DNA of 64,000 nucleotides, taken from NCBI GenBank assembly GCA_028622995.1, contig JAJQJQ010000021.1, positions 682,001 through 746,000 of the forward strand, read 5' to 3'. The translations under genes were made by a program, and so were the position numbers. The notes under the pieces were generated by a model. That model saw only the letters and a list, made by a program, of their open reading frames with translations. It was not told the DNA's origin and ran no database searches. The DNA is from Panagrolaimus kolymaensis (taxonomy: Eukaryota > Nematoda > Chromadorea > Rhabditida > Panagrolaimidae). Positions 1-64,000 of this stretch are shown piece after piece. Within the stretch, counting starts at the first letter, position 1. The number at the start of each line of letters is the position of its first letter.

Positions 1-1557
1 AAGAAAAAAAAGATTGCGAAGAAGATGATTTTGCTACTTTTGCTCTTTTTTGCTTGCTAGTGGCTGCTGGCTGCTGCTATTTTTGTTTGTGGGAACCAAA
101 AAGAAGGAAAAAAATTATTTTGTTTCAATGTTTGTTCGAAAGATTTTGATTTTTTTATGACTTGAATCATCCGGGGTAGTTAGTTAAGTTACTTTTTATT
201 TTTTTTGTTGCTTTAAAAAATTTATGTAAAAATAAAATAAAAAGAATGAGATTCGCTATTGGAATAAAAGGAAAAAAATGCAGTTTACAACAATAAAGGC
301 TAATAAAAAAATTGTTTTATTTTAAAAATGAGGATAATTTTAAAGCTAATTGCATGATAATAATAAAAGCGGATATTAGAAAGAAAATAGTTACTTTCTT
401 TAAAATTAATTTTTCAATAAATTCTTCTTATGCAGTTTAAAATTTAGAAAAAAAACGAAAAGTATCCTTTACAGTTTTCTTCTTCTTCTGATTTTAGAGA
501 TTTGAGTTTCAAAAAGTATTAAAAGACGCACCTCTAATAAATTTCGACTCCAGTTTATTTTTTTTATCTATGAATTACAAATTTTTTAATTTTTTTGTAT
601 AATGCTAAAAATGTGGCTATTATGTCGAAAATTATAAGTGCTATTCAAAAAAGATGTAATAAAACAAAATGCAGTTTATAAATGTTCGTTTTACTAATAA
701 AAAAATAAATCATTTTTTTAAAGCTTCCTACGAATTTTAGCATTACCAGTTTTGATATTCTATTCAAAAAAGAATTATTGCTCACTACCGTAATAATAAA
801 ATGTCATGTACCAAACTTTTTGTCTAATGTTATATTATTCAGTTCGTTTATAAATATGTGAATCATCAACCGCTCAGTTTTTTATAATTTAAAAAATTTA
901 TGTCTTAAATTTTGTTTTTTATCCTGATTCAGTTTTACTTAAAAGCATAGCAAAAAAAATTATTTTTACGTTTCATCTCACGTAAGCAACAAAACTTAAT
1001 TTATAAAAAAACATTTTTGTTTATTCTCAAGTTTTTTTGACAAATACGCAGTTTTAAAATAATGATAAAAAAGATTTTTAATTACTATACCAATGTTTAG
1101 TAATTATATACAGTTTTCAAGTTAAAAATTTTATCCGAAAAAATAGACAAATTTTAAAAATAATCAAAAATTAAAATTTATTTTTAGCATAAAAAATATT
1201 TATTTTCAAAAGTTTTCTTTTTTATGTTTCCGATGAATCCAGTTTAATTCAACCAGAAGAATATTTATTTTACATCACTTACCTTTAGACAATGGTCTCC
1301 CCAGTTTAACTATAAAAATTGATTTAAAAAAAGGTGTAACCAAAAAAGGTGCAAAAGCAAAAACAAAAAACCAAAGTGCAGTTTTTTTTGCCAGGGACAA
1401 AAACTTAGGATAAAAATAAGGGTTTTTTGGGGGGAAAAGTAACAACAATTGGTGCAGTTTAATTAAAAAATTTTTTTGGTCATCACAGAATTTTCTTTTT
1501 TATTTTGTCGACTGAAGCCTGAAATGAATTTTATAAGTAACAGTTAAAAATATTTAC

Positions 1558-4500
1558 CTTCGCAATGAATTTGTGTTGAAGTTTGAGCTTCACCTAAATC
1601 ATTTCGAGCTACGCAAGTATAAGTGCCCGAATCTTCAGCATAAAAATGCAGGATATCAAGTGATACAAAACCAAAATCATGGAAGGTTCGGAATCGATGA
1701 GCTGAAAATAATGGAGATTTAGTATTCAGTTAGAATAAAAAACCGAATTTTTTTTTGTATTTTTATACTTAAAAAATGCTATCTTAATTCCAGTTTTTTG
1801 GCACAAAAAAAATTGAAAAATTCAGTTTTTAATTTTCAAAAATTAATTAAAACGATAAATTATGAGCACTGAATTTAATCCAGGACAGATTTATTAAAAT
1901 CTTAGAAATTTTTGCTTTTATATTTTTATTAACCAAAGATTTAGATGTACAGTTAAAATTTTTTTACTAAAAAATAAAGATAAAGCTAAATGCGCAGTTT
2001 TGAAAAAAATGGAGATCGCAAAAATTATAAAAAAATTAACTCAGTTACATAAAATTTGATAAAAGTTTGGAGCAGTTTTTAAATAATTATTAAAAAAGCA
2101 ACTTAACAAAAGTTAATTATGTGGATATGCAAATCGTAAAAAGATTTGGGCAGTTTTCTTTGACGGAGAGTCCAAAAAAAAAACAGTTAGTTAAAACTAT
2201 AAATCTTTTTATTTGAAAACTCAAAACAATGCTTTCATATAACTATGAAAAGCTAGCTCTTCCTCAGTTTTATAATAAAAATAAATTAAATTAAAATTTT
2301 AATTTTGTCCCATCACAGTTCGAGAAATAATAAAATTGCAAAATTTAAAAAGCAATAAATTAATTTCCCTCTTTGATAACAGAAATTGACAGTTTACTTA
2401 TTTTTTATAATTCTTATTTATGAATCGTCACAAATTTACATAAAATTTTTTGTTGACTATAACAATTCCCAAAAAGAATCTCGCAGTTTTTTTATTACAA
2501 AAAAATTTAATTTTCTTCGACGTTAAAAGTCATCTTGGACAGTTTTTTTTTATCTTCTAAAACAAAAGAGTACAAAATTCATTTGAGAAATAATTCAATA
2601 TTTTTATTGAAAATCTCCTGCAACAAGTGCAATTTGCAAAATCGGTTTTTAAAAGCTTTTCGTACTTTCCAAACTCCTCGAATGATGATGGAATAAAAAA
2701 ACGGCACAAAAATTTGCACAGTTTTCTAAAGAATAAAAATATAATTTTTTTGGATTTTTTTACTCAAAGTATTAAATTTGAAGATTGCAAATTTCAGTTT
2801 ACTTATTTCTTTCTTTTATAAACGGTGATAGCAGCTTTATATTACTACCCCGAAAATTGCTTTTTTAGAAGCTTACAATATTTATTTCCACCATACTTTT
2901 TATATTTTTTACGTAGGCAAGAAAGTGTTATTATGAAAAAAAATTATAATAATTTTTTGTTGATAAAAATCCACCGATTGAGTTCGTCGGCAGTTTATTA
3001 CAAATAATTTTTGGAAAAACTTTCTTTTAGTTAAAAAATAAAAAAAAAATTTTTTGTATCTTTATTTTAAAAAAGATTTAATTTAAAAATATATTAAATT
3101 AAATTTGCTCCCGACATATCACCTTCCGGGACAGTTTTCTTATTGCTCAAAAATATACTAAATTCCATTTTTGCATAGCTTGCAGTTTATTTTATTTTTT
3201 ATAATTAGCTGAAGCTAGAAAACCTGGACATAAAATTTTTTTTGTAGGTTAAAATTAACCAAAAGACAAAGAAACCAGTTTATTTATATATAATTTTTCA
3301 AGTGCAAAAAACCGCACTAATAAAAAAAGAACATATCGCAGTTAAAAAAAGCAAAGAATTTTGGTTGTTGATTTCAACTAAAACATTAAATGTCAAAATT
3401 TTAAGAATACAAATCTTGCACAGATTCGTTAGACGGTTTTTTTACTCCCATAATAAAAAAATTTTAACTCATGAAAGAGATGAATAATGATACAGTTTAT
3501 TTAAAAAAAATTAATCAATCAATATGAAAGATGAAATTAAAATTCTGAATTCAGTTTAAAAATAAAAGCATTGTTTTACCTTGGCTTCTAATTTCGATGA
3601 AAATGAAATTTTAAAAATTATAAATGAAATGTAACTAGATATTTACAGTTTTTTATTACATTAAAAAGTTTAGTTCCTAAACTGTTTTATAGTTCCAAAC
3701 ATTTTTTAAGATTGAAGTTTAATTTAATTTTTGTTAGCGCACTTCTTTTTAATAGAAAATCAAAAAATACCAAAATCGCGCGAAACATTCCAGTTTAAAA
3801 AAATAAATGTTCCTTAATAACTTAATCCCGTACGCGATATCGCCACCAGTTTATTTATTTAAAATTTTAATGCTCATATTTTATTACAAAAGTGCATTTT
3901 TTGCAATTTAAATTCAGTTTTTCAAATCATATAATAAAAAATATTTCCTTACCATGTGGAATAGAATGACCATCTTTAAGCCATTCAATTTTAAGGCTAT
4001 TATCACTCACGGGTTCAACTTTACATTCTAAATGAACCGGTTCACCTTCTTCGATTTCCATTCCATCACTTGAAAGGCCTTGAACAAATTGAGGGCCACT
4101 CTAAAAAAATTAAACCAAATCGTTAAATTTTTGCACAGTTTTTTTTAAGGGTGGAAACGGGACGACTTTTTCCAGTCCCGTCCCGTTTCCACCCTTAGTT
4201 TTTTTAACAAAAAATATAAATATTCTGCCAATCATCAAAGATACCTACAGTTTTTTCAAATTTTTTTTTTGCTTTTTGTACACAGTTTCAAGAAAATAAA
4301 AAACATGAATATTCTGCCGATAATTAAAATAAGCAACAATTTTTTTTAAAAGAAAAAATTGTTTTCTTTGTGGTACTCAGTTTTTAGGGGAAAAAATATT
4401 AGAAAAAAATGCCTAATTTTAAATTCCCCAAAAATTAAAAAAAAGAAGTAGAAGTGGCCAGTTTAAAAAAAAAGTTTTTCTTACTTCGGGTCCATGTTCT

Positions 4501-7500
4501 TCAATTTCTTCTCTACCATATTTATTTAAAGATTCAAGATATTGAATTTTCGCATATGAATCTTCATGTTGAGTTTGGGATAAAATTGAATCCTTTCCTG
4601 TAATTATAATTTGACATTGACGAACATCCTCTCCTAAGGCATTTTTAGCTTTAACAGAATAAGTTCCCGAATCTTCGGGGATTACACCTTTGATGTCCAT
4701 CGAAATAAAACCAAAATCATATGTTGATCTTATTCGAGAACCAGTAATAACTGGTAAATCATTTAAATACCATTCAACAATCATCGTTGGGTCGTGAACA
4801 GGAGTGAGCTAGAAAAATAATAAAATGAAAAAGTGATGAAAAAGACAGTTTAATAAAAAAAAACTATGCTCCAAAACTACAGTTTAAAAAAGAAATTTAA
4901 AGAAAATATTAAAAGCGCTTTTTTTTAACGATTGAATTAATGAGAAGGCAAAACACAGTTTTTTTTTACACTTTTGCTGCATAGTTTAAAAATAAAAGCA
5001 CAAATAAAAATATCGAAAATTCGTAAAGACAGTTTAATTAATAAAAAAGAATTTTAAAAGAAAATCAAGTTTAAAAAGAGGATTATTTTTCCAGAAAAAA
5101 ATGATAAAAGTTTCTCCTAGATTAAATTAATCTATAGTCTTTATTATTTATGCAGTTTTTATTGGATTTTTTTGAAGCTAAACTTTATAAAAAATTAAGC
5201 AATTTATATTAAAGTAATCAAATGGTTATGCAGTTTTTTAACAAATCCTTATTAACAAAATTTTTTGAAGTGTGAAATATTTTTTTTCCCGCCGTTGTTA
5301 CCTGGGGGCAGTTTAAAATAATATTTTTGTTTTAATACAAACAACCGAAAAATAAAATAAATAAAGTCATTTAAAAAAAATTTATAGAAAGAATTTTTCT
5401 TCATTTTATTTGCAACGCGGTAATTGACTAAAAAAATGCTACAGTTCCCAGTTTTGTTTAAAAAAAATTGGAATTTTCACTAAAAATGGAATTTAAAAAA
5501 ATCAAAAACTTTCGACAGTTTAGTTAAGACAAAAACTTTTATCGAAATAACAGTTTTTTTTGAATAATTTTTATGGCAAAATATAAATTAAAGAAAACCA
5601 ATTTTGAAAACAGTTTTTAAGAATTAATATAAGCTATTATATTAACCTCATTCAGTTTTTAATAACCCCTTATTATTATTCATATTTTTTTTCTATCATA
5701 TTCAAAAATACAGTTTAAAAATAATAATTATTGTTAAAAAAAATAAAAAAAGTATTGTAAAAAATAAAAATTAATATGTAACAAAAAATTTTTTGAAGAA
5801 GCAGTTTTAGTTAAAAACCTGCAGTTTTGAAAAAGTACAAAAAATTCCCACCAATCATTCATCAATTTCATCAGGAGTTTTCAGTTTAAAATTAAAAATG
5901 TTTTTTATTTTACTTATTAAATTATCAAAGGTTTTCACAGTTTATTCTCACGACAAAAATACAAAAAAACATGGCTTATTTTTTTTATCATTATACAGTT
6001 TTTTTTCTTGATTTTGTGAAGCGTTTTTAGAGTTAAAATAAGCAATTTTGACTATGATTCGTAAAAAGCTGTCAAATCGACTTAAATAGTGTTTAGAAGT
6101 GTTCAGTTTTTTTTAAACACATTCTTGCAATTATCCTTTTTTTTTGAAATATGGCGTATTTATTCCCCCTAATTTTCTTGATAGCAGTTTTTAATAATGT
6201 TTTTTTTTGTAGAAAAAAGAAAACACCGGAAAAATAAAAGACATTAAATTGTGGAATTTTTTAAAGAAAAAGTTATGTCAATTACAAAGCTGCGATATGA
6301 AAACAGAAAAAATGCCGAAAGTATTGGCCAGTTTTATTTTAAAAAATATTAAAGATTATCTATCTTTGATTTAAAACTAAGAGTTTCTTATCATAGAAAT
6401 CATGGTAATCAAGAACCTCCAGTTTATGTTGACGATTAATTTAATAATTGCTACACTTGAAAGAATAAAAAAAATTTCTTGTCATCGCCAGATTTTTTTT
6501 TGCAACACCAAAAAGTTAATTAATAAATATGGAGTTATCCTTGATCCACCAGTTTATTAAAAAAAAATTGTTTATTGCTCAAGGTTTTCGGAAATTTATT
6601 AAAAAAGAGTAATAATTTTGAATTGTTTTTTAAGACAGTTTTTATTCATTTTATTTTATACTTGCCTTAAACGTGGAAGAATTTTTCTAAGATAAAAAGT
6701 TTTAAAATTGTAAAGAGAATGTGTGCAGTTTTTACACAATTAAAACGTTTCCAAGAGAATTAGGAACCCGGCAGTTAACTTTAAAAAAGAAGAAGCCATT
6801 TAAGTTCAACATGGACAGTTATTAAAAAATATTTTAAAATTTTTTTTAAGTTACTTACTTTCAATTCAAAATGTAAATCATCGTGTTCGTGTAATTCCAA
6901 GTCTTGTAAATTACCCAAAAAATGTGGGGGATTATCACATTCACGATCGGCAACTTCAGTTAAGCCAAAGTTTTTGGGTTGTTCCAATTCTTGGATTCGT
7001 TCAAGTCCTGGAAAAAAAGAATTATGATTACAACATCAAAGTTGGCAGTTTTCTTATTAAAAATATAAAAGATGTTAAAATGAAAATGAAGTCAACACAG
7101 TTTATTTAGAAAAATTACGCTAAAAAAAGATTCAAATCAGTTTATTAAATTATTTATAGCTTTTTTGTTTTTATCTTGAACTTTAAATTTTTTATATATA
7201 TCTTGTCAAAGAAAACTGCAGTTTATTAACAAAACATCGTTATCCATGAACTTAAATTCAGCTACAGTTTTTTTTTAAATGTGATGGATTAAGTTTTAGT
7301 CTGTTATTTCATAAATTTATTAAAGCTTCAAAATGGAGAAATGCCCACTTTTTTAAGCTCGGCCCAGTTAATTAAAAATAAAACATTTGTGAATCTTTTT
7401 TTCTCACCAAAAATAAAAAGCACACTTTGAATTGCAGTTTTTTCTTTCTTAAAAATAAATGTGTGACAGAAAAATGGTCGAAGTTTATTTTGAAATATTC

Positions 7501-10500
7501 TAGCGAATGGTAATACAGTTTAAAAAAATTATTTTGATTTTATTTTTTTATGAAAATAATGTTAATGATGAACAAAAGCTTTCAGTTAATAAAAAAAAAT
7601 ATTGTTGTCTGCAATGTAAATAATAAACAGCTTTAAAAATATGCTAGTGAATATTTTTTTTACTTTCATCGCATAAATTTATTGAAGGTCGTAGATGAGA
7701 ATAAGTCATCTTTATAAAAATGCTTACAGTTAAAATTAAAAATTTAAATTTATTTCTTTGATACAAGAACGATAGTGTTTTAGATGATTATGCAAAAATG
7801 GCGTATTATTGTTTTTTCGCCCAAAATTAAAAGCAAGGTTAAGAGAAGTGCAGTTTTTTTTTAATTTCAAAATAAAATCTAATATTGCCAAAAAGAAAGA
7901 AGACACATTTATTAATTTTTGTATGAAAATGATTTTTTCACTTTATTCCCCGGTTAAAGATCCTCAGTTAAAAAGAATTTTTCTTTACTCTTTTAATATT
8001 TATCATTCAGTTAATAAAATAATTTAAAAAAATAAATAAAATTTGCTTACCCTCAGGGTGTTGAGGATCCAAATATAAGGTACCCTGTTTTGTTACCACA
8101 AGTTCAAGGCTACTTTGATCTTCACCAATTTCATTTTTAGCTACCATAGTATAAGTTCCACTATCTTCAGGATAGGCATATAAAATATCTAATGCAACAT
8201 AACCAAAATCAAACATAGGTCGGAATCGATGAGCGGCGGGCAATGGGGCTCCATTATGATACCATTGTACGCTCATTTTCACATCGGAGGCAGGTTGAAT
8301 TCTAGCTTCAAAATGAACGGGTTCATTTTCTTCCACTTCCAATTTAGCTGCCAAAGGTCGAACAACCTTTGGAGCTTCAAGGGAATGAAATTCTTCGGGT
8401 CTTTCATATAAAATGGGTCCAATATGAATTTCATGTCCTTCAATAACATTTATTTGTTGAAGCGAATCTTCATGAAGAGGATCAAGTTGTAAAGTTTCAG
8501 TATAAATTGTTGTTAAATTTGCTGATGATTTTGATTCACCAAGGTCATTAATTAATTGACAGCTATATACTCCAGAATCTTCCGGATATGTTGGATGTAA
8601 AGTTAAAGAAACAAAACCAAAATTATGAAAAGTTTGAATTCGATTTGCATTAGGCAAAGGTAAATCATCTTTTAACCATTGAACCCGCAAAGTTGGATCA
8701 TTAATTGGTTGAATTCTCGCTTCAAAATATGATCGACCAAGTTCATCGGGGCAATGATAATCAGAAAGTTGAGTTATAAATTGCGGAGCAGATTTTTGTC
8801 CTTTATTAACCGAATATTGAATATCTCGAACATCTTCAACATCATATCCTTGATTTTCTTTAAGTATATCAGCTCGAGGGTGTACGAGAATGGTCGCCGT
8901 TGTTTCAGCTTGACCTCGTTCATTTGTAGCTTGAATGGAATATAATCCGGCATCAGATAATTGTGATTCAGCAATTGATAATACGACAAAGCCATGTTGG
9001 ATTTGAATTTGAGCTCGATCATCTGGAAAAAATTAAATTAAAAAATTAATATTTTTAGTGAGTTTTTTTCAATTTGAAACAACTGAATAAACTGGGGTAC
9101 AGTTTTATTGTTTTTTTTTTAAATTTTTTAAAAATACTATATTTATGAATAAAATTAGAGTTTTTATTGGAATTTAAAAAGAACTTTAATTACAACAACA
9201 GTGTAAGACGAATTTAAAATATTTCTTTCTCATTCATGCAGTTTTTTTGTTGCTTTTGATAAATTCGCTAACCTAACCCTACAATTTTTTAATATTTATG
9301 TAAAAAGCATGCGCTTGCAAGTTGTAGGGTTGTTGTCAGTTATAAAAAGGAGCTTTATGCAAATAAAAAACGCAGTTTTCCTCGCCTATAATTTAATGAA
9401 GAAAAAATCGTTTTAATTATGATTATTACAGTTTTTAAACTAATTAAAAAAAAATAAAGATTTAAAGGTTTATTATGATGGTTTAAAAGCTATGTCTCAG
9501 TTTTTTTGATCCTTTAAAATAAATAAAGTTCGTTTTTGCTCTGTTTCAAATATATTTTTTTCTATTTTTAATCAAGTAGCAATGATAGACAGTTTAAAAT
9601 TAAAGTAAAATTTTTATAAAACAACAATTTAATTTTTCTTTAAATCGAAAATTCATTTTAACTAGGAACATTCTTAAACTCATTTACATAAAACATCTAG
9701 CGCACGGGAACAAAATAGCTCAGTTTTTATTAATTTATTTTTAATGGAAGAAAAAAGTTCCAAAAAATATTATGCTCCGGACCAGGCCTCTTCCACGGGC
9801 CGGGTTTTGCCGGCCTGGCCCGGCCCGGCCCGTCTTGATTTCGGCCCGGCCCGGCCTGCAGCCCTTTTGGTTTAGGCCCGGCCCGGGCCGGGCCGCGGGC
9901 CGGCCCGTCAATTTTTTTTTTTGCCTTGGTATTCCCTTTGATTTTTTTTCTTTTTTTAGAAAATTGTCGGCCTCGGCCCGGCCTGGCCCGTTCAAAAGTC
10001 GGCCCGGCCCGGCCCGCGGGCCAGGCCGGGCCGGGCCGGGCCGGGCTGGACGGGCCGAAGGAAGAGGCCTGCTCCGGACGTCGCATTTTTTTTTTGTAAA
10101 GTAAAACAAAATTTCTGCAGTTATTTGTTAATTTAAATAAAAATGGATCAACAACTCAGTTTTTATATTAAAAAAAATTATTTCACAAACTTACTTGATT
10201 GAATGGGAGATCCATTTAAGAAAAATTGAATATTTAAATTTTGATCATTAATAGGTGTTAATTTAGTTTCCAAATATAAAGGTTGACCTTCAAAGATTTC
10301 TTGTGAACGTAAATCTTTATGGAAATTTGGCCGATCTATAGCTGGGGCATTTCCAGAAACTCTTGGAGCATTTCCAAACATCATCGTTGCTTTTTGTGAT
10401 TGTTCTTGTTGATATACTGAAGGACTCATTCGACCTCCTCCATCTTGTTGAGATTGAAGGAAGGCATTAACCGAGGGTGAACGATATCCAACAACATCAA

Positions 10501-13500
10501 TGTTACAAGTTTGTCGAGCTTCACCAAGGGAATTGACTACGACAATAGTATATTCTCCATGATCAAAAACTGTGACGGGATTGATTTCAAGCACAGCATG
10601 TCCAAAATCATTTTGTTGTGTTACTCGACTTGAAGCCAATAAAGCTTTTCCATTGAGCAACCAAGCAATTTTAAGATTTGGATCATCTTTAGGCGAATAT
10701 TGAATATCCAATAATGCATGTTCCCCTTCAGTTAATTGCAAACTTTGTAATTGAGTTGAAAATTTTGGTGGTTCTTTGGATGGAATCATTTGGGGTTGGG
10801 GTGATCGTCGAAGAGCTTCCCGTCGATCAACTTTTCTTAAAGTAATCCTTTCACGCATAGGACTTCCCAATTTTTGGCGAGATTGTACCACCACTCGACC
10901 TTTTAATGATGTGGTTCCAGATGAATTTGTTGCATCACATTGATACCATCCTCCATCAGCCATAGTTGCATCAGATAAATATAAAATTGATTCCCCTGGA
11001 GTTTTGGGATTATTTTCAATTTTTATATTTCCACTTGATTGCAATGGACTTCCATCTCGAGACCATGTCATTTTAGTGACATCATTCACAGCTTTACAAT
11101 ATAATTTTAATGAATCTGTTTCATAAATGGTCACAGATTGAAATTTTCCAGTAAATTGTGGAGCTTCATTCTTTTTGGTTTCTAAAAATAAATATTTGTT
11201 TTCATTAAAAGAAAGTTTTAAAATAAAAAAAATTGTAAGCGTTTTTTGTGTCAAATTTGATGGTTATTTTGGAAAAACTTTTTTTTTTATTATTACCGTA
11301 TTTATTTTTGGTCCCCAGTCTTTTTATTATCAAAAAATGATTTAGCTTATAGGTAAAAAATACAAAATTCATGCCAGTTTTATTAGTCGGAAACTCCCAT
11401 ATATTTAGTTAACAAAAAAGCTTAATTTTTTTTTATAAATTACAATATTTTTACTTCAACATTTATCGACACAGTTTTGATGGATTAAAATTTTTTCTTA
11501 TTCCCGCAAAGTTAAACGAACCTCAGTTTTTTTATTTAAAAATTATGCTATTGTTTATCGTAGCTATCGGTTTTATTATTAAACTAACATAAAAAGGCCG
11601 CAACAGTTTTTCCCTTCTCTCTCTCCCTTTATCGCTTTCTATTTAAAAAAGCCAGATAAATTTTTTAAATTTAACAAAAAATAAACTGCCCTTAAGAAAT
11701 GATGAATACAGTTTTCATAAATAAAAAAATATCTTTTAATATAGCATTATTTATTTATTACATGTCAGTTTTATAAATTAGAAAAAAATATTTTTATCGT
11801 CATCAATTGACAGTAACATGCAGTTTTATAAAACCCAAAACAAAAACATCCGAGTCCGTTTCTCACATATCGACTTTAGTTTAGAAATGAAAAAATTAAT
11901 CTCAACTGTAATAATCAAATTTAAAAAATAAATAAATGGAAAGTGACGCCACTATTGAATGGTTTACCCAGTTTTAAAAAAAACTTCGCCGTCGATAAAT
12001 TATTACTTAAACAGTTTAAAAACCCTCTTCCTTTTTTTCATTAGCAAAAATTTATTGAAACACTTCCGATCTCAAAAACAGTTTTAAAATAGCTTTTTTC
12101 CTTCATAAAAAGCATTTATTTGTGTAAAGTTGCAAAGAGTTGTAAAATACTTCATCAATTTTAAGCTTTATTAAGTAAAATTTTTTGGACATTATATCTT
12201 TAGTCTTCGCAATTTTTTTTCTTTGGCGAAGGAAAGTTATTATTCAGTTTAAAGAAAAAATTTGTTAAGTTTCGCCGTTTTTATTTAAATAGGAGTGCGG
12301 CTGGGTTTACAGTTAAGATTAAAAAGATTTATTTTGTATGGAGCATTTTGCTTCGTGACAGTTAAAAAACTCCTACTCTTTTTTAATAAAAATTTATAAA
12401 AGCGCAATCAAGTCCAGTTTTTAAAATTTCATATTTTTTATATATTTAAAATAATTTTCTTACCTTGAATGGCAATATTGAATGAAGCTTTATTAGTTCC
12501 ACCAGAATTATTTGCAATGCATGAATATGTTTGAGCATCATTTTGTTGAATTTGTTTGATTATGAGAGTGTAAACTCCATTGGTGGTAGAAACTTCATAT
12601 TTTTTATTATCACTTTTTATTTCACTTCCATCTGCTTTTACCCATTTAACCTAAAAAATTAACTTATCGTTATGCCACAGTTTTAAATTTTTGTAAGGAT
12701 TTTAGGTGGAAAAAATCCCGGCAAATGATGCAGTTTAAAAATTAAAAATTAAAGAAAAAATTCAGCTTCTCAGTTTTTATTAATAAATCCCAAAAGAAAA
12801 ATTCAAAGGTCTTCGATTCGTTAGATTCTTTAATCCACTTGTGTTTCCAAAAATAATTTTTTTAATGTAAATTATAAACATAAAGAATAGTTTTAATTCA
12901 GTTAATTAAAACTTAAAAAGGTTTAAAAAAAGCAAAAATTCACGACTTTAAACAGTTTAAAATTATATCAAAGCTAAATACAGTTTATATATTTTCTTAA
13001 ACTAAAAAGACATAAGAAAATTTATTTCCAAGCTATTTATACTCGCTCTCAGTTAATTTTTTTATGAAGCTTTAAAAATCGTAAAATAAATTACATCAGT
13101 TAAATAATTTAAATATTCGTGTTACGTCATCTACAGTTTTATTTAACCATCAGAAAAAATTAAAAGTTTTTCTTCATTATAAATTAATTGTTATCTGCAG
13201 TTTTTTTTAAAATTAAAAGTTTTAACCAAAAAACAATAATTAAGTTTTATTTAAAGCAAGCTCGAAAAATTCTTAAGAATTTTAATACTTCCTTTAAAAA
13301 CTTGCATAATCTTCTAAACAGTTAATTTAAAAAACATAAAAAAAATTTATGTAAGGCTACAAAAATTTTAAACAGTTTTATATCCACCTTGGACTCAGTT
13401 TTTTAAACTCAGATTCCACTACAACTGTTCAGTTTTAACATACCATTAAAAAAATGCTTAAAAAACATCGATACCGAATGATACAGTTAATTTGAAAAAA

Positions 13501-16500
13501 TTTAAAAAGTTTTTTTTTCAAAATAAATTGTTAAAAATTTGTATACAGTTTAAAAGTGAAATCTAAAGAATTTTGAATATTTTAATTTCAAACTCAAGAT
13601 GGAAAATATACTGATCAGTTTCGATACATATCCCTTTATAAAAATGTTCAAAAGTGTTTTTTCTACAGAAAGTAAAGTTATAAAATAAAACTATAAAATA
13701 CTAGAAAAGTTAAACCTATTAATTAAAATCCAGTTTTTTTAAATTTTACTAAAAATATAGTTTAATCATTTCTTACCTGTGGAGCAGGTTGTCCAGAAAT
13801 TTTAGCTGTAAATGTTGCAGAATCTCCAATTTTAGCTATAGCAGGTTGAGGAGGTTGTGTAAAATTTGGAGCTTTTATTGCTGCTCCTCCTACTGTAACT
13901 TGAGGTTGGGCTTGTTGCTGCTGTTGTTGTTGGGGTTGTTGCCCTGCACCACCACGTTGTTGAGTTTGTTGCTGTCCAGTTACACGAGTTTGCTGTTGAA
14001 TTTGTTGTTGCTGTTGAGGAAGGACTCCATTAGTTTTAGATGGTGTTTGTTGTTGCTGCTTAAAATTAATTGGAGCCATATTTGATTGCTGTTGATAAAA
14101 TTGTTGTTGATTTTGCTGCTCAAGTAAATATTGAGTTTGTTGTGGAAGTTGTTGATAGGGATGAGTTCGAGGTTTATTCGACTCAAAATTATAATCAACT
14201 TGTTGTTGAGATGATGAAGAATATGAATCTCTTGAAGTTACAATTGGCTGTTGCTGCTGTCGCCAACTGGGTCTTTGTTGAGATTGTTGTTGTTGTTGTT
14301 GAATTTGGGGTTGAGTATAATGTTGATATACGTATGGAGAATCTAATTCTTCACGAGTTTGATAAAAATAATCTTCTTCTTCTCGACTTTGCTGCTGTCG
14401 AGAAGTAGGTTGAGAATATACTGATTGTTGATTTTGTTGTTGAACAACTTCTTGATATTGATGCTGCTGTTGTTGCGGTTGCTGTTGTAGGGGGTGTTGG
14501 GTTTGTGACTGATAAGAGGCTGATCGTACAACTTCAGGTTCCTGATAAAAATGTTGCTGCTGTTGTTGGTGATGTTTATGAGAAACTTGGGGTTGTCGAT
14601 AAGCTGGCTCAGATGATACAGTTACCGCAGGTGGTGGATGTCGTTGTTGCCTTAAAGGTTCTTGATATAATGAAACCGGCTCCTGATAATGTGATTGTTG
14701 TTGAGGAGGAGCTGGTTGGCGCAAATGCTCTGTTTGTTGATAATATGTTGTTTGAGCAGGTTGTTGTTGTCCTTGTTGGTGTTGTTGCTGCAGCTTGGGT
14801 GAATGTTGAGCAACAACTTGGGGTGGTTGTGGTTGCAATGGAAAGACTTCAATGCGAGCTGAGTTCTGAGCCTGAAAAAGAAATATTGAAATAAAACAGT
14901 TTTAATAATTAAATAAGAGTTTTCTTCGCGATATTTTAATCTCCCTCAGTTTAAACGAATAAATCCTAAAAAATAAGAAACTGTTGAAAATTTTTGTCTT
15001 CTAAAGATAAGACAGTTTTCATTGAATTAATACTTTTAAAAAAGCTTCAAATGACAATAAAGTACTCAGTTTAAAAAATAAAAAAAACTTTTTTAACAAT
15101 GAAAACTAAAAGTCTTTTACCCATCGAGTAATAATTTGCTTACAAAGAAATGTAAAAGAAAAATGAGACAGTTTTTCGGAAAGTATTTTATTTTAAAATT
15201 AAAAAAATGTTCTTCAAAAATAAATGTTTGTTACAAAGTCAAAACATTTAAACTAATATTCTCGAAAATATAATTGAGGCCGCAGTTATTTTAATAATGA
15301 TAAAAGATTAAAGGAGGGCTCAAACTTGAACCATAAGGGAAGACATCCAGTTAAAAACAATTAATGCCAGTTTAAAGAAATATTACTGTTATTTTGTGGT
15401 AAAAATACAAATTAAATTTTTATTCATTAAAAATACAAAAAGAAAAGAAAGACACAACAAAGTTACACAGTTTTAAATGTTTTTGAAATTTGATCATAAA
15501 ATAAAATCAGTTATAAATGAGCAAAAAAAGTGAAAAGCCCTACCTAAAAGGAGATGGATGCTAATGGCAGTTTTAAGAGTAATTTTTTTTAAATTAAATT
15601 TTAGAGTTTTAAATATGTACGAAAATATTCTTTGCAATACCACGGAAAGAAACAAACTCATTGATTCATAAAGAAAATGGGAAAGCGATACAGTTTGATA
15701 AAATAAAGAATTAAAGAAATTTTTTAAAAATAAATTCTAATTTTCCCCTCACCAATATGCGGATCCAGTTTTTTATAATTTTACTTTTTCAATTTATTTA
15801 GCGTAAATAATCACACGAAAGCGTCATTTATCAGTTTTAAATTAATAAAAAATAGGGGACTTAAATCAATCAAAGAGAAGTGCTAAGGCCACAGTTTATT
15901 TACACCACTAATACTTGTATCTTTCAGTTTACTTCCATCCTTCAAAAAAATAAAATAAACTTCCACCTTCAAAAAAAAAAGATAAATAAAAAAAGACACG
16001 GCTGTTTTTAATGCATACCCACACTACTGCCAAAGTTAACAAAAAAAAATAAGCGAAAAAAAGAAATAATTTTTTAATCAACAATATTTTTTTCTTTTCT
16101 TCCTCCAAGCTATCTATTTATTTATCTATCTATCCTCATCAACAAAGAAAAAATAAGCAAAAGCCAAAGCAATGAAGAAGAGGAGAAAAAAACGAACACA
16201 ACGATGGTTGAAAATCTCGAACGCAATTATTTTCTTTTCTTTTTTTCTCCTACTCTCTTTCCCTCTCTCAATTCATTTGCTTACTTTTTTTTCATTCACC
16301 TTTATTTTTTGTTTCCAAATCATTATTTTTTGATGGTGGGCGAGACGATAACTATGATCTTGGGTGGATGGATGAATGTGTTTGAGTCTCTATCTCCCTA
16401 CCTCTCTTAAATTTTTTTTTATTATCCCTGCCTTGATCCGCATTTTTTGTTTCTCTCACTTGAAGGAATGAAAAAAAAAGGTAAGAGATTTTTTTTTGAA

Positions 16501-19500
16501 AGCCAAAAAGCCAGCTTTGAATAAAAAGCTTTAGCTATCCATCCTCAATATCTCATTTGCTTGCTTCTTTAATTTCTTTCTTTTTTGTTTTTGATGGATA
16601 ACACTAACGAAAAATCGTTGCTCAATGACAAAAAAAATTAGAGAAAAAAGTAAATTAAAAATATGAATTTTTTTTATTGCGGAAAAAAGTGGTGTGATGG
16701 ATCTAAAAAAAGAAGCTTAATGGAAATCAGTTAAATTTTTTTATGAATCCATTTACTTTTCTTACAATACAGTTTATTCAAAGACAACATGAATTCCGAA
16801 GAATACAGTTATGAAAAGCTTATTAAAAAAATCGAAGTTTTTTGTTGTTGTAAAGTTTTCTGGATTAATATCCCAGAAACACACACTCTTTTGCAGTTTT
16901 AGCTTTTGAATATTATTATAATTACACATAAATAAATTTATAATTAATTTTCCTTTAAAAGACAACTATCCAGTTTGAAAAAAAAACCATTTTTACCCCA
17001 AATAAATTACCCTTTTATTTTTAATAATAATTATTATTGTTAATGAAAAGAAAAAGTACGCAGTTTAAAAAAAAATGAAATATCTGAAAAGCTTCCAGTT
17101 TAAAAACAATTATTTTTAACGGTGACTGAATGATTAATAAAAGTTAGAATTTTGGAAGATTATCGACAGTTTAAAAGAAGCGAATTCTTGTAATTTTCTT
17201 AACGTTAATAAAAGGTTTGGTTCTGTCCATTAAGTTAAAAAAAACAGTTTTTTTCACCCTAAAATTCTATGGTAAAAACTGAGTGCAGTTTCAAATCTAT
17301 CCCTCATCCTCAAATATTTTCAGTTTTTTATTCTTCCTATAATCCATCAAAATGCCATTGGATATATTATTTTCCTTTTTTTTTGTCATCAATTAAAAAT
17401 CCCTTTTTTTATTTTATGAAGAATGAAAGGTGAATAGGCAAGCTTAAAATTTTTTTTGCAAATAAAAAAACAGCTCAAGCTAATCAATGTTTAAAAAAAT
17501 AAATAAAAGAAGACAAAAAAAATAGAGTGGGCAAATGAGACGACTAAGATGAGATCTCTCTCCCACTCTTGAGCTCTCTATCTTGAAGTTTCCTAAACAC
17601 AAATGAAGTGGTTTTTTGTGTGGATGTTGCAGAAAAATGGCTGTATTTGAAGAAAAAAAAGCGACTGAAGAAGCAGTTTTTTGAAATTAAAATTAATAAA
17701 ATCAATAAATGTGATTTATAATAAAATAAGCGAAAAAGAAAATCCTAAATTTTCAAAATTATTGTGAAGACTCATTTTAAAAACAAAGCTTCGTTGCCGT
17801 CAACTTTTTAAAGAATGCAGTTTAAAAATATTTTTTTGCGCAAAACAAAGAAGTCAAAAACTACTGAAAATAGATCCAGTTTTATATCATAAAGTTGCAC
17901 TATGTGTTTCGGTTACAAAAAAGGGCAAAGTAAATAGCTTAGAAATATTTATTTTTAATATATTTGTTTTTAAAGATGAGAAAAGATGCATAGTTTTACA
18001 ACTAACATAAAGCAGTAGAGCACAGTTTAAATTTTTATGGATAAAAAAGGTCCAAAAAAGGCATTTGCTAAGTCAGTTAATTTATTTAAAAAAAATGCTT
18101 TTCAACAAAATTGGAAACAGTTTAAAAAATCTGAAAAATGTGTATCAGTCATAAATTTTCTTGGAGTTAATAAATAAATAAGATAAATTAAAATTTTGAT
18201 AAACTAGTAAATGAAGACATACCAAAAGAAATCAGTTTATAAAATTTTTTTAAAAGAAACAAAAAACGGAAGAAAAAAAACATAATTAATGTATTGGGTG
18301 ACATTATTTACATTAGATAAGAAATTTATTTTCGTTGGGCAACAACAGTTTTTTAAAGCTCCAAATTTCTTAATTACGCCCCTCATTTTTTTTTATTATC
18401 AACCACAAATAACAAACTAAACTTTTGATATTAAAGTTAATCCCCAACAACCCTGTCAGTTTAAAGATTTTTTACATTAAAAATAAATAAATATCAAACT
18501 GATCATTCTTTCTTCTTTTTTTTTCTCAATCCTACGTTTGTTTCGTCAACATCCATCCATCCCTCTCATTTTCTTCTTCATTTCATTAAAGGTTTACATA
18601 TCTTCAAATACGTGCCCTCTCGTCAGCAGGGTTTGGCGGAATTCCGCTTTTTCCGTGCAAAAAAAGCGGAATTCCGCGGAATTGCACGGGAAAAAGCGGA
18701 ATTCCGCCAAACCCTGCTCGTCAGTTTGTCCTCCTTCCTCTAAAAAGCTTCCTATCCCTGTCATACATTTTTTTAAGCATTTTCACCTTCGCTTTTGCTT
18801 TCAACCATTTGTTCTTTGTTTTTTTTTTATTATCTTCCTTTTTTTCTTTTCTTTTTTGTCTTTGCTTTTTTTTCAAAATCCGAGGCTGCTGCTGCGGTGG
18901 TGGCGGATTTGTTTCTTTTTGAGATTGCATTGCGTTTATCCGTGCAAATTAAGCCTAAAAAAATCCACCCGCATCTTTCAGGCATTGATACCTTCCTTCC
19001 CCGCCTTTATTTTGAATATTTTCTCTTTCTTCCTTTTTTTTGCATAATAAAAAAAGTTTGTTTAAACCCTTCGATTTTTTTTTGAGGTACATAGGTGCAA
19101 TGGCGATTGATGACGATCAACAAAAAGAAAGGAAGATGTGTTTGCTCTCCTCATCGTTAAAAAAAGGTTTCTAAACAATTTGGAATCATAATAAAAAAAA
19201 TAAAAAAATACATAGGTATTAACGACTTTGATTTTTTTTATGAGGCAAAAAAAAGGGAGAACAACTGTTTTTTTTTTCTCTTCTCTTTGCTTGTTTCATT
19301 GGTGGCAAAAAAAGCAAACAACCGATGAAACGAGGTAGAAAGCATCCGTAAAAAAATGATAATAAAAAATTTGTGTTGCTGCTTACATAGAGACAAGTAT
19401 TGGAAGAAGAATGGGGGCGGATTTGATGAGAGATTTGAAAAATAAAAAATGGAGAAAAAAAGGTGAGAATATTTTGATTATATTCTTTAACCTTTTTTTT

Positions 19501-22500
19501 CTTTTTTCTTCATTTATATTTTTTTAAATTTTAATCAAGGTATACTCACTCAAAGTCTCACCGCCCAGAAAGAAGCTCAGTTTTATTTTTACTTTTGCAA
19601 AAGCAATAAAGAAAGGAAGTTTGATTTTTGAATTTATTGGTTTATATGAAAGTCAATAAAAAAAGTAAATGCAAGCTAATTAGAAAAATAAAGAAAAAAT
19701 GCAAGAAAATTTATATGTAATTGGTCCAAACAAATCTCTTCCAGTTTATTTTACTTAAATTTTATTAAAAATAAAGAAGACAGGTTTTAGTTGGAAAATG
19801 TTTTAAAGCTCTTCAAAATGCTTCAACAGTTTTACAAAAAGTAATATAATGAAAACCCTTGGGTTGTTCTCTAAAGACACTTATGGATAATAAATCAAGA
19901 ATTAAATAGCTTTTTTTAGTTGAAATTAACTTTTACAAAAAACACAGTTTAAAATTAAAAAAATTAAAAATTTAAATGTTGAAGCCATCCATCTGTCTGA
20001 ATCCAGTTTTAATTAATTACTAAATTTGATCTAATCTAATAGTTTTCATCAGGAAAAAAACTTAATTAACGAACACTTTCATCTGTAAAGGTTCCTCACA
20101 GTTTTGTTTTATAAAATAAATAAAAAATTAATGCGAGCAAAATGGAAAAATTCAAAATTCAAAATATGGTGCAAGAAAAAAATGCATGGAAATTTATAAT
20201 TAGATTTAGATATTTTTCTCCAACAGTTTTTTTACTCTAAGCTATGAAAAAAGGGAGAAAAAAAACAGTTTTTAATTATGAATAAATTTCAAATCGCCGC
20301 AAATTGATACAGTTAAAATATATTATATAATCACTGCAATTATTGCGAAGAAGGCAGTTAGACAAAGATGATTTTTTTAATATGATTTTTATCAGAATAA
20401 TTTCCTACCGCAGCATCAACTCACAGTTTACAAAAAAAATAAAAAAAATAAAAAGAAATGAAGATTTTAAACCCAGCAATCATTTAAGAATAATGTGAAC
20501 AGTTTTATTTTTTAATTAATTTGAAAAAAAAATTTTGCGGGTAAAATAGAAAAAATGCAAGAAAATTTATAATGAACTTAGCGAACAACCTAACATAACT
20601 TTTTTTGGCTTAAGTTTCATAAAAAATTTAACCTCATTTTTTAGTTTTGAATTGATTTTAAGATCTTACCTTGTTCCGCAGTTAATAAAAGTTTTAAATC
20701 AACCGCTGATTTACTTACTCAAAGAAAATTTTACAACCAAAATTTTTTTAAATATATTTTTCCATCAGAATAAATTTTCGTCAAATGCAGAGAGGATACA
20801 GTTGATATTAAAAAAATTTACAATAAAAATGGTACTTTTTTCGCTATAGACATGCTCATCAGTTTTTATTTAATTAACTACAAAAAAGCAAGCCTTTTCA
20901 TAATACAGTTTACTCCAGAAGAAAAAAAAGAAATGCCACCAATCAGAGGGGCAGAGATAATTCCAGTTTTAATTAATTAACGAATTTTATCCAAATCCAG
21001 GTTTCAAAAGAAAAAAAAGATAATTATTGTAAACTTTCACTTCGAAGACTTTCATAGTTTTTGTTTTATCATTATCGTTTAAAAAAAATTTGGAGGTAAA
21101 ATAGAAAAAATGCAAAAAAAAAAATATAATTAACCAAGCAAATAACATCCCACAATTTTTTTTGGCCTGAATATCGGTTTTTTATTATTATTATAAGATG
21201 TGCTGAACTTCTAAAATACAGTTTTTAATTATGGACGACTGATTTCCAATTTTCCGCAAACTATGATACTGCTTAAAAACTTTTTAGTAATAGCCACCAT
21301 CTCTCTTAAAAGAAAGCTGTTATATAAAAAATTTAATTTAAAATAATTTTTCATTCGAATAGTTCGTTTGAAAGCTGTCAGTTTACAAAATGAAAAAAAA
21401 TATAAAATAAGCTATGTTTAAAACATCAATCAATTAAACACCCTGGTGTCAACTTTAACTAAAATGGACAGGGTTCAAATTCAGTTTTTTTCAACAAAAA
21501 ATTAACATATTCGAGCTCAAATTTTCTAATAAAAATCTTTTTCTTTTTTTATTGATTCATTGATAATTTCTATCCAAAAATAACCTCTCGTATGTCAGTT
21601 TAAAAAAAACACTTATTACGTTTTATTATAATTTTATTAAAAAATCGATATCAGCTTCAATGCTTTTTTAAAATAAATATAATTTCTTTACAGTTTTAAT
21701 AAATAACTTTTTATAATTCTCATATGTATTTTCAGTAAATTTTATTCTGCTGTAAAAAAAAATTTCATTTTCAAAATTACCAAAAATCATAATAATTCTC
21801 AGTTTTTGAAACTCTAGTTTCTTTTTTACAATTTGATTTTCAGCAAAAGCTGCAAAGTATGTTTTTGATACGCCAAAATAAAAGTTTAAATACATAGTTT
21901 TGCGAGCTCTCAGTTTATTTTTTTTTAATTAAACCTTTTCGAATTTTAATGACTTTTGACTTTCTTCGTTAAATATATGAGTTTAAAAACTTGGATATCA
22001 CGGCTCCCATCAGTTTTATTTTTTTTTCTATTGCCAAGCAAAATATCATCATCCAGTTTGTCTTAACAAAGAAAAAAAAGCAACTTCAAAGAATGACCAA
22101 TAAGAAAAAAAAAGTAATTCTTTGATTGAAAAGCCATTTAATCAGAAAATTGCAAAAACTAAACAAAAGAAATTTGTGATGGAAAAAATAAATGCTTTAA
22201 TCTTTTCTTTTCTTTTTTTTTGCATTTTGGAAGCAAAAGTTTTATTTTCTTTGCCTTCATTTACGAAGATGAAGAGGAGGAATGAGATTTAGAGAGAGAG
22301 AAAACACTAAAGTGTGAAAAAAAAGTTTTTGTTGATTAAAATTGACTGACAGGGGATTTGAATGGAGAAAAAGATTTGGAAAAAGACAATTGTTAAAAAG
22401 TAAAGTTCCGGGCGAATAAAAAAAACTGAAGCCAGTTTCAATAAAATTCGGAAAACGCTAATTCGATGTTGGGTGGATTCCAATAACTGGGCACAAAGAA

Positions 22501-25500
22501 TTTAACATGAAAAGAAAATTTTTCATTTGTTTTATGCAGTTTTTTCCTTTAAAAAAGCAAAATGTTGCAAATTAAAAATTCTGAATTTAGAATTTATTTT
22601 TCAACAAATCGCGCACGGAGCCAACACCGCAGTTTTACTTTTCTATAATCTTTTATTAAAGAATTAAAAAAATTAAAGTATGTATATTTCATAGCTTATT
22701 ATTCTGCGTTGATAATCAACATTTTCACAAATCGCGTTTAAAAGTGGGACAGAATTATTGCAAAATTATCTATCCGTTTACCTGAAGATTAAACAGTTTT
22801 AAATGTGTGAGAAATTTTATTTCAAAAACAAAGCATATTGCTATTCCTCTTTCAAGATTTATAATTGTAAAGACCGACGTATCTTATTTTTAACAGTTAA
22901 AAATACAAAAATCATAATTTTTAAATAAAAAAAAGCTTCCACAAATATTTGGATTCAACTACAGTTTATTATTTAATTTTTACTAACAAAAATTCCAGAA
23001 AAAAATGCATTTTACACACAGAAACTTTGGCTTTATACCTCGATAAATAATGGTCATCAATTTAAAATTTTATTAAAATAAAATGATAATGATTTCCTTT
23101 TAACTGAGTAATGATAATTATAACAGTTTTTCTTTTTTTATACAAAAATTTATCTTCGAAGAATAGACAGACGAAGTTTGTAAATTATTATAATTTTTAT
23201 GACAATCCACAGTTTTTTTTAAACAATAGCAAAATGATTGCAACAAAATGAAGATATTTAGAAGTAACAATTCAACATTCAGCTTCATGTTTTTAAATTG
23301 TGTAATTTATAAAGCTAATGAATATTTTTAGCGCACTTAAAAGTATGTAACAATACAGTTTTAGAAAAAAATGGAAATACAAAATATTTTTCTCTGTTAT
23401 TTCTTATGAACAGTTTATTATTTTTCTCCCTTTATTAAAAAAAATTCATGGAAATACCATTTACGACGATTCCCCGCCAATTGATAAAAAATTTTTAGAA
23501 TGTGAAAAAATAATAGAATTTAAATTCAATTTTAAACGAATGTATGCAGTTTTATATTTTTTAAAGAATTTTATCCACGAGAGAGAAATTGGGCCAGTTT
23601 AAAATTATTATATTTAATAAATTTTCGATTCTAACCCTATTATAACTCAGTTAAACTTTTTAAAAAGAATTTTCACGTGCTTCAGTTTAAAGAAAGAATA
23701 AAAAAAATAAATGATAAAAACTTACTTTTCCATAAATATTATCGGCAAGAAGGGTATATTCTCCATTATCATTTGGAGTGACGCTGGAGATTCTCAACAA
23801 CGCCAATGATCCTCGATAACTTTGAGTTATTCTTTGTGAACCATTGGGTGAAAGAGGGCGACCATTTTTAAACCACGTTACCTAGAATTTGGCGATGAAA
23901 CAGTTTTAATAATTTCACATAAAAATTTTGTATCCTTAATTTATACTGGATTAAGTGTATTCAGTTTTTAGTAGAGATTTAATTATTAAAAATCAAATTT
24001 AATCCACCCAGGAAGGAAGCGACACTAGTTTTTTTCTTTTTTCTTTCACGAAAGCAAAAAAAATTTTTTTTGCGAAATTATCTTCAAATGAATAAAAAAG
24101 GTCCCAGTTTAAATACAAGTAAGTTAATTTAAACCTTATTAATATATAATCAGTTTGCTTTTTTCTTAAAAAAAATAAATAAGATATGATATTTAGTGAC
24201 AATTTATTTGAATAAAAAAACGAGTGATGCGCTCCAGTTTTAATTTAAAAAGTTAATAAAAAAAATTTGCTTCTTTAAACCTAAGTATTATTCCCTATTT
24301 AGTCTTACGATATTGTTTAACTACAGTTTGGCCTAAAAATGCAAATATCCTTCAATACAGTTATAAAAAAATGTGAAGAAAAAATAAGGAAATTATTGAA
24401 GCAGTTTTTTTTTATCATAATATTTAAAACAATAGTATCAAAAATGACTTTATGATAAAAAAAATTTAAAAATACGTTTAAGGTCAAGCTACACAGTTTT
24501 AAAAAATTAAAAAACAATAATGAAATAAATTGGGGTTTTTTTTGTATGTATCATTCAGCAAGATTACACTCGAGCTGATGCTTACAATTAAAGTATTCTT
24601 TTTGGGTAGGGAAAAAACGTTTATTTAAAACAGTTTAATAATAACTAAGAAAAAAATAATATAAAATTTTTTTAAACTCAAACAACAGACAGATATCTAT
24701 AATATTACTCATGAATGGGCTAGTTAATTATTTAATTTAAATTTAATAAAAGTTTGCACTTTTGTTAATTTGTGTCCACACACACAACAACCGTCAGTTT
24801 TTTTTCAATAAATTAATTTTTTCAAAAATATTTTTTTAAAAGCTGCTAAAGTCAAGCTTATGCAGTTTTTCCTTTTTCTCGGAATCAAAAAAAAAAGTTC
24901 TCTTTCTGGTTCAGTTTTAATTATTTAATTAAATATCCAGAGTTCAGTTTAACTTACCCTTGGTTTAGGATTTCCAATAACATTACATTGTAAAATAGCA
25001 TCCGTGCCTTCAGTCAATTTTAGACCTTTCATCTCTGTTTTAAATATGGGACCACTTCCTCCATTTCCTCCTCCATTGCCTCGATTATTAAATCCAGCGA
25101 GTTCGGGTTCGGTTTCACTTTCCGAAACGCCCCATCCGCCTGTTTCACTATCTGAACCAAAATTTGAACTTAAATATTGATTTCGTTCCATTTGTCTTTG
25201 AGCTAAATTTTTTTGCTGTTGTTGAGTTTGTTGCAAAGGTTGAAATCTTTGTTGTTGCTGATTTTGGGAAGAAATAATTTTTTGTTGCATTTGTTGTTTT
25301 CGATCTTTTGTGACTTTTTTCTGTTCGCTTTCCCACCATTTTTCAAATTCAGCTTTCTCCAAAATTTTTGCCGAAGAAGTTGTGGATCCAATATTATTTG
25401 AAGCTTTGCAAGAATATTCTGCAACATCTTCCGTAAATAATTGGGGAATAATTAATGCACAAATTCCTGTGGCTGAATCGTATTCAGTTTTAATTCGATA

Positions 25501-27835
25501 ATTATTTAATGCTTGTCCATCTTTGAACCATTCCACTGTGGGAACTGGAACACCAACCACACGAGCTTCAAAAATAGTTTTTTCTCCAGCTTTCATTGGC
25601 TGATGTCGAAGTTCTTTGAGGAAAAAGGGAGCAGATGGACCTATTGGAGTTTGGGGTGGAGCAGGGGAGTTTCTGAAAAAAAATTATATCTTAATTTTAA
25701 TGCTACAAGAAATATTGAATAACAGTTTTTTTTAAATTTGATTTGCTTTTTTTTAGATATTTTGTTATAAAAACATTTGCAAGATCAAGTTCTTAAATAA
25801 ATTTTTCCTCCCAATCCCTCATATCCAAAGGAGTCAGTGTTTTTGTAAAAATTGTTTCATTCATGCGTACAGGCGTAAAAATGATTTTTTGGAAGCCATC
25901 GAGAATTATGGGGATCAGTTTTAATTTTAAAAAAATATTAAAAAGTTTAGAACAGTTTTTTTAGCAATTATTCTTCCTTCTTTTGAAAAAAAGTTTTTTT
26001 TTTCAAAACAAAAATATTTTTTAACGAAAAAATATTAAATTTTATTTGAAACTGCAATCCAGTTACCAAGAATTTTGAGCACATACAGTTTTTTTTAAAT
26101 AAATCAATGTTTATAACTTTAAGCGAAGGCTCGTTCGAATCGAGTTTATTTTTTTTTCTAAATTTTCGATCTTGCTGTTCAAATATTTTTTTCTTCATTG
26201 CGAAAATTTCGAAGAACAGTTTTAATTAAAAGAAAATTCATGTAATTATTATTTTCTTTCTATAGAAAAAAAAATAAGTCAGATAACGAATAATTTATTT
26301 TTAATAAAAAAAAGGCATTTGATTTTATTTGAGTCAGTAAGTTAGTTATCAAATATCGTTTTTACCTGTGTCAGTTTTTAAATTTAATTTATATCCCTAA
26401 CTCCCCTGCGATTGAGTTCAGTTTGTTAAAACAAAATATTCGAGTCTATTAAAATATTTTCTCTCTAGATATTTAAAAAGATGTCCAAATTTTTAAACAG
26501 TTTTATTTAAAAAAAAGTATTAAGTTCTTGGTCAGTAATTAATTAAATGAATAATCTTAATTGAACAGTTTATCCTTAATCAAAAACATTTTTTAATGAA
26601 AATAGAAAAATTTTTATCCAAGGAAGAAAATTAGTTTGGTAAAAAATAATATCCCAAACGAGAATTAAACAACCATAATCAATGATCTCCAGTTTTTTTT
26701 ACTTCTTACAGTTTTTTTGATCCTTTTGAACCTGTCGCAGTTTTTTGTAAAAAAATTTAAAAAATTTTCAAGAAAATAAATGTTCTTTACGTTTTACAGT
26801 TTTGTACACAGACCAAGATTGAATGCAGTTATAAAAAAACCAAAATTATGGACAATAAAATTTTTTTCAAATAGAAGCAAAAAAAATTTTTTTATCTTCT
26901 TTTCCTGTTTCAGTTAAATTTAAAAATAAAAAAAAATGAACTTACGAAATACTCATAGAACCACCCGGAATAGGAGTGGGTGCAGGAGCAACAATTAACA
27001 TACATGTGGATTGTTTAATTCCTGCTGCATTCATTGCTTGAATAGTAAATCGACCACAATCTGCTCCTTGTGCGGTTTTTATTACCAATGCATGCTTTTT
27101 ACCATTTTGAGTCATCTTAAAAATTAATTTGATAAAGACAGTTTTTTTTAAATGAATGCAACTAATTTCGAGACAATTTTTCTTGTTTAAATACAGTTTT
27201 TTCCTCTGAAGTATAAGTTTTCATAAAAAAAGAATCAGTGTTTTTTTGTTTACGAAACTAAGAATTTTTTTCAATACTAAAATTTAAACAAATGCTTAAA
27301 TGTTTTATTCAAAATAATTGTCGAAGTCAGTTTTATTATTTTTTAACGGATATTCATTAATTTTTGAGAAAAAAATTTAAAAAATAACTAAATTTTCTCA
27401 TCAAAGGATTATCAAACTCAGTTTATTTTTTTCCTTGCAAAAACTGCAAAAGTTTTCCCAAAATAAAAAATATACGTTTTTAAAAAGTTTTTAAAGAAGA
27501 GACAGTTAAAAAAATTCTACAAACCTCATAATCCGGGCAACTGGTAACATTATGGCCATCTTTGAGCCATTTAATTACTGGATCAGGATGACCTTCGATT
27601 TGGCATTCCAATTGTAACGTTTGTCCAACGAGTGCACGCTTATCTTGAAGGGGCTGTAAAAAAATTATTTTAAATAAAAAGCCTTTTCGATAAATTTTCT
27701 CTAGTTTTATAAATAAAAAATTTAGAGAACATTTTAACTTTGAAAAAATATATTAAAAAATTTAATACTTACTCGAATAAAACTAGGTGGAATTTGATTT
27801 TCGTCTCGCTCACCGAGTGGCCGTTGAAAAGGCAT
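1558..27835 (-). CDS. ketn-1: Kettin N-terminal part (giant Ig-domain thin-filament protein), 13 exons, 3' end outside window
   Basis: Exons in order: 27835-27773 (ATG), 27653-27525, 27115-26946, 25672-24958, 23881-23726, 14871-13777, 12650-12464, 11181-10195, 9022-8051, 7007-6859, 4808-4485, 4100-3953, 1701-1558. All joins keep phase, giving about 1746 codons, and a phase-1 donor at 1557 shows it continues off the left edge. The protein starts MPFQRPLGERDENQIPPSF. Eleven Ig domains follow, with Trp in the C strand and DxGxY motifs near each domain end. Later domains carry the kettin signature of 'HRFR...DFGFVSLDI' followed by 'EDSGTY'. Gln-rich linkers lie after Ig2 and between Ig3 and Ig4. 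From family knowledge, kettin binds actin through Ig domains and linkers near the Z-disc or dense body. It could be a kettin/sallimus relative with another name; the Ig giant-protein call itself is secure. Confidence 0.85.
4146..4197. repeat. 52-base GC-rich fold-back element
   Basis: The arms TAAGGGTGGAAACGGGAC and their complement pair around a short loop, with one arm carrying an extra GGGAC step. It stands out sharply from the AT-rich intron. It is probably a degenerate MITE-like fragment. Confidence 0.6.
9275..9331. repeat. Small inverted repeat (AACCCTACAA ... TTGTAGGGTT)
   Basis: Ten-base arms at 9275-9284 and 9322-9331 enclose an AT-rich stretch with GCATGCGCTTGC. It may be a short fold-back transposon remnant; a chance or functional hairpin is also possible. 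Confidence 0.35.
9776..10078. mobile_element. GC-rich fold-back/MITE-like element, ~303 bp
   Basis: Inverted ends TCCGGACCAGGCCTCTTCC and GGAAGAGGCCTGCTCCGGA match at 18 of 19 positions. The interior is made of CCGGGCC/GGCCCGG units around an AT-rich centre (about 9910-9965). GC content is extreme against the surrounding sequence. GCTCCGGAC occurs directly at both borders. It has no coding capacity for a transposase; open frames across it are Gly/Pro/Arg artefacts. It is probably a non-autonomous element inserted in a kettin intron. Confidence 0.7.
13777..14871 (-). CDS. ketn-1: Kettin exon encoding a ~300-residue Gln/His/Tyr-rich insert
   Basis: A single 1095-base exon, phase 0 at both ends. 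It opens with the last strand of Ig3 (AQNSARIEVF), runs through about 300 residues dominated by Gln with Pro, His, Tyr and Ser (YYQQ, FYQEPEV, repeated QQQQQ), and ends with the first half of Ig4 (APNFTQPPQP...ISGQPAPQ). Mixed CAA/CAG codons and no stop over 365 codons argue for selection on the protein rather than a raw triplet expansion. The segment is probably disordered and would act as a flexible or self-associating spacer between Ig3 and Ig4. Several antisense open frames across it are codon-bias shadows. Confidence 0.85.
14872..23725 (-). other. 8.85-kb kettin intron with motif-free islands
   Basis: The longest intron seen splits Ig3. CAGTTT units fill about 14.9-15.95, 16.73-17.33, 17.67-18.49, 19.57-22.09 and 22.43-23.7 kb. 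Islands at 15.95-16.73, 17.33-17.67, 18.49-19.57 and 22.09-22.43 kb almost lack the motif and carry TC or GA tracts (for example 16231-16290, 17551-17580, 22290-22303). These could be internal promoters or enhancers. Open frames within the islands are pyrimidine-tract artefacts. Confidence 0.45.
18625..18718. mobile_element. 94-bp fold-back MITE-like element
   Basis: Near-perfect inverted arms of 36-37 bases begin AGCAGGGTTTGGCGGAATTC and differ by one C. They enclose a loop that is itself built from GCGGAATTCCGC. CGTC or TCGTC flanks both sides as a possible target-site duplication. It sits in a motif-free island of the long kettin intron. Confidence 0.7.
23882..27524 (+). repeat. CAGTTT motif array, block 2 (kettin introns 2-4)
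   Basis: The introns 23882-24957, 25673-26945 and 27116-27524 hold regularly spaced plus-strand CAGTTT/CAGTTA units. One motif lies only 10 bases inside the donor at 24957. No other feature is seen. Confidence 0.8.
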
Positions 27836-27837
27836 TG

Positions 27838-27840
27838 CTG
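27838..27840 (-). promoter_or_regulatory. 3' splice acceptor 2 bases before the kettin start codon (trans-splice or 5' UTR intron)
   Basis: On the minus strand TTATACAG is followed by CA and then the ATG at 27835. The acceptor fixes this ATG as the likely start. A 2-base leader suits spliced-leader addition, but a conventional 5' UTR intron reaching a promoter near 31-32 kb would look the same. Confidence 0.55.
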
Positions 27841-27887
27841 TATAACCTTTTTTGTTTGTTTGTATTTCGGTTTTTTATAAACTTGGC

Positions 27888-30450
27888 TTGTTTGTCGTCA
27901 TTCAAATATTTTTTTTCTTTTTTTGTTGTTTGGGCTTGTTTAAGGTATTTTTGTTTTACTTGTGGCACCTGAAAATTTGATGGTTCATAAACATGATGTT
28001 AACAGTTTATGTTTTAAAAAAATCGAACAAGAAAAGGCATACGAATAAAGAAGCACAGTTAAAATTAAAATATATTTGGAAAAATTTGATATAAGATCTT
28101 CACTTTCAGAAATATTAAAGTTTAAAAAGACAGTTATTTAAAATTTAAATAAATTTTGAAGAGATCAAAAATGCAAAACCCATGAGATTTTTTTTATTAT
28201 TTTAAAAATTAAAATTAATTTAATTTACTTTATTAAAAAACAGTTTATTATCGAGAGAAAAAAAGGTTTTGTGAATTTGCATCATCAAATATAAAACAAA
28301 GACAGTTTATCAATGGATTATAAAAAATAATGTTTTTCTAAACCGAATGCAGAGTTAATGAAAAATTTAAACAATTTTGCCCGTCGTGAAAGATTACTCG
28401 CAGTTTAAAAAACTCTAAAATTTGTGTATGAAAGAGATAATTAATTTTTTATAAAGCTATTGCATAGAATTTATATACCCTTCCCATTTTTTATAATATA
28501 CAAAAAAATGTAATCAAACATTTCTTTCTTCATTTTTCTTTTCTTTATTTAAAAGTGTCTTAAAAATCTATACTGCACAGTTTAAAAATTAAAGGTTATA
28601 CAAAGTCCGTGGAGGAAAACCCGCAATCAATGAATACAGCTAAAAATAACTCAAATAACGAATATGCGTTTTATGCATCCGAGAGAAAAAGAAAGATTTG
28701 TTTCCAATCGTTAAAAATGAGTTTTTAAGCTTTAAAGCCACAAGGGCTGATCAAAAACAAAAAAAGGGAAAAGACAATAAAAAGTTCTTTTGTCAAAAGT
28801 TGAATGAAAAAAGAAAAGAAAAAAAAGCAATTGCAAAAATCGCGAGAATGAGTGAGTGCAAAAGCCGGTTGCCAATCATAAAAATTTTAGCTAAAAAAAT
28901 GAGCAAGGATGGGCACTAAAAAATCTATTGCAAAACAAGAAGGATAGTTAAATTTTGATAATTTAAATTTTTTTTGTACGAATGGCAATCACAAAAATTA
29001 ATTTCCGCTTTTAAACAATCAGTTTTACGTAAATCCAAAAATTTGATTTGTTTATCATGAAATGACCAGAATACGCAGTTTTTTTTTTTCATAAAGTTTC
29101 CGAGCTATTTTCCATTTACGATCCTAGCAATACAATTTGTCGCCATTCAAATATTTTTTTACTTGTGGCACTTGAAATAAATTAATGGTGGAAGAAATGT
29201 TGTTAGCATTTTATATATAAAAAAGAAACAATAAAAAGTGAAAGTTATAATAAAAGGCAGCCAATATCGACCACAGTTAAAATTTAAATAGCATGGAAGA
29301 TCTGATATGCCGTTTTCAATTTCAAAATGATTTAAAAAAGACTCAGTTAATTTGAAGTAAAATAAATTTTAAATATATTTAACGTTAGCCAAGAACAGTT
29401 AATTTTAATCAAAATTATTACAAATTTTATAATTTGGCCAGCAGTTTAATGATCAAAATCTGGTAAATTAGCATCGTAATGGCTAAGACAAATACAGTTT
29501 ACATATTTTTTGAAAAATACAATGGAATTATTTTTTTTAAATTAATGGCACAGAATTTCAAATCTCCAATTTTGATATGAAAAAATGAATCGTGTCAGTT
29601 TAAAAAACTTAAAAAAAGATAAAGTTTGAGTTCGAAATCGTTAATTCAAAGAATTCAATAAATTTATTTTGTATTTAAAAAAATGAAAAAAATTCTCGCA
29701 GTTTTTAAAATACTCTTAGTAAAAGTTCAAAAAATATTTTTCGCCTCCACACAATACTGTTTTATAGTATATTTTTTATTGTTAGTTAAAAATGGCTTTA
29801 AAATATGTCGCAAGCAACCCGGCGCCCAGTTTAAAAATTTAAAATTTTTCAAAGCTGTTGAAAAAAAAGCCCCATCTCAATCAATGAATGCAGTTTAAAA
29901 GCATTTGGATAAAGAATGTACGCTTTGAACCTATGAGGGAAGGAAAAATTTGTTTCCAATCGTTAAAATGAGCTTTTAAGCTTTAAAGCCAGAAGGGCTG
30001 ATCGAAAACAAAAAAGAAAGAAAAAAGACAACAAAAAGTTTTTTTCTTCTCAAAAATGTCGATTGAAAAAAAAAAAGAAAAAAAAAAGCAGCATCAACAA
30101 AAATAAAAGAATAAAAATCGCGAGAATGAGTGGCGAGTGCAAAAGTCAGTTGGCATTCATAAAAATTTTTGTTAGAAAAAAAAGGTAAAGTTGGGAACAA
30201 AAAAATTATTGTTAATAAAAGTCAGTTAAAAAATTTAGTAATTATAAATGTTTTTTTGCAAGAATTGCATTTACCAAAAATTCTTTTAAACAATCCTTTA
30301 AAAAATCATCAGTTTTAGTCAAAATTTATTTTTTTATCCTGAAATTACAGGTTAGATCAGTTTTTTTAAATTCTAAAAACATTCTAGTTATTTCTCTTTT
30401 ACACCCCAAAAATACAAGCAATTAAAATCAAATTTTTTTTGCAATTTTTT
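27888..30450. repeat. Direct tandem duplication, two diverged ~1.25-kb copies
   Basis: Copy A is about 27888-29138 and copy B about 29139-30450. Matching blocks in the same order: GTCATTCAAATATTTTT (27895) with GCCATTCAAATATTTTT (29141); ACTTGTGGCAC (27958 and 29161); CAATCAATGAAT (28624 and 29878); a ~230-base block starting TTTGTTTCCAATCGTTAAAA (about 28698 and 29950) through ATCGCGAGAATGAGTG; and TTTTAAACAATC near 29010 and 30285. Divergence is substantial, with many small indels. Confidence 0.75.
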
Positions 30451-31744
30451 AATCAAAACAGTTAAAAACTTTATCCAAAAAACATCATGGTAAGACGGTT
30501 TTATTTCTGAAGTATTTGACTTTTTTGTCTCTATTATTTTCTTCAAAACATGTGGAAGAAATTCCGTTCAATTTTAAATTTTTAAAGAAAATTTCCAACG
30601 ATACAGTTAATAGCTCATTGACAAATATTTTTTAAATGCGTTTTCATCTAAAAATGAATGATGAAACATCTTAGCAGTTTATAAAATAAAAGAAAGTTGA
30701 ATAAAAAATAAATGTATCAAAGAAGAAGAAAAACAATAATTTTCATGTCCAGTCTAAGAAAGTAGAAAAATTATATATTTATCTTTCATGAATACTCTTA
30801 AGTCCTTCCGACAATATAAAAAAAAAGCCCAGTTTTTAAATTTATAATAAACCATTTAAAAAATTGAAAAAAGAATAATTTTGAGAAACATGCGTCTTCA
30901 ATTAATAGATTTTTTTTTATTTTAAACTTCTATAAAACTGCTTCCGTTTAAGTAAGTCGGATACAGTTTAACTTTAATATTATTTTTGGTTGGTGGAAGA
31001 CATTTAAAGCCGTTCTTAAATTATATCTACAGTTTTTTTTTGATAAAAACAAGAAAGTTATTTATAAAAATGTTTCATATAAAAAAATTAAGTTTTTAAA
31101 AGGTGTCAAAACCCTGAAGACAGTTATAAATTCAATGTAAAAAAATTAGAGTTAAAATAAAATCAAAAAAACCTCTGAAAAATACCTTAGACACACCAGT
31201 GATTAAGAAATTTATTTTAAAATAAAAATACTAAAAGCAATAGTAATTTTAAAAACAGAAAAAAGACAAAAAGAAAAATAAGAAGAATAATAAAAGTGAA
31301 GTGTATTCGCATACAAAAAATCAAAAAGTAAGTAAGTTTTTACAGTTTTTAACGCGCGAGGCGAGCAGCCCCCATCCTTCCATCTTCTTGAAACTTTTTT
31401 CTTCCTAACTAACTGTGAGCTTTTCCTCATCCATCCAAAAAGATATTTTTCTTTACTTTCTTCAGTTTTTTTAAGCTTTCAACAATCATCAACAAGTTTT
31501 TATTTTTTTTTTCTTCCAAGCCAAGGAGGTAAAAAAATTTTTTTTTGGTTGAGGAAGCCCACTCATTGAAATAGCTAATAACGACGACGAGGCAACAACG
31601 AGAAGATTTCCTTCCTTCTGTTTTTTCTTCTCTTCTTCTCGCGTAATATGAATGACATAAATGAGATGAAAAAAAAAATCGAAGAAAGCAAGAAAAATGA
31701 AAAACGAACGCCATTGCGCAAAAATATTTTTTTGGAAGAAAAAA

Positions 31745-31766
31745 GAAAGTTAGTTAACTAACTTTC
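31745..31766. repeat. Perfect 22-bp palindrome in motif-free island
   Basis: The sequence centred on GTTAAC reads the same on both strands for 22 bases (GAAAGTTAG and its complement around the centre). It lies in the presumed kettin promoter island and could bind a dimeric regulator. Confidence 0.45.
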
Positions 31767-32469
31767 GTCAGAAAAAAAATCGTCGCTGATTTTTTGTTAC
31801 TGGCTTGCTTTTGGTTGCTGCTGTCAAACAGAGATTTCCTTAAGCTCTGGCTCTATAGCCTAAGAGAAAAAATCAAATAACAGCAATGCTAAAAAATGTG
31901 CGGATATCTCTGTCTCTTTTTTCTTTTGCCCCTTGGCTTGCAAACTTTCTCTGCTTTTTTTACTGCTTTGCTGCTTTCTATTTTTTTTTTTATTTTAAGT
32001 CGAAGAAAGAAGTCATCAACGAAAGAAAGACACAAGTGTTCCCATTTTTTTTCTTCTTGTTTTTCTCTAACTTTCTTACAATCCGTCCCAGTTTTCTTCG
32101 TTATTTTGATTTCTTTATTTTCTCTCTCACTTTTTTTTCATTTCCTTAGGATCAAAAAAATGAAAGAAAGAGTTAAAACTTTTGCTGCCTGTTTGCTATT
32201 TTTTGAGAGATTTGCTGCTATAATAAGTTTGTCCCTCTTTCTTTTCTTTTTTTTTAAATCTCGATTTATTTGAGAGATTTGAAAAAGCTGAAAGTAAGAA
32301 AAAAAATCAAAAGAGAAATGGGAAAAATTGCGGTGGTGGAAGGCTTCTTTTTTTTATCCTCGAAAATGGGGATGAAAGTTGATTGTTTTTGCTTTTTTAT
32401 AAAAAATTTATTGGTATTTGTTGTTTTTAATTTTTTTAATTCAAATTTTAAAAAATTCTCTTAAACCAT

Positions 32470-35400
32470 CTGCAGTTTTTATTTTTTTCTTTTGAATTTA
32501 AAATTTAGTTTTTTTTTATTTCCAGCCGAAACCCATTTGTTAAATACAGTTTATTTATAAATATAAAAATAATTATCCAAAGTTTAATAACAAAAATTAA
32601 AGAACGTTGGAGTCGTTGGCCAGTTTTTAAAACAAAAATTCTATTTTTTATGTAACGATCAAATCCCAATAATTGGTTTGCAGTTTAAAAAAGAATTTTA
32701 TTTATTTTATAAATAAAAAACAGATGAACATACTTATGTACAGTTTAATTTTAAAAAAAGTCACAAAAAAATTCATTTATAATATTTAAAAAGCAATTTA
32801 TGTATGTCAATAAGTAAGTCAATACACATTTGTTAGGATTAAAATAATTCGGGTGTGACTTCCCTAGCTAAATTAGCTATGGAAAATGATACTCTGAAGC
32901 ATAAATTTTTTTAAATAGTTTTACAAAGAAAATGAAATTCAGTTAATTTTTACAAAAAAAATATCCCGACGCAGTTTAACTACAAATTTGTCGTTTGATT
33001 AAGCTTCAGTTAATTTTTAAGCTTTGTTATACAGATCTTCTGGTTAAAGAGACAGTTAAAAACCTTAAAAAACAGCTTTTTTATATATATAAAAAAAATT
33101 TAAAAACACACTTAAAATGTATGGTACAGTTTCAAAAATAAAAGCAAAGCTTTAGCAAATAATTCAAATCATAATATTTTATTTATATCTCTCAGAATAG
33201 AAGGATACAGTTAATTAATGTTCAAGCAAAATTGAGGAGGACATCAATAATGAAAACCCGATGAAAAATAAAATTCACCAAGCATAAAATTTGACATATT
33301 TTTTTGCTTCCCAGACTCAGCTTTACAGTTTACTTCTCCCAAAAAAATATTTTCAATTCAGTTAATTTCAACTTTTTTGCTTGATAAATTTACTTCAGTT
33401 TATTCTTGTACATACTTTATTATAATTTCCAGCCTTGTCTTTTCCACCTTTAGTTAAAAACAATAATAACAAGCTCTTTGATTTAGAAAAAAGAATTTAT
33501 TCCAGAAAATATACTACATAATATGAATTATTTTTACAGTTTCAAAAAAAAAAGAATAAAATAAAAAAAATAATAAACAAAGAAACCATTCAATAAAAAA
33601 ACCATACACGAGCAACACAGTTTTTTAATGTTCAAGCATAATTAAGAGTGACACCAATAAATCAAAAAGCCATGGAGAACGAAAAAACGTAAGCATTAAG
33701 TCTGAATATGTATATATATTTTTTGGCTTCCCAACAAAATCGCGTATTAACAGTTTACTTTTTAAAGAAAATCGAAAACTTCTATTTCAGTTTATTTTTG
33801 AAATTTATGAATGAGCTTCAGTTAATTTATAAAATTTATAATAAACTTCGATGGTACAGTTAGATAAAAAATTGATACTATTTTTAAAAAATACACTCTT
33901 ACTGAAAATTGTAACAGTTTTAAAAAATAAAAGAAAAGAAAAATTAAGCAAAAAAGCCATTTAATAATAATAAAAAATATACAATAAAGCGTCGCAACAA
34001 CACCGTTATATATTTAATGTTCAAGTAAATTGCTTGCAGGAGAATGATTGGGTCGCATAAAAACTTTGATGCATCCATCTTCTTTATCATTCATCATTTT
34101 AAAGAATTTAGGTCCATCAGCGAGGGTGCCGCGATGAGTAATAATAAAATCAGTATTGAGTTCACCAGAATGAAGTTTTTCAACGCAATATTTCCAATAT
34201 TTTTGAGCTGGACATTGTCCGCCTCGAACTGTAATGTGCTTTTCCATCATTGCACCAACGGGAAAATGATTGGCATAACCAGTGTAAACTCCAATAATCG
34301 AAACATTTCCTCCCTTTTTAACGCAGCGGAACATTTCTTGGAAAATCTCAGCGGTGTCAGTTTCAAGCCCTGAAAAAAGTTCGTAATCAGTTTAAAAAAA
34401 AAAAGCGAAATTAGTGTACAGAAAAATATTTTTTCCTCCCCAAAAAAAGCTAAATTATTTTAAAAGGAGACAGCTAAATTTTCTCTTCATGCCCAAATCA
34501 ATATAGTTTTAAATAACTTACAAAAAAAGAAAAAAAATCAAAAATGGTTTACTTTACAAAAGCATTATTATAATGTATGGAATTAAATAAACAAAAGATT
34601 TGTTCGAAAGCAGTTTTAAAAAATTTGCAAAAATTATTAAAAAAAGTTGGTTGAAGATACAGTTTTTTCTTGTTTAAAAAAATACTTGATTATTTTAAAT
34701 TTTTCAATATTGTATGAAGATTCAGAAAGAGTCAGTTAAATTTTCCGGTCATTGAAATGAAAATTCCGTTTAAGATGATCTAAAAAGACTCGGAGAAAAT
34801 TTTAGGCTTTTCTACAATTATATAAAGTAAACTTTACGAGAGTGGCAAAAAAATGAGGAAACAAAAACTCTACCAAATAAAGAAATAACGTCGAAAACAG
34901 TTTCAAAAAATGGTTAAAAATAAATATAAATAAGCTCGCGGGTTTCAGTTTTTTTGAATAAAAATTTTTTTTTGTTTAAAATTTTTTGGACAAAATTTTC
35001 GACCGAATGAATTAAATTTTTTCTATGTATTAAGATAAAACTGCAGTTTAAAAAGTATCCCATATTCCATGGAAACTTTTTTTGGAATAAAGAATTAATG
35101 AAACCCTAACTTTTGAAAATGTTTAAAAAAATGGATCGAAAGAAACATTAAACGCATGTATAAGGTTTACAACAGTTTGAAAAAATAAAAAAATAAATTT
35201 AAAAATTTAATGAAATTGAAGCTTCACTTTTTCCCCTAATTTTTTTAAAAATATATTGAAATTATTAGTTTTTACAAAACTTCAAAAGAAATCAGTTAAA
35301 TTTTTCGGTAACATAAAATCGATTACAGTTTTAAATAACCCTCAAAATCCTTAAAAATTATGATTTAATAAATAAATAAAAAAATTTAGTTTACGAAAAT

Positions 35401-38400
35401 AGAAAAAAAAATTATGAATGCAAGCAAGGAGTTCTTCTGAAACAGTTTTAAAAAATTAATTAACTTTTATGTTTATAAAGCCGCTTAATAAGGTAACCGA
35501 CAGTTTTAAAAAATTTCTAAAGTTTCATAACTCTTTTTGCTCCTCCATCTTACTGCAGTTTAAAAACAAATTAATTAAGTAACAAAAAAAGACACTAGCA
35601 AAACCGACAAACCAAGAACTCAGTTTAAAAAAATCCTCCGCTTACCTAAAGTCATTTCAATTTTATGAACCCATGATTCAACGTAATCAAATCCTGCGCA
35701 TTCAATTGCAACATCCACGCCACTTTCAAGATTGAGGCGTTGTCGAATGGCAGTATAAACATCTTTATCTTTAAAATTAATTACATCAATATTAAGTTTA
35801 TTTTTAGCAACGTTTAATCGTTCTTGAACGGTATCAATTCCAATAACTTGTTTAGCACCCAAAATTTGGCACCATCGAGCGCACATAAGTCCTATGGGTC
35901 CTGCAAATAAAAAAAACCTTAGAATGGGAAGACAGTTAAGAAAAAAATGATTGTGACAAACCTAAGCCCCAAATAGCTACAGTAGAACCTTCCTTAACTT
36001 CACCAAGTTTAGCACCATGAAGGGAAGTAGGAATAACATCCGTAAGATAAAGAGCCTTTTCATCGGGAATATCATCGGGGAGAACAAAGCAATTAACATC
36101 GGCGAATGAAACTCGGACATATTCTGCATCGCCACCTAAGAACAAATTTTATTTAAATGTAAACTACATAATTTAGTTTTTAATTTTTGAATATTTTTAT
36201 AACCAATTTTTTCTTTATATAAATAGAAAATTTTACAACATTCTTTATTTTAATGCAGTTTCTAATGATTTTTAAAAATTTAATGTTAAAAAAGTATACT
36301 AATTTAGTTCATAGTTAAAATTTCGATTATTTTTAATAGTCACAAATCAGAAGCAAATGCACAGTTTTAAAAAATATTAAAAATATGGGATCACTGATGG
36401 TGGCAGTTAAAAATTGATTTTGTTTATTGGAAATATTAATGCACAGTTTTTAAAAAAAAATATTAAATTTTACCATTACAAATATTTTAATAATTAATAA
36501 TTATTTATTCCCGAAAATAAAATTGTGCAGTTTAAAAATTTAAAAAAAAATATTAACCCCTAATCTAATCGCACCTCAGTTTATAATAATTCTTATAAAA
36601 TTTATTCTTACCTGGAACTCCTCCAGTTAAATGTGAATATCCATGAATGGCGGAAAGTCGATCGCCATACATATTATCCATCGTTTGAGATGGATTGGTT
36701 TTATCACAAAGAGTGAATTGTTCTTGTTGGCAGAAATTACATAATCCACATGCTATAGCAAAAGCACAACAAACACGTTGACCTATTTTAATTTTAGTTA
36801 CTTCACTTCCAATTTCTTCTACGATTCCCATAAATTCATGGCCTAAAAATGAAGATAGTAACGAAAGACACAGTTTTCTAGAATTATTATTTTACGAGAG
36901 ATCTATCAATTTTAATGGATTCTAAAGATTTTAAAAATATTTTACACCTTATGATTCAGTTTTTATTTTTGATAGTAAATTATTGCGTTCCAGTTTTTTT
37001 ATGTAAATTTTCCAATATCAAACTAATTTTTTTTAAACTATTTTTATGTCTTAATGGATTTTCTTATTCTAACGTTTTCGTAATTTCTCGATTTTTTTTG
37101 ATAAGTAGCCAAAAATTTAACTCAGTTTTTACATTCTAAGATTAAATAAGAAATTTTGTTTTTAATTCTTATTTTTTGCATCCATCACACGCTGCGTTAA
37201 AAATAATTTCTTTAACGCCAACTTATTCATATTACTCAGTTTTAAATATTTTTTTAAATAATGAATACAAACATCGTTACAGTTTTAAAAAAATAATTAT
37301 GTAACAAAGGTTTTTGATATATTTTTCTGAAAGCGCAGTTTTTTTTTATTATTCTTTGCTAAAATAAGAGTCAACAGTTTTTTTTCATTCTTCTAAAAAA
37401 AAGCTTTTAAAAGAGCTATTAAACCTCGTCAGTTTTAAATAAAGGTGATATCCTACGAAAGATATCACAGTTTTAGAAACCACTAAAACAAATATGTTAC
37501 AGTTTTTTGTTCTATGGTTTATGTGAAAAAGTTAATTTTATAACATATTTCAGCCGCCCTCAAATATTGCATTCATAAAAAAATACTAAAAAAAATTAGC
37601 CACCAAACAAATACGCACGCACTCAGTTTTAAATATTCTATAATAATGAAATCTACAATAATAATCACAATTACAGTTTAAAAAAAGTTGTTAAGCAACA
37701 AGAAATGTCAAGCATTAATGGATTTAAAAGTTTTTGAAATACATTCAATCCAAATTTATATTGTTTTTATATTTGCAGCTTAAATATGAAAAACCAGTTT
37801 TATTTCATATTCTAGCTTCCGCAAATGCCACATTCGAAAAAAAAATTTGGCCGTCAGTTTTAATGTCTTTTTAAACCTCCCCAAACATCTAGTTCAAAAA
37901 TAGTACTAAATAGTACTACACTGTTTACACCACCACAGTTTTAAATATTGTTCAATAACCTCAACCAAAACAAATAGTTTTCAATATTTGGTTTTTAAAA
38001 AAGTTTTTGTGTGACAAGAAATCCGCAGTTTTATTATGTTCAAAGGATTTAAAAAAATAAATAATCCATGGTACAGTTTTAAAAAAATGCAATTTTCAAA
38101 GAATCGCCCTGCTCAGTTTAAATATTGCTTAAAAATAGAACCCATAAAAACCCCGAACCCAGTTTAAATGAAAAATCTTCCTTACCTAAAATATCACCAC
38201 GTTGCATGCCAGCAAAAGTTCCCTTATATAAATGCAAATCTGAACCACAAATGGTTGTTGCAGTAATTTTAATAATTGCATCCGTTGGGGCAGTTAAAAT
38301 AGGTTGAGCATGTTCAACATAATCAACTTGAAATTTTCCATTCCAAATTAAGCAATGCATTTTCTTGGTTTCTGACCATTGAGGTTGAGCGGGAACAATG

Positions 38401-39540
38401 GTTTCATGCTCCTTTTTATTAAATACAAGTTCATTGATAGCAGTTTTAATGGTTCCAAGGGTATCAGCCATTTTTATTTTTTGAATTTTAAAAATTAATA
38501 ATAAATGGTCGAAATTTGATTCAAGTAACTAAAGAATAAAAATGTTGGCAGTTTATCAAAATAAAACTAAAATATTAAAAGGCGTACGTGAAATCTCGAA
38601 GACAGTTAATAAAAAAAATAACAGTTGAAACTCAGTGTTTTTTCTCAATAGAAAGGTTCTGTAATAATTTTCAGAAAAATTCAAAAAGCTTTACAGTTTA
38701 TATTTTTTTTATTGATCCCACAAAATATTAAAGCTTTTAAAAAAATATTTATTTTGTTTATAAATGCCGGTATTTAAATGGTGTAAGCGGTTTTAATTTA
38801 AAACAACAAAGAGATAGCTACAGTTTAATCGAAGAAATTGTTCGTCAGTTTATAATTTAAAAAAAATAATAAAACACCGAAGTCACACTTCTTTTCCATT
38901 TTTAACAAAAAAATAGTCAAAAACCCGGTACACAGTTATTTTTTCCTAATGCAAAGTCTTGCATTATTTTTCAGAAAAAGTTAAAATGTGCTTGGTATTC
39001 ACAGTTTATAATTTTTCTTAGATCTCAAAAAGATGTGTAACATATTCAAAAAAATATATATACTAAACTAAAGTGTTTTGGCGCCCTTGCTCAATCTTAT
39101 TTCGAAAAAAAAATGATCTAAAATTAAGCACCATATCCTCTAAACAGTTATGCTTAAAAAATGATTGCCAGATAAATATTATAACACAGTTTATTTCAAA
39201 AAAATAAAGTGCATTTATGGCACAAACTTTTCAGTTAAACAAAATAACTACATTTAAAAGCTTGAAGCGCGCCCATGTTAAATGCTTTTACGAGAAAATT
39301 TACATAGACACCAACGTATGCAGTTTAATAATTAAACATGAAAGCTACAAAAATGTGAATTTTTTAAATTTTGTGATAAAAGCAATCCAACGGTCAAAGG
39401 TCATGTCAGTTTTAGAAAAAATAATATTTACCCATCTAAAATGAAATGGACAGTTTTAAAACAAACAAAATGTATTAGAAAAAAAAGTTTCTACACCCCG
39501 CAACAAAAGTTCTCAGTTTAAAAAACAAAAATTCCTTAAA
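32470..39540 (+). repeat. CAGTTT motif array, block 3 (ADH introns and flanks)
   Basis: The motif fills the 3' flank of the ADH gene, its introns 34370-35645, 36136-36611 and 36843-38185, and about 1 kb upstream of its ATG, always in plus orientation. In 36843-38185 the spacing is commonly 35-90 bases. It falls off abruptly inside exons. Confidence 0.8.
34014..38471 (-). CDS. Zinc-dependent alcohol dehydrogenase (MDR family), 5 exons, 433 aa
   Basis: Exons 38471-38186, 36842-36612, 36135-35962, 35900-35646 and 34369-34014 join in phase 1 throughout. The enzyme would oxidise an alcohol, or an aldehyde adduct such as S-hydroxymethylglutathione, with NAD(P). Visible features: catalytic-zinc Cys75 in CGSD, GHE at 96-98, a structural-zinc lobe CxxCxxCx7C (Cys127, 130, 133, 141), and a Rossmann loop GLGPIG at 229-234 followed by an acidic residue (GIDTV), favouring NAD. 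No signal peptide is seen, so it should be cytosolic. The stretch SAIHGYSHLTGGVPGGDAEY resembles bacterial and fungal formaldehyde-dehydrogenase-like ADHs as much as animal class III ADH. The substrate cannot be read from sequence. The 433-aa length exceeds the usual 350-400, mainly from a ~40-residue N-terminal extension. Confidence 0.92.
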
Positions 39541-42095
39541 CTCAAATATGGGCCCCAAAAATAATAAAAACTCAAAAGAAAAAAAAGAAAAGAAAAAGAA
39601 ATTACATCGAATCTCCAAGTTTTTTATTTTTTATTTTTCAGAAAGGTTTTTTCTTTTTTCAACCAACGACCAACAAACGACCGCCTTTTCTTTTTCTCTT
39701 TTTTTGCTCGCTATCATGCTTGTTTACTACTTGCAATGTTATTTTTTTTTATTTCATTTTTTTGTTGTTGAAGTAAACAACTCTTTTTTTTCTATTTCCC
39801 TTCATTTCCTAATTCGAACGCTCTCTCTCTTTATTTTTTTTCGTTTGTCCCAAGCGTGTGTGTTATGGACGAAGAAGAGCAACAGCAACAACATTAAAAA
39901 TCTATTTCACTCTTCTTTTTTTCGTTTGCAAAAACAACAGCAAAAATGAAAGAGCAAAATTTGAGATAGAAAGTAAAAAAAACATCAAAGATTATATCAA
40001 TGTTCGATTGATTGATTTTTAATGAATTAAATTAATTTTTTATGCTAATGTTCGTAAGCTCAGTTTTTAATTAATTATAAAAAACCATTAGAACTAAAAC
40101 AAAAGCTGGTACAGTTTTAACTCAAAATTCAAACCCTTATTTTTTGTGATTTTTCTCATATCAGTTTTTTTTTTTACTTTTCACCAAAAAAGTGATCGAT
40201 GATCCTTTTGAATGAAGATGAGTGTTTTGCTCAGTTTAAAAAAATAACATAAGGGTCTAAGGAACAATGAAGATAACAAAAACAGTTAACTATGAATATG
40301 AATTTAAATACCGTATTCATTCCTCGCAACAGTTTTAAATTATCAAATTGCAAAAATGATTTTAACAATATAGATGACCTCCAATTTATAATACATACAT
40401 ATGTTGTTTGTAAATCTTATGAAAGTTGTCATCGTAAAAATAATTTATAAAAAGAAATTTAAACTGATGCTAAAAAGAAGCTCCCATTATACAGTTTTAG
40501 TATAAATTCTAATTTAAAAAATTCAACTTTCCATTATTCAGTTTTAACTTTTCAACAAAAAAGAAATTGATCTATGATGCTTTTGTATTACATTATATAA
40601 AAAAGAGGTTCTTATTTTGCTAAGTTTTAAAAAGAAAATTATTTGTATCAAGAATTAAAGAAGCTATTGTAACAATTAAGATTGTTGTTTACGGATTTGG
40701 TTTTAAAAATTATTAACAATACAAAAACAGTTTTCATTATTAAATTTCATAATTTCTTTAAAAAACAATTATGATGCCACAGTTTATAATATGTTTGTAA
40801 TCATTTCACATATAAGCAGTTTAAAATTAATATTTAAAATAAAAATTTAACTAAGAAACCACAGTTTTAACTAAAATTTAATAAAAAAGCATTGCGGATT
40901 TTCAACTCTTTCTTCCTCAAAGAAAGATCGATTATTCTTTTATATTGCGATAGTGTATCGAAGATTTTTATTAATTTGTTTGGTTTAGTTTTTTTTAAAT
41001 AAATGGTTTTGAAAATAAGAAAAGTAAGGAATAAAGTTTAGAATAATTTTATTAATGAATTAAAAGAACTTCATCTGGTGCAGTTTTAAAATTTTTATAT
41101 AGCATATATTATGCTTTCTAACTCATATAAAATTATTCAGTTTTTAACATTTATACATAAATAATATCCAGGTATCTTTTGGTACAGCTTAACTATTTTT
41201 TCTTCCTTACAACATTCACAGCGTTTTAATAAATCCGTGAAAATACTTTTTAATTAAATACGGGAGTAACTGGAAAAGAGGCTCAGAACAGTTTATTTTT
41301 TGATAATTATAATTATTAAATTTGGCGTTAATTCTTATGAATAATTTTATTTATAACAATATCTAGGAGAAGACAGTTTATTATATCGAAAATTAAAAAA
41401 ATCATTGTTGGTCAGTAAATTAATAAATATTAAAAAAGAGAAAGTATTGATGATTCTTTTTTACTGCAAACTTATGAAATTATTTGTTGTGTTCAGTTTA
41501 AAAAAAATTACCATGAAATTAATAAACAATGCACATACATGCACAACAGTTTTAAAACTTTTTTTTAATCTTAGATTCAAGAGATCCCAAAACTTTCAAA
41601 GCAGTTAAAAATATTAAACTTTATTATAAATGCTTTTAAGAATGCCAAACTTCTCGCAACGTATTTCCTTCCTCAAGACCAGTTTAACTTTTTTATTTTA
41701 TTTTTAACCGTTTCTTTGAGTTTTTAAAATGCATGGAAATAACTTATTGAAAAATTCCAACAGTTTTAAACCTTTTAATTCGAGAGCTTCTCATCAATCA
41801 TGATGGTCACTTTTTAAACATAAGTTTTGTAACGTCAAAGCTGTAATCAGTTTGATTTCTGATGACTCAATTAAAACAGTTTTGTAAATAATTTTATATT
41901 AAAATGAGTCAATCCAAAAAACAGTTTTTTTTAAATACAAATATTTATAAATTATTAAAGATTTTATGCAAACAGTTTTTACTCTTCAAATAATCAATAA
42001 ATATATCAGTTTTATGTAAATTTTAAATTTCCAAAAAAACAATATCACCAAATCTGATGCAGTTTATTATTTTTAGTAATTAAATTTGTTAGTAT
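38472..42095. other. Intergenic region between EF-hand gene and ADH
   Basis: CAGTTT units fill 38.5-39.54 and 40.06-42.07 kb. The gap 39.55-40.05 kb lacks them and holds TC tracts (CGCTCTCTCTC at 39819) plus an AACAGCAACAAC-type patch; it could be the ADH promoter. No coding sequence is supported. Confidence 0.45.
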
Positions 42096-45000
42096 TTAAA
42101 AAACATCATCATCGGTTAAATAATTTTTAACTAAAAAACCAAATTCATCATAATCAATAAATCCATCGGAGTCGACATCAAACTCGGTGAATAATTCTTC
42201 AATTAAATATACATTTTGAATTCCACCCATTTCGCGCAAAATATATTCAAAATCTTTTCTTGTAATTAAACCCGATTCGGACTAAAAAAAATTAGAAGGT
42301 CTCAGTTAAAAATTTTAAATTTATAAAAACCTTACTCGATCAAAAACAGCAAAACATTCTTTAATGATTTCATTCCATGAACGATTTTTTTCTGACATTT
42401 TTTTCATAACTTCACAAAATTCATCGAAATCAATTTGATGATTTCCACGTTTATCCGCTTCTTTAATTACAGATTCCAAGTCAACAGTTTTAGGATCCAT
42501 TCCCAAATTGGATATAGCATTTTCAAGCTCATCCAAACCAATTGCACCCGAACGGTCTGAAAATGCAAAAAAAGAGTTAAAAAAATATTTTAAAATTAAA
42601 GTTATGCTTTTTTTATTTGGAAAATTTTCAATGTTTTTTCCACGATATAACCAAAGCGCCAGTTAATCAAATAAAAAATATTAAACGCATTCATTTTTTT
42701 TTGTGGACTTAAACCCACAGTTTTCTTATTGACGCAGTTTAAAAAATTAATAAACATATTAAATTAGAGCCTTTTTACAGTCTTAGAAAACATCGCTATT
42801 TTTCCTAAGCGAAACGCTAGAAAACAATTAAACAATAAAATATCCAAACTCAGTTACAAGTTTTTTTGAAGTGGACCTCATAGTATTTCCTTTTCCCAAG
42901 AGTTTATAATCGTTACCAAAAAAAAGAAGAAGATTTTAAATACTTTAATAGAAACTTGATTAAATAAACCACAATTTTTGTCGAAGGACTACATGAACTC
43001 ATTTTTAAAAAAATCATTTTTAAAAGTAAATATAAAAAATTTATTTGAAAATTATCAAGTTTTTCGTACTGCTACACAGTTTAAAAATTTATGGTAACAT
43101 TAAAATTATTCTTTTGTTCAGTTTAAGAAATCCTTATTATTATTTTCTGATAGAAGCAAAGCTGACAGTTAAATATAAAATATAAACTCGATGTATTTTT
43201 AGGTGAATGTACCACAAAATTGTCTTGTGTTCAGTTTTAAAATGTTTTGCACAAAATGGAAATTTCAAAAGCTTTATAATAAAAGCTAAAATAAAAGCTC
43301 TCAGTTTTTTGTTGAATGTTTCAATCATTATCAAAGTTTAAAAAAGCGTACTTGAAATAAAAAAAAGACAAAATTTATTCGAAAATCATCAACAAATTGT
43401 TTATGAAGGGTCCAGTTTAATATTTAAAAAAAGCATTATCTTTCACGATGTGAGTAATTTTCGCTATTTTTCTATAAGAAAATTAGACGAACATATACAG
43501 TTAAGCACAAACAAACAAAAAATCTATTTTTATGAAATGAGTACCAACGTTCTTCTCATTTTAAACAGTTTTAAAAATCGAACAAAAATATTTTTAGAGT
43601 TTTTAACAATAAACTATTTTTAATTGAATATAGTTTAAAAAATAATGAGCTCGCTCGCTACTTTGTCGACAGGAAATAAGAAATCCAGTTAAATAAAGAA
43701 TGTTTAAAACTACCCATGGCAACTTTGTTGAGTGAACTTTATTTTTTTTTTACCCTCGTGCTATATTATCTCAGTTTTAAAAATCATAAATGAAAATAAT
43801 ATTTTGGAAAAATTATTTCATCTTTCCTCACAAAACGCATTTTTTTTATTTCCAAATTTTCTTATTCATTTGAGTGAAGAAAAAAAACTTATAACAAATC
43901 TTCCAAAGGACAATTTTAAAATAAAAAATTTTAAAAAATATATAAATTTTGACTCACCCGCATCAAACATATTAAATACTTGCCGATATTCTTTTAATTC
44001 ATCATCAGAATATTTATCCAAATGTGTAATAAGCGAAGTTGTTTCATCACTTGAATCATGTTGTCCAAATCTCGCCTGAATATTTGTAGAATTTTTATTA
44101 TTAATATTATTATTATTTCCTCCTGAACTTCCAGTTGACATGGAAGTCATTCGACGTAATCGACTTGCAGCGGAGCCGCCATTTTTGGGAATAGAAGATT
44201 TTTTATTGGATTGATGATCCAAATCATGACTTTTAAAACTATCAGTTTTTAATAAAATATTTACTGAATCATATTTAGCTAAATCAATAATTTTTTTCAT
44301 TTCTTTCGCTCAGTTTTTTAGAGTGCAAAGTTAAACTTGCAGCCAGTTAAAAATCACCGCTGCCAAAACTCCACCAACAGTTAAAAAGTAAAAAAAAATC
44401 AACGTTTTTTGTTAGCTAGATTAAAAAAATCAAAGTCATCGATCGCTGCAGCCGCAGATATTTAAAAAAAGCAAAAGCAATAAAGCAGCTGTTTGAAAGT
44501 CATTTAAAAATCTCAAATTACTTACAGCTGAGGAGTAAAAAAAATTCATCAAAAGTTATTACTTCTATCTTTTTTTTTGAAACAATGTTAAAAAGAATGC
44601 AGTTTTTTTTCTAAAGTTATTGCTGAAAACAAAATGTGATTCTTTCTTTATTTTATTTTTTTTAAAGAAATGATAGGCTTTAGAAACCATTAAAGAAGTC
44701 GAAAAAAAAATTAGAGATGGCTTAGACAGTTTTTTTTTTGATTTGGTAAAAACCATGAACATTTAAAGTTATTAATTAATATTTTAAAAAGAAAAAAGTT
44801 TCTTCTTTGAAAAGAAAAGCCAGTTTATTAAAATTTTAATATAAAAAACCATTTTTTGGAGCGTCTTTATCTTTTTTAACTAAAAAATCTTGGGTACAGT
44901 TTTATTTATTATAAGAAAAAATAGCTTCATTTTTCATTTACTTTAGAAAAATATGTTATTTATTTTGTATACTCAGTTAAAATTTTAATCGAATGGTTTT

Positions 45001-45545
45001 CATACGCGTAACAATGTTCAGTTATAGCTTTTATAGAAACTTTTTTTTCAAAGCCTTGGTAACGCTCTTAATCAAGTTTATCAAAAATTAAGAAAATGAA
45101 AATTTAGAAAAATATCATAAAAAGTTTCTTTTCGATTCAACAAAATTTAACAAGTTTTGATACTCAGTTTACATGAAAAATAAAAAATGTTACATTTTTA
45201 CAAGCAAGTTAAAATATATTACAACAAAAATGGCAAAGAAACAGTTTTTTGATACCATTCTTTCGTTAAACCTGAGTACAGTTTTTTTGCAAATTATAAC
45301 TAAATATTGTTTATTTCGCTTAAAAATTATGTCAGTTTCTTTAAAATTAACTTTAATAAAAATGGGTTTTCGTTGAACTTAATAAATGATGATTTTCTTT
45401 TATTTTGTTGCTAAACGAATTTCCCATATTTAAAAAAGAGTTATCTTAAGTCTATCACGCTTCTTCCCAGTTTTAAAAACCACTGAAATTTTGATTTAAA
45501 AAATGGGATAAAAAAATAGCAAGAACGAAAGTGCTTCCAGTTTAA
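40060..45545 (+). repeat. CAGTTT motif array, block 4
   Basis: The motif runs through the EF-hand gene's 3' flank, its intron 42557-43957, and the interval 44301-45557, in plus orientation. Around 44400-44560 there is a motif-poor patch with a possible donor (CAGCT|GTAAGTAA at 44525-44532, minus strand), perhaps a 5' UTR exon of the EF-hand gene. Confidence 0.75.
42096..44300 (-). CDS. Calmodulin-like EF-hand protein with Ser/Asn-rich N-terminal extension, ~249 aa
   Basis: Exons 44300-43958, 42556-42336 and 42281-42096 join in frame (phases 1, 0) to a TAA. The first ~95 residues are low-complexity (SMSTGSSGGNNNN). Four EF-hands follow: loop 1 at about 113-124 (DADRSGAIGLDE, canonical), loop 2 at about 149-160 (DKRGNHQIDFDE, degenerate), loop 3 spanning the second intron (DRSESGLITRKD, Asp not Glu at position 12), and loop 4 (DVDSDGFIDYDE, canonical). 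It should bind calcium at loops 1 and 4 and act as a sensor or troponin-C/centrin-like regulator; the target is unknown. The start is uncertain: a stop codon lies just upstream and a possible splice acceptor (CTGAG) overlaps, so more N-terminal sequence, perhaps the Ser-rich frame at 45.6-46.1 kb, may be spliced on. Confidence 0.82.
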
Positions 45546-45557
45546 AAAATAAATTTA

Positions 45558-46088
45558 TTATATAAAAAATAAACAAACCCTAATAGTAGCAGCTAATAAG
45601 CTTCTACCACTTGACATGGTTCCTCCACCTCCTCCAGTTGCAGAATTATTATTATCTTTTTTATTTCCACCGCTGAATCGTCTTAAACTCATTTGTCCAG
45701 CTGATAATCGACTGCTCATACTTCGCTTTCCATGATTATTACTAATATTAGCGTTTTGATTATTTGGAGTTGCGGATTTTGGAGGTAATAATAATGAAAG
45801 CTTTCTTCGGGTGTTTGGAAAATCTAGAGTCATAAATTTTGTTACTCCACTTGAAATAAAAGCGGAAGTTCGCGATGGAGATGGAGTTTTATTTGTATTT
45901 CGAGATACAGAAGAAATTTTTCGAGATGATGGAGATGGAATTTCTATTGTTATACTATTATTACTTCCATCTTCATCACTTGCTACTTCTTCAACAGATG
46001 CAGCAGCTGTGAGAAGATTTGTTGGGGATAAACTTGATGAAGCGGCAGCGACAGAGGCAGAGCCGGAAGTTGCAAAGGGTTCAAGCAT
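45558..46088 (-). CDS. Ser-rich basic protein or 5' coding exon of the EF-hand gene
   Basis: From the ATG at 46088 (MLEPFATSGSASVAAASS) the frame runs 170 codons to a good donor AGG|GTTTGT at 45579/45578, or 176 codons to a stop at 45558 if unspliced. The protein is rich in Ser, Asn, Arg and Gly, with SPSPSS/TPSPSR phospho-like motifs, an acidic patch (EEVASDEDGS), basic segments (NTRRKLSLLLPP, SSRLSAGQMSLRRFSGG) and a Gly run. No known domain is recognised. CAGTTT motifs are absent from it and resume directly downstream. The phase-0 donor does not fit the phase-1 acceptors at the next exon; a weaker GTAGAA donor inside the frame would. I therefore keep it separate. Confidence 0.55.
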   Translation of the reverse strand: MLEPFATSGSASVAAASSSLSPTNLLTAAASVEEVASDEDGSNNSITIEIPSPSSRKISSVSRNTNKTPSPSRTSAFISSGVTKFMTLDFPNTRRKLSLLLPPKSATPNNQNANISNNHGKRSMSSRLSAGQMSLRRFSGGNKKDNNNSATGGGGGTMSSGRSLLAATIRVCLFFI

Positions 46089-47208
46089 TTTGTTTTTAGA
46101 ATTACAAAACAAATGAAGGAAGCGTTCTTTAGATTGTCTTTATTCCCACAAAATTTTTATAGACAGTCGCCGCAAAAGTTTTGTTTTTTTGAAATTTCAA
46201 AGTTGTTAACAGAAATAAAAATTAACAGCAACAAACTAATACCACCAAAAAAAGTAAATGACTTTCTTCCAACAATAAAAAAATAATAATGCCGCAGCTG
46301 ACTTTTTCTTTTAGTCCTTTTTATGGAAGGCGGAAAGTGGAAAGAAAAGGCTGCTTTTCCATTTTTCCAGAAGAAGTTGGTAGCGTTATTACGCTTCAGC
46401 TGTTCCTTCATTCCTCTCTCATTTCTATGCTTTGCGTGCAAAAAAAAAGGAAAAGACAATCGATGCAAGTAAAAGCAGCAGAAAAAAGGGAGAAATGCCA
46501 TATCTTTTTTTTATGGAGTGCCTCAGCCTTAAGAAAATGTAATGTATGTATGTTGTTGTCACCAAAAAATAAATGAGCCGTAAAACAAAAACAAAAAGAA
46601 AGATGACAGAAGTTGAAAGAGAAGTTTATGACTTTTAAAGAAAAGAAAAATCGGCATATCGAAAGTTGTCATCAAGAAGTCATCAAGAAGGGTTTATATG
46701 GCAATTTTCAAAAAAATTTTTATTATTATTTATGATTCAAGAAAGAAAAAAAGAATAGAAAAGTAAAGTAAAGATGCAGTTTTGAAAAACTCAAAATAAA
46801 AATAACATAAAAGTGTCGCATAGAAATAAAAAAAAATGAAGGTGAAAGTAAAACCCAAAAAGCAACCATGGCTACCAAGGTAACCAACCATCCAAATAAA
46901 TATATAACAAAATCTGTGAAAGAAGCTTTTGTTACTAATTTGGTTGCAAAGAAATATGGTGAAGAAGAAAAAAAGTAAAGTAAAGAGAGAAAATGGAAAA
47001 TATAAAAATGAAAAAAAGTAAAGCAGTTGATTATTCGAAGCTTTACTTTGCTTTGAAAAAAAATACTCTCAAGAAAAACAAACATTTCACATTTTTTTAA
47101 ATATCTCGAGATTTTTCTTTTTATATTTGCTTTTATTTGGGTTTGAAAACAAAAATATACAAAATAAATATCAATAAATTGAGACACGTATTTACAAAGA
47201 GTTTAAAT
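46089..47208. other. Motif-poor intergenic region between Ser-rich and Met-rich genes
   Basis: About 1.1 kb with at most one CAGTTT (46776). It holds GA/AAG-rich tracts and short direct repeats such as GTCATCAAGAAG twice at 46667-46690. It probably contains the promoter of the Ser-rich gene and the 3' UTR of the Met-rich gene. A 153-codon open frame on the minus strand at 46726-47187 is Phe/Tyr-rich and not protein-like. Confidence 0.4.
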
Positions 47209-47763
47209 TTATTTTCGTCCAAAAGTGGGAGAAGTAAGACGACCTCCAGATTGAAGCCCAAGGTTTGATGGATAACCATTCATCATTGGATTCATTTGGT
47301 TCATGCCTCCCATCGTCATGGGATTCATGCCGTACATCGAAGTCATTGGGTTCATTGGGCTCATCCCGGACATTCCAGTAATTGGGTTAAATCCAGACAT
47401 CATTGGATTTGTCATTGGATTCATGGAATTTATTGTGTTCATGCCAGGCATTCCAGTAAGTGGATTAATTCCATACATGGAAGTCATAGGATTCATGAAA
47501 GAATTGAATCCCATTGGATTCATGGCGGCAGTCATGGGATTCATTCCATACATTCCACCTCCTGATTGAAGAGGGTTCATTCCAAGCATGGCTTGTTGCT
47601 GTTGTTGCTGTTGTTGTTGTCCCATAGGATATCCACCAAGATTGTTAAACATTGGATTGGTGGCTGGTGTACCATACATAGCTGCTGGATTAGCAATATT
47701 TTGACCAAAAACAGCCGATGATGTTAAGGCAAGAGCCAAAATAGCAAAGCGGAAGAAAACCAT
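47209..47763 (-). CDS. Secreted Met/Asn/Pro/Gly-rich repeat protein, 184 aa, intronless
   Basis: A single exon from ATG 47763 to TAA 47209. Residues 1-20 (MVFFRFAILALALTSSAVFG) form a clear signal peptide with cleavage before Gln21. The mature protein has a run of nine Gln and then irregular repeats of MNPMT, MYGMNPM and GMNPL, with almost no charged residues until the basic end (SPTFGRK). This is a low-complexity secreted protein, perhaps a structural, cuticle, gland or eggshell component; no family is recognised. A TATA box sits about 80 bases upstream, and the absence of introns suggests high tissue-specific expression. It lies in a region nearly free of the CAGTTT motif. Confidence 0.85.
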   Translation of the reverse strand: MVFFRFAILALALTSSAVFGQNIANPAAMYGTPATNPMFNNLGGYPMGQQQQQQQQQAMLGMNPLQSGGGMYGMNPMTAAMNPMGFNSFMNPMTSMYGINPLTGMPGMNTINSMNPMTNPMMSGFNPITGMSGMSPMNPMTSMYGMNPMTMGGMNQMNPMMNGYPSNLGLQSGGRLTSPTFGRK

Positions 47764-47838
47764 TTTTGTTAGTTTTTGAGTAGTTAAAAGAAATAACAGT
47801 TGATTGAAAAACTGATGTTAATTGAAAAATCCAAAACT

Positions 47839-47847
47839 CCTTTTATA
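47839..47847 (-). promoter_or_regulatory. TATA box of the secreted Met-rich gene
   Basis: The minus strand reads CTATAAAAGGAG here, about 76-84 bases before the ATG at 47763. This is a textbook TATAAAAG, predicting initiation near 47810 and a ~50-base leader. Confidence 0.65.
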
Positions 47848-48294
47848 GTCATTCGGAAATGTAAGCATCATTGTTTAAAAAATCTATAAAAGTCACTTTT
47901 TAAAATCAAAAAACATGTTTTTCATTTTTTCATATCCGTTCTTCGATAAACATTACAAAAATTAATGTTCATAATAATTTGCACAAGCTTTATAAAAAAG
48001 AAGCAATGTTATTTGTTTGATTAGCTGCAAATTTGTACTTCCTATTTATATGTTTCCATAACAATGTTGTTGTTAGACAATATTAACCATTATGACCAAC
48101 TTTAATATAATCATCAAAAAAGCAAAAGATGAAACATGTATTATTAAAAGACAATCATAAAATGGTAAGAAAATATTCAAACTTTTACAGTAACGTTCGT
48201 AAAATAAAAGAATACATAGAAACAAATTTATAGACAAAAAACAAAATTACGATAACAAAATCAAAAATAAAGAACAACACATTGTAAATCAGAA

Positions 48295-49389
48295 TTATTC
48301 ATTCTTCCTCTTCTTTGCAGCAGGTTTTTCAAAAACAGGTCGCATTCCAGCAGCATTTTTTGATACAAATTTTTGATTTAATTGATTTTCAGAAGCCCAA
48401 ACACCTTGATGATCAGTCGTATCTTCAGCAGTTAAGTGCGTCCATTTAGTACGGTTAGCTTTTCCAAAATTTTTGACCTGAAAGAAAAAAGTTAAAAAAA
48501 ACTCTTAAGAACAAAACTACAAACATACCTGCATGATTTTAGGTAAAATAGTTTTATCAATATCATCTTCAGCAGTAGCTTCAGCATAATTACGTTTGAA
48601 AATTTCATCATCTTCATCCAAAAAGAAAGCACCTCGATGATAATACTTTTGTAAGAACTTGTATTTTCCTTTATCTTGCTTATTTGTAATGAATTTAGGA
48701 TTAGCTGATCGGTAAGCCTCTCGTTCTTCTTCAGTCATGTTATGAACCTTTTCAATTTCGTCCAATTCTTTAGCTCGAGCTTCTCTTTCATCTCGATTTC
48801 TTTTTAGTCGTTTGATTTCCCGTACTTTCCAAACTTCATAACCAAGTTCGTCACTTTCGTCATCAGTAATTACAGAAGCTAAATCAATACTTTCTTCTTT
48901 CTTTCGCTTTTCTGCTTCAAATTCTTTGAGTTTCATATCTTCAATCATTGCAACAGTTTGTTGTTTTCTTTCAACTTTTCTTTTTTGTTCTTCTAAAGTT
49001 ATTCTGGCAAGCTCTTCTTCTTCCTTTTTTGCATCTGTTAAAGTCACTCGATCGTTCATCTTCACGAAGATTGGTTTCAGCATGATTTCTTCTTCACTTT
49101 CCTCCTCGCTTGATTCTTCGGAGTCTTCTTCATTCATCACCATTTCTTCTTTTTCACGCTGAAAATAAAAATGGCGGATTCGATCTCGACGTCGTTCCAT
49201 AGCATCGTCGTCATCTTCATTTTCTGCTTCCTTTTCAGCTGGAACATCTTCATCTAAAGCGCGTCTTTCACAAGCTCGTCGTCTTCTTCTTTTCAGCGTT
49301 TCTTCATCATCAGAATCTGTCCATGGAGCAGCATCATCTTGTAGTTTTCCGCCAGTAAATTTGTTGTAAGTTTCATCAGATGACGACAT
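48295..49389 (-). CDS. mfap-1: MFAP1 homologue, spliceosomal B-complex protein, 2 exons, 347 aa
   Basis: Exons 49389-48529 and 48477-48295 join in phase 0 to a TAA. The protein is highly charged. It has an acidic N-terminal region with PWTDSDDEE and [10 protein letters not shown], an acidic Ser/Glu stretch ([20 protein letters not shown]), a long Glu/Lys helical part, and then the MFAP1 block ([59 protein letters not shown]). The C-terminus, [20 protein letters not shown], ends [19 protein letters not shown]. From family knowledge it is a nuclear component of the activated spliceosome that joins tri-snRNP factors. At 347 aa it is shorter than the human protein (about 440), mainly in the N-terminal half. 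The start follows a splice acceptor by 16 bases. Confidence 0.95.
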
Positions 49390-49404
49390 TGCGGTGAATA
49401 GTAC

Positions 49405-49407
49405 CTG
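49405..49407 (-). promoter_or_regulatory. 3' splice acceptor 16 bases before the MFAP1 start codon
   Basis: The minus strand reads CCTTTTTCAG and then 15 bases to the ATG at 49389. The distance is typical of spliced-leader addition in nematodes. It supports MSSSDET as the start rather than the open frame that continues upstream to 49455. Confidence 0.6.
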
Positions 49408-51751
49408 AAAAAGGTTTTCGTTAATATACATATAAAAACGTTGTAAATTGCACAAAAATTTGAAAGCACGTCAATTTTTATTTCATCATTGCATTCAGAA
49501 ACGAATACTCCGATGAAAGTCGAGAAAATCATGGTTTAAAAAATATGTTAGAAGCTAAAAAAAGCGTTTATGAAATAATGTTTCCATGAATGCGTAAGCA
49601 AAAATAAACTAAATTATTCGCTAATTATTAATTTATAAAATCAAGAAGTTAGTCGGAAAAAAAAGGGAAATGAACAAACACGAAAGAATGATTGACGAAT
49701 GCTGGAAATAAACAAAATAACGGAATTTTGGCAAACTGCGTTTCAAGATTCGCATATGTTTTGAAAGTACAATGGCATGTATTAACAAAAAATATTGTAA
49801 GTAAAAAATAGTTTAATGCTTCCAATGTTTTGATTAAAACAATTTACTCAATCTTTTTTTCCACGCTTTTTTAAAACTATGGTGGACTTTCCTTTAACCA
49901 TTTTTTTTACTAATGATTTCTCCAACTTTTATACACAGGCTTTAATTTTATTTGCCTCTTTTCAAAATGACAGTTTTTTCTATTACCTTTTTTATAAATG
50001 AGCGATAAAAATGTTGAAAATGTTAAAAAGATATATCTTTTATCCTTTCGATCATCTGCTGAACTTATCGGGGATTTTTTTCACCGACTTTTAAGGAAAA
50101 TTTTCTAAATAAAAATATATTTTTACAGTTTTGAATGATTTTTTTACTGATTAATATATTACAGTTTTTTCGTCTCATAATTCTTTCGAGTAAATATGCT
50201 CGTTGCAAAGACAGTTTTTTTTGAATGCTTAAAAATTTATTATAGAAACAACTCAGCTCAAAACATATTTAAAAAAAAAACTAAAATATAAAGAAAAAGT
50301 AATAATAACAGAATAAACTAATTTGAAGACTAAAAGTATAAAAATAATTTCGAGCGAATTGTTGGTGAAAGATAAAAAAAGAAAAGATTTTAAAAAAATA
50401 TAATAAAATTCTGATTAATAAAATACGAAAAAAAGAAATTCAGTTTAAAAAATAAAAGATTTGAGAAAAGAGTTTTGTTTCTCTTTTTTTCTAGTGTTTT
50501 TGCAGCGTTGGTTTGTTGATTTTTTACACAAATTTCAGGGGCGTGAAATTGTGTAAAATTATTGATTATTGATTGGTTGAAGATTGTTTTTGGTATTTTG
50601 GTATTTATGAATGGAGTTTAAATGGTCCGCAGTTTTGATTTAATATAATAAAAAATACAATATCCACCATTTTGAGCAGCAAAAATAATAAAATTGATGG
50701 ATGGTAAATTCTTTTTTGAGGTCATTGCATTTTTTTACCATAAAAAAAATTTGTTGGTCGTTGTTGTAAGAATCACACTTATCAAAATTTGGATGGGAGT
50801 TGAGCAGCAAATAAATAATAAACTTTGATAAATGTGAATAAATATTTTTTAAAGTTTTGTTTGTATAAATAATTGAAATATGATGTTATTATAAAAAGCA
50901 GTTTTTATGTGATCCAAGCATTTTGTAAATAAAAATGATGGTAAATTTTGAGCAGCAATATACAAAAGCTTGAAACAAAAAAAATTTCGTTATGTAGTTT
51001 AATTTGACCATAAATAAATAAATCATTATCCATTTCAGTTGAGCAGCAAAAATATTTTAATGAATAATAAAAATTACAGCCAAAATTGAAAAACCAATTA
51101 TTTTCAAAACTTTTTGGTTTTTTTTCTTCGACGACAACAGTTTTTTTTAATCAAATAAATTCCATTATCATAAAATCACTTTTAGACATAATATTTTTAA
51201 GTTGAAAAATAAAGATTTTGAATCATTGAGCAGCAGTTTTTTGATTCAAAAATAAAAATATTAATAAAAATTTCCATAAATCTATATATAGTTTGTGGTT
51301 TCAAATAAATCCATTTTTTTCTTGTTTAGTTTTTTGGTTTTTTGATTCAACATATGGTCTTTTGGTGTTTTTTTTTGGTTATAGGATAAATGAGAGACAA
51401 GATAAGACAAAAATATATACAAATAAAATAAAAAAATATAAATCTATGTTTCGTGGGATAAGTTTAAAGAAAAATCAGTTTAAAAATGCGACAGCTTTTA
51501 AAAAGAAAAAGCGTCGTTCCTTGCCTACAGTTAATAAAAAGAAAAACTAACATCTAAAAAGACCTAACTAAATTCTAAATAGAGATAAAAAAAATCTAAA
51601 TATTACAATAAAAAAAATCGTTTTAAGACATTTTCGAAATAAATAATTTTCGAAATAAAAATATTGGAGAGTTTAATAATATCAAATTATAATTAATTAA
51701 TTAATTTTAGAGAAAAAGATTTTGATATCTCAATTTTACTCAGTTTTTTAT
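49408..51751. other. Intergenic/3' UTR region between titin-like gene and MFAP1
   Basis: About 2.3 kb. CAGTTT is sparse (for example 49971, 50126, 50163, 50213). The part nearest the titin-like stop codon holds the TTGCTGCTCA repeats and is likely its 3' UTR. The part near MFAP1 should hold that gene's promoter. No further gene is seen. Confidence 0.4.
50674..51236 (-). repeat. Five copies of TTGCTGCTCA in the presumed 3' UTR of the titin-like gene
   Basis: The plus strand carries GAGCAGCA at 50674, 50802, 50950, 51041 and 51228, each preceded by T and followed by an A/T run (the last reads GCAGCAG). Read in the sense of the gene this is TTGCTGCTCA, 520-1080 bases beyond the stop codon at 51752. 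Such conservation in DNA this AT-rich is unlikely by chance. Candidate roles are a miRNA or RNA-binding-protein site. Confidence 0.6.
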
Positions 51752-54700
51752 TTAATGTTTCTTGGTTGGTTTTGAGTGAAATAATTGATGGTGGATGGTT
51801 GGAGCATGGGGACTTCGAGGGCTTCGAAGTGCAGCAGTTGAACCTAAAAAACAAACAATATTGATATACTTCAGTTTTTTTTAAATAATTATTTACAATT
51901 TACACATACATTTAATAGACAGTGACAAAGGACGATTGCTGCTTTAACTGTGACAGTACATGATAATAATTTATGACATTGAAAACATGGACCAACACAA
52001 AAGCTATAAAATATAAATTTTTATTTAGTAAATTAAAAAAAAAGCGTTGGTCAGTTAAACAAAAAGGCAAAAGTGGGATCCAGTTTTATTTTTAAAAAAT
52101 ATTATTTTTTCACTCTAAATTTAAATTTTATAAAAAAAAGTGGTTTTAAGTTTAAAAATAAACCCAATTCTCAAGCGATGTAACGCGTGACTCAGTTTTA
52201 AAAAAAAGAAGATTTTATTCTAAAATTTATTCACTCTTATTACAACCACGTCTGCAGTTTTTTTTTCAAGTCGCTATTATGAAAGGGACGAAGATAGTTT
52301 CAAAAAAATTATCTAACATTATAATTTGTTTTTAAAAAAAGAACAGCAATATAATGCAGTTTTGATAATAAAAAAAAGTAAATATTTTGAACTCCAGTTT
52401 ATTTTTTCGTTTGTTTTTGCAATCATTAAAACAATTTTTTTATTGCCAAAAAATTTTAATCTTTTAAAAAAAATAAAAGTTTCACAAACAAATATTTTTT
52501 AAAGAAACCAGTTAGTTATTAAAATTAGAAATTAATTTTTATTCGGCTTTTGGAACCCATAATAAAAAAGGGTCATAGCCAAATTCTCTCCATGGCGCCA
52601 GTTTAAATTCAAACTCATGCGAGAAACTACAGTTTTCTTAAAAATTAAAAACTATTTTTTCGTAATGCAGTTTGTTTAAAAAATAAAAAACTTAAAATAA
52701 AAAAGTGCCTGGAAACAATTTATTGATAAAAAGCTTTAAAAAAAGTTGGCCAATACACATCCAACGTCAGTTTAATTTTTATATAATACATAAGCAAAAA
52801 TTTGTTATAAATGAATTTTTTTTTATTTTTGGTAAGAGAAAAGACACGTTCTTCCAATTCAAAAAATTATGCGGGTTAGCTTAAATTTAACCTCAACCAT
52901 TTACCACCAACCACAGTTTTCTGCTAAACCAAAAAATTTTGCTTCCAATTAGTGAAGAAATCAGTTTAATTTTTTAATAACATAAATGTTAGTAACATAC
53001 AAACAAACAAAAATTCCGATCTGAACAGTTTAATTTTCAAAAACATACCTTCTAAAAATATGATAGCTGTGGCTAAATCTTCACCATAATTATTTCGAAC
53101 GGTGCATAAATATTCTCCTAAATGTTTTTCTTCCACAGCCGAAACTTGAATTTTAGATGAATTTGAAGTTGAAATAATATTTATTCCATTTCCCGATTGA
53201 AGCCTCTTCGATTCGAGGAACCAACTTGGAATGGGTTGTGGCTCCCCATCAAATTCAGTTTCAAGTTCAACTTTTTGTCCTAATGTGCATTGAATGGAAA
53301 TGGGTAAACGAGTAAATTTAGGGAGTTTCTTTTCACTAAAAAAAAATATAAAAATAAAATTTGCATAATTTTTCCAAAAAATAAAATCAGATGCCAGTGA
53401 AATAAAAAACAAACCCATGAGAAATTTCTGAAACATTTAATTGAATACTTTCTTTGGTGGTTCCCGCATTATTTACAGCCATTAAAGAATATGTGCCTTC
53501 ATCAGAATTTTGTAAATCATGAATGCGTAAAATAAATTGATCTCCATCACAAATAGTTTCATGCCGAGAGTCAGGCAAAACTTGATGTAAATCATTTTTA
53601 ATCCAACTTATCACGGGTTCAGGTAATCCAGCAGCAGTAAATCGTATTTCTGCTACACCTCCAATTGCACCCGAAATTAATTTGGTGGTTGGTTTAACGA
53701 TGGGCTTTTCATCCTCATGAATTGATTTTAATTGTTCTAAAATTTATGCTGGTTACATATCAATCCAGTTTAAGTTTGATTTTTTTTGAAAAATATTAAC
53801 AGTTTAATTTTAAAAAATTATTAAAAATGTTTCTAAAAAATAATAAAAAGGGTTTTTGGTTATAAAAAGGTAAACATCAACGCCAGTTTTATTTATTTAT
53901 ATTTTTTGTAAAAGTATTCCCTGTTTGAAATGTTCCTTACAGTCTTATTATTTTTTACTATAAAAAGCTTAACTATTTTCAAGAATATTAAAATGTTTTT
54001 TTTTATTGCTAAAGTTTACTGTGCCGTTTTTTTAAATTATTTTTTCTTAAAACAATTACATAAAATCTTTATGAAGGAGAAAATTTCCGCCGTTTTTTGT
54101 ACTATGCAGTTTTAATATTTATGTTTTTTAAAGATTGAAATAAAATGAAAAAAACATAAAATAATATCAAGTGTGTGATTCAAAAATAGAAACTAAGGAA
54201 TGCAGTTTTGATTTTTTTATCCATTAACAAACTACAAGCCAGTTTTTCAAACATCCTATTATCTCTGATTTACTAGAGTTCCAGAAAAATAAAATTCCAT
54301 ACTAAAGTTTTTTTGCGAGATAAAATCGTTACACCCAAATTATATGGCTTTAAAAAAAATTTTCTGGTATCACCGCTCCTCAGTTTTTATTTCTAAAATG
54401 TAAAAAAAATTTCAAAAAAAAAAATAATAGCTTTGTTTTCGCCAAAAATTTTTTTTATCTTTTTCATGCTTAGATTTCGATTGTTCAGAAATTAATTTTG
54501 ACCTGGACCTATTCATTACAGTTAAATTAATTTTATTTTATTTTCTTGGCGTAATTTGTTACCGCCCTCAAAACGTGTATTCAGTTAATTTGCATAAATA
54601 AAATATAAAATTAAATAATCTTAAAGATGAGTCCCTGATGGCAGTTCATAAAAGCTTTATAGTAAAGCAAAAAACTTTAACACAGTTTTAAAAAATAACT

Positions 54701-57700
54701 AAAAATATTTTTAGGTTGATCTACTTTAAAAATTAGCATATCTCAGTTTTATGTTTACCTTCTAAAAAAATATTAATTTCAAAAACTTAAACTAGATTAT
54801 TTTTTAATAAGTAGCAACAAGCTTATTTCTCACCTCACAAAAAACATGACAGTTTTAATTTAAAATTTTGAAAACAATAACAAAAAAGTTGGAATCTCAG
54901 AATGCTCAGCAGTTAAATTTACTTTTCCCATTCCCGATCGAGACAGTTTTTAAATGATAATAACATAGGTCGAGATGGGCTGGGGATCCCCATTCCCCTC
55001 CCTCCTCTCGAAAAAAAAATATAACGTAAAAATTTTTTTTCGATGTGGTAAGAATGAAAAAAAATTTTTTTCGAAAAAAAACAACGTATAATTAATTACC
55101 TTACCTTTTTTGACCCCTTCCTGCCCCTCCCTCGAAACCAGCCCTTTATCGAGGTATGTGATAATATCAAATTGAAATAAAATTCATAAACAATATCTTT
55201 TTTGGATTTACTTTTCCCTTACCCAGTGTAATCCAGTTTCATAAAAAAATGTTTTATTTTTACAAACAAATTTTAATTTCAATTCAGTTAATTCAAGAAT
55301 ATAAATATTGTTTTTAATTTATTTCAGTTTTTTCTTCTAAAATATTATATTTAAAAAAGACCTTTTAAAAAATTGTTTAATTTGTTTAACAGTTTTATTA
55401 TTCTAAAAATAACCAAAAAAAACTTTGCACATTGGTCAACAGTTTTTATTGATAATTCCTATTTCATTCATATCTGCCAGTTTAAAAAAAGCCCATAAAA
55501 AAATAAATACTTACCACTAATATGTAAATCAATATAGCATCGACTGACGCCATATTTATTTTCTGCGATGCAAACATATTCGCCCGAATCTTCTGGGAAT
55601 GCATTATTGAGGGTTAAAATAGCATCTTTTCCATTTCTTGAATATTTAAAACCAATGGAATCATGAATTTGAATTTTATTTTGAATCCATCGAATATTTA
55701 TTGGTTCAGTGCCTTCGATGATTTCAGCTTTAAGTTCAATCTTTTCATTTCCATCTGTGACAATTATTTTTAATTTTTGTTTGGGATTTAAGAATTTTGG
55801 TGGAAGTCCATCTTTCTCAAGAATATTTTCGGGTTTTTCTATTTCTAAATTCATTTGAGTTTGAGTATTTCCAGCTGAATTTTCTGCAACAAATGTATAT
55901 GTTCCAGCGTCGGCTGGAATTAGACTATCAAAATTAAGGGTTCCACATTCGCCATCATAAAACATGGAATATCGACTTTTGGGTTGAGGAATCAAAGTTA
56001 CACCATTTCGAAGCCATTGAATTTTGGGAGCTGGATATCCAGTGACCGAGCATTCCAGGGATAAACTTTCTCCAGCTTTAGCTTTCATTCGTCCAGGCAG
56101 AACCTCGATGAACGCGGGTTTAATGGATTCTCGACGCATACGTTTTTTAAGTTTATCTATCATTGAATTAGAATTATTAGTTTTTTCAATTTCTATTTCA
56201 GAAGTACAAATTTCCATTCCTTCTGAATTTGTAGCAGTGCAATTATAAAATCCTTGATCATAATTTGAAATATGATGAACTTCAATATAATAAAAATCTC
56301 CATCATTATATATTGAAAATTTATTTCCCGTTTCTAAAATCGTTCCATCTCGATCCCATTGAACTTGAGGAATTGGATTTCCACTCAACGCGGCTTTGAG
56401 GCGCAAAGATTTAAATTCTTCAATGGATTTTTTGGGTTTAGGTTTCACCAAAAATTTGGGGCGACAAATTTTTTTATTTCGATTTATTATAGCTTGTCGA
56501 ATTTCATCCAAAGTTGTTGTGGGTGTTGTTGTGGTTTCAGTTTTTTGTTTTCTTGGACTTTTGGGACTTCTAGGAGATGATGGAGAAGCCATGGGGGAAT
56601 TTGGTTGAGAACTTCCTCCACTTCCACTTCCATTTTCATCATTTTTATTTAATTTTGCGATAATTGCATCTTTAAGTGATTGGGGATCTTCTCCACCATG
56701 TCGATGCCCTCTTCCTTTTTTAGCTAATTTTCCTGCCACCGCAGCTGTATCGCCAGCTTTTAAATCCATATCTGCTAATCCAATAACGAAAGTCGGGGGA
56801 GCACCTTTCTTTTGAATTAGTGATTTAATTCGCTTTGGATCATTTGGAGAAAGGGGTCCATGATCTTGATTTTCATCGGTTGCTTTTCTTTTCGTTGAAG
56901 ATTTTGGAGATTGCATTGATAAAGGTTCAGAATAAATGAGAGATTGTGAAATAATTGGTTCATCCACTTCAATTTCATGAAACTTTTGTTCACCAATCAT
57001 AAGTTGAGCATTAGTTCGAACTATTCCATGAATATTTCTTGCTTCAACTGAATATCGACCAATGTGAATCATGGATGTTGATGGAATTGTAAGTATTGAA
57101 AGATTTGATGAAGGATTTGTAATCTGAAAAAAAAAATCTCGAATTTTTTAAACTTAAAACAGTTTAACAAAAAATATTTATTTTCAGCGTCCTTCTTTTG
57201 TACTCAGTTTAAAATTATATGTATTTTTTGGTGGAAGATAAAATTTCCAGCCACTTATGTATACTCCTGCCAGTTTAAATCTTTTATAATTATTTTTTTT
57301 TTGCTTTGGCAACAACGTTTTTTTCGAAGAAAAAAAAGAAGATATTGTATATCGTTTACAGTTTTCTAAAAAAACACTTAAACAAAATAGTGGAATGTTC
57401 AGGAAGTTGGAAATATTTTAAGAAAAAAAATTCTGAATCGTTTAATAAAACATAAAATTATAATCTTTGTCAAAATAAACTCAAGACAGTGATTTTTTTT
57501 TTATTGATTGTAAAGTGATGAAGCACCCCCGAAATTACGCTGCCGTCAGTTTTTTTAAATAAATTATTAACTTTGTTTTTTAGATTAAAGAAACCTATCC
57601 CAATATTCACAACGCATTTTATAACAAATATTGAAAATTTTTGACTTGATTCAGAGACGACAGTTTAAAACTTTTTATATATTTTAATTTTGCAATTAAA

Positions 57701-60700
57701 AAAAAGAATTTTCAAAATTGACGTTCTAAAAACATATTCATTCATAACTGGGGAAAATATCGAAATTTTTTATGGAATAGAAAATGATAATGCAGTTTAT
57801 TTTGACAAAACGAAAAACAGAATAATATTTTTATTATTATTAATGACTTGTTTTTATATTTCTCTTAAATTTCAATTAATTTCAGTTTGAAAAAAAAATG
57901 AATGCTAAAAGATCGACTTTCTAAAAATATTGTTTTTAATGTCGAAAATATTTGGAGTATTAATCTTACGCAGTTTTAAAACTTTTTAAGCTTTCTCCCG
58001 TTAGCTTTATGTTCCCAAAACACAGTTTTATTATTATATTTTGCAAAGGCTGCAAAAGTTTTTTGTTGAATGATTTTACTGTTTATCAAAATCATTCAAA
58101 CAAATAATGCATCGGCAGTTTTAATAGTTTACAAAATATTTATTTTTTAAATTAGCTTCTCTCGAGTTGCATCTCTAACGCCCAATAACGGTTTTTCGCC
58201 TCAGTTTTTTTTCTTTTTAAAAATTTATAATAATAACCAAAAAACATACCTTAAAATCATTTTTTCCTTCCACAATGGCTTTATCATTATGGAACCAAGT
58301 TAATTCGGGAATGGGTTCACCACCAACTTGAATTTGAATTTCCACTTTTTCACCTAATTTTGGAATCCATATATCTCTTAAACATTTAATAAATCTTGGT
58401 GGTCCAGCAGGTGCATCATGGCTGGTTGAATCTCCAACAAGTAAATAACATGAAGACATGGCTTTTCCTTTTTCATTTGTAGCCACGCATTGATAAGTTC
58501 CTTGTTGAATTTTAAATACTGCGTTAGCTCGAAGTTCCGCATCCTCCCCTTCTCGATATTCCATCCAAATTGAGGATTGCTTCATTTCATAAATTGGAAT
58601 GATTTTTCGAGAATCATCGATAAAAAACCATTGAAGCGTGGGTTCTGGATCTCCAGAGACTTTGCATTTGACAATTGCTGGATGACCCGAAGCAACTCCA
58701 TTATCCGTGAGTTCAGAAATGAACTTAGGCGGAACTGGGATAGTTTGAAGGGTGACTTGTTCTGAAAAAAGGAATTTGTTTTAGATTAAGAAAATGATTT
58801 CCTAATCAAATCCAGTTATTATTTTTTAAAGTTATTGTTTTTAAACAGGCCCGTTTTTTAGCGAGAAGGAAGAAGAAAAAAATCGTCCAGTTTTTTTTGA
58901 ATATTACTTTCAACCGTTAAATTAACTAGATAGTTTTAAAAGAAAAAAAGAAAAGAAAAATGTTTAATAGCATAAAGGCATACAATAAAAAATTATTTTA
59001 AAAAGTTTTATAAAACACAACAATAACAGTTTTTAATTTAAAAAATTTTAATTTACTTCACATAACAATACAGTTTTTTAATAATAAATATATTACACTT
59101 ATTAAGCATGAAACTATAAAAGCAACAGTTTTAGGAAGCTTTAATGACAAAAAAAAAACAGTCTAAAAATCGAAAAAAATCATTTCTTATTTTCGAATTA
59201 CCAAAAATAAAACATTTTTTGAATTTACCTTGAAAAGAAAAGAAAAAATTTAGTACAGTTTTATTTAAAGTAGAGACCTTCCTCCTGCAGTTTTTTTGTG
59301 GAAATATTTTGTTGAGAAACAAGAACCAAAAAAATTTAAAGTAAAAAATGAAGTATAAATTAAAACCATCACCATATTAACATGCAGTTTTATAATAACA
59401 AAAAAGCATTTATTTTTAAATTTGACAGTTTTGAAAAGTAAAAATCTAATATTTTCGTGAATTTTTTGAAGGCAATGGAGCCCAGTTATTTTAACAAAGT
59501 CTGTTTAAAATATAAATAGTGACATACTTTTTTGTATCACAAAAAACACTCATGGCGTCCAGTTTTTATTTAATGATTTAAACTTACTTTTTCTTTGTAC
59601 AACCAATTCAGTTTCAGTTTCAGCTGTTCCTTCACTATTTGTTGCAACACAAGTAAATTTGGCTGCAGATTTAGAGACCGCGCATTCAATTTCCATTACA
59701 CTTTCTCCATTTCCTGTGAGCCATGTTTTATATGAAGATTTATTCGAACGATTTATTTCTTTTCCATCTTTTAACCATTTCATTGAAGGATGTGGATTTC
59801 CTATGGCTTTAGCAATCATTTCAACTTTGGCCCCTTCATTCACTGTTATTTTAGGGGCGGGTTTTCGAGTAAATTTTGGTTTTTCTTTTTTTATTTCTTT
59901 TTCAGCCATTTGAGAGGCTGAACCTTCCTCCACAGAAGTGATAACGAGATGTTTATCCTCTCCTGTTTTAGTTGCGATAGTTAAAACGCATTCAGTTGAT
60001 TGAACGCCTAATTCATTTTCTGCGGTACACATATAAATTCCACCATCGGTTGCTTCACAATTGGAAATTATTAAAGTGCATAAACCATTTTCGTCATCAA
60101 AATTAATTTTAAGGCGACGATTACTATTATTTGTTTTAATTGGTTCATTATCTTTGATCCAAATAATTGAAGGCAAAGGGAATCCCTTGACTTTACATTT
60201 TAATGTTGCATTTTCATCCGCCAATACAGTTTGATCATAGAGGGTTTCAGAAAAAATTGGAGCTTGGGGTGTTTGTTCTGGAGTTGATGGTTCGGGCTCT
60301 GGTGGAGGAGATGGAAGTGGTGCTACAGTTTCACGTTCTTTTATTTTAAGTTGAGGTTGATCTGAAGAATAAAAAAAATATAAAAATTTTATCTAGCAAA
60401 ACAAAATCCAGTTTAAAAAATGGGAGACAAGCTTCTAAAAAACTTTTAATGCTGGTTTTTTTTGTTTTTATTTCCAAATAATAAGATCTTGCAAAAACTT
60501 GATTTTTGTGTACAGTTTATAAAAAAAAGGTTAAAAAATATATTTTCCAAACACAAATCCAGTTTAAAAATGAAAGACAATCTTAAAAAATTCTTTTTTT
60601 AATTTTTGCACGAGAAAAGTTTTTTTTTGTTTAAAATCAAAAATATGTATGCCTAGAAAATCAGCTTTCAAAGTATACCGTCCCCTTAATGGCTACACAG

Positions 60701-63700
60701 TTTTAAAAAAAAGAAGTCCATTGAAACATATTTTATTATTAATTTCAACCTCGACACGAAAAAAACCTTCTTATTTTGGTACAAAAACATTAAAACCAAT
60801 TCAGTTTAAAAAAAGCTTACCAACAATGGGAAGTAAAACATCTGCGGAACAATGAGAATCTCCATAAAGATTTGATGCCACAGCAGTGTAAGTTCCAACC
60901 CAAGATTTAGTAAAATTATTTATCACTAATTTGTGTGTTTTTCCATTTTTGTTACTTTCTGCTCCTTTATTTTCATGAATGGCTTTTCCATTTAAAAGCC
61001 ATTTAATTTCAGGTTCTGGATTTCCTTCCACAAAGCATTCAAGGGTTACAATTTCGCCTTCTTTAGAGACTTGAATATTAATTAATTTTTGAGTGAATCT
61101 TGGCATATTTGGAACATATTCCACTTTACTTTCCATTGCAGTTTCCACTGTTACCATAGCTTGAGAGCTTGCTTCACCCAATTTATTTTCTATTTTACAT
61201 TCGTATATTCCTTGATGATCTTTATGAGCTTCATAAATCTTTAAAAATGCTATTCGACCATCAAAATATGTCCTCAATGTTTTGGATTCAGCTACTAAAT
61301 TTCCATCATGCATCCATTCAATAGTTGGTTCGGGTAATGCATCGACTTCGCATTCAAGTAGCTCTCGATTGCCTTCATGAACTTTAGCATCACAAAGGTG
61401 TCGAGTTATCAATGGAGCTTTAGGTTTTCGTGTGGGACTTGGCGAACGACTTCGCTGTGAAGAACTAAGCCCCGTGGGAGCAACTTTAACTTGACAATGA
61501 GTCCAATCCTTTCCAGATGAATTTTCTGCTTCACATGTATATTCTCCTGCATCATCTGGATGGGCTCTCATAATGGAAAGTCGAATGGTACCTTTTCGAT
61601 CAACATATTGCAGCATTCGATTTGGCATAATTATTAATTTTAAACCATTATGATACCAAGTTATTGAAGGTGGTGGACGACCCAAAACAGAGCATTCAAG
61701 AACGATTTCACTATTTTCCATTACCGAATGATTTATGAGAGTGTCAGTGAATTTTGGTGCAATGTTGTGAAGGGCTTCCGAAGCTGAAAAAATTTAAGAT
61801 TTTTAATTTTATAAGTGGATTGTCAGTTTTAAAAAAAGAGGACTATCTCGTTCAATCAATTTTTATTTTTATTATTTTTTAAAAGCTTTCATTAGCATTG
61901 TCAGTTTTATTCCTTTTTTTTTATCCATTCCTTCTATCAAAATCTAACTCAGTTTTTTTATTAACCTAATTTTAAAAAGTTTAAATTAATTTTCTCAAAA
62001 CTACTTATTCATATGTTCGACAGTTTAATATTTATGATTGCAAATAATTGTCTACTATTTATTCCATTCTCCACAGTTTTTTTCCCACTTTTTTTGATTT
62101 ATGTTTTGCAGAACTTAAACAAATTTTCAGTTATTTCTATTTTTGCTAAATTGTTTGTTTGACAAAAATAAAATTCTCAGGCCTCAAATGAAGTTTAATT
62201 TAACTTTTTTTAAATCACTAATTTTGTTCAAACCCAGTTAATATTTTAATTTTTCCCAAAAGAAGAAAAGAGGAAAGATGTTACCAAAATAGTTTTTATA
62301 TTAATTAAATTTTTAATATGTTTTCATAACTTTTATTCACGTTCTCATTTTCCGCAAAACTATTGATATTACAGTTTAATAAAATCTTTAAAAATATAAA
62401 ATTATTTAAATTTAAATTTTTCTTGATGGCTATCTTGATAAGAAGCCGTTTACAGTTTTTTTAAAGAACTGTGATAAAAAATTCGCATCAGTTTTTTTCC
62501 TTATTTAAAAATACCTCATAGTTAAAAATATTTTTTATTTAATAATTTTGTAAAAAAAACGGATAACTTCGTGAAGCAGTTTTATTTTTGTCATATTTAT
62601 AAAAAGTTTCATAAATATTTTTTATTTTCCCCAAAAAGATTAGAGTTTAATTATTCGGGTTACTGAGTCCACAAGAAATGCGTTACACAGTTTAAAAAAA
62701 GTCTAATCTTATTATTCATCAATAAGAACAAAAACCGCATCTCAGTTTATTTAAAAATTTTTAAAAGCTAGATTTATTTAATTTTTAAACACCCTTAAAG
62801 ATTGTCTTTATGAAAATGCAGTTTTTGTTTAAAAAAAATAATATTAAACTAACTTGTTTCAGTTTTTTCCCATTAAGTTATATTCGAAAAATTCCAGTTT
62901 AAAAAACAACTAATTATTAGGAAAAAAGTTTATTGCATTGCAGATTTTTATTTTTATGCCCTTTATAATTGACCCTAAAGTTCATGACCCAATTTAAAAA
63001 TAATTAAATCTTATTATTTATTTTAAAAAAAGAATGTAAACCATTTGACAGTTTATTAAAATGTTTTAGAGCTAGAGTGCTTTTAAATTTGCAAAACTTT
63101 TGTAGACGTCTTTCCTCAATTATAACACAAATACAGTTTATGTTTTTCTTTAAAATAAAGATATGTATTAAAATTATGCCAGTTTTTTCTAATGAAAATA
63201 TGTTTTTCGGGAAGTTAAGTCTATTTCAGTTTTTTTAGTTGATTTAATAAAGATTACCCAAATACTCAGTTTATTTATAAATAAAATTTAAAAACTATTA
63301 AATCTGACAAGTTTTGTAATAATTTTAAAAAATTTTCAAATTCTTTATTAAAAATAAACTAATCTGGTACAGTTTTTATTTAAAAAAAACCATTTTGCAA
63401 ATAGATAAAGTTTTATTTTCTTTAAGAGTAATTCATGCTCAGTTTTAAAAACTTTTTGAAATTTTTCTAAATTTATTTAATTAATGATTTATTAATTATT
63501 TTGGAGAGTTTTATTAAAAAGTTGAGTCCTCCATCAAACTAACAATGCAGTTTTATATTTTAATTTTATTTTTCACCTATTTGGGATTATAAAAAAATCA
63601 AGCCCAGATTTTTTTTAAAGAAAATTAAACCAGATTGTTTCCAAAAAAAGCCTGAAGTCAGTTTAATTAAATATTTTAGAATTATAATAAACGCATTAAA

Positions 63701-64000
63701 TTTAAATTCAAATATGCCTTTTTATTGTAGAAATAAAAAATCATCTCCAACAGATTTTTTCTCGATTAAAAAGTTTTACAAAGTAATTAAAAACAATGTG
63801 CGCTCTAAACAGTTTGATAAATTATTTAAAAAATATATATTTCCTATATCGGAAGAATTTCTGATAAATATGCCACAGTTTTTATATGAAATTAAAAATA
63901 TTATTATGGTTTTATACAAAAAACTTGATTGCTCAATTGCTGTTTTTTTCCAAATTAAAATTTATTAAAAATATAAAAATAAGAAACTTACGTTCAATAT
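51752..64000 (-). CDS. Titin-like giant muscle protein, C-terminal 12 Ig domains and tail, 5' part outside window
   Basis: Exons: end of one at 64000-63992, then 61783-60821, 60361-59588, 58761-58250, 57123-55515, 53736-53415, 53335-53049 and 51843-51752 (TAA). Every join from 61783 down keeps phase. Twelve intracellular-type Ig domains follow one another (3+2+2 with one split by an intron, 3, 1, 1), each with the C-strand Trp and a DxGxY-type motif. No fibronectin type 3 or kinase domain lies in the window. Linkers include SQRSRSPSPTRKPKAP, a Pro/Glu stretch (PLPSPPPEPEPSTPEQTP) and a long basic/Ser-rich insert in the 57-kb exon (PSSPRSPKSPRKQK). The tail reads GSTAALRSPRSPHAPTIHHQ and ends KPTKKH. 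It is probably TTN-1-like; twitchin or obscurin cannot be excluded because the kinase region is not visible. Confidence 0.85.
51910..52003 (-). other. Possible alternative terminal or cassette exon of the titin-like gene
   Basis: A 94-base segment with acceptor TTTTATAG|C and donor AT|GTATGTG. Entered in phase 1 from the exon ending at 53049, it stays open for about 30 codons and stops with a TAA just before its own donor. Inclusion would therefore replace the C-terminal tail encoded at 51843-51752. It lacks CAGTTT, unlike the flanking intron. It could also be a chance pair of splice sites. Confidence 0.3.
54964..55160. mobile_element. Probable ~200-bp MITE-like insertion
   Basis: Imperfect inverted ends (GGTCGAGATGGGCTGG at the left; CCAGCCCTTTATCGAGG at the right) enclose CCCCTCCCTC-rich segments near both ends and a GAAAAAAAA centre. 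CAGTTT units stop at its borders and resume outside, as expected for an insertion. Confidence 0.45.

Follow-up and report, generated by a model that had tools for sequence, protein, structure and literature searches.

A 64,000-nucleotide stretch of the genome of Panagrolaimus kolymaensis (called the window below), a nematode that we take to be triploid and to belong to clade IV, is filled with repeated units in which a variable 20-nt box stands directly upstream of a conserved core, CAGTT[T/A], itself followed by an AT-rich stretch from +6 to +24. A preliminary description had seen here a bare short word; the repeated thing is this unit of at least 26 bp, box and core. Each unit may be a tiny small-RNA gene of the - strand, reading AAAC followed by UG-N19-20, with tens of thousands of its kind gathered in superclusters, a proposal that we hold with slightly less than even confidence.

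The carpet in the window

The + strand of the window carries 434 CAGTTT and 92 CAGTTA, the - strand 16 and 7, that is, 526 CAGTT[T/A] against 23, and no 6-mer of the window differs more between strands than CAGTTT. With the two strands summed, 549 CAGTTW compare with 84.5 +/- 8.3 in 100 dinucleotide shuffles, the largest value being 108. The carpet as first seen is confirmed: an estimate by eye had given 500-600 copies, and both strand bias and excess over chance stand, even though the chance level then proposed (15-20 per strand) was too low, an order-1 model built from the window expecting 35.9 CAGTTT and 21.6 AAACTG. The placement is non-coding, as had been claimed, with 506 of the 526 copies outside predicted coding segments (50,512 nt) and 20 inside them (28 segments kept out of 31, three doubtful ones being dropped; 13,488 nt). 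Rfam at gathering scores and a tRNA scan gave no matches in the window. The main features are as follows:

281..63992, + strand: carpet of 526 CAGTT[T/A], each the right-hand end of a candidate unit (box, core and tail)
8010..9032, - strand: region of Ig (I-set) exons in a large muscle-type protein, to which the motif is antisense
34017..36891, - strand: exons of a zinc-dependent alcohol-dehydrogenase-type gene (N-domain match above the Pfam cut-off, other domain below), carpet in the introns
42324..42662, - strand: EF-hand exon
45640..49970, no strand: stretch poor in the motif, with five CAGTT in 4.3 kb, surrounding the MFAP1 gene
48517..49470, - strand: MFAP1-like gene, which served to find homeologs
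55471..57147, - strand: Ig (I-set) exon region

The median distance from copy to copy is 78 nt. A mere 8 of 505 neighbour distances are shorter than 29 nt, against 104 expected by jitter, which sets a minimum spacing of about 29 nt; as to periodicity of this spacing, the window displays a weak peak near 11 nt only. Copies are found in intergenic DNA as well as in introns and, elsewhere in the genome, on either strand relative to predicted genes, which speaks against a splicing signal; and what units share is limited to the core and a few weak single positions, which speaks against a transposon or other interspersed repeat. On these two points the initial opinion agrees with the data.

Anatomy of a unit

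The box is GC-richer (.28 vs.20), and the tail beside the core is AT-rich. One unit may serve as an example, with its substitutions relative to two homeologous haplotypes, C23 and C5:

16874..16893, no strand: 20-nt box (-20 to -1), one substitution vs C5, none vs C23
16894..16899, + strand: conserved core CAGTTT (AAACTG on the - strand), one substitution vs C23, none vs C5
16900..16918, no strand: AT-rich stretch, +6 to +24, a composition established on all units
16874..16895, - strand: RNA predicted by the model, 5'-UG-N20, 22 nt (21 if it ends at -19)

Along the unit, C or A is weakly preferred near -20, -10 and 0, about 10 bp apart, and these weak fixed positions were found again in 248 units of other patches. 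They invite a reading on the + strand: a minigene would start at the CA-like -20/-19, with the box as its first 20 nt or so, and CAGTTT plus tail would signal a pause or termination, leaving a precursor of about 25-28 nt. The initiator-like preference does lie at a fixed distance from the core, the precursor would come near 28 nt, and a GC-richer box followed by an AT-rich tail matches the signature of pausing reported at nematode piRNA loci (PMC6436959). But the 5' end would be loose (at -20, A.38, C.26, T.28, G.07), with no standout nucleotide, unlike known guide RNAs, and T is not preferred at -17, where a YRNT start would favour it; we regard this reading as decidedly doubtful.

Divergence across three haplotypes

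Aligned with the window over 55,482 (C23) and 58,583 (C5) of its 64,000 bases, the two homeologous haplotypes reveal a strong contrast. The core is substituted at.031 (C23) and.044 (C5), box positions -18 to -1 at.155 and.223, the flanks at.071-.077 and.097-.118; the box changes about twice as fast as the flanks, and its limits are defined to within one or two bases. A paired test of each box against its own flanks, covering gap-free units (257, 207 and 122 of 526), found the box higher in 121 vs 71, 144 vs 45 and 85 vs 30 units. Two fast boxes illustrate the process:

19984..20003, no strand: 7 of 20 positions changed relative to C23 and to C5, with core 20004-20009 identical in all three haplotypes
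23575..23594, no strand: 6 of 20 positions changed relative to C23 and to C5, with core 23595-23600 identical in all three haplotypes

The box rate is 1.3-1.7 times that of fourfold sites, taken from 15 chosen exons, and it is higher for A<>T changes too (.105 vs.064, p 7e-5). All unit rates come from this one 64-kb locus, and at a locus free of carpet the divergence is.034-.061 in the two stretches that have no long open frame and.025-.033 at fourfold sites; given these values it may be that the box is just neutral and the flanks are slow. Both observations count against minigenes.

A neutral box would suit a purely DNA-level element, in which a protein complex sits on the core with contacts at -10 and -20, one and two turns of the helix away, and the box is an unconstrained spacer within AT-rich DNA that is itself constrained, for example for chromatin structure. 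We find it unlikely. The 10-bp step of the weak preferences, the lack of overlap between units and the patch-wide orientation would fit, but a spacer fails to explain rates above those of fourfold sites, A<>T changes included, and leaves a GC-richer box of RNA length unaccounted for. Nor has the window any 10-bp A/T periodicity, AA/TT autocorrelation staying at or below.026 at lags 8-60 with no series of peaks. The same values dismiss PATCs, the periodic An/Tn clusters in which A/T runs recur about every 10 bp.

Gaps are also raised in the box (.034 and.043, vs.021-.031 in the flanks), together with every class of substitution. Local hypermutation would do just this: damage or mis-repair of the 20 bp beside the hexamer would make of the box a scar zone, not a guide. 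The spectrum, however, is near strand-symmetric (C>T.061, G>A.061; A>G.025, T>C.035), and the conserved core, the GC-richer box and its fixed weak positions are left unexplained, so that we can hardly give this idea any credit. Boxes swapped by gene conversion were dismissed as well, the 65 units inspected showing mostly scattered point differences rather than exchanged boxes. Among fourteen control words, twelve have no box. TAGTTT shows a box-like rise vs C5 only (.151 vs.080-.100), and CAGT[ACG] vs both haplotypes (.110 vs.039-.057 and.124 vs.066-.082); these sites are perhaps decayed units. The core kept across three haplotypes, the minimum spacing and the fixed internal layout all favour the early proposal of hundreds of functional units, which is supported; the early interpretation as a whole is supported in part.

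Distribution and orientation in the genome

Sampled stretches of the genome range from about 10 motifs per kb down to background. Matches to a strict pattern fall mainly on a few contigs (30 of 38 on six), those on C3 and C5 being confined to 7.4-9.7 and 0.3-2.5 Mb. The units gather in Mb-scale superclusters, at least two of them, and to speak of a genome-wide carpet was too generous. A rough total, about 7e4 units in the triploid assembly or 2.4e4 per haploid set, follows when background is taken from the first 100 places on C1 (3.4 Mb) and CAGTTTW8 is counted as present in 271 of 859 units. That string occurs 30,327 times in the assembly; its reversed control (10,998 and 16,472) was left unused because it is large and strand-unequal.

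Orientation is shared by 23 of 26 neighbouring matches within 50 kb, a count that excludes the lone C5 match at 7.0 Mb. It belongs to the individual patch, tens of kb long, and not to the whole genome: the single orientation described at first holds for the window and its homeologs and gives way elsewhere to patches pointing the opposite way. Nor does it follow gene strand. In the window and at L008, L040 and L041 the motif runs antisense to predicted genes, but it is sense at L033 and, on a weak match, probably at L036 (L007 and L042 yielded no coding prediction), and this mixture leaves no gene-strand rule; the coding model having been trained on the window's own exons, gene strands outside it are predictions. 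Independent genes would not be expected to share their orientation over such distances, and this co-orientation counts against minigenes. It would come naturally if each patch gave a single long precursor from one strand, processed into small RNAs by a cut at every hexamer in the manner of fly one-strand piRNA clusters, as the 526 to 23 imbalance and the agreement between neighbours might suggest. Yet the patch crosses several genes and the DNA between them, and GC-richer boxes, AT-rich surroundings and minimum spacing look like separate units; a common precursor seems very improbable to us.

Candidate small-RNA genes

The minigene reading that we prefer is backed by the contrast between a conserved core and a fast, sharp-edged box outrunning fourfold sites, by the GC-richer box beside an AT-rich tail, and by recurring weak positions, minimum spacing and superclusters. 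Transcription, strand, RNA ends, Argonaute, target and tissue we infer from the DNA. AAACTG, the hexamer on the strand opposite CAGTTT, would fix the 5' end of the RNA directly after the AT-rich stretch, and the 20 nt that follow it on that strand would be the guide. The mature RNA, 5'-UG-N19-20, would thus be 21-22 nt long, begin with U and end at the box edge (-19/-20). The tag would be kept while guides are free to change fast, in tens of thousands of units per worm, whose most likely task would be to silence, in the germline, foreign RNA such as that of transposons. Counting against a reading on the - strand, the GTTT of the core, common to Ruby and SNAPc sites, lies in the + reading.

Papers report that Piwi was lost in clade IV, and that motif-driven piRNAs were lost in nematodes outside clade V and plectids. 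With 143 Piwi-domain matches, Argonautes are many in this genome. A sponge Piwi C-terminus found 40 matches (best 50.5 bits, 26% identity), and no Piwi-clade Argonaute was detected with this single distant query, used without a nematode PRG-1 as positive control. Since no Piwi was found, the RNA would be loaded on one of the many non-Piwi Argonautes.

How the germline is guarded in nematodes devoid of motif-driven piRNAs would become, with tag-marked candidate guide genes, a testable question. These candidates are visible and countable in a culturable worm, and one small-RNA library would be enough to test them. A conserved tag beside a box that outruns fourfold sites would make guide evolution readable from DNA alone, and co-orientation over tens of kb poses a new puzzle, that of how such genes arise or are transcribed.

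Comparison with known systems

In their way of working the units would resemble the type I (Ruby-motif) piRNA genes of nematodes, yet they do not belong with them, since motif and layout differ; nor was a Piwi detected with the one sponge query. The type I (21U-RNA) genes also comprise thousands of motif-marked short units in introns and intergenic DNA, forming in Caenorhabditis elegans Mb-scale clusters, with a conserved motif and a GC-richer body beside AT-rich DNA (PMC6436959). Non-coding intronic or intergenic location and Mb-scale clustering are found in the carpet too. Its core, however, is CAGTTT, not CTGTTTC: neither CTGTTTCA nor GTTTC makes the unit core, and the 64 kb hold 4 CTGTTTC and 4 GAAACAG for 3.5 expected. 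The carpet's variable box touches the core, whereas the Ruby motif sits some 40 nt from the piRNA. Type I loci are also marked by a capped precursor of about 28 nt and a 21-nt RNA with 5' U. From +30 to +60 downstream of the core there is no signal of rate or composition beyond what neighbouring units would give, hence nothing comparable to the Ruby-type layout (motif, gap, RNA downstream on the same strand); composition and rate depart only across -20 to about +24. Furthermore, the piRNAs of Pristionchus pacificus lie sense or antisense to their genes with about the same frequency, in contrast with units co-oriented over tens of kb.

Strongyloides ratti, also of clade IV, has no Piwi and makes 21-22U RNAs with a 5' monophosphate from two clusters of 1 and 2.7 Mb in AT-rich surroundings, and their length and 5' U equal those predicted from the carpet (U+G+N19-20); but these RNAs have no reported upstream motif, come from overlapping loci on both strands and are in many cases transposon-derived (PMC9203780). 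Motif-less and overlapping, they count against minigenes; overlap on the same strand is not a trait of the carpet, as its minimum spacing attests. SNAPc-type snRNA promoters offer another parallel. One element recurs in six U2 upstream regions of the same genome, some 45 nt ahead of the gene; it ends in [TC]GTTTTG and has GTTT in common with the carpet core. These promoters are without CAGTTT, and the carpet is without a variable box some 45 nt downstream. Fly one-strand piRNA clusters keep a uniform orientation over tens of kb and are not known to have a fixed-tag unit structure; orientation, the sole feature compared, is alike, while the carpet has tagged units. A literature search, mainly outside subscription papers and bioRxiv, yielded no description of the motif. 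We are evenly divided between accepting and doubting that the carpet is a Piwi-independent counterpart of piRNA genes, newly made or retained by a clade IV lineage that lost Piwi: about twenty thousand hexamer-started minigenes per haploid set, gathered in superclusters, with guides that would evolve faster than synonymous sites and be served by other Argonautes.

The carpeted region and its genes

The carpet formed by copies of the core, CAGTT[T/A], is real and strongly patterned. The preliminary description had proposed an excess of the motif on one strand, placed in noncoding DNA, and both claims held: CAGTTT occurs 434 times on one strand versus 16 on the other and CAGTTA 92 versus 7, far over shuffles, while 506 of the 526 + strand copies lie outside predicted coding segments. 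The window has 31 predicted coding segments in total, every one on the - strand; among them are Ig (I-set) exons and genes for an alcohol-dehydrogenase-type protein, an EF-hand protein and MFAP1. Features of the window are as follows:

About 4147-4196: an almost perfect inverted repeat around AAGGGTGGAAACGGGAC, noticed by visual inspection
9730-10155: island with few motif copies, its frames translating to Pro/Ala/Gly/Arg-rich repeats and therefore GC-rich in a window of 27% GC
45640-49970: surroundings of MFAP1, where the carpet is sparser
47209-47817, - strand: small Met/Gly/Asn/Pro-repeat protein of a local multigene family, with relatives (67-86%) on contigs C5, C20, C23, C275 and C432
48517-49470, - strand: MFAP1-like exon, best matched by an ENA protein (79% identity over 72%), then by proteins of Panagrellus (69%) and Halicephalobus (67%), over 58-59%

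A second MFAP1 gene lies outside the carpet in three copies, with 85-86% DNA identity to 48517-49470. MFAP1 is presumably broadly expressed; carpets may avoid active housekeeping genes.

The source nematode, which we infer to be the parthenogenetic Panagrolaimus kolymaensis and take to belong to clade IV, was searched across 265.8 Mb in 807 contigs. PMC10374039 describes the genome of this species as triploid and of 266 Mb. Two close homeologs of the window's MFAP1 region lie on C23 (91%) and C5 (90%).

Architecture of the unit

When all 526 copies are aligned, composition shifts abruptly at position -20. The box from -20 to -1 is richer in GC than its flanks (.28 versus.20); about 18 very AT-rich positions follow 3' of the core, and upstream beyond -21 the DNA is just slightly AT-rich. 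At -20, G is avoided (.07) and C favoured (.26); the other weak positions are -19 (A,.47), -10 (G low,.08) and -2 (A low,.21). They stand out again among 248 units taken from patches of C20 and C3 elsewhere in the genome (-20 C.31, G.04; -19 A.50; -10 C.22, G.06; -2 A.21). Units keep clear of one another: of 505 distances between neighbours, 8 are below 29 nt, versus 104 with jittered positions (lowest of 500 trials, 81).

Distribution and orientation in the genome

The strict pattern CA-N18-CAGTTTAAAAATA occurs at 38 places genome-wide, versus 6 for its reversed control. Thirty of these are on C3, C5, C18, C20, C23 and C42. Four more, on small contigs, have exactly the boxes of matches on C42 or C3, and four lie elsewhere; on C3 all matches fall within 7.4-9.7 Mb and on C5 within 0.3-2.5 Mb. 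C3 and C18 have identical boxes in common, C5 and C20 boxes that differ by one base, and a stretch of C3 (L008) has homeologs on C18 and C40. Superclusters therefore number two or more, one comprising C5/C20/C23 and another C3/C18/C40, with C42 assigned to neither. Inside them the carpet is patchy. Among eight 10-kb samples beyond the window's homeologs one was fully carpeted, three partly and four not at all, at least two of these four being probably outside the superclusters; a 6-kb and a 4-kb sample, both picked at pattern matches, were carpeted as well. Among neighbouring 14-mer matches on C3 and C5, orientation is shared by 23 of 26 less than 50 kb apart, by 13 of 20 separated by 50-100 kb and by 6 of 16 separated by 100-500 kb.

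Some observations stand apart. Haplotypes differ by 9-13% of aligned bases in the window and 13-18% at L008, versus about 1-6% at the non-carpet MFAP1 locus (C5, C20, C23 and C3, C18, C40 compared with C15, C16, C69). W8TTTGAC, the reversed control of another pattern, CAGTTTW8, is unequal between strands genome-wide (10,998 and 16,472), perhaps owing to a tandem repeat. Adjoining a carpet patch, an open frame with zinc-knuckle-like CXXC motifs (L036, 62-1405, - strand) looks Gag-like by eye.

A stable core beside a changing box

Core and box evolve at distinct rates (Table). Of 444 alignable sites in C23, 374 retain an intact CAGTT; in C5, 385 of 475 do.

Table. Substitution relative to the window
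Class: versus C23; versus C5
Core:.031;.044
Positions -18 to -1:.155;.223
Flanks:.071-.077;.097-.118
Noncoding DNA distant from every copy:.059;.082

Adjusted for composition and relative to the flank, the rate is 1.6-2.2 at -18 to -1, 1.4 at -20 and 1.2 at -19; core positions have 0.2-0.6, and the remaining positions are mostly at 0.8-1.4. Within units, boxes exceeded their own flanks in 121 versus 71, 144 versus 45 and 85 versus 30 cases for three haplotype pairs (ties 65, 18 and 7), and a box-like rise was absent around 12 of 14 control words. Substitutions per box are much more uneven than binomial (134 of 346 boxes unchanged versus C23), partly because haplotypes are nearly identical in places. 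The spectrum is close to strand-symmetric, which argues against one-strand damage.

Fourfold sites at the carpet locus differ by.119 and.144, and the box rate is 1.3-1.7 times theirs, varying with the pair. A<>T changes, informative because base-composition selection cannot explain them, are also in excess in the box (.105 versus.064, p 7e-5). At the non-carpet MFAP1 locus, however, divergence is.034-.061 in the stretches lacking long open frames and.025-.033 at fourfold sites; noncoding DNA can thus outpace fourfold sites, and the box could be neutral with slow carpet flanks. Whether neutral or faster, a box of exactly 20 nt is distinct from its surroundings.

Comparison with known small-RNA systems

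In the literature searched, largely without subscription papers and bioRxiv, we found no earlier description of the motif. Of the 15 U2 matches, six were compared in their upstream stretches, and these have an element in common, GTTCATGGTGTGTC[TC]GTTTTG, from which one or two deviate slightly; this long shared element, which extends further, is usable as an snRNA promoter signature of the worm. It has GTTT in common with the core and may echo it, four letters being no proof. The Ruby motif is thought, according to PMC6436959, to derive from SNAPc sites.

At least 143 genome matches to the Piwi-domain model make Argonautes plentiful. A sponge Piwi C-terminus gave 40 matches, the top one of 50.5 bits at 26% identity and the highest identity 40% across 57 residues, with no nematode Piwi as control. 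We read the set, from such resemblances, as AGO- and WAGO-type without Piwi, in agreement with the loss of Piwi that PMC4323106 and PMC6436959 report for clade IV.

If RNA began at -20/-19 on the motif strand, the unit would resemble an initiator with a pause site downstream, a layout comparable to that of nematode piRNA loci as presented in PMC6436959. In our judgement the opposite polarity is the likelier one: RNA starting at AAACTG on the - strand would have a well-defined 5' end, a need of guide RNAs, and would consist of U, G and 19-20 nt, hence 21-22 nt with a 5' U. Co-orientation might, as a guess, prevent double-stranded RNA between neighbouring units or reflect a single long precursor.

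The length and 5' U predicted for RNA read from AAACTG are those of a class in Strongyloides ratti, also of clade IV, made from two clusters, one of 1 Mb and the other of 2.7 Mb (PMC9203780). Its loci differ in that they overlap and that PMC9203780 found no motif upstream of them; we therefore claim no identity with the carpet units. With nematode piRNA genes the units share, at the DNA level, a conserved tag, a fixed-edged variable box of RNA size and a minimum spacing, and the carpet as a whole shares noncoding placement and superclusters. Judged from this organization, the units, while falling outside that class by its membership tests, are probably a small-RNA gene system functionally like nematode piRNA genes.
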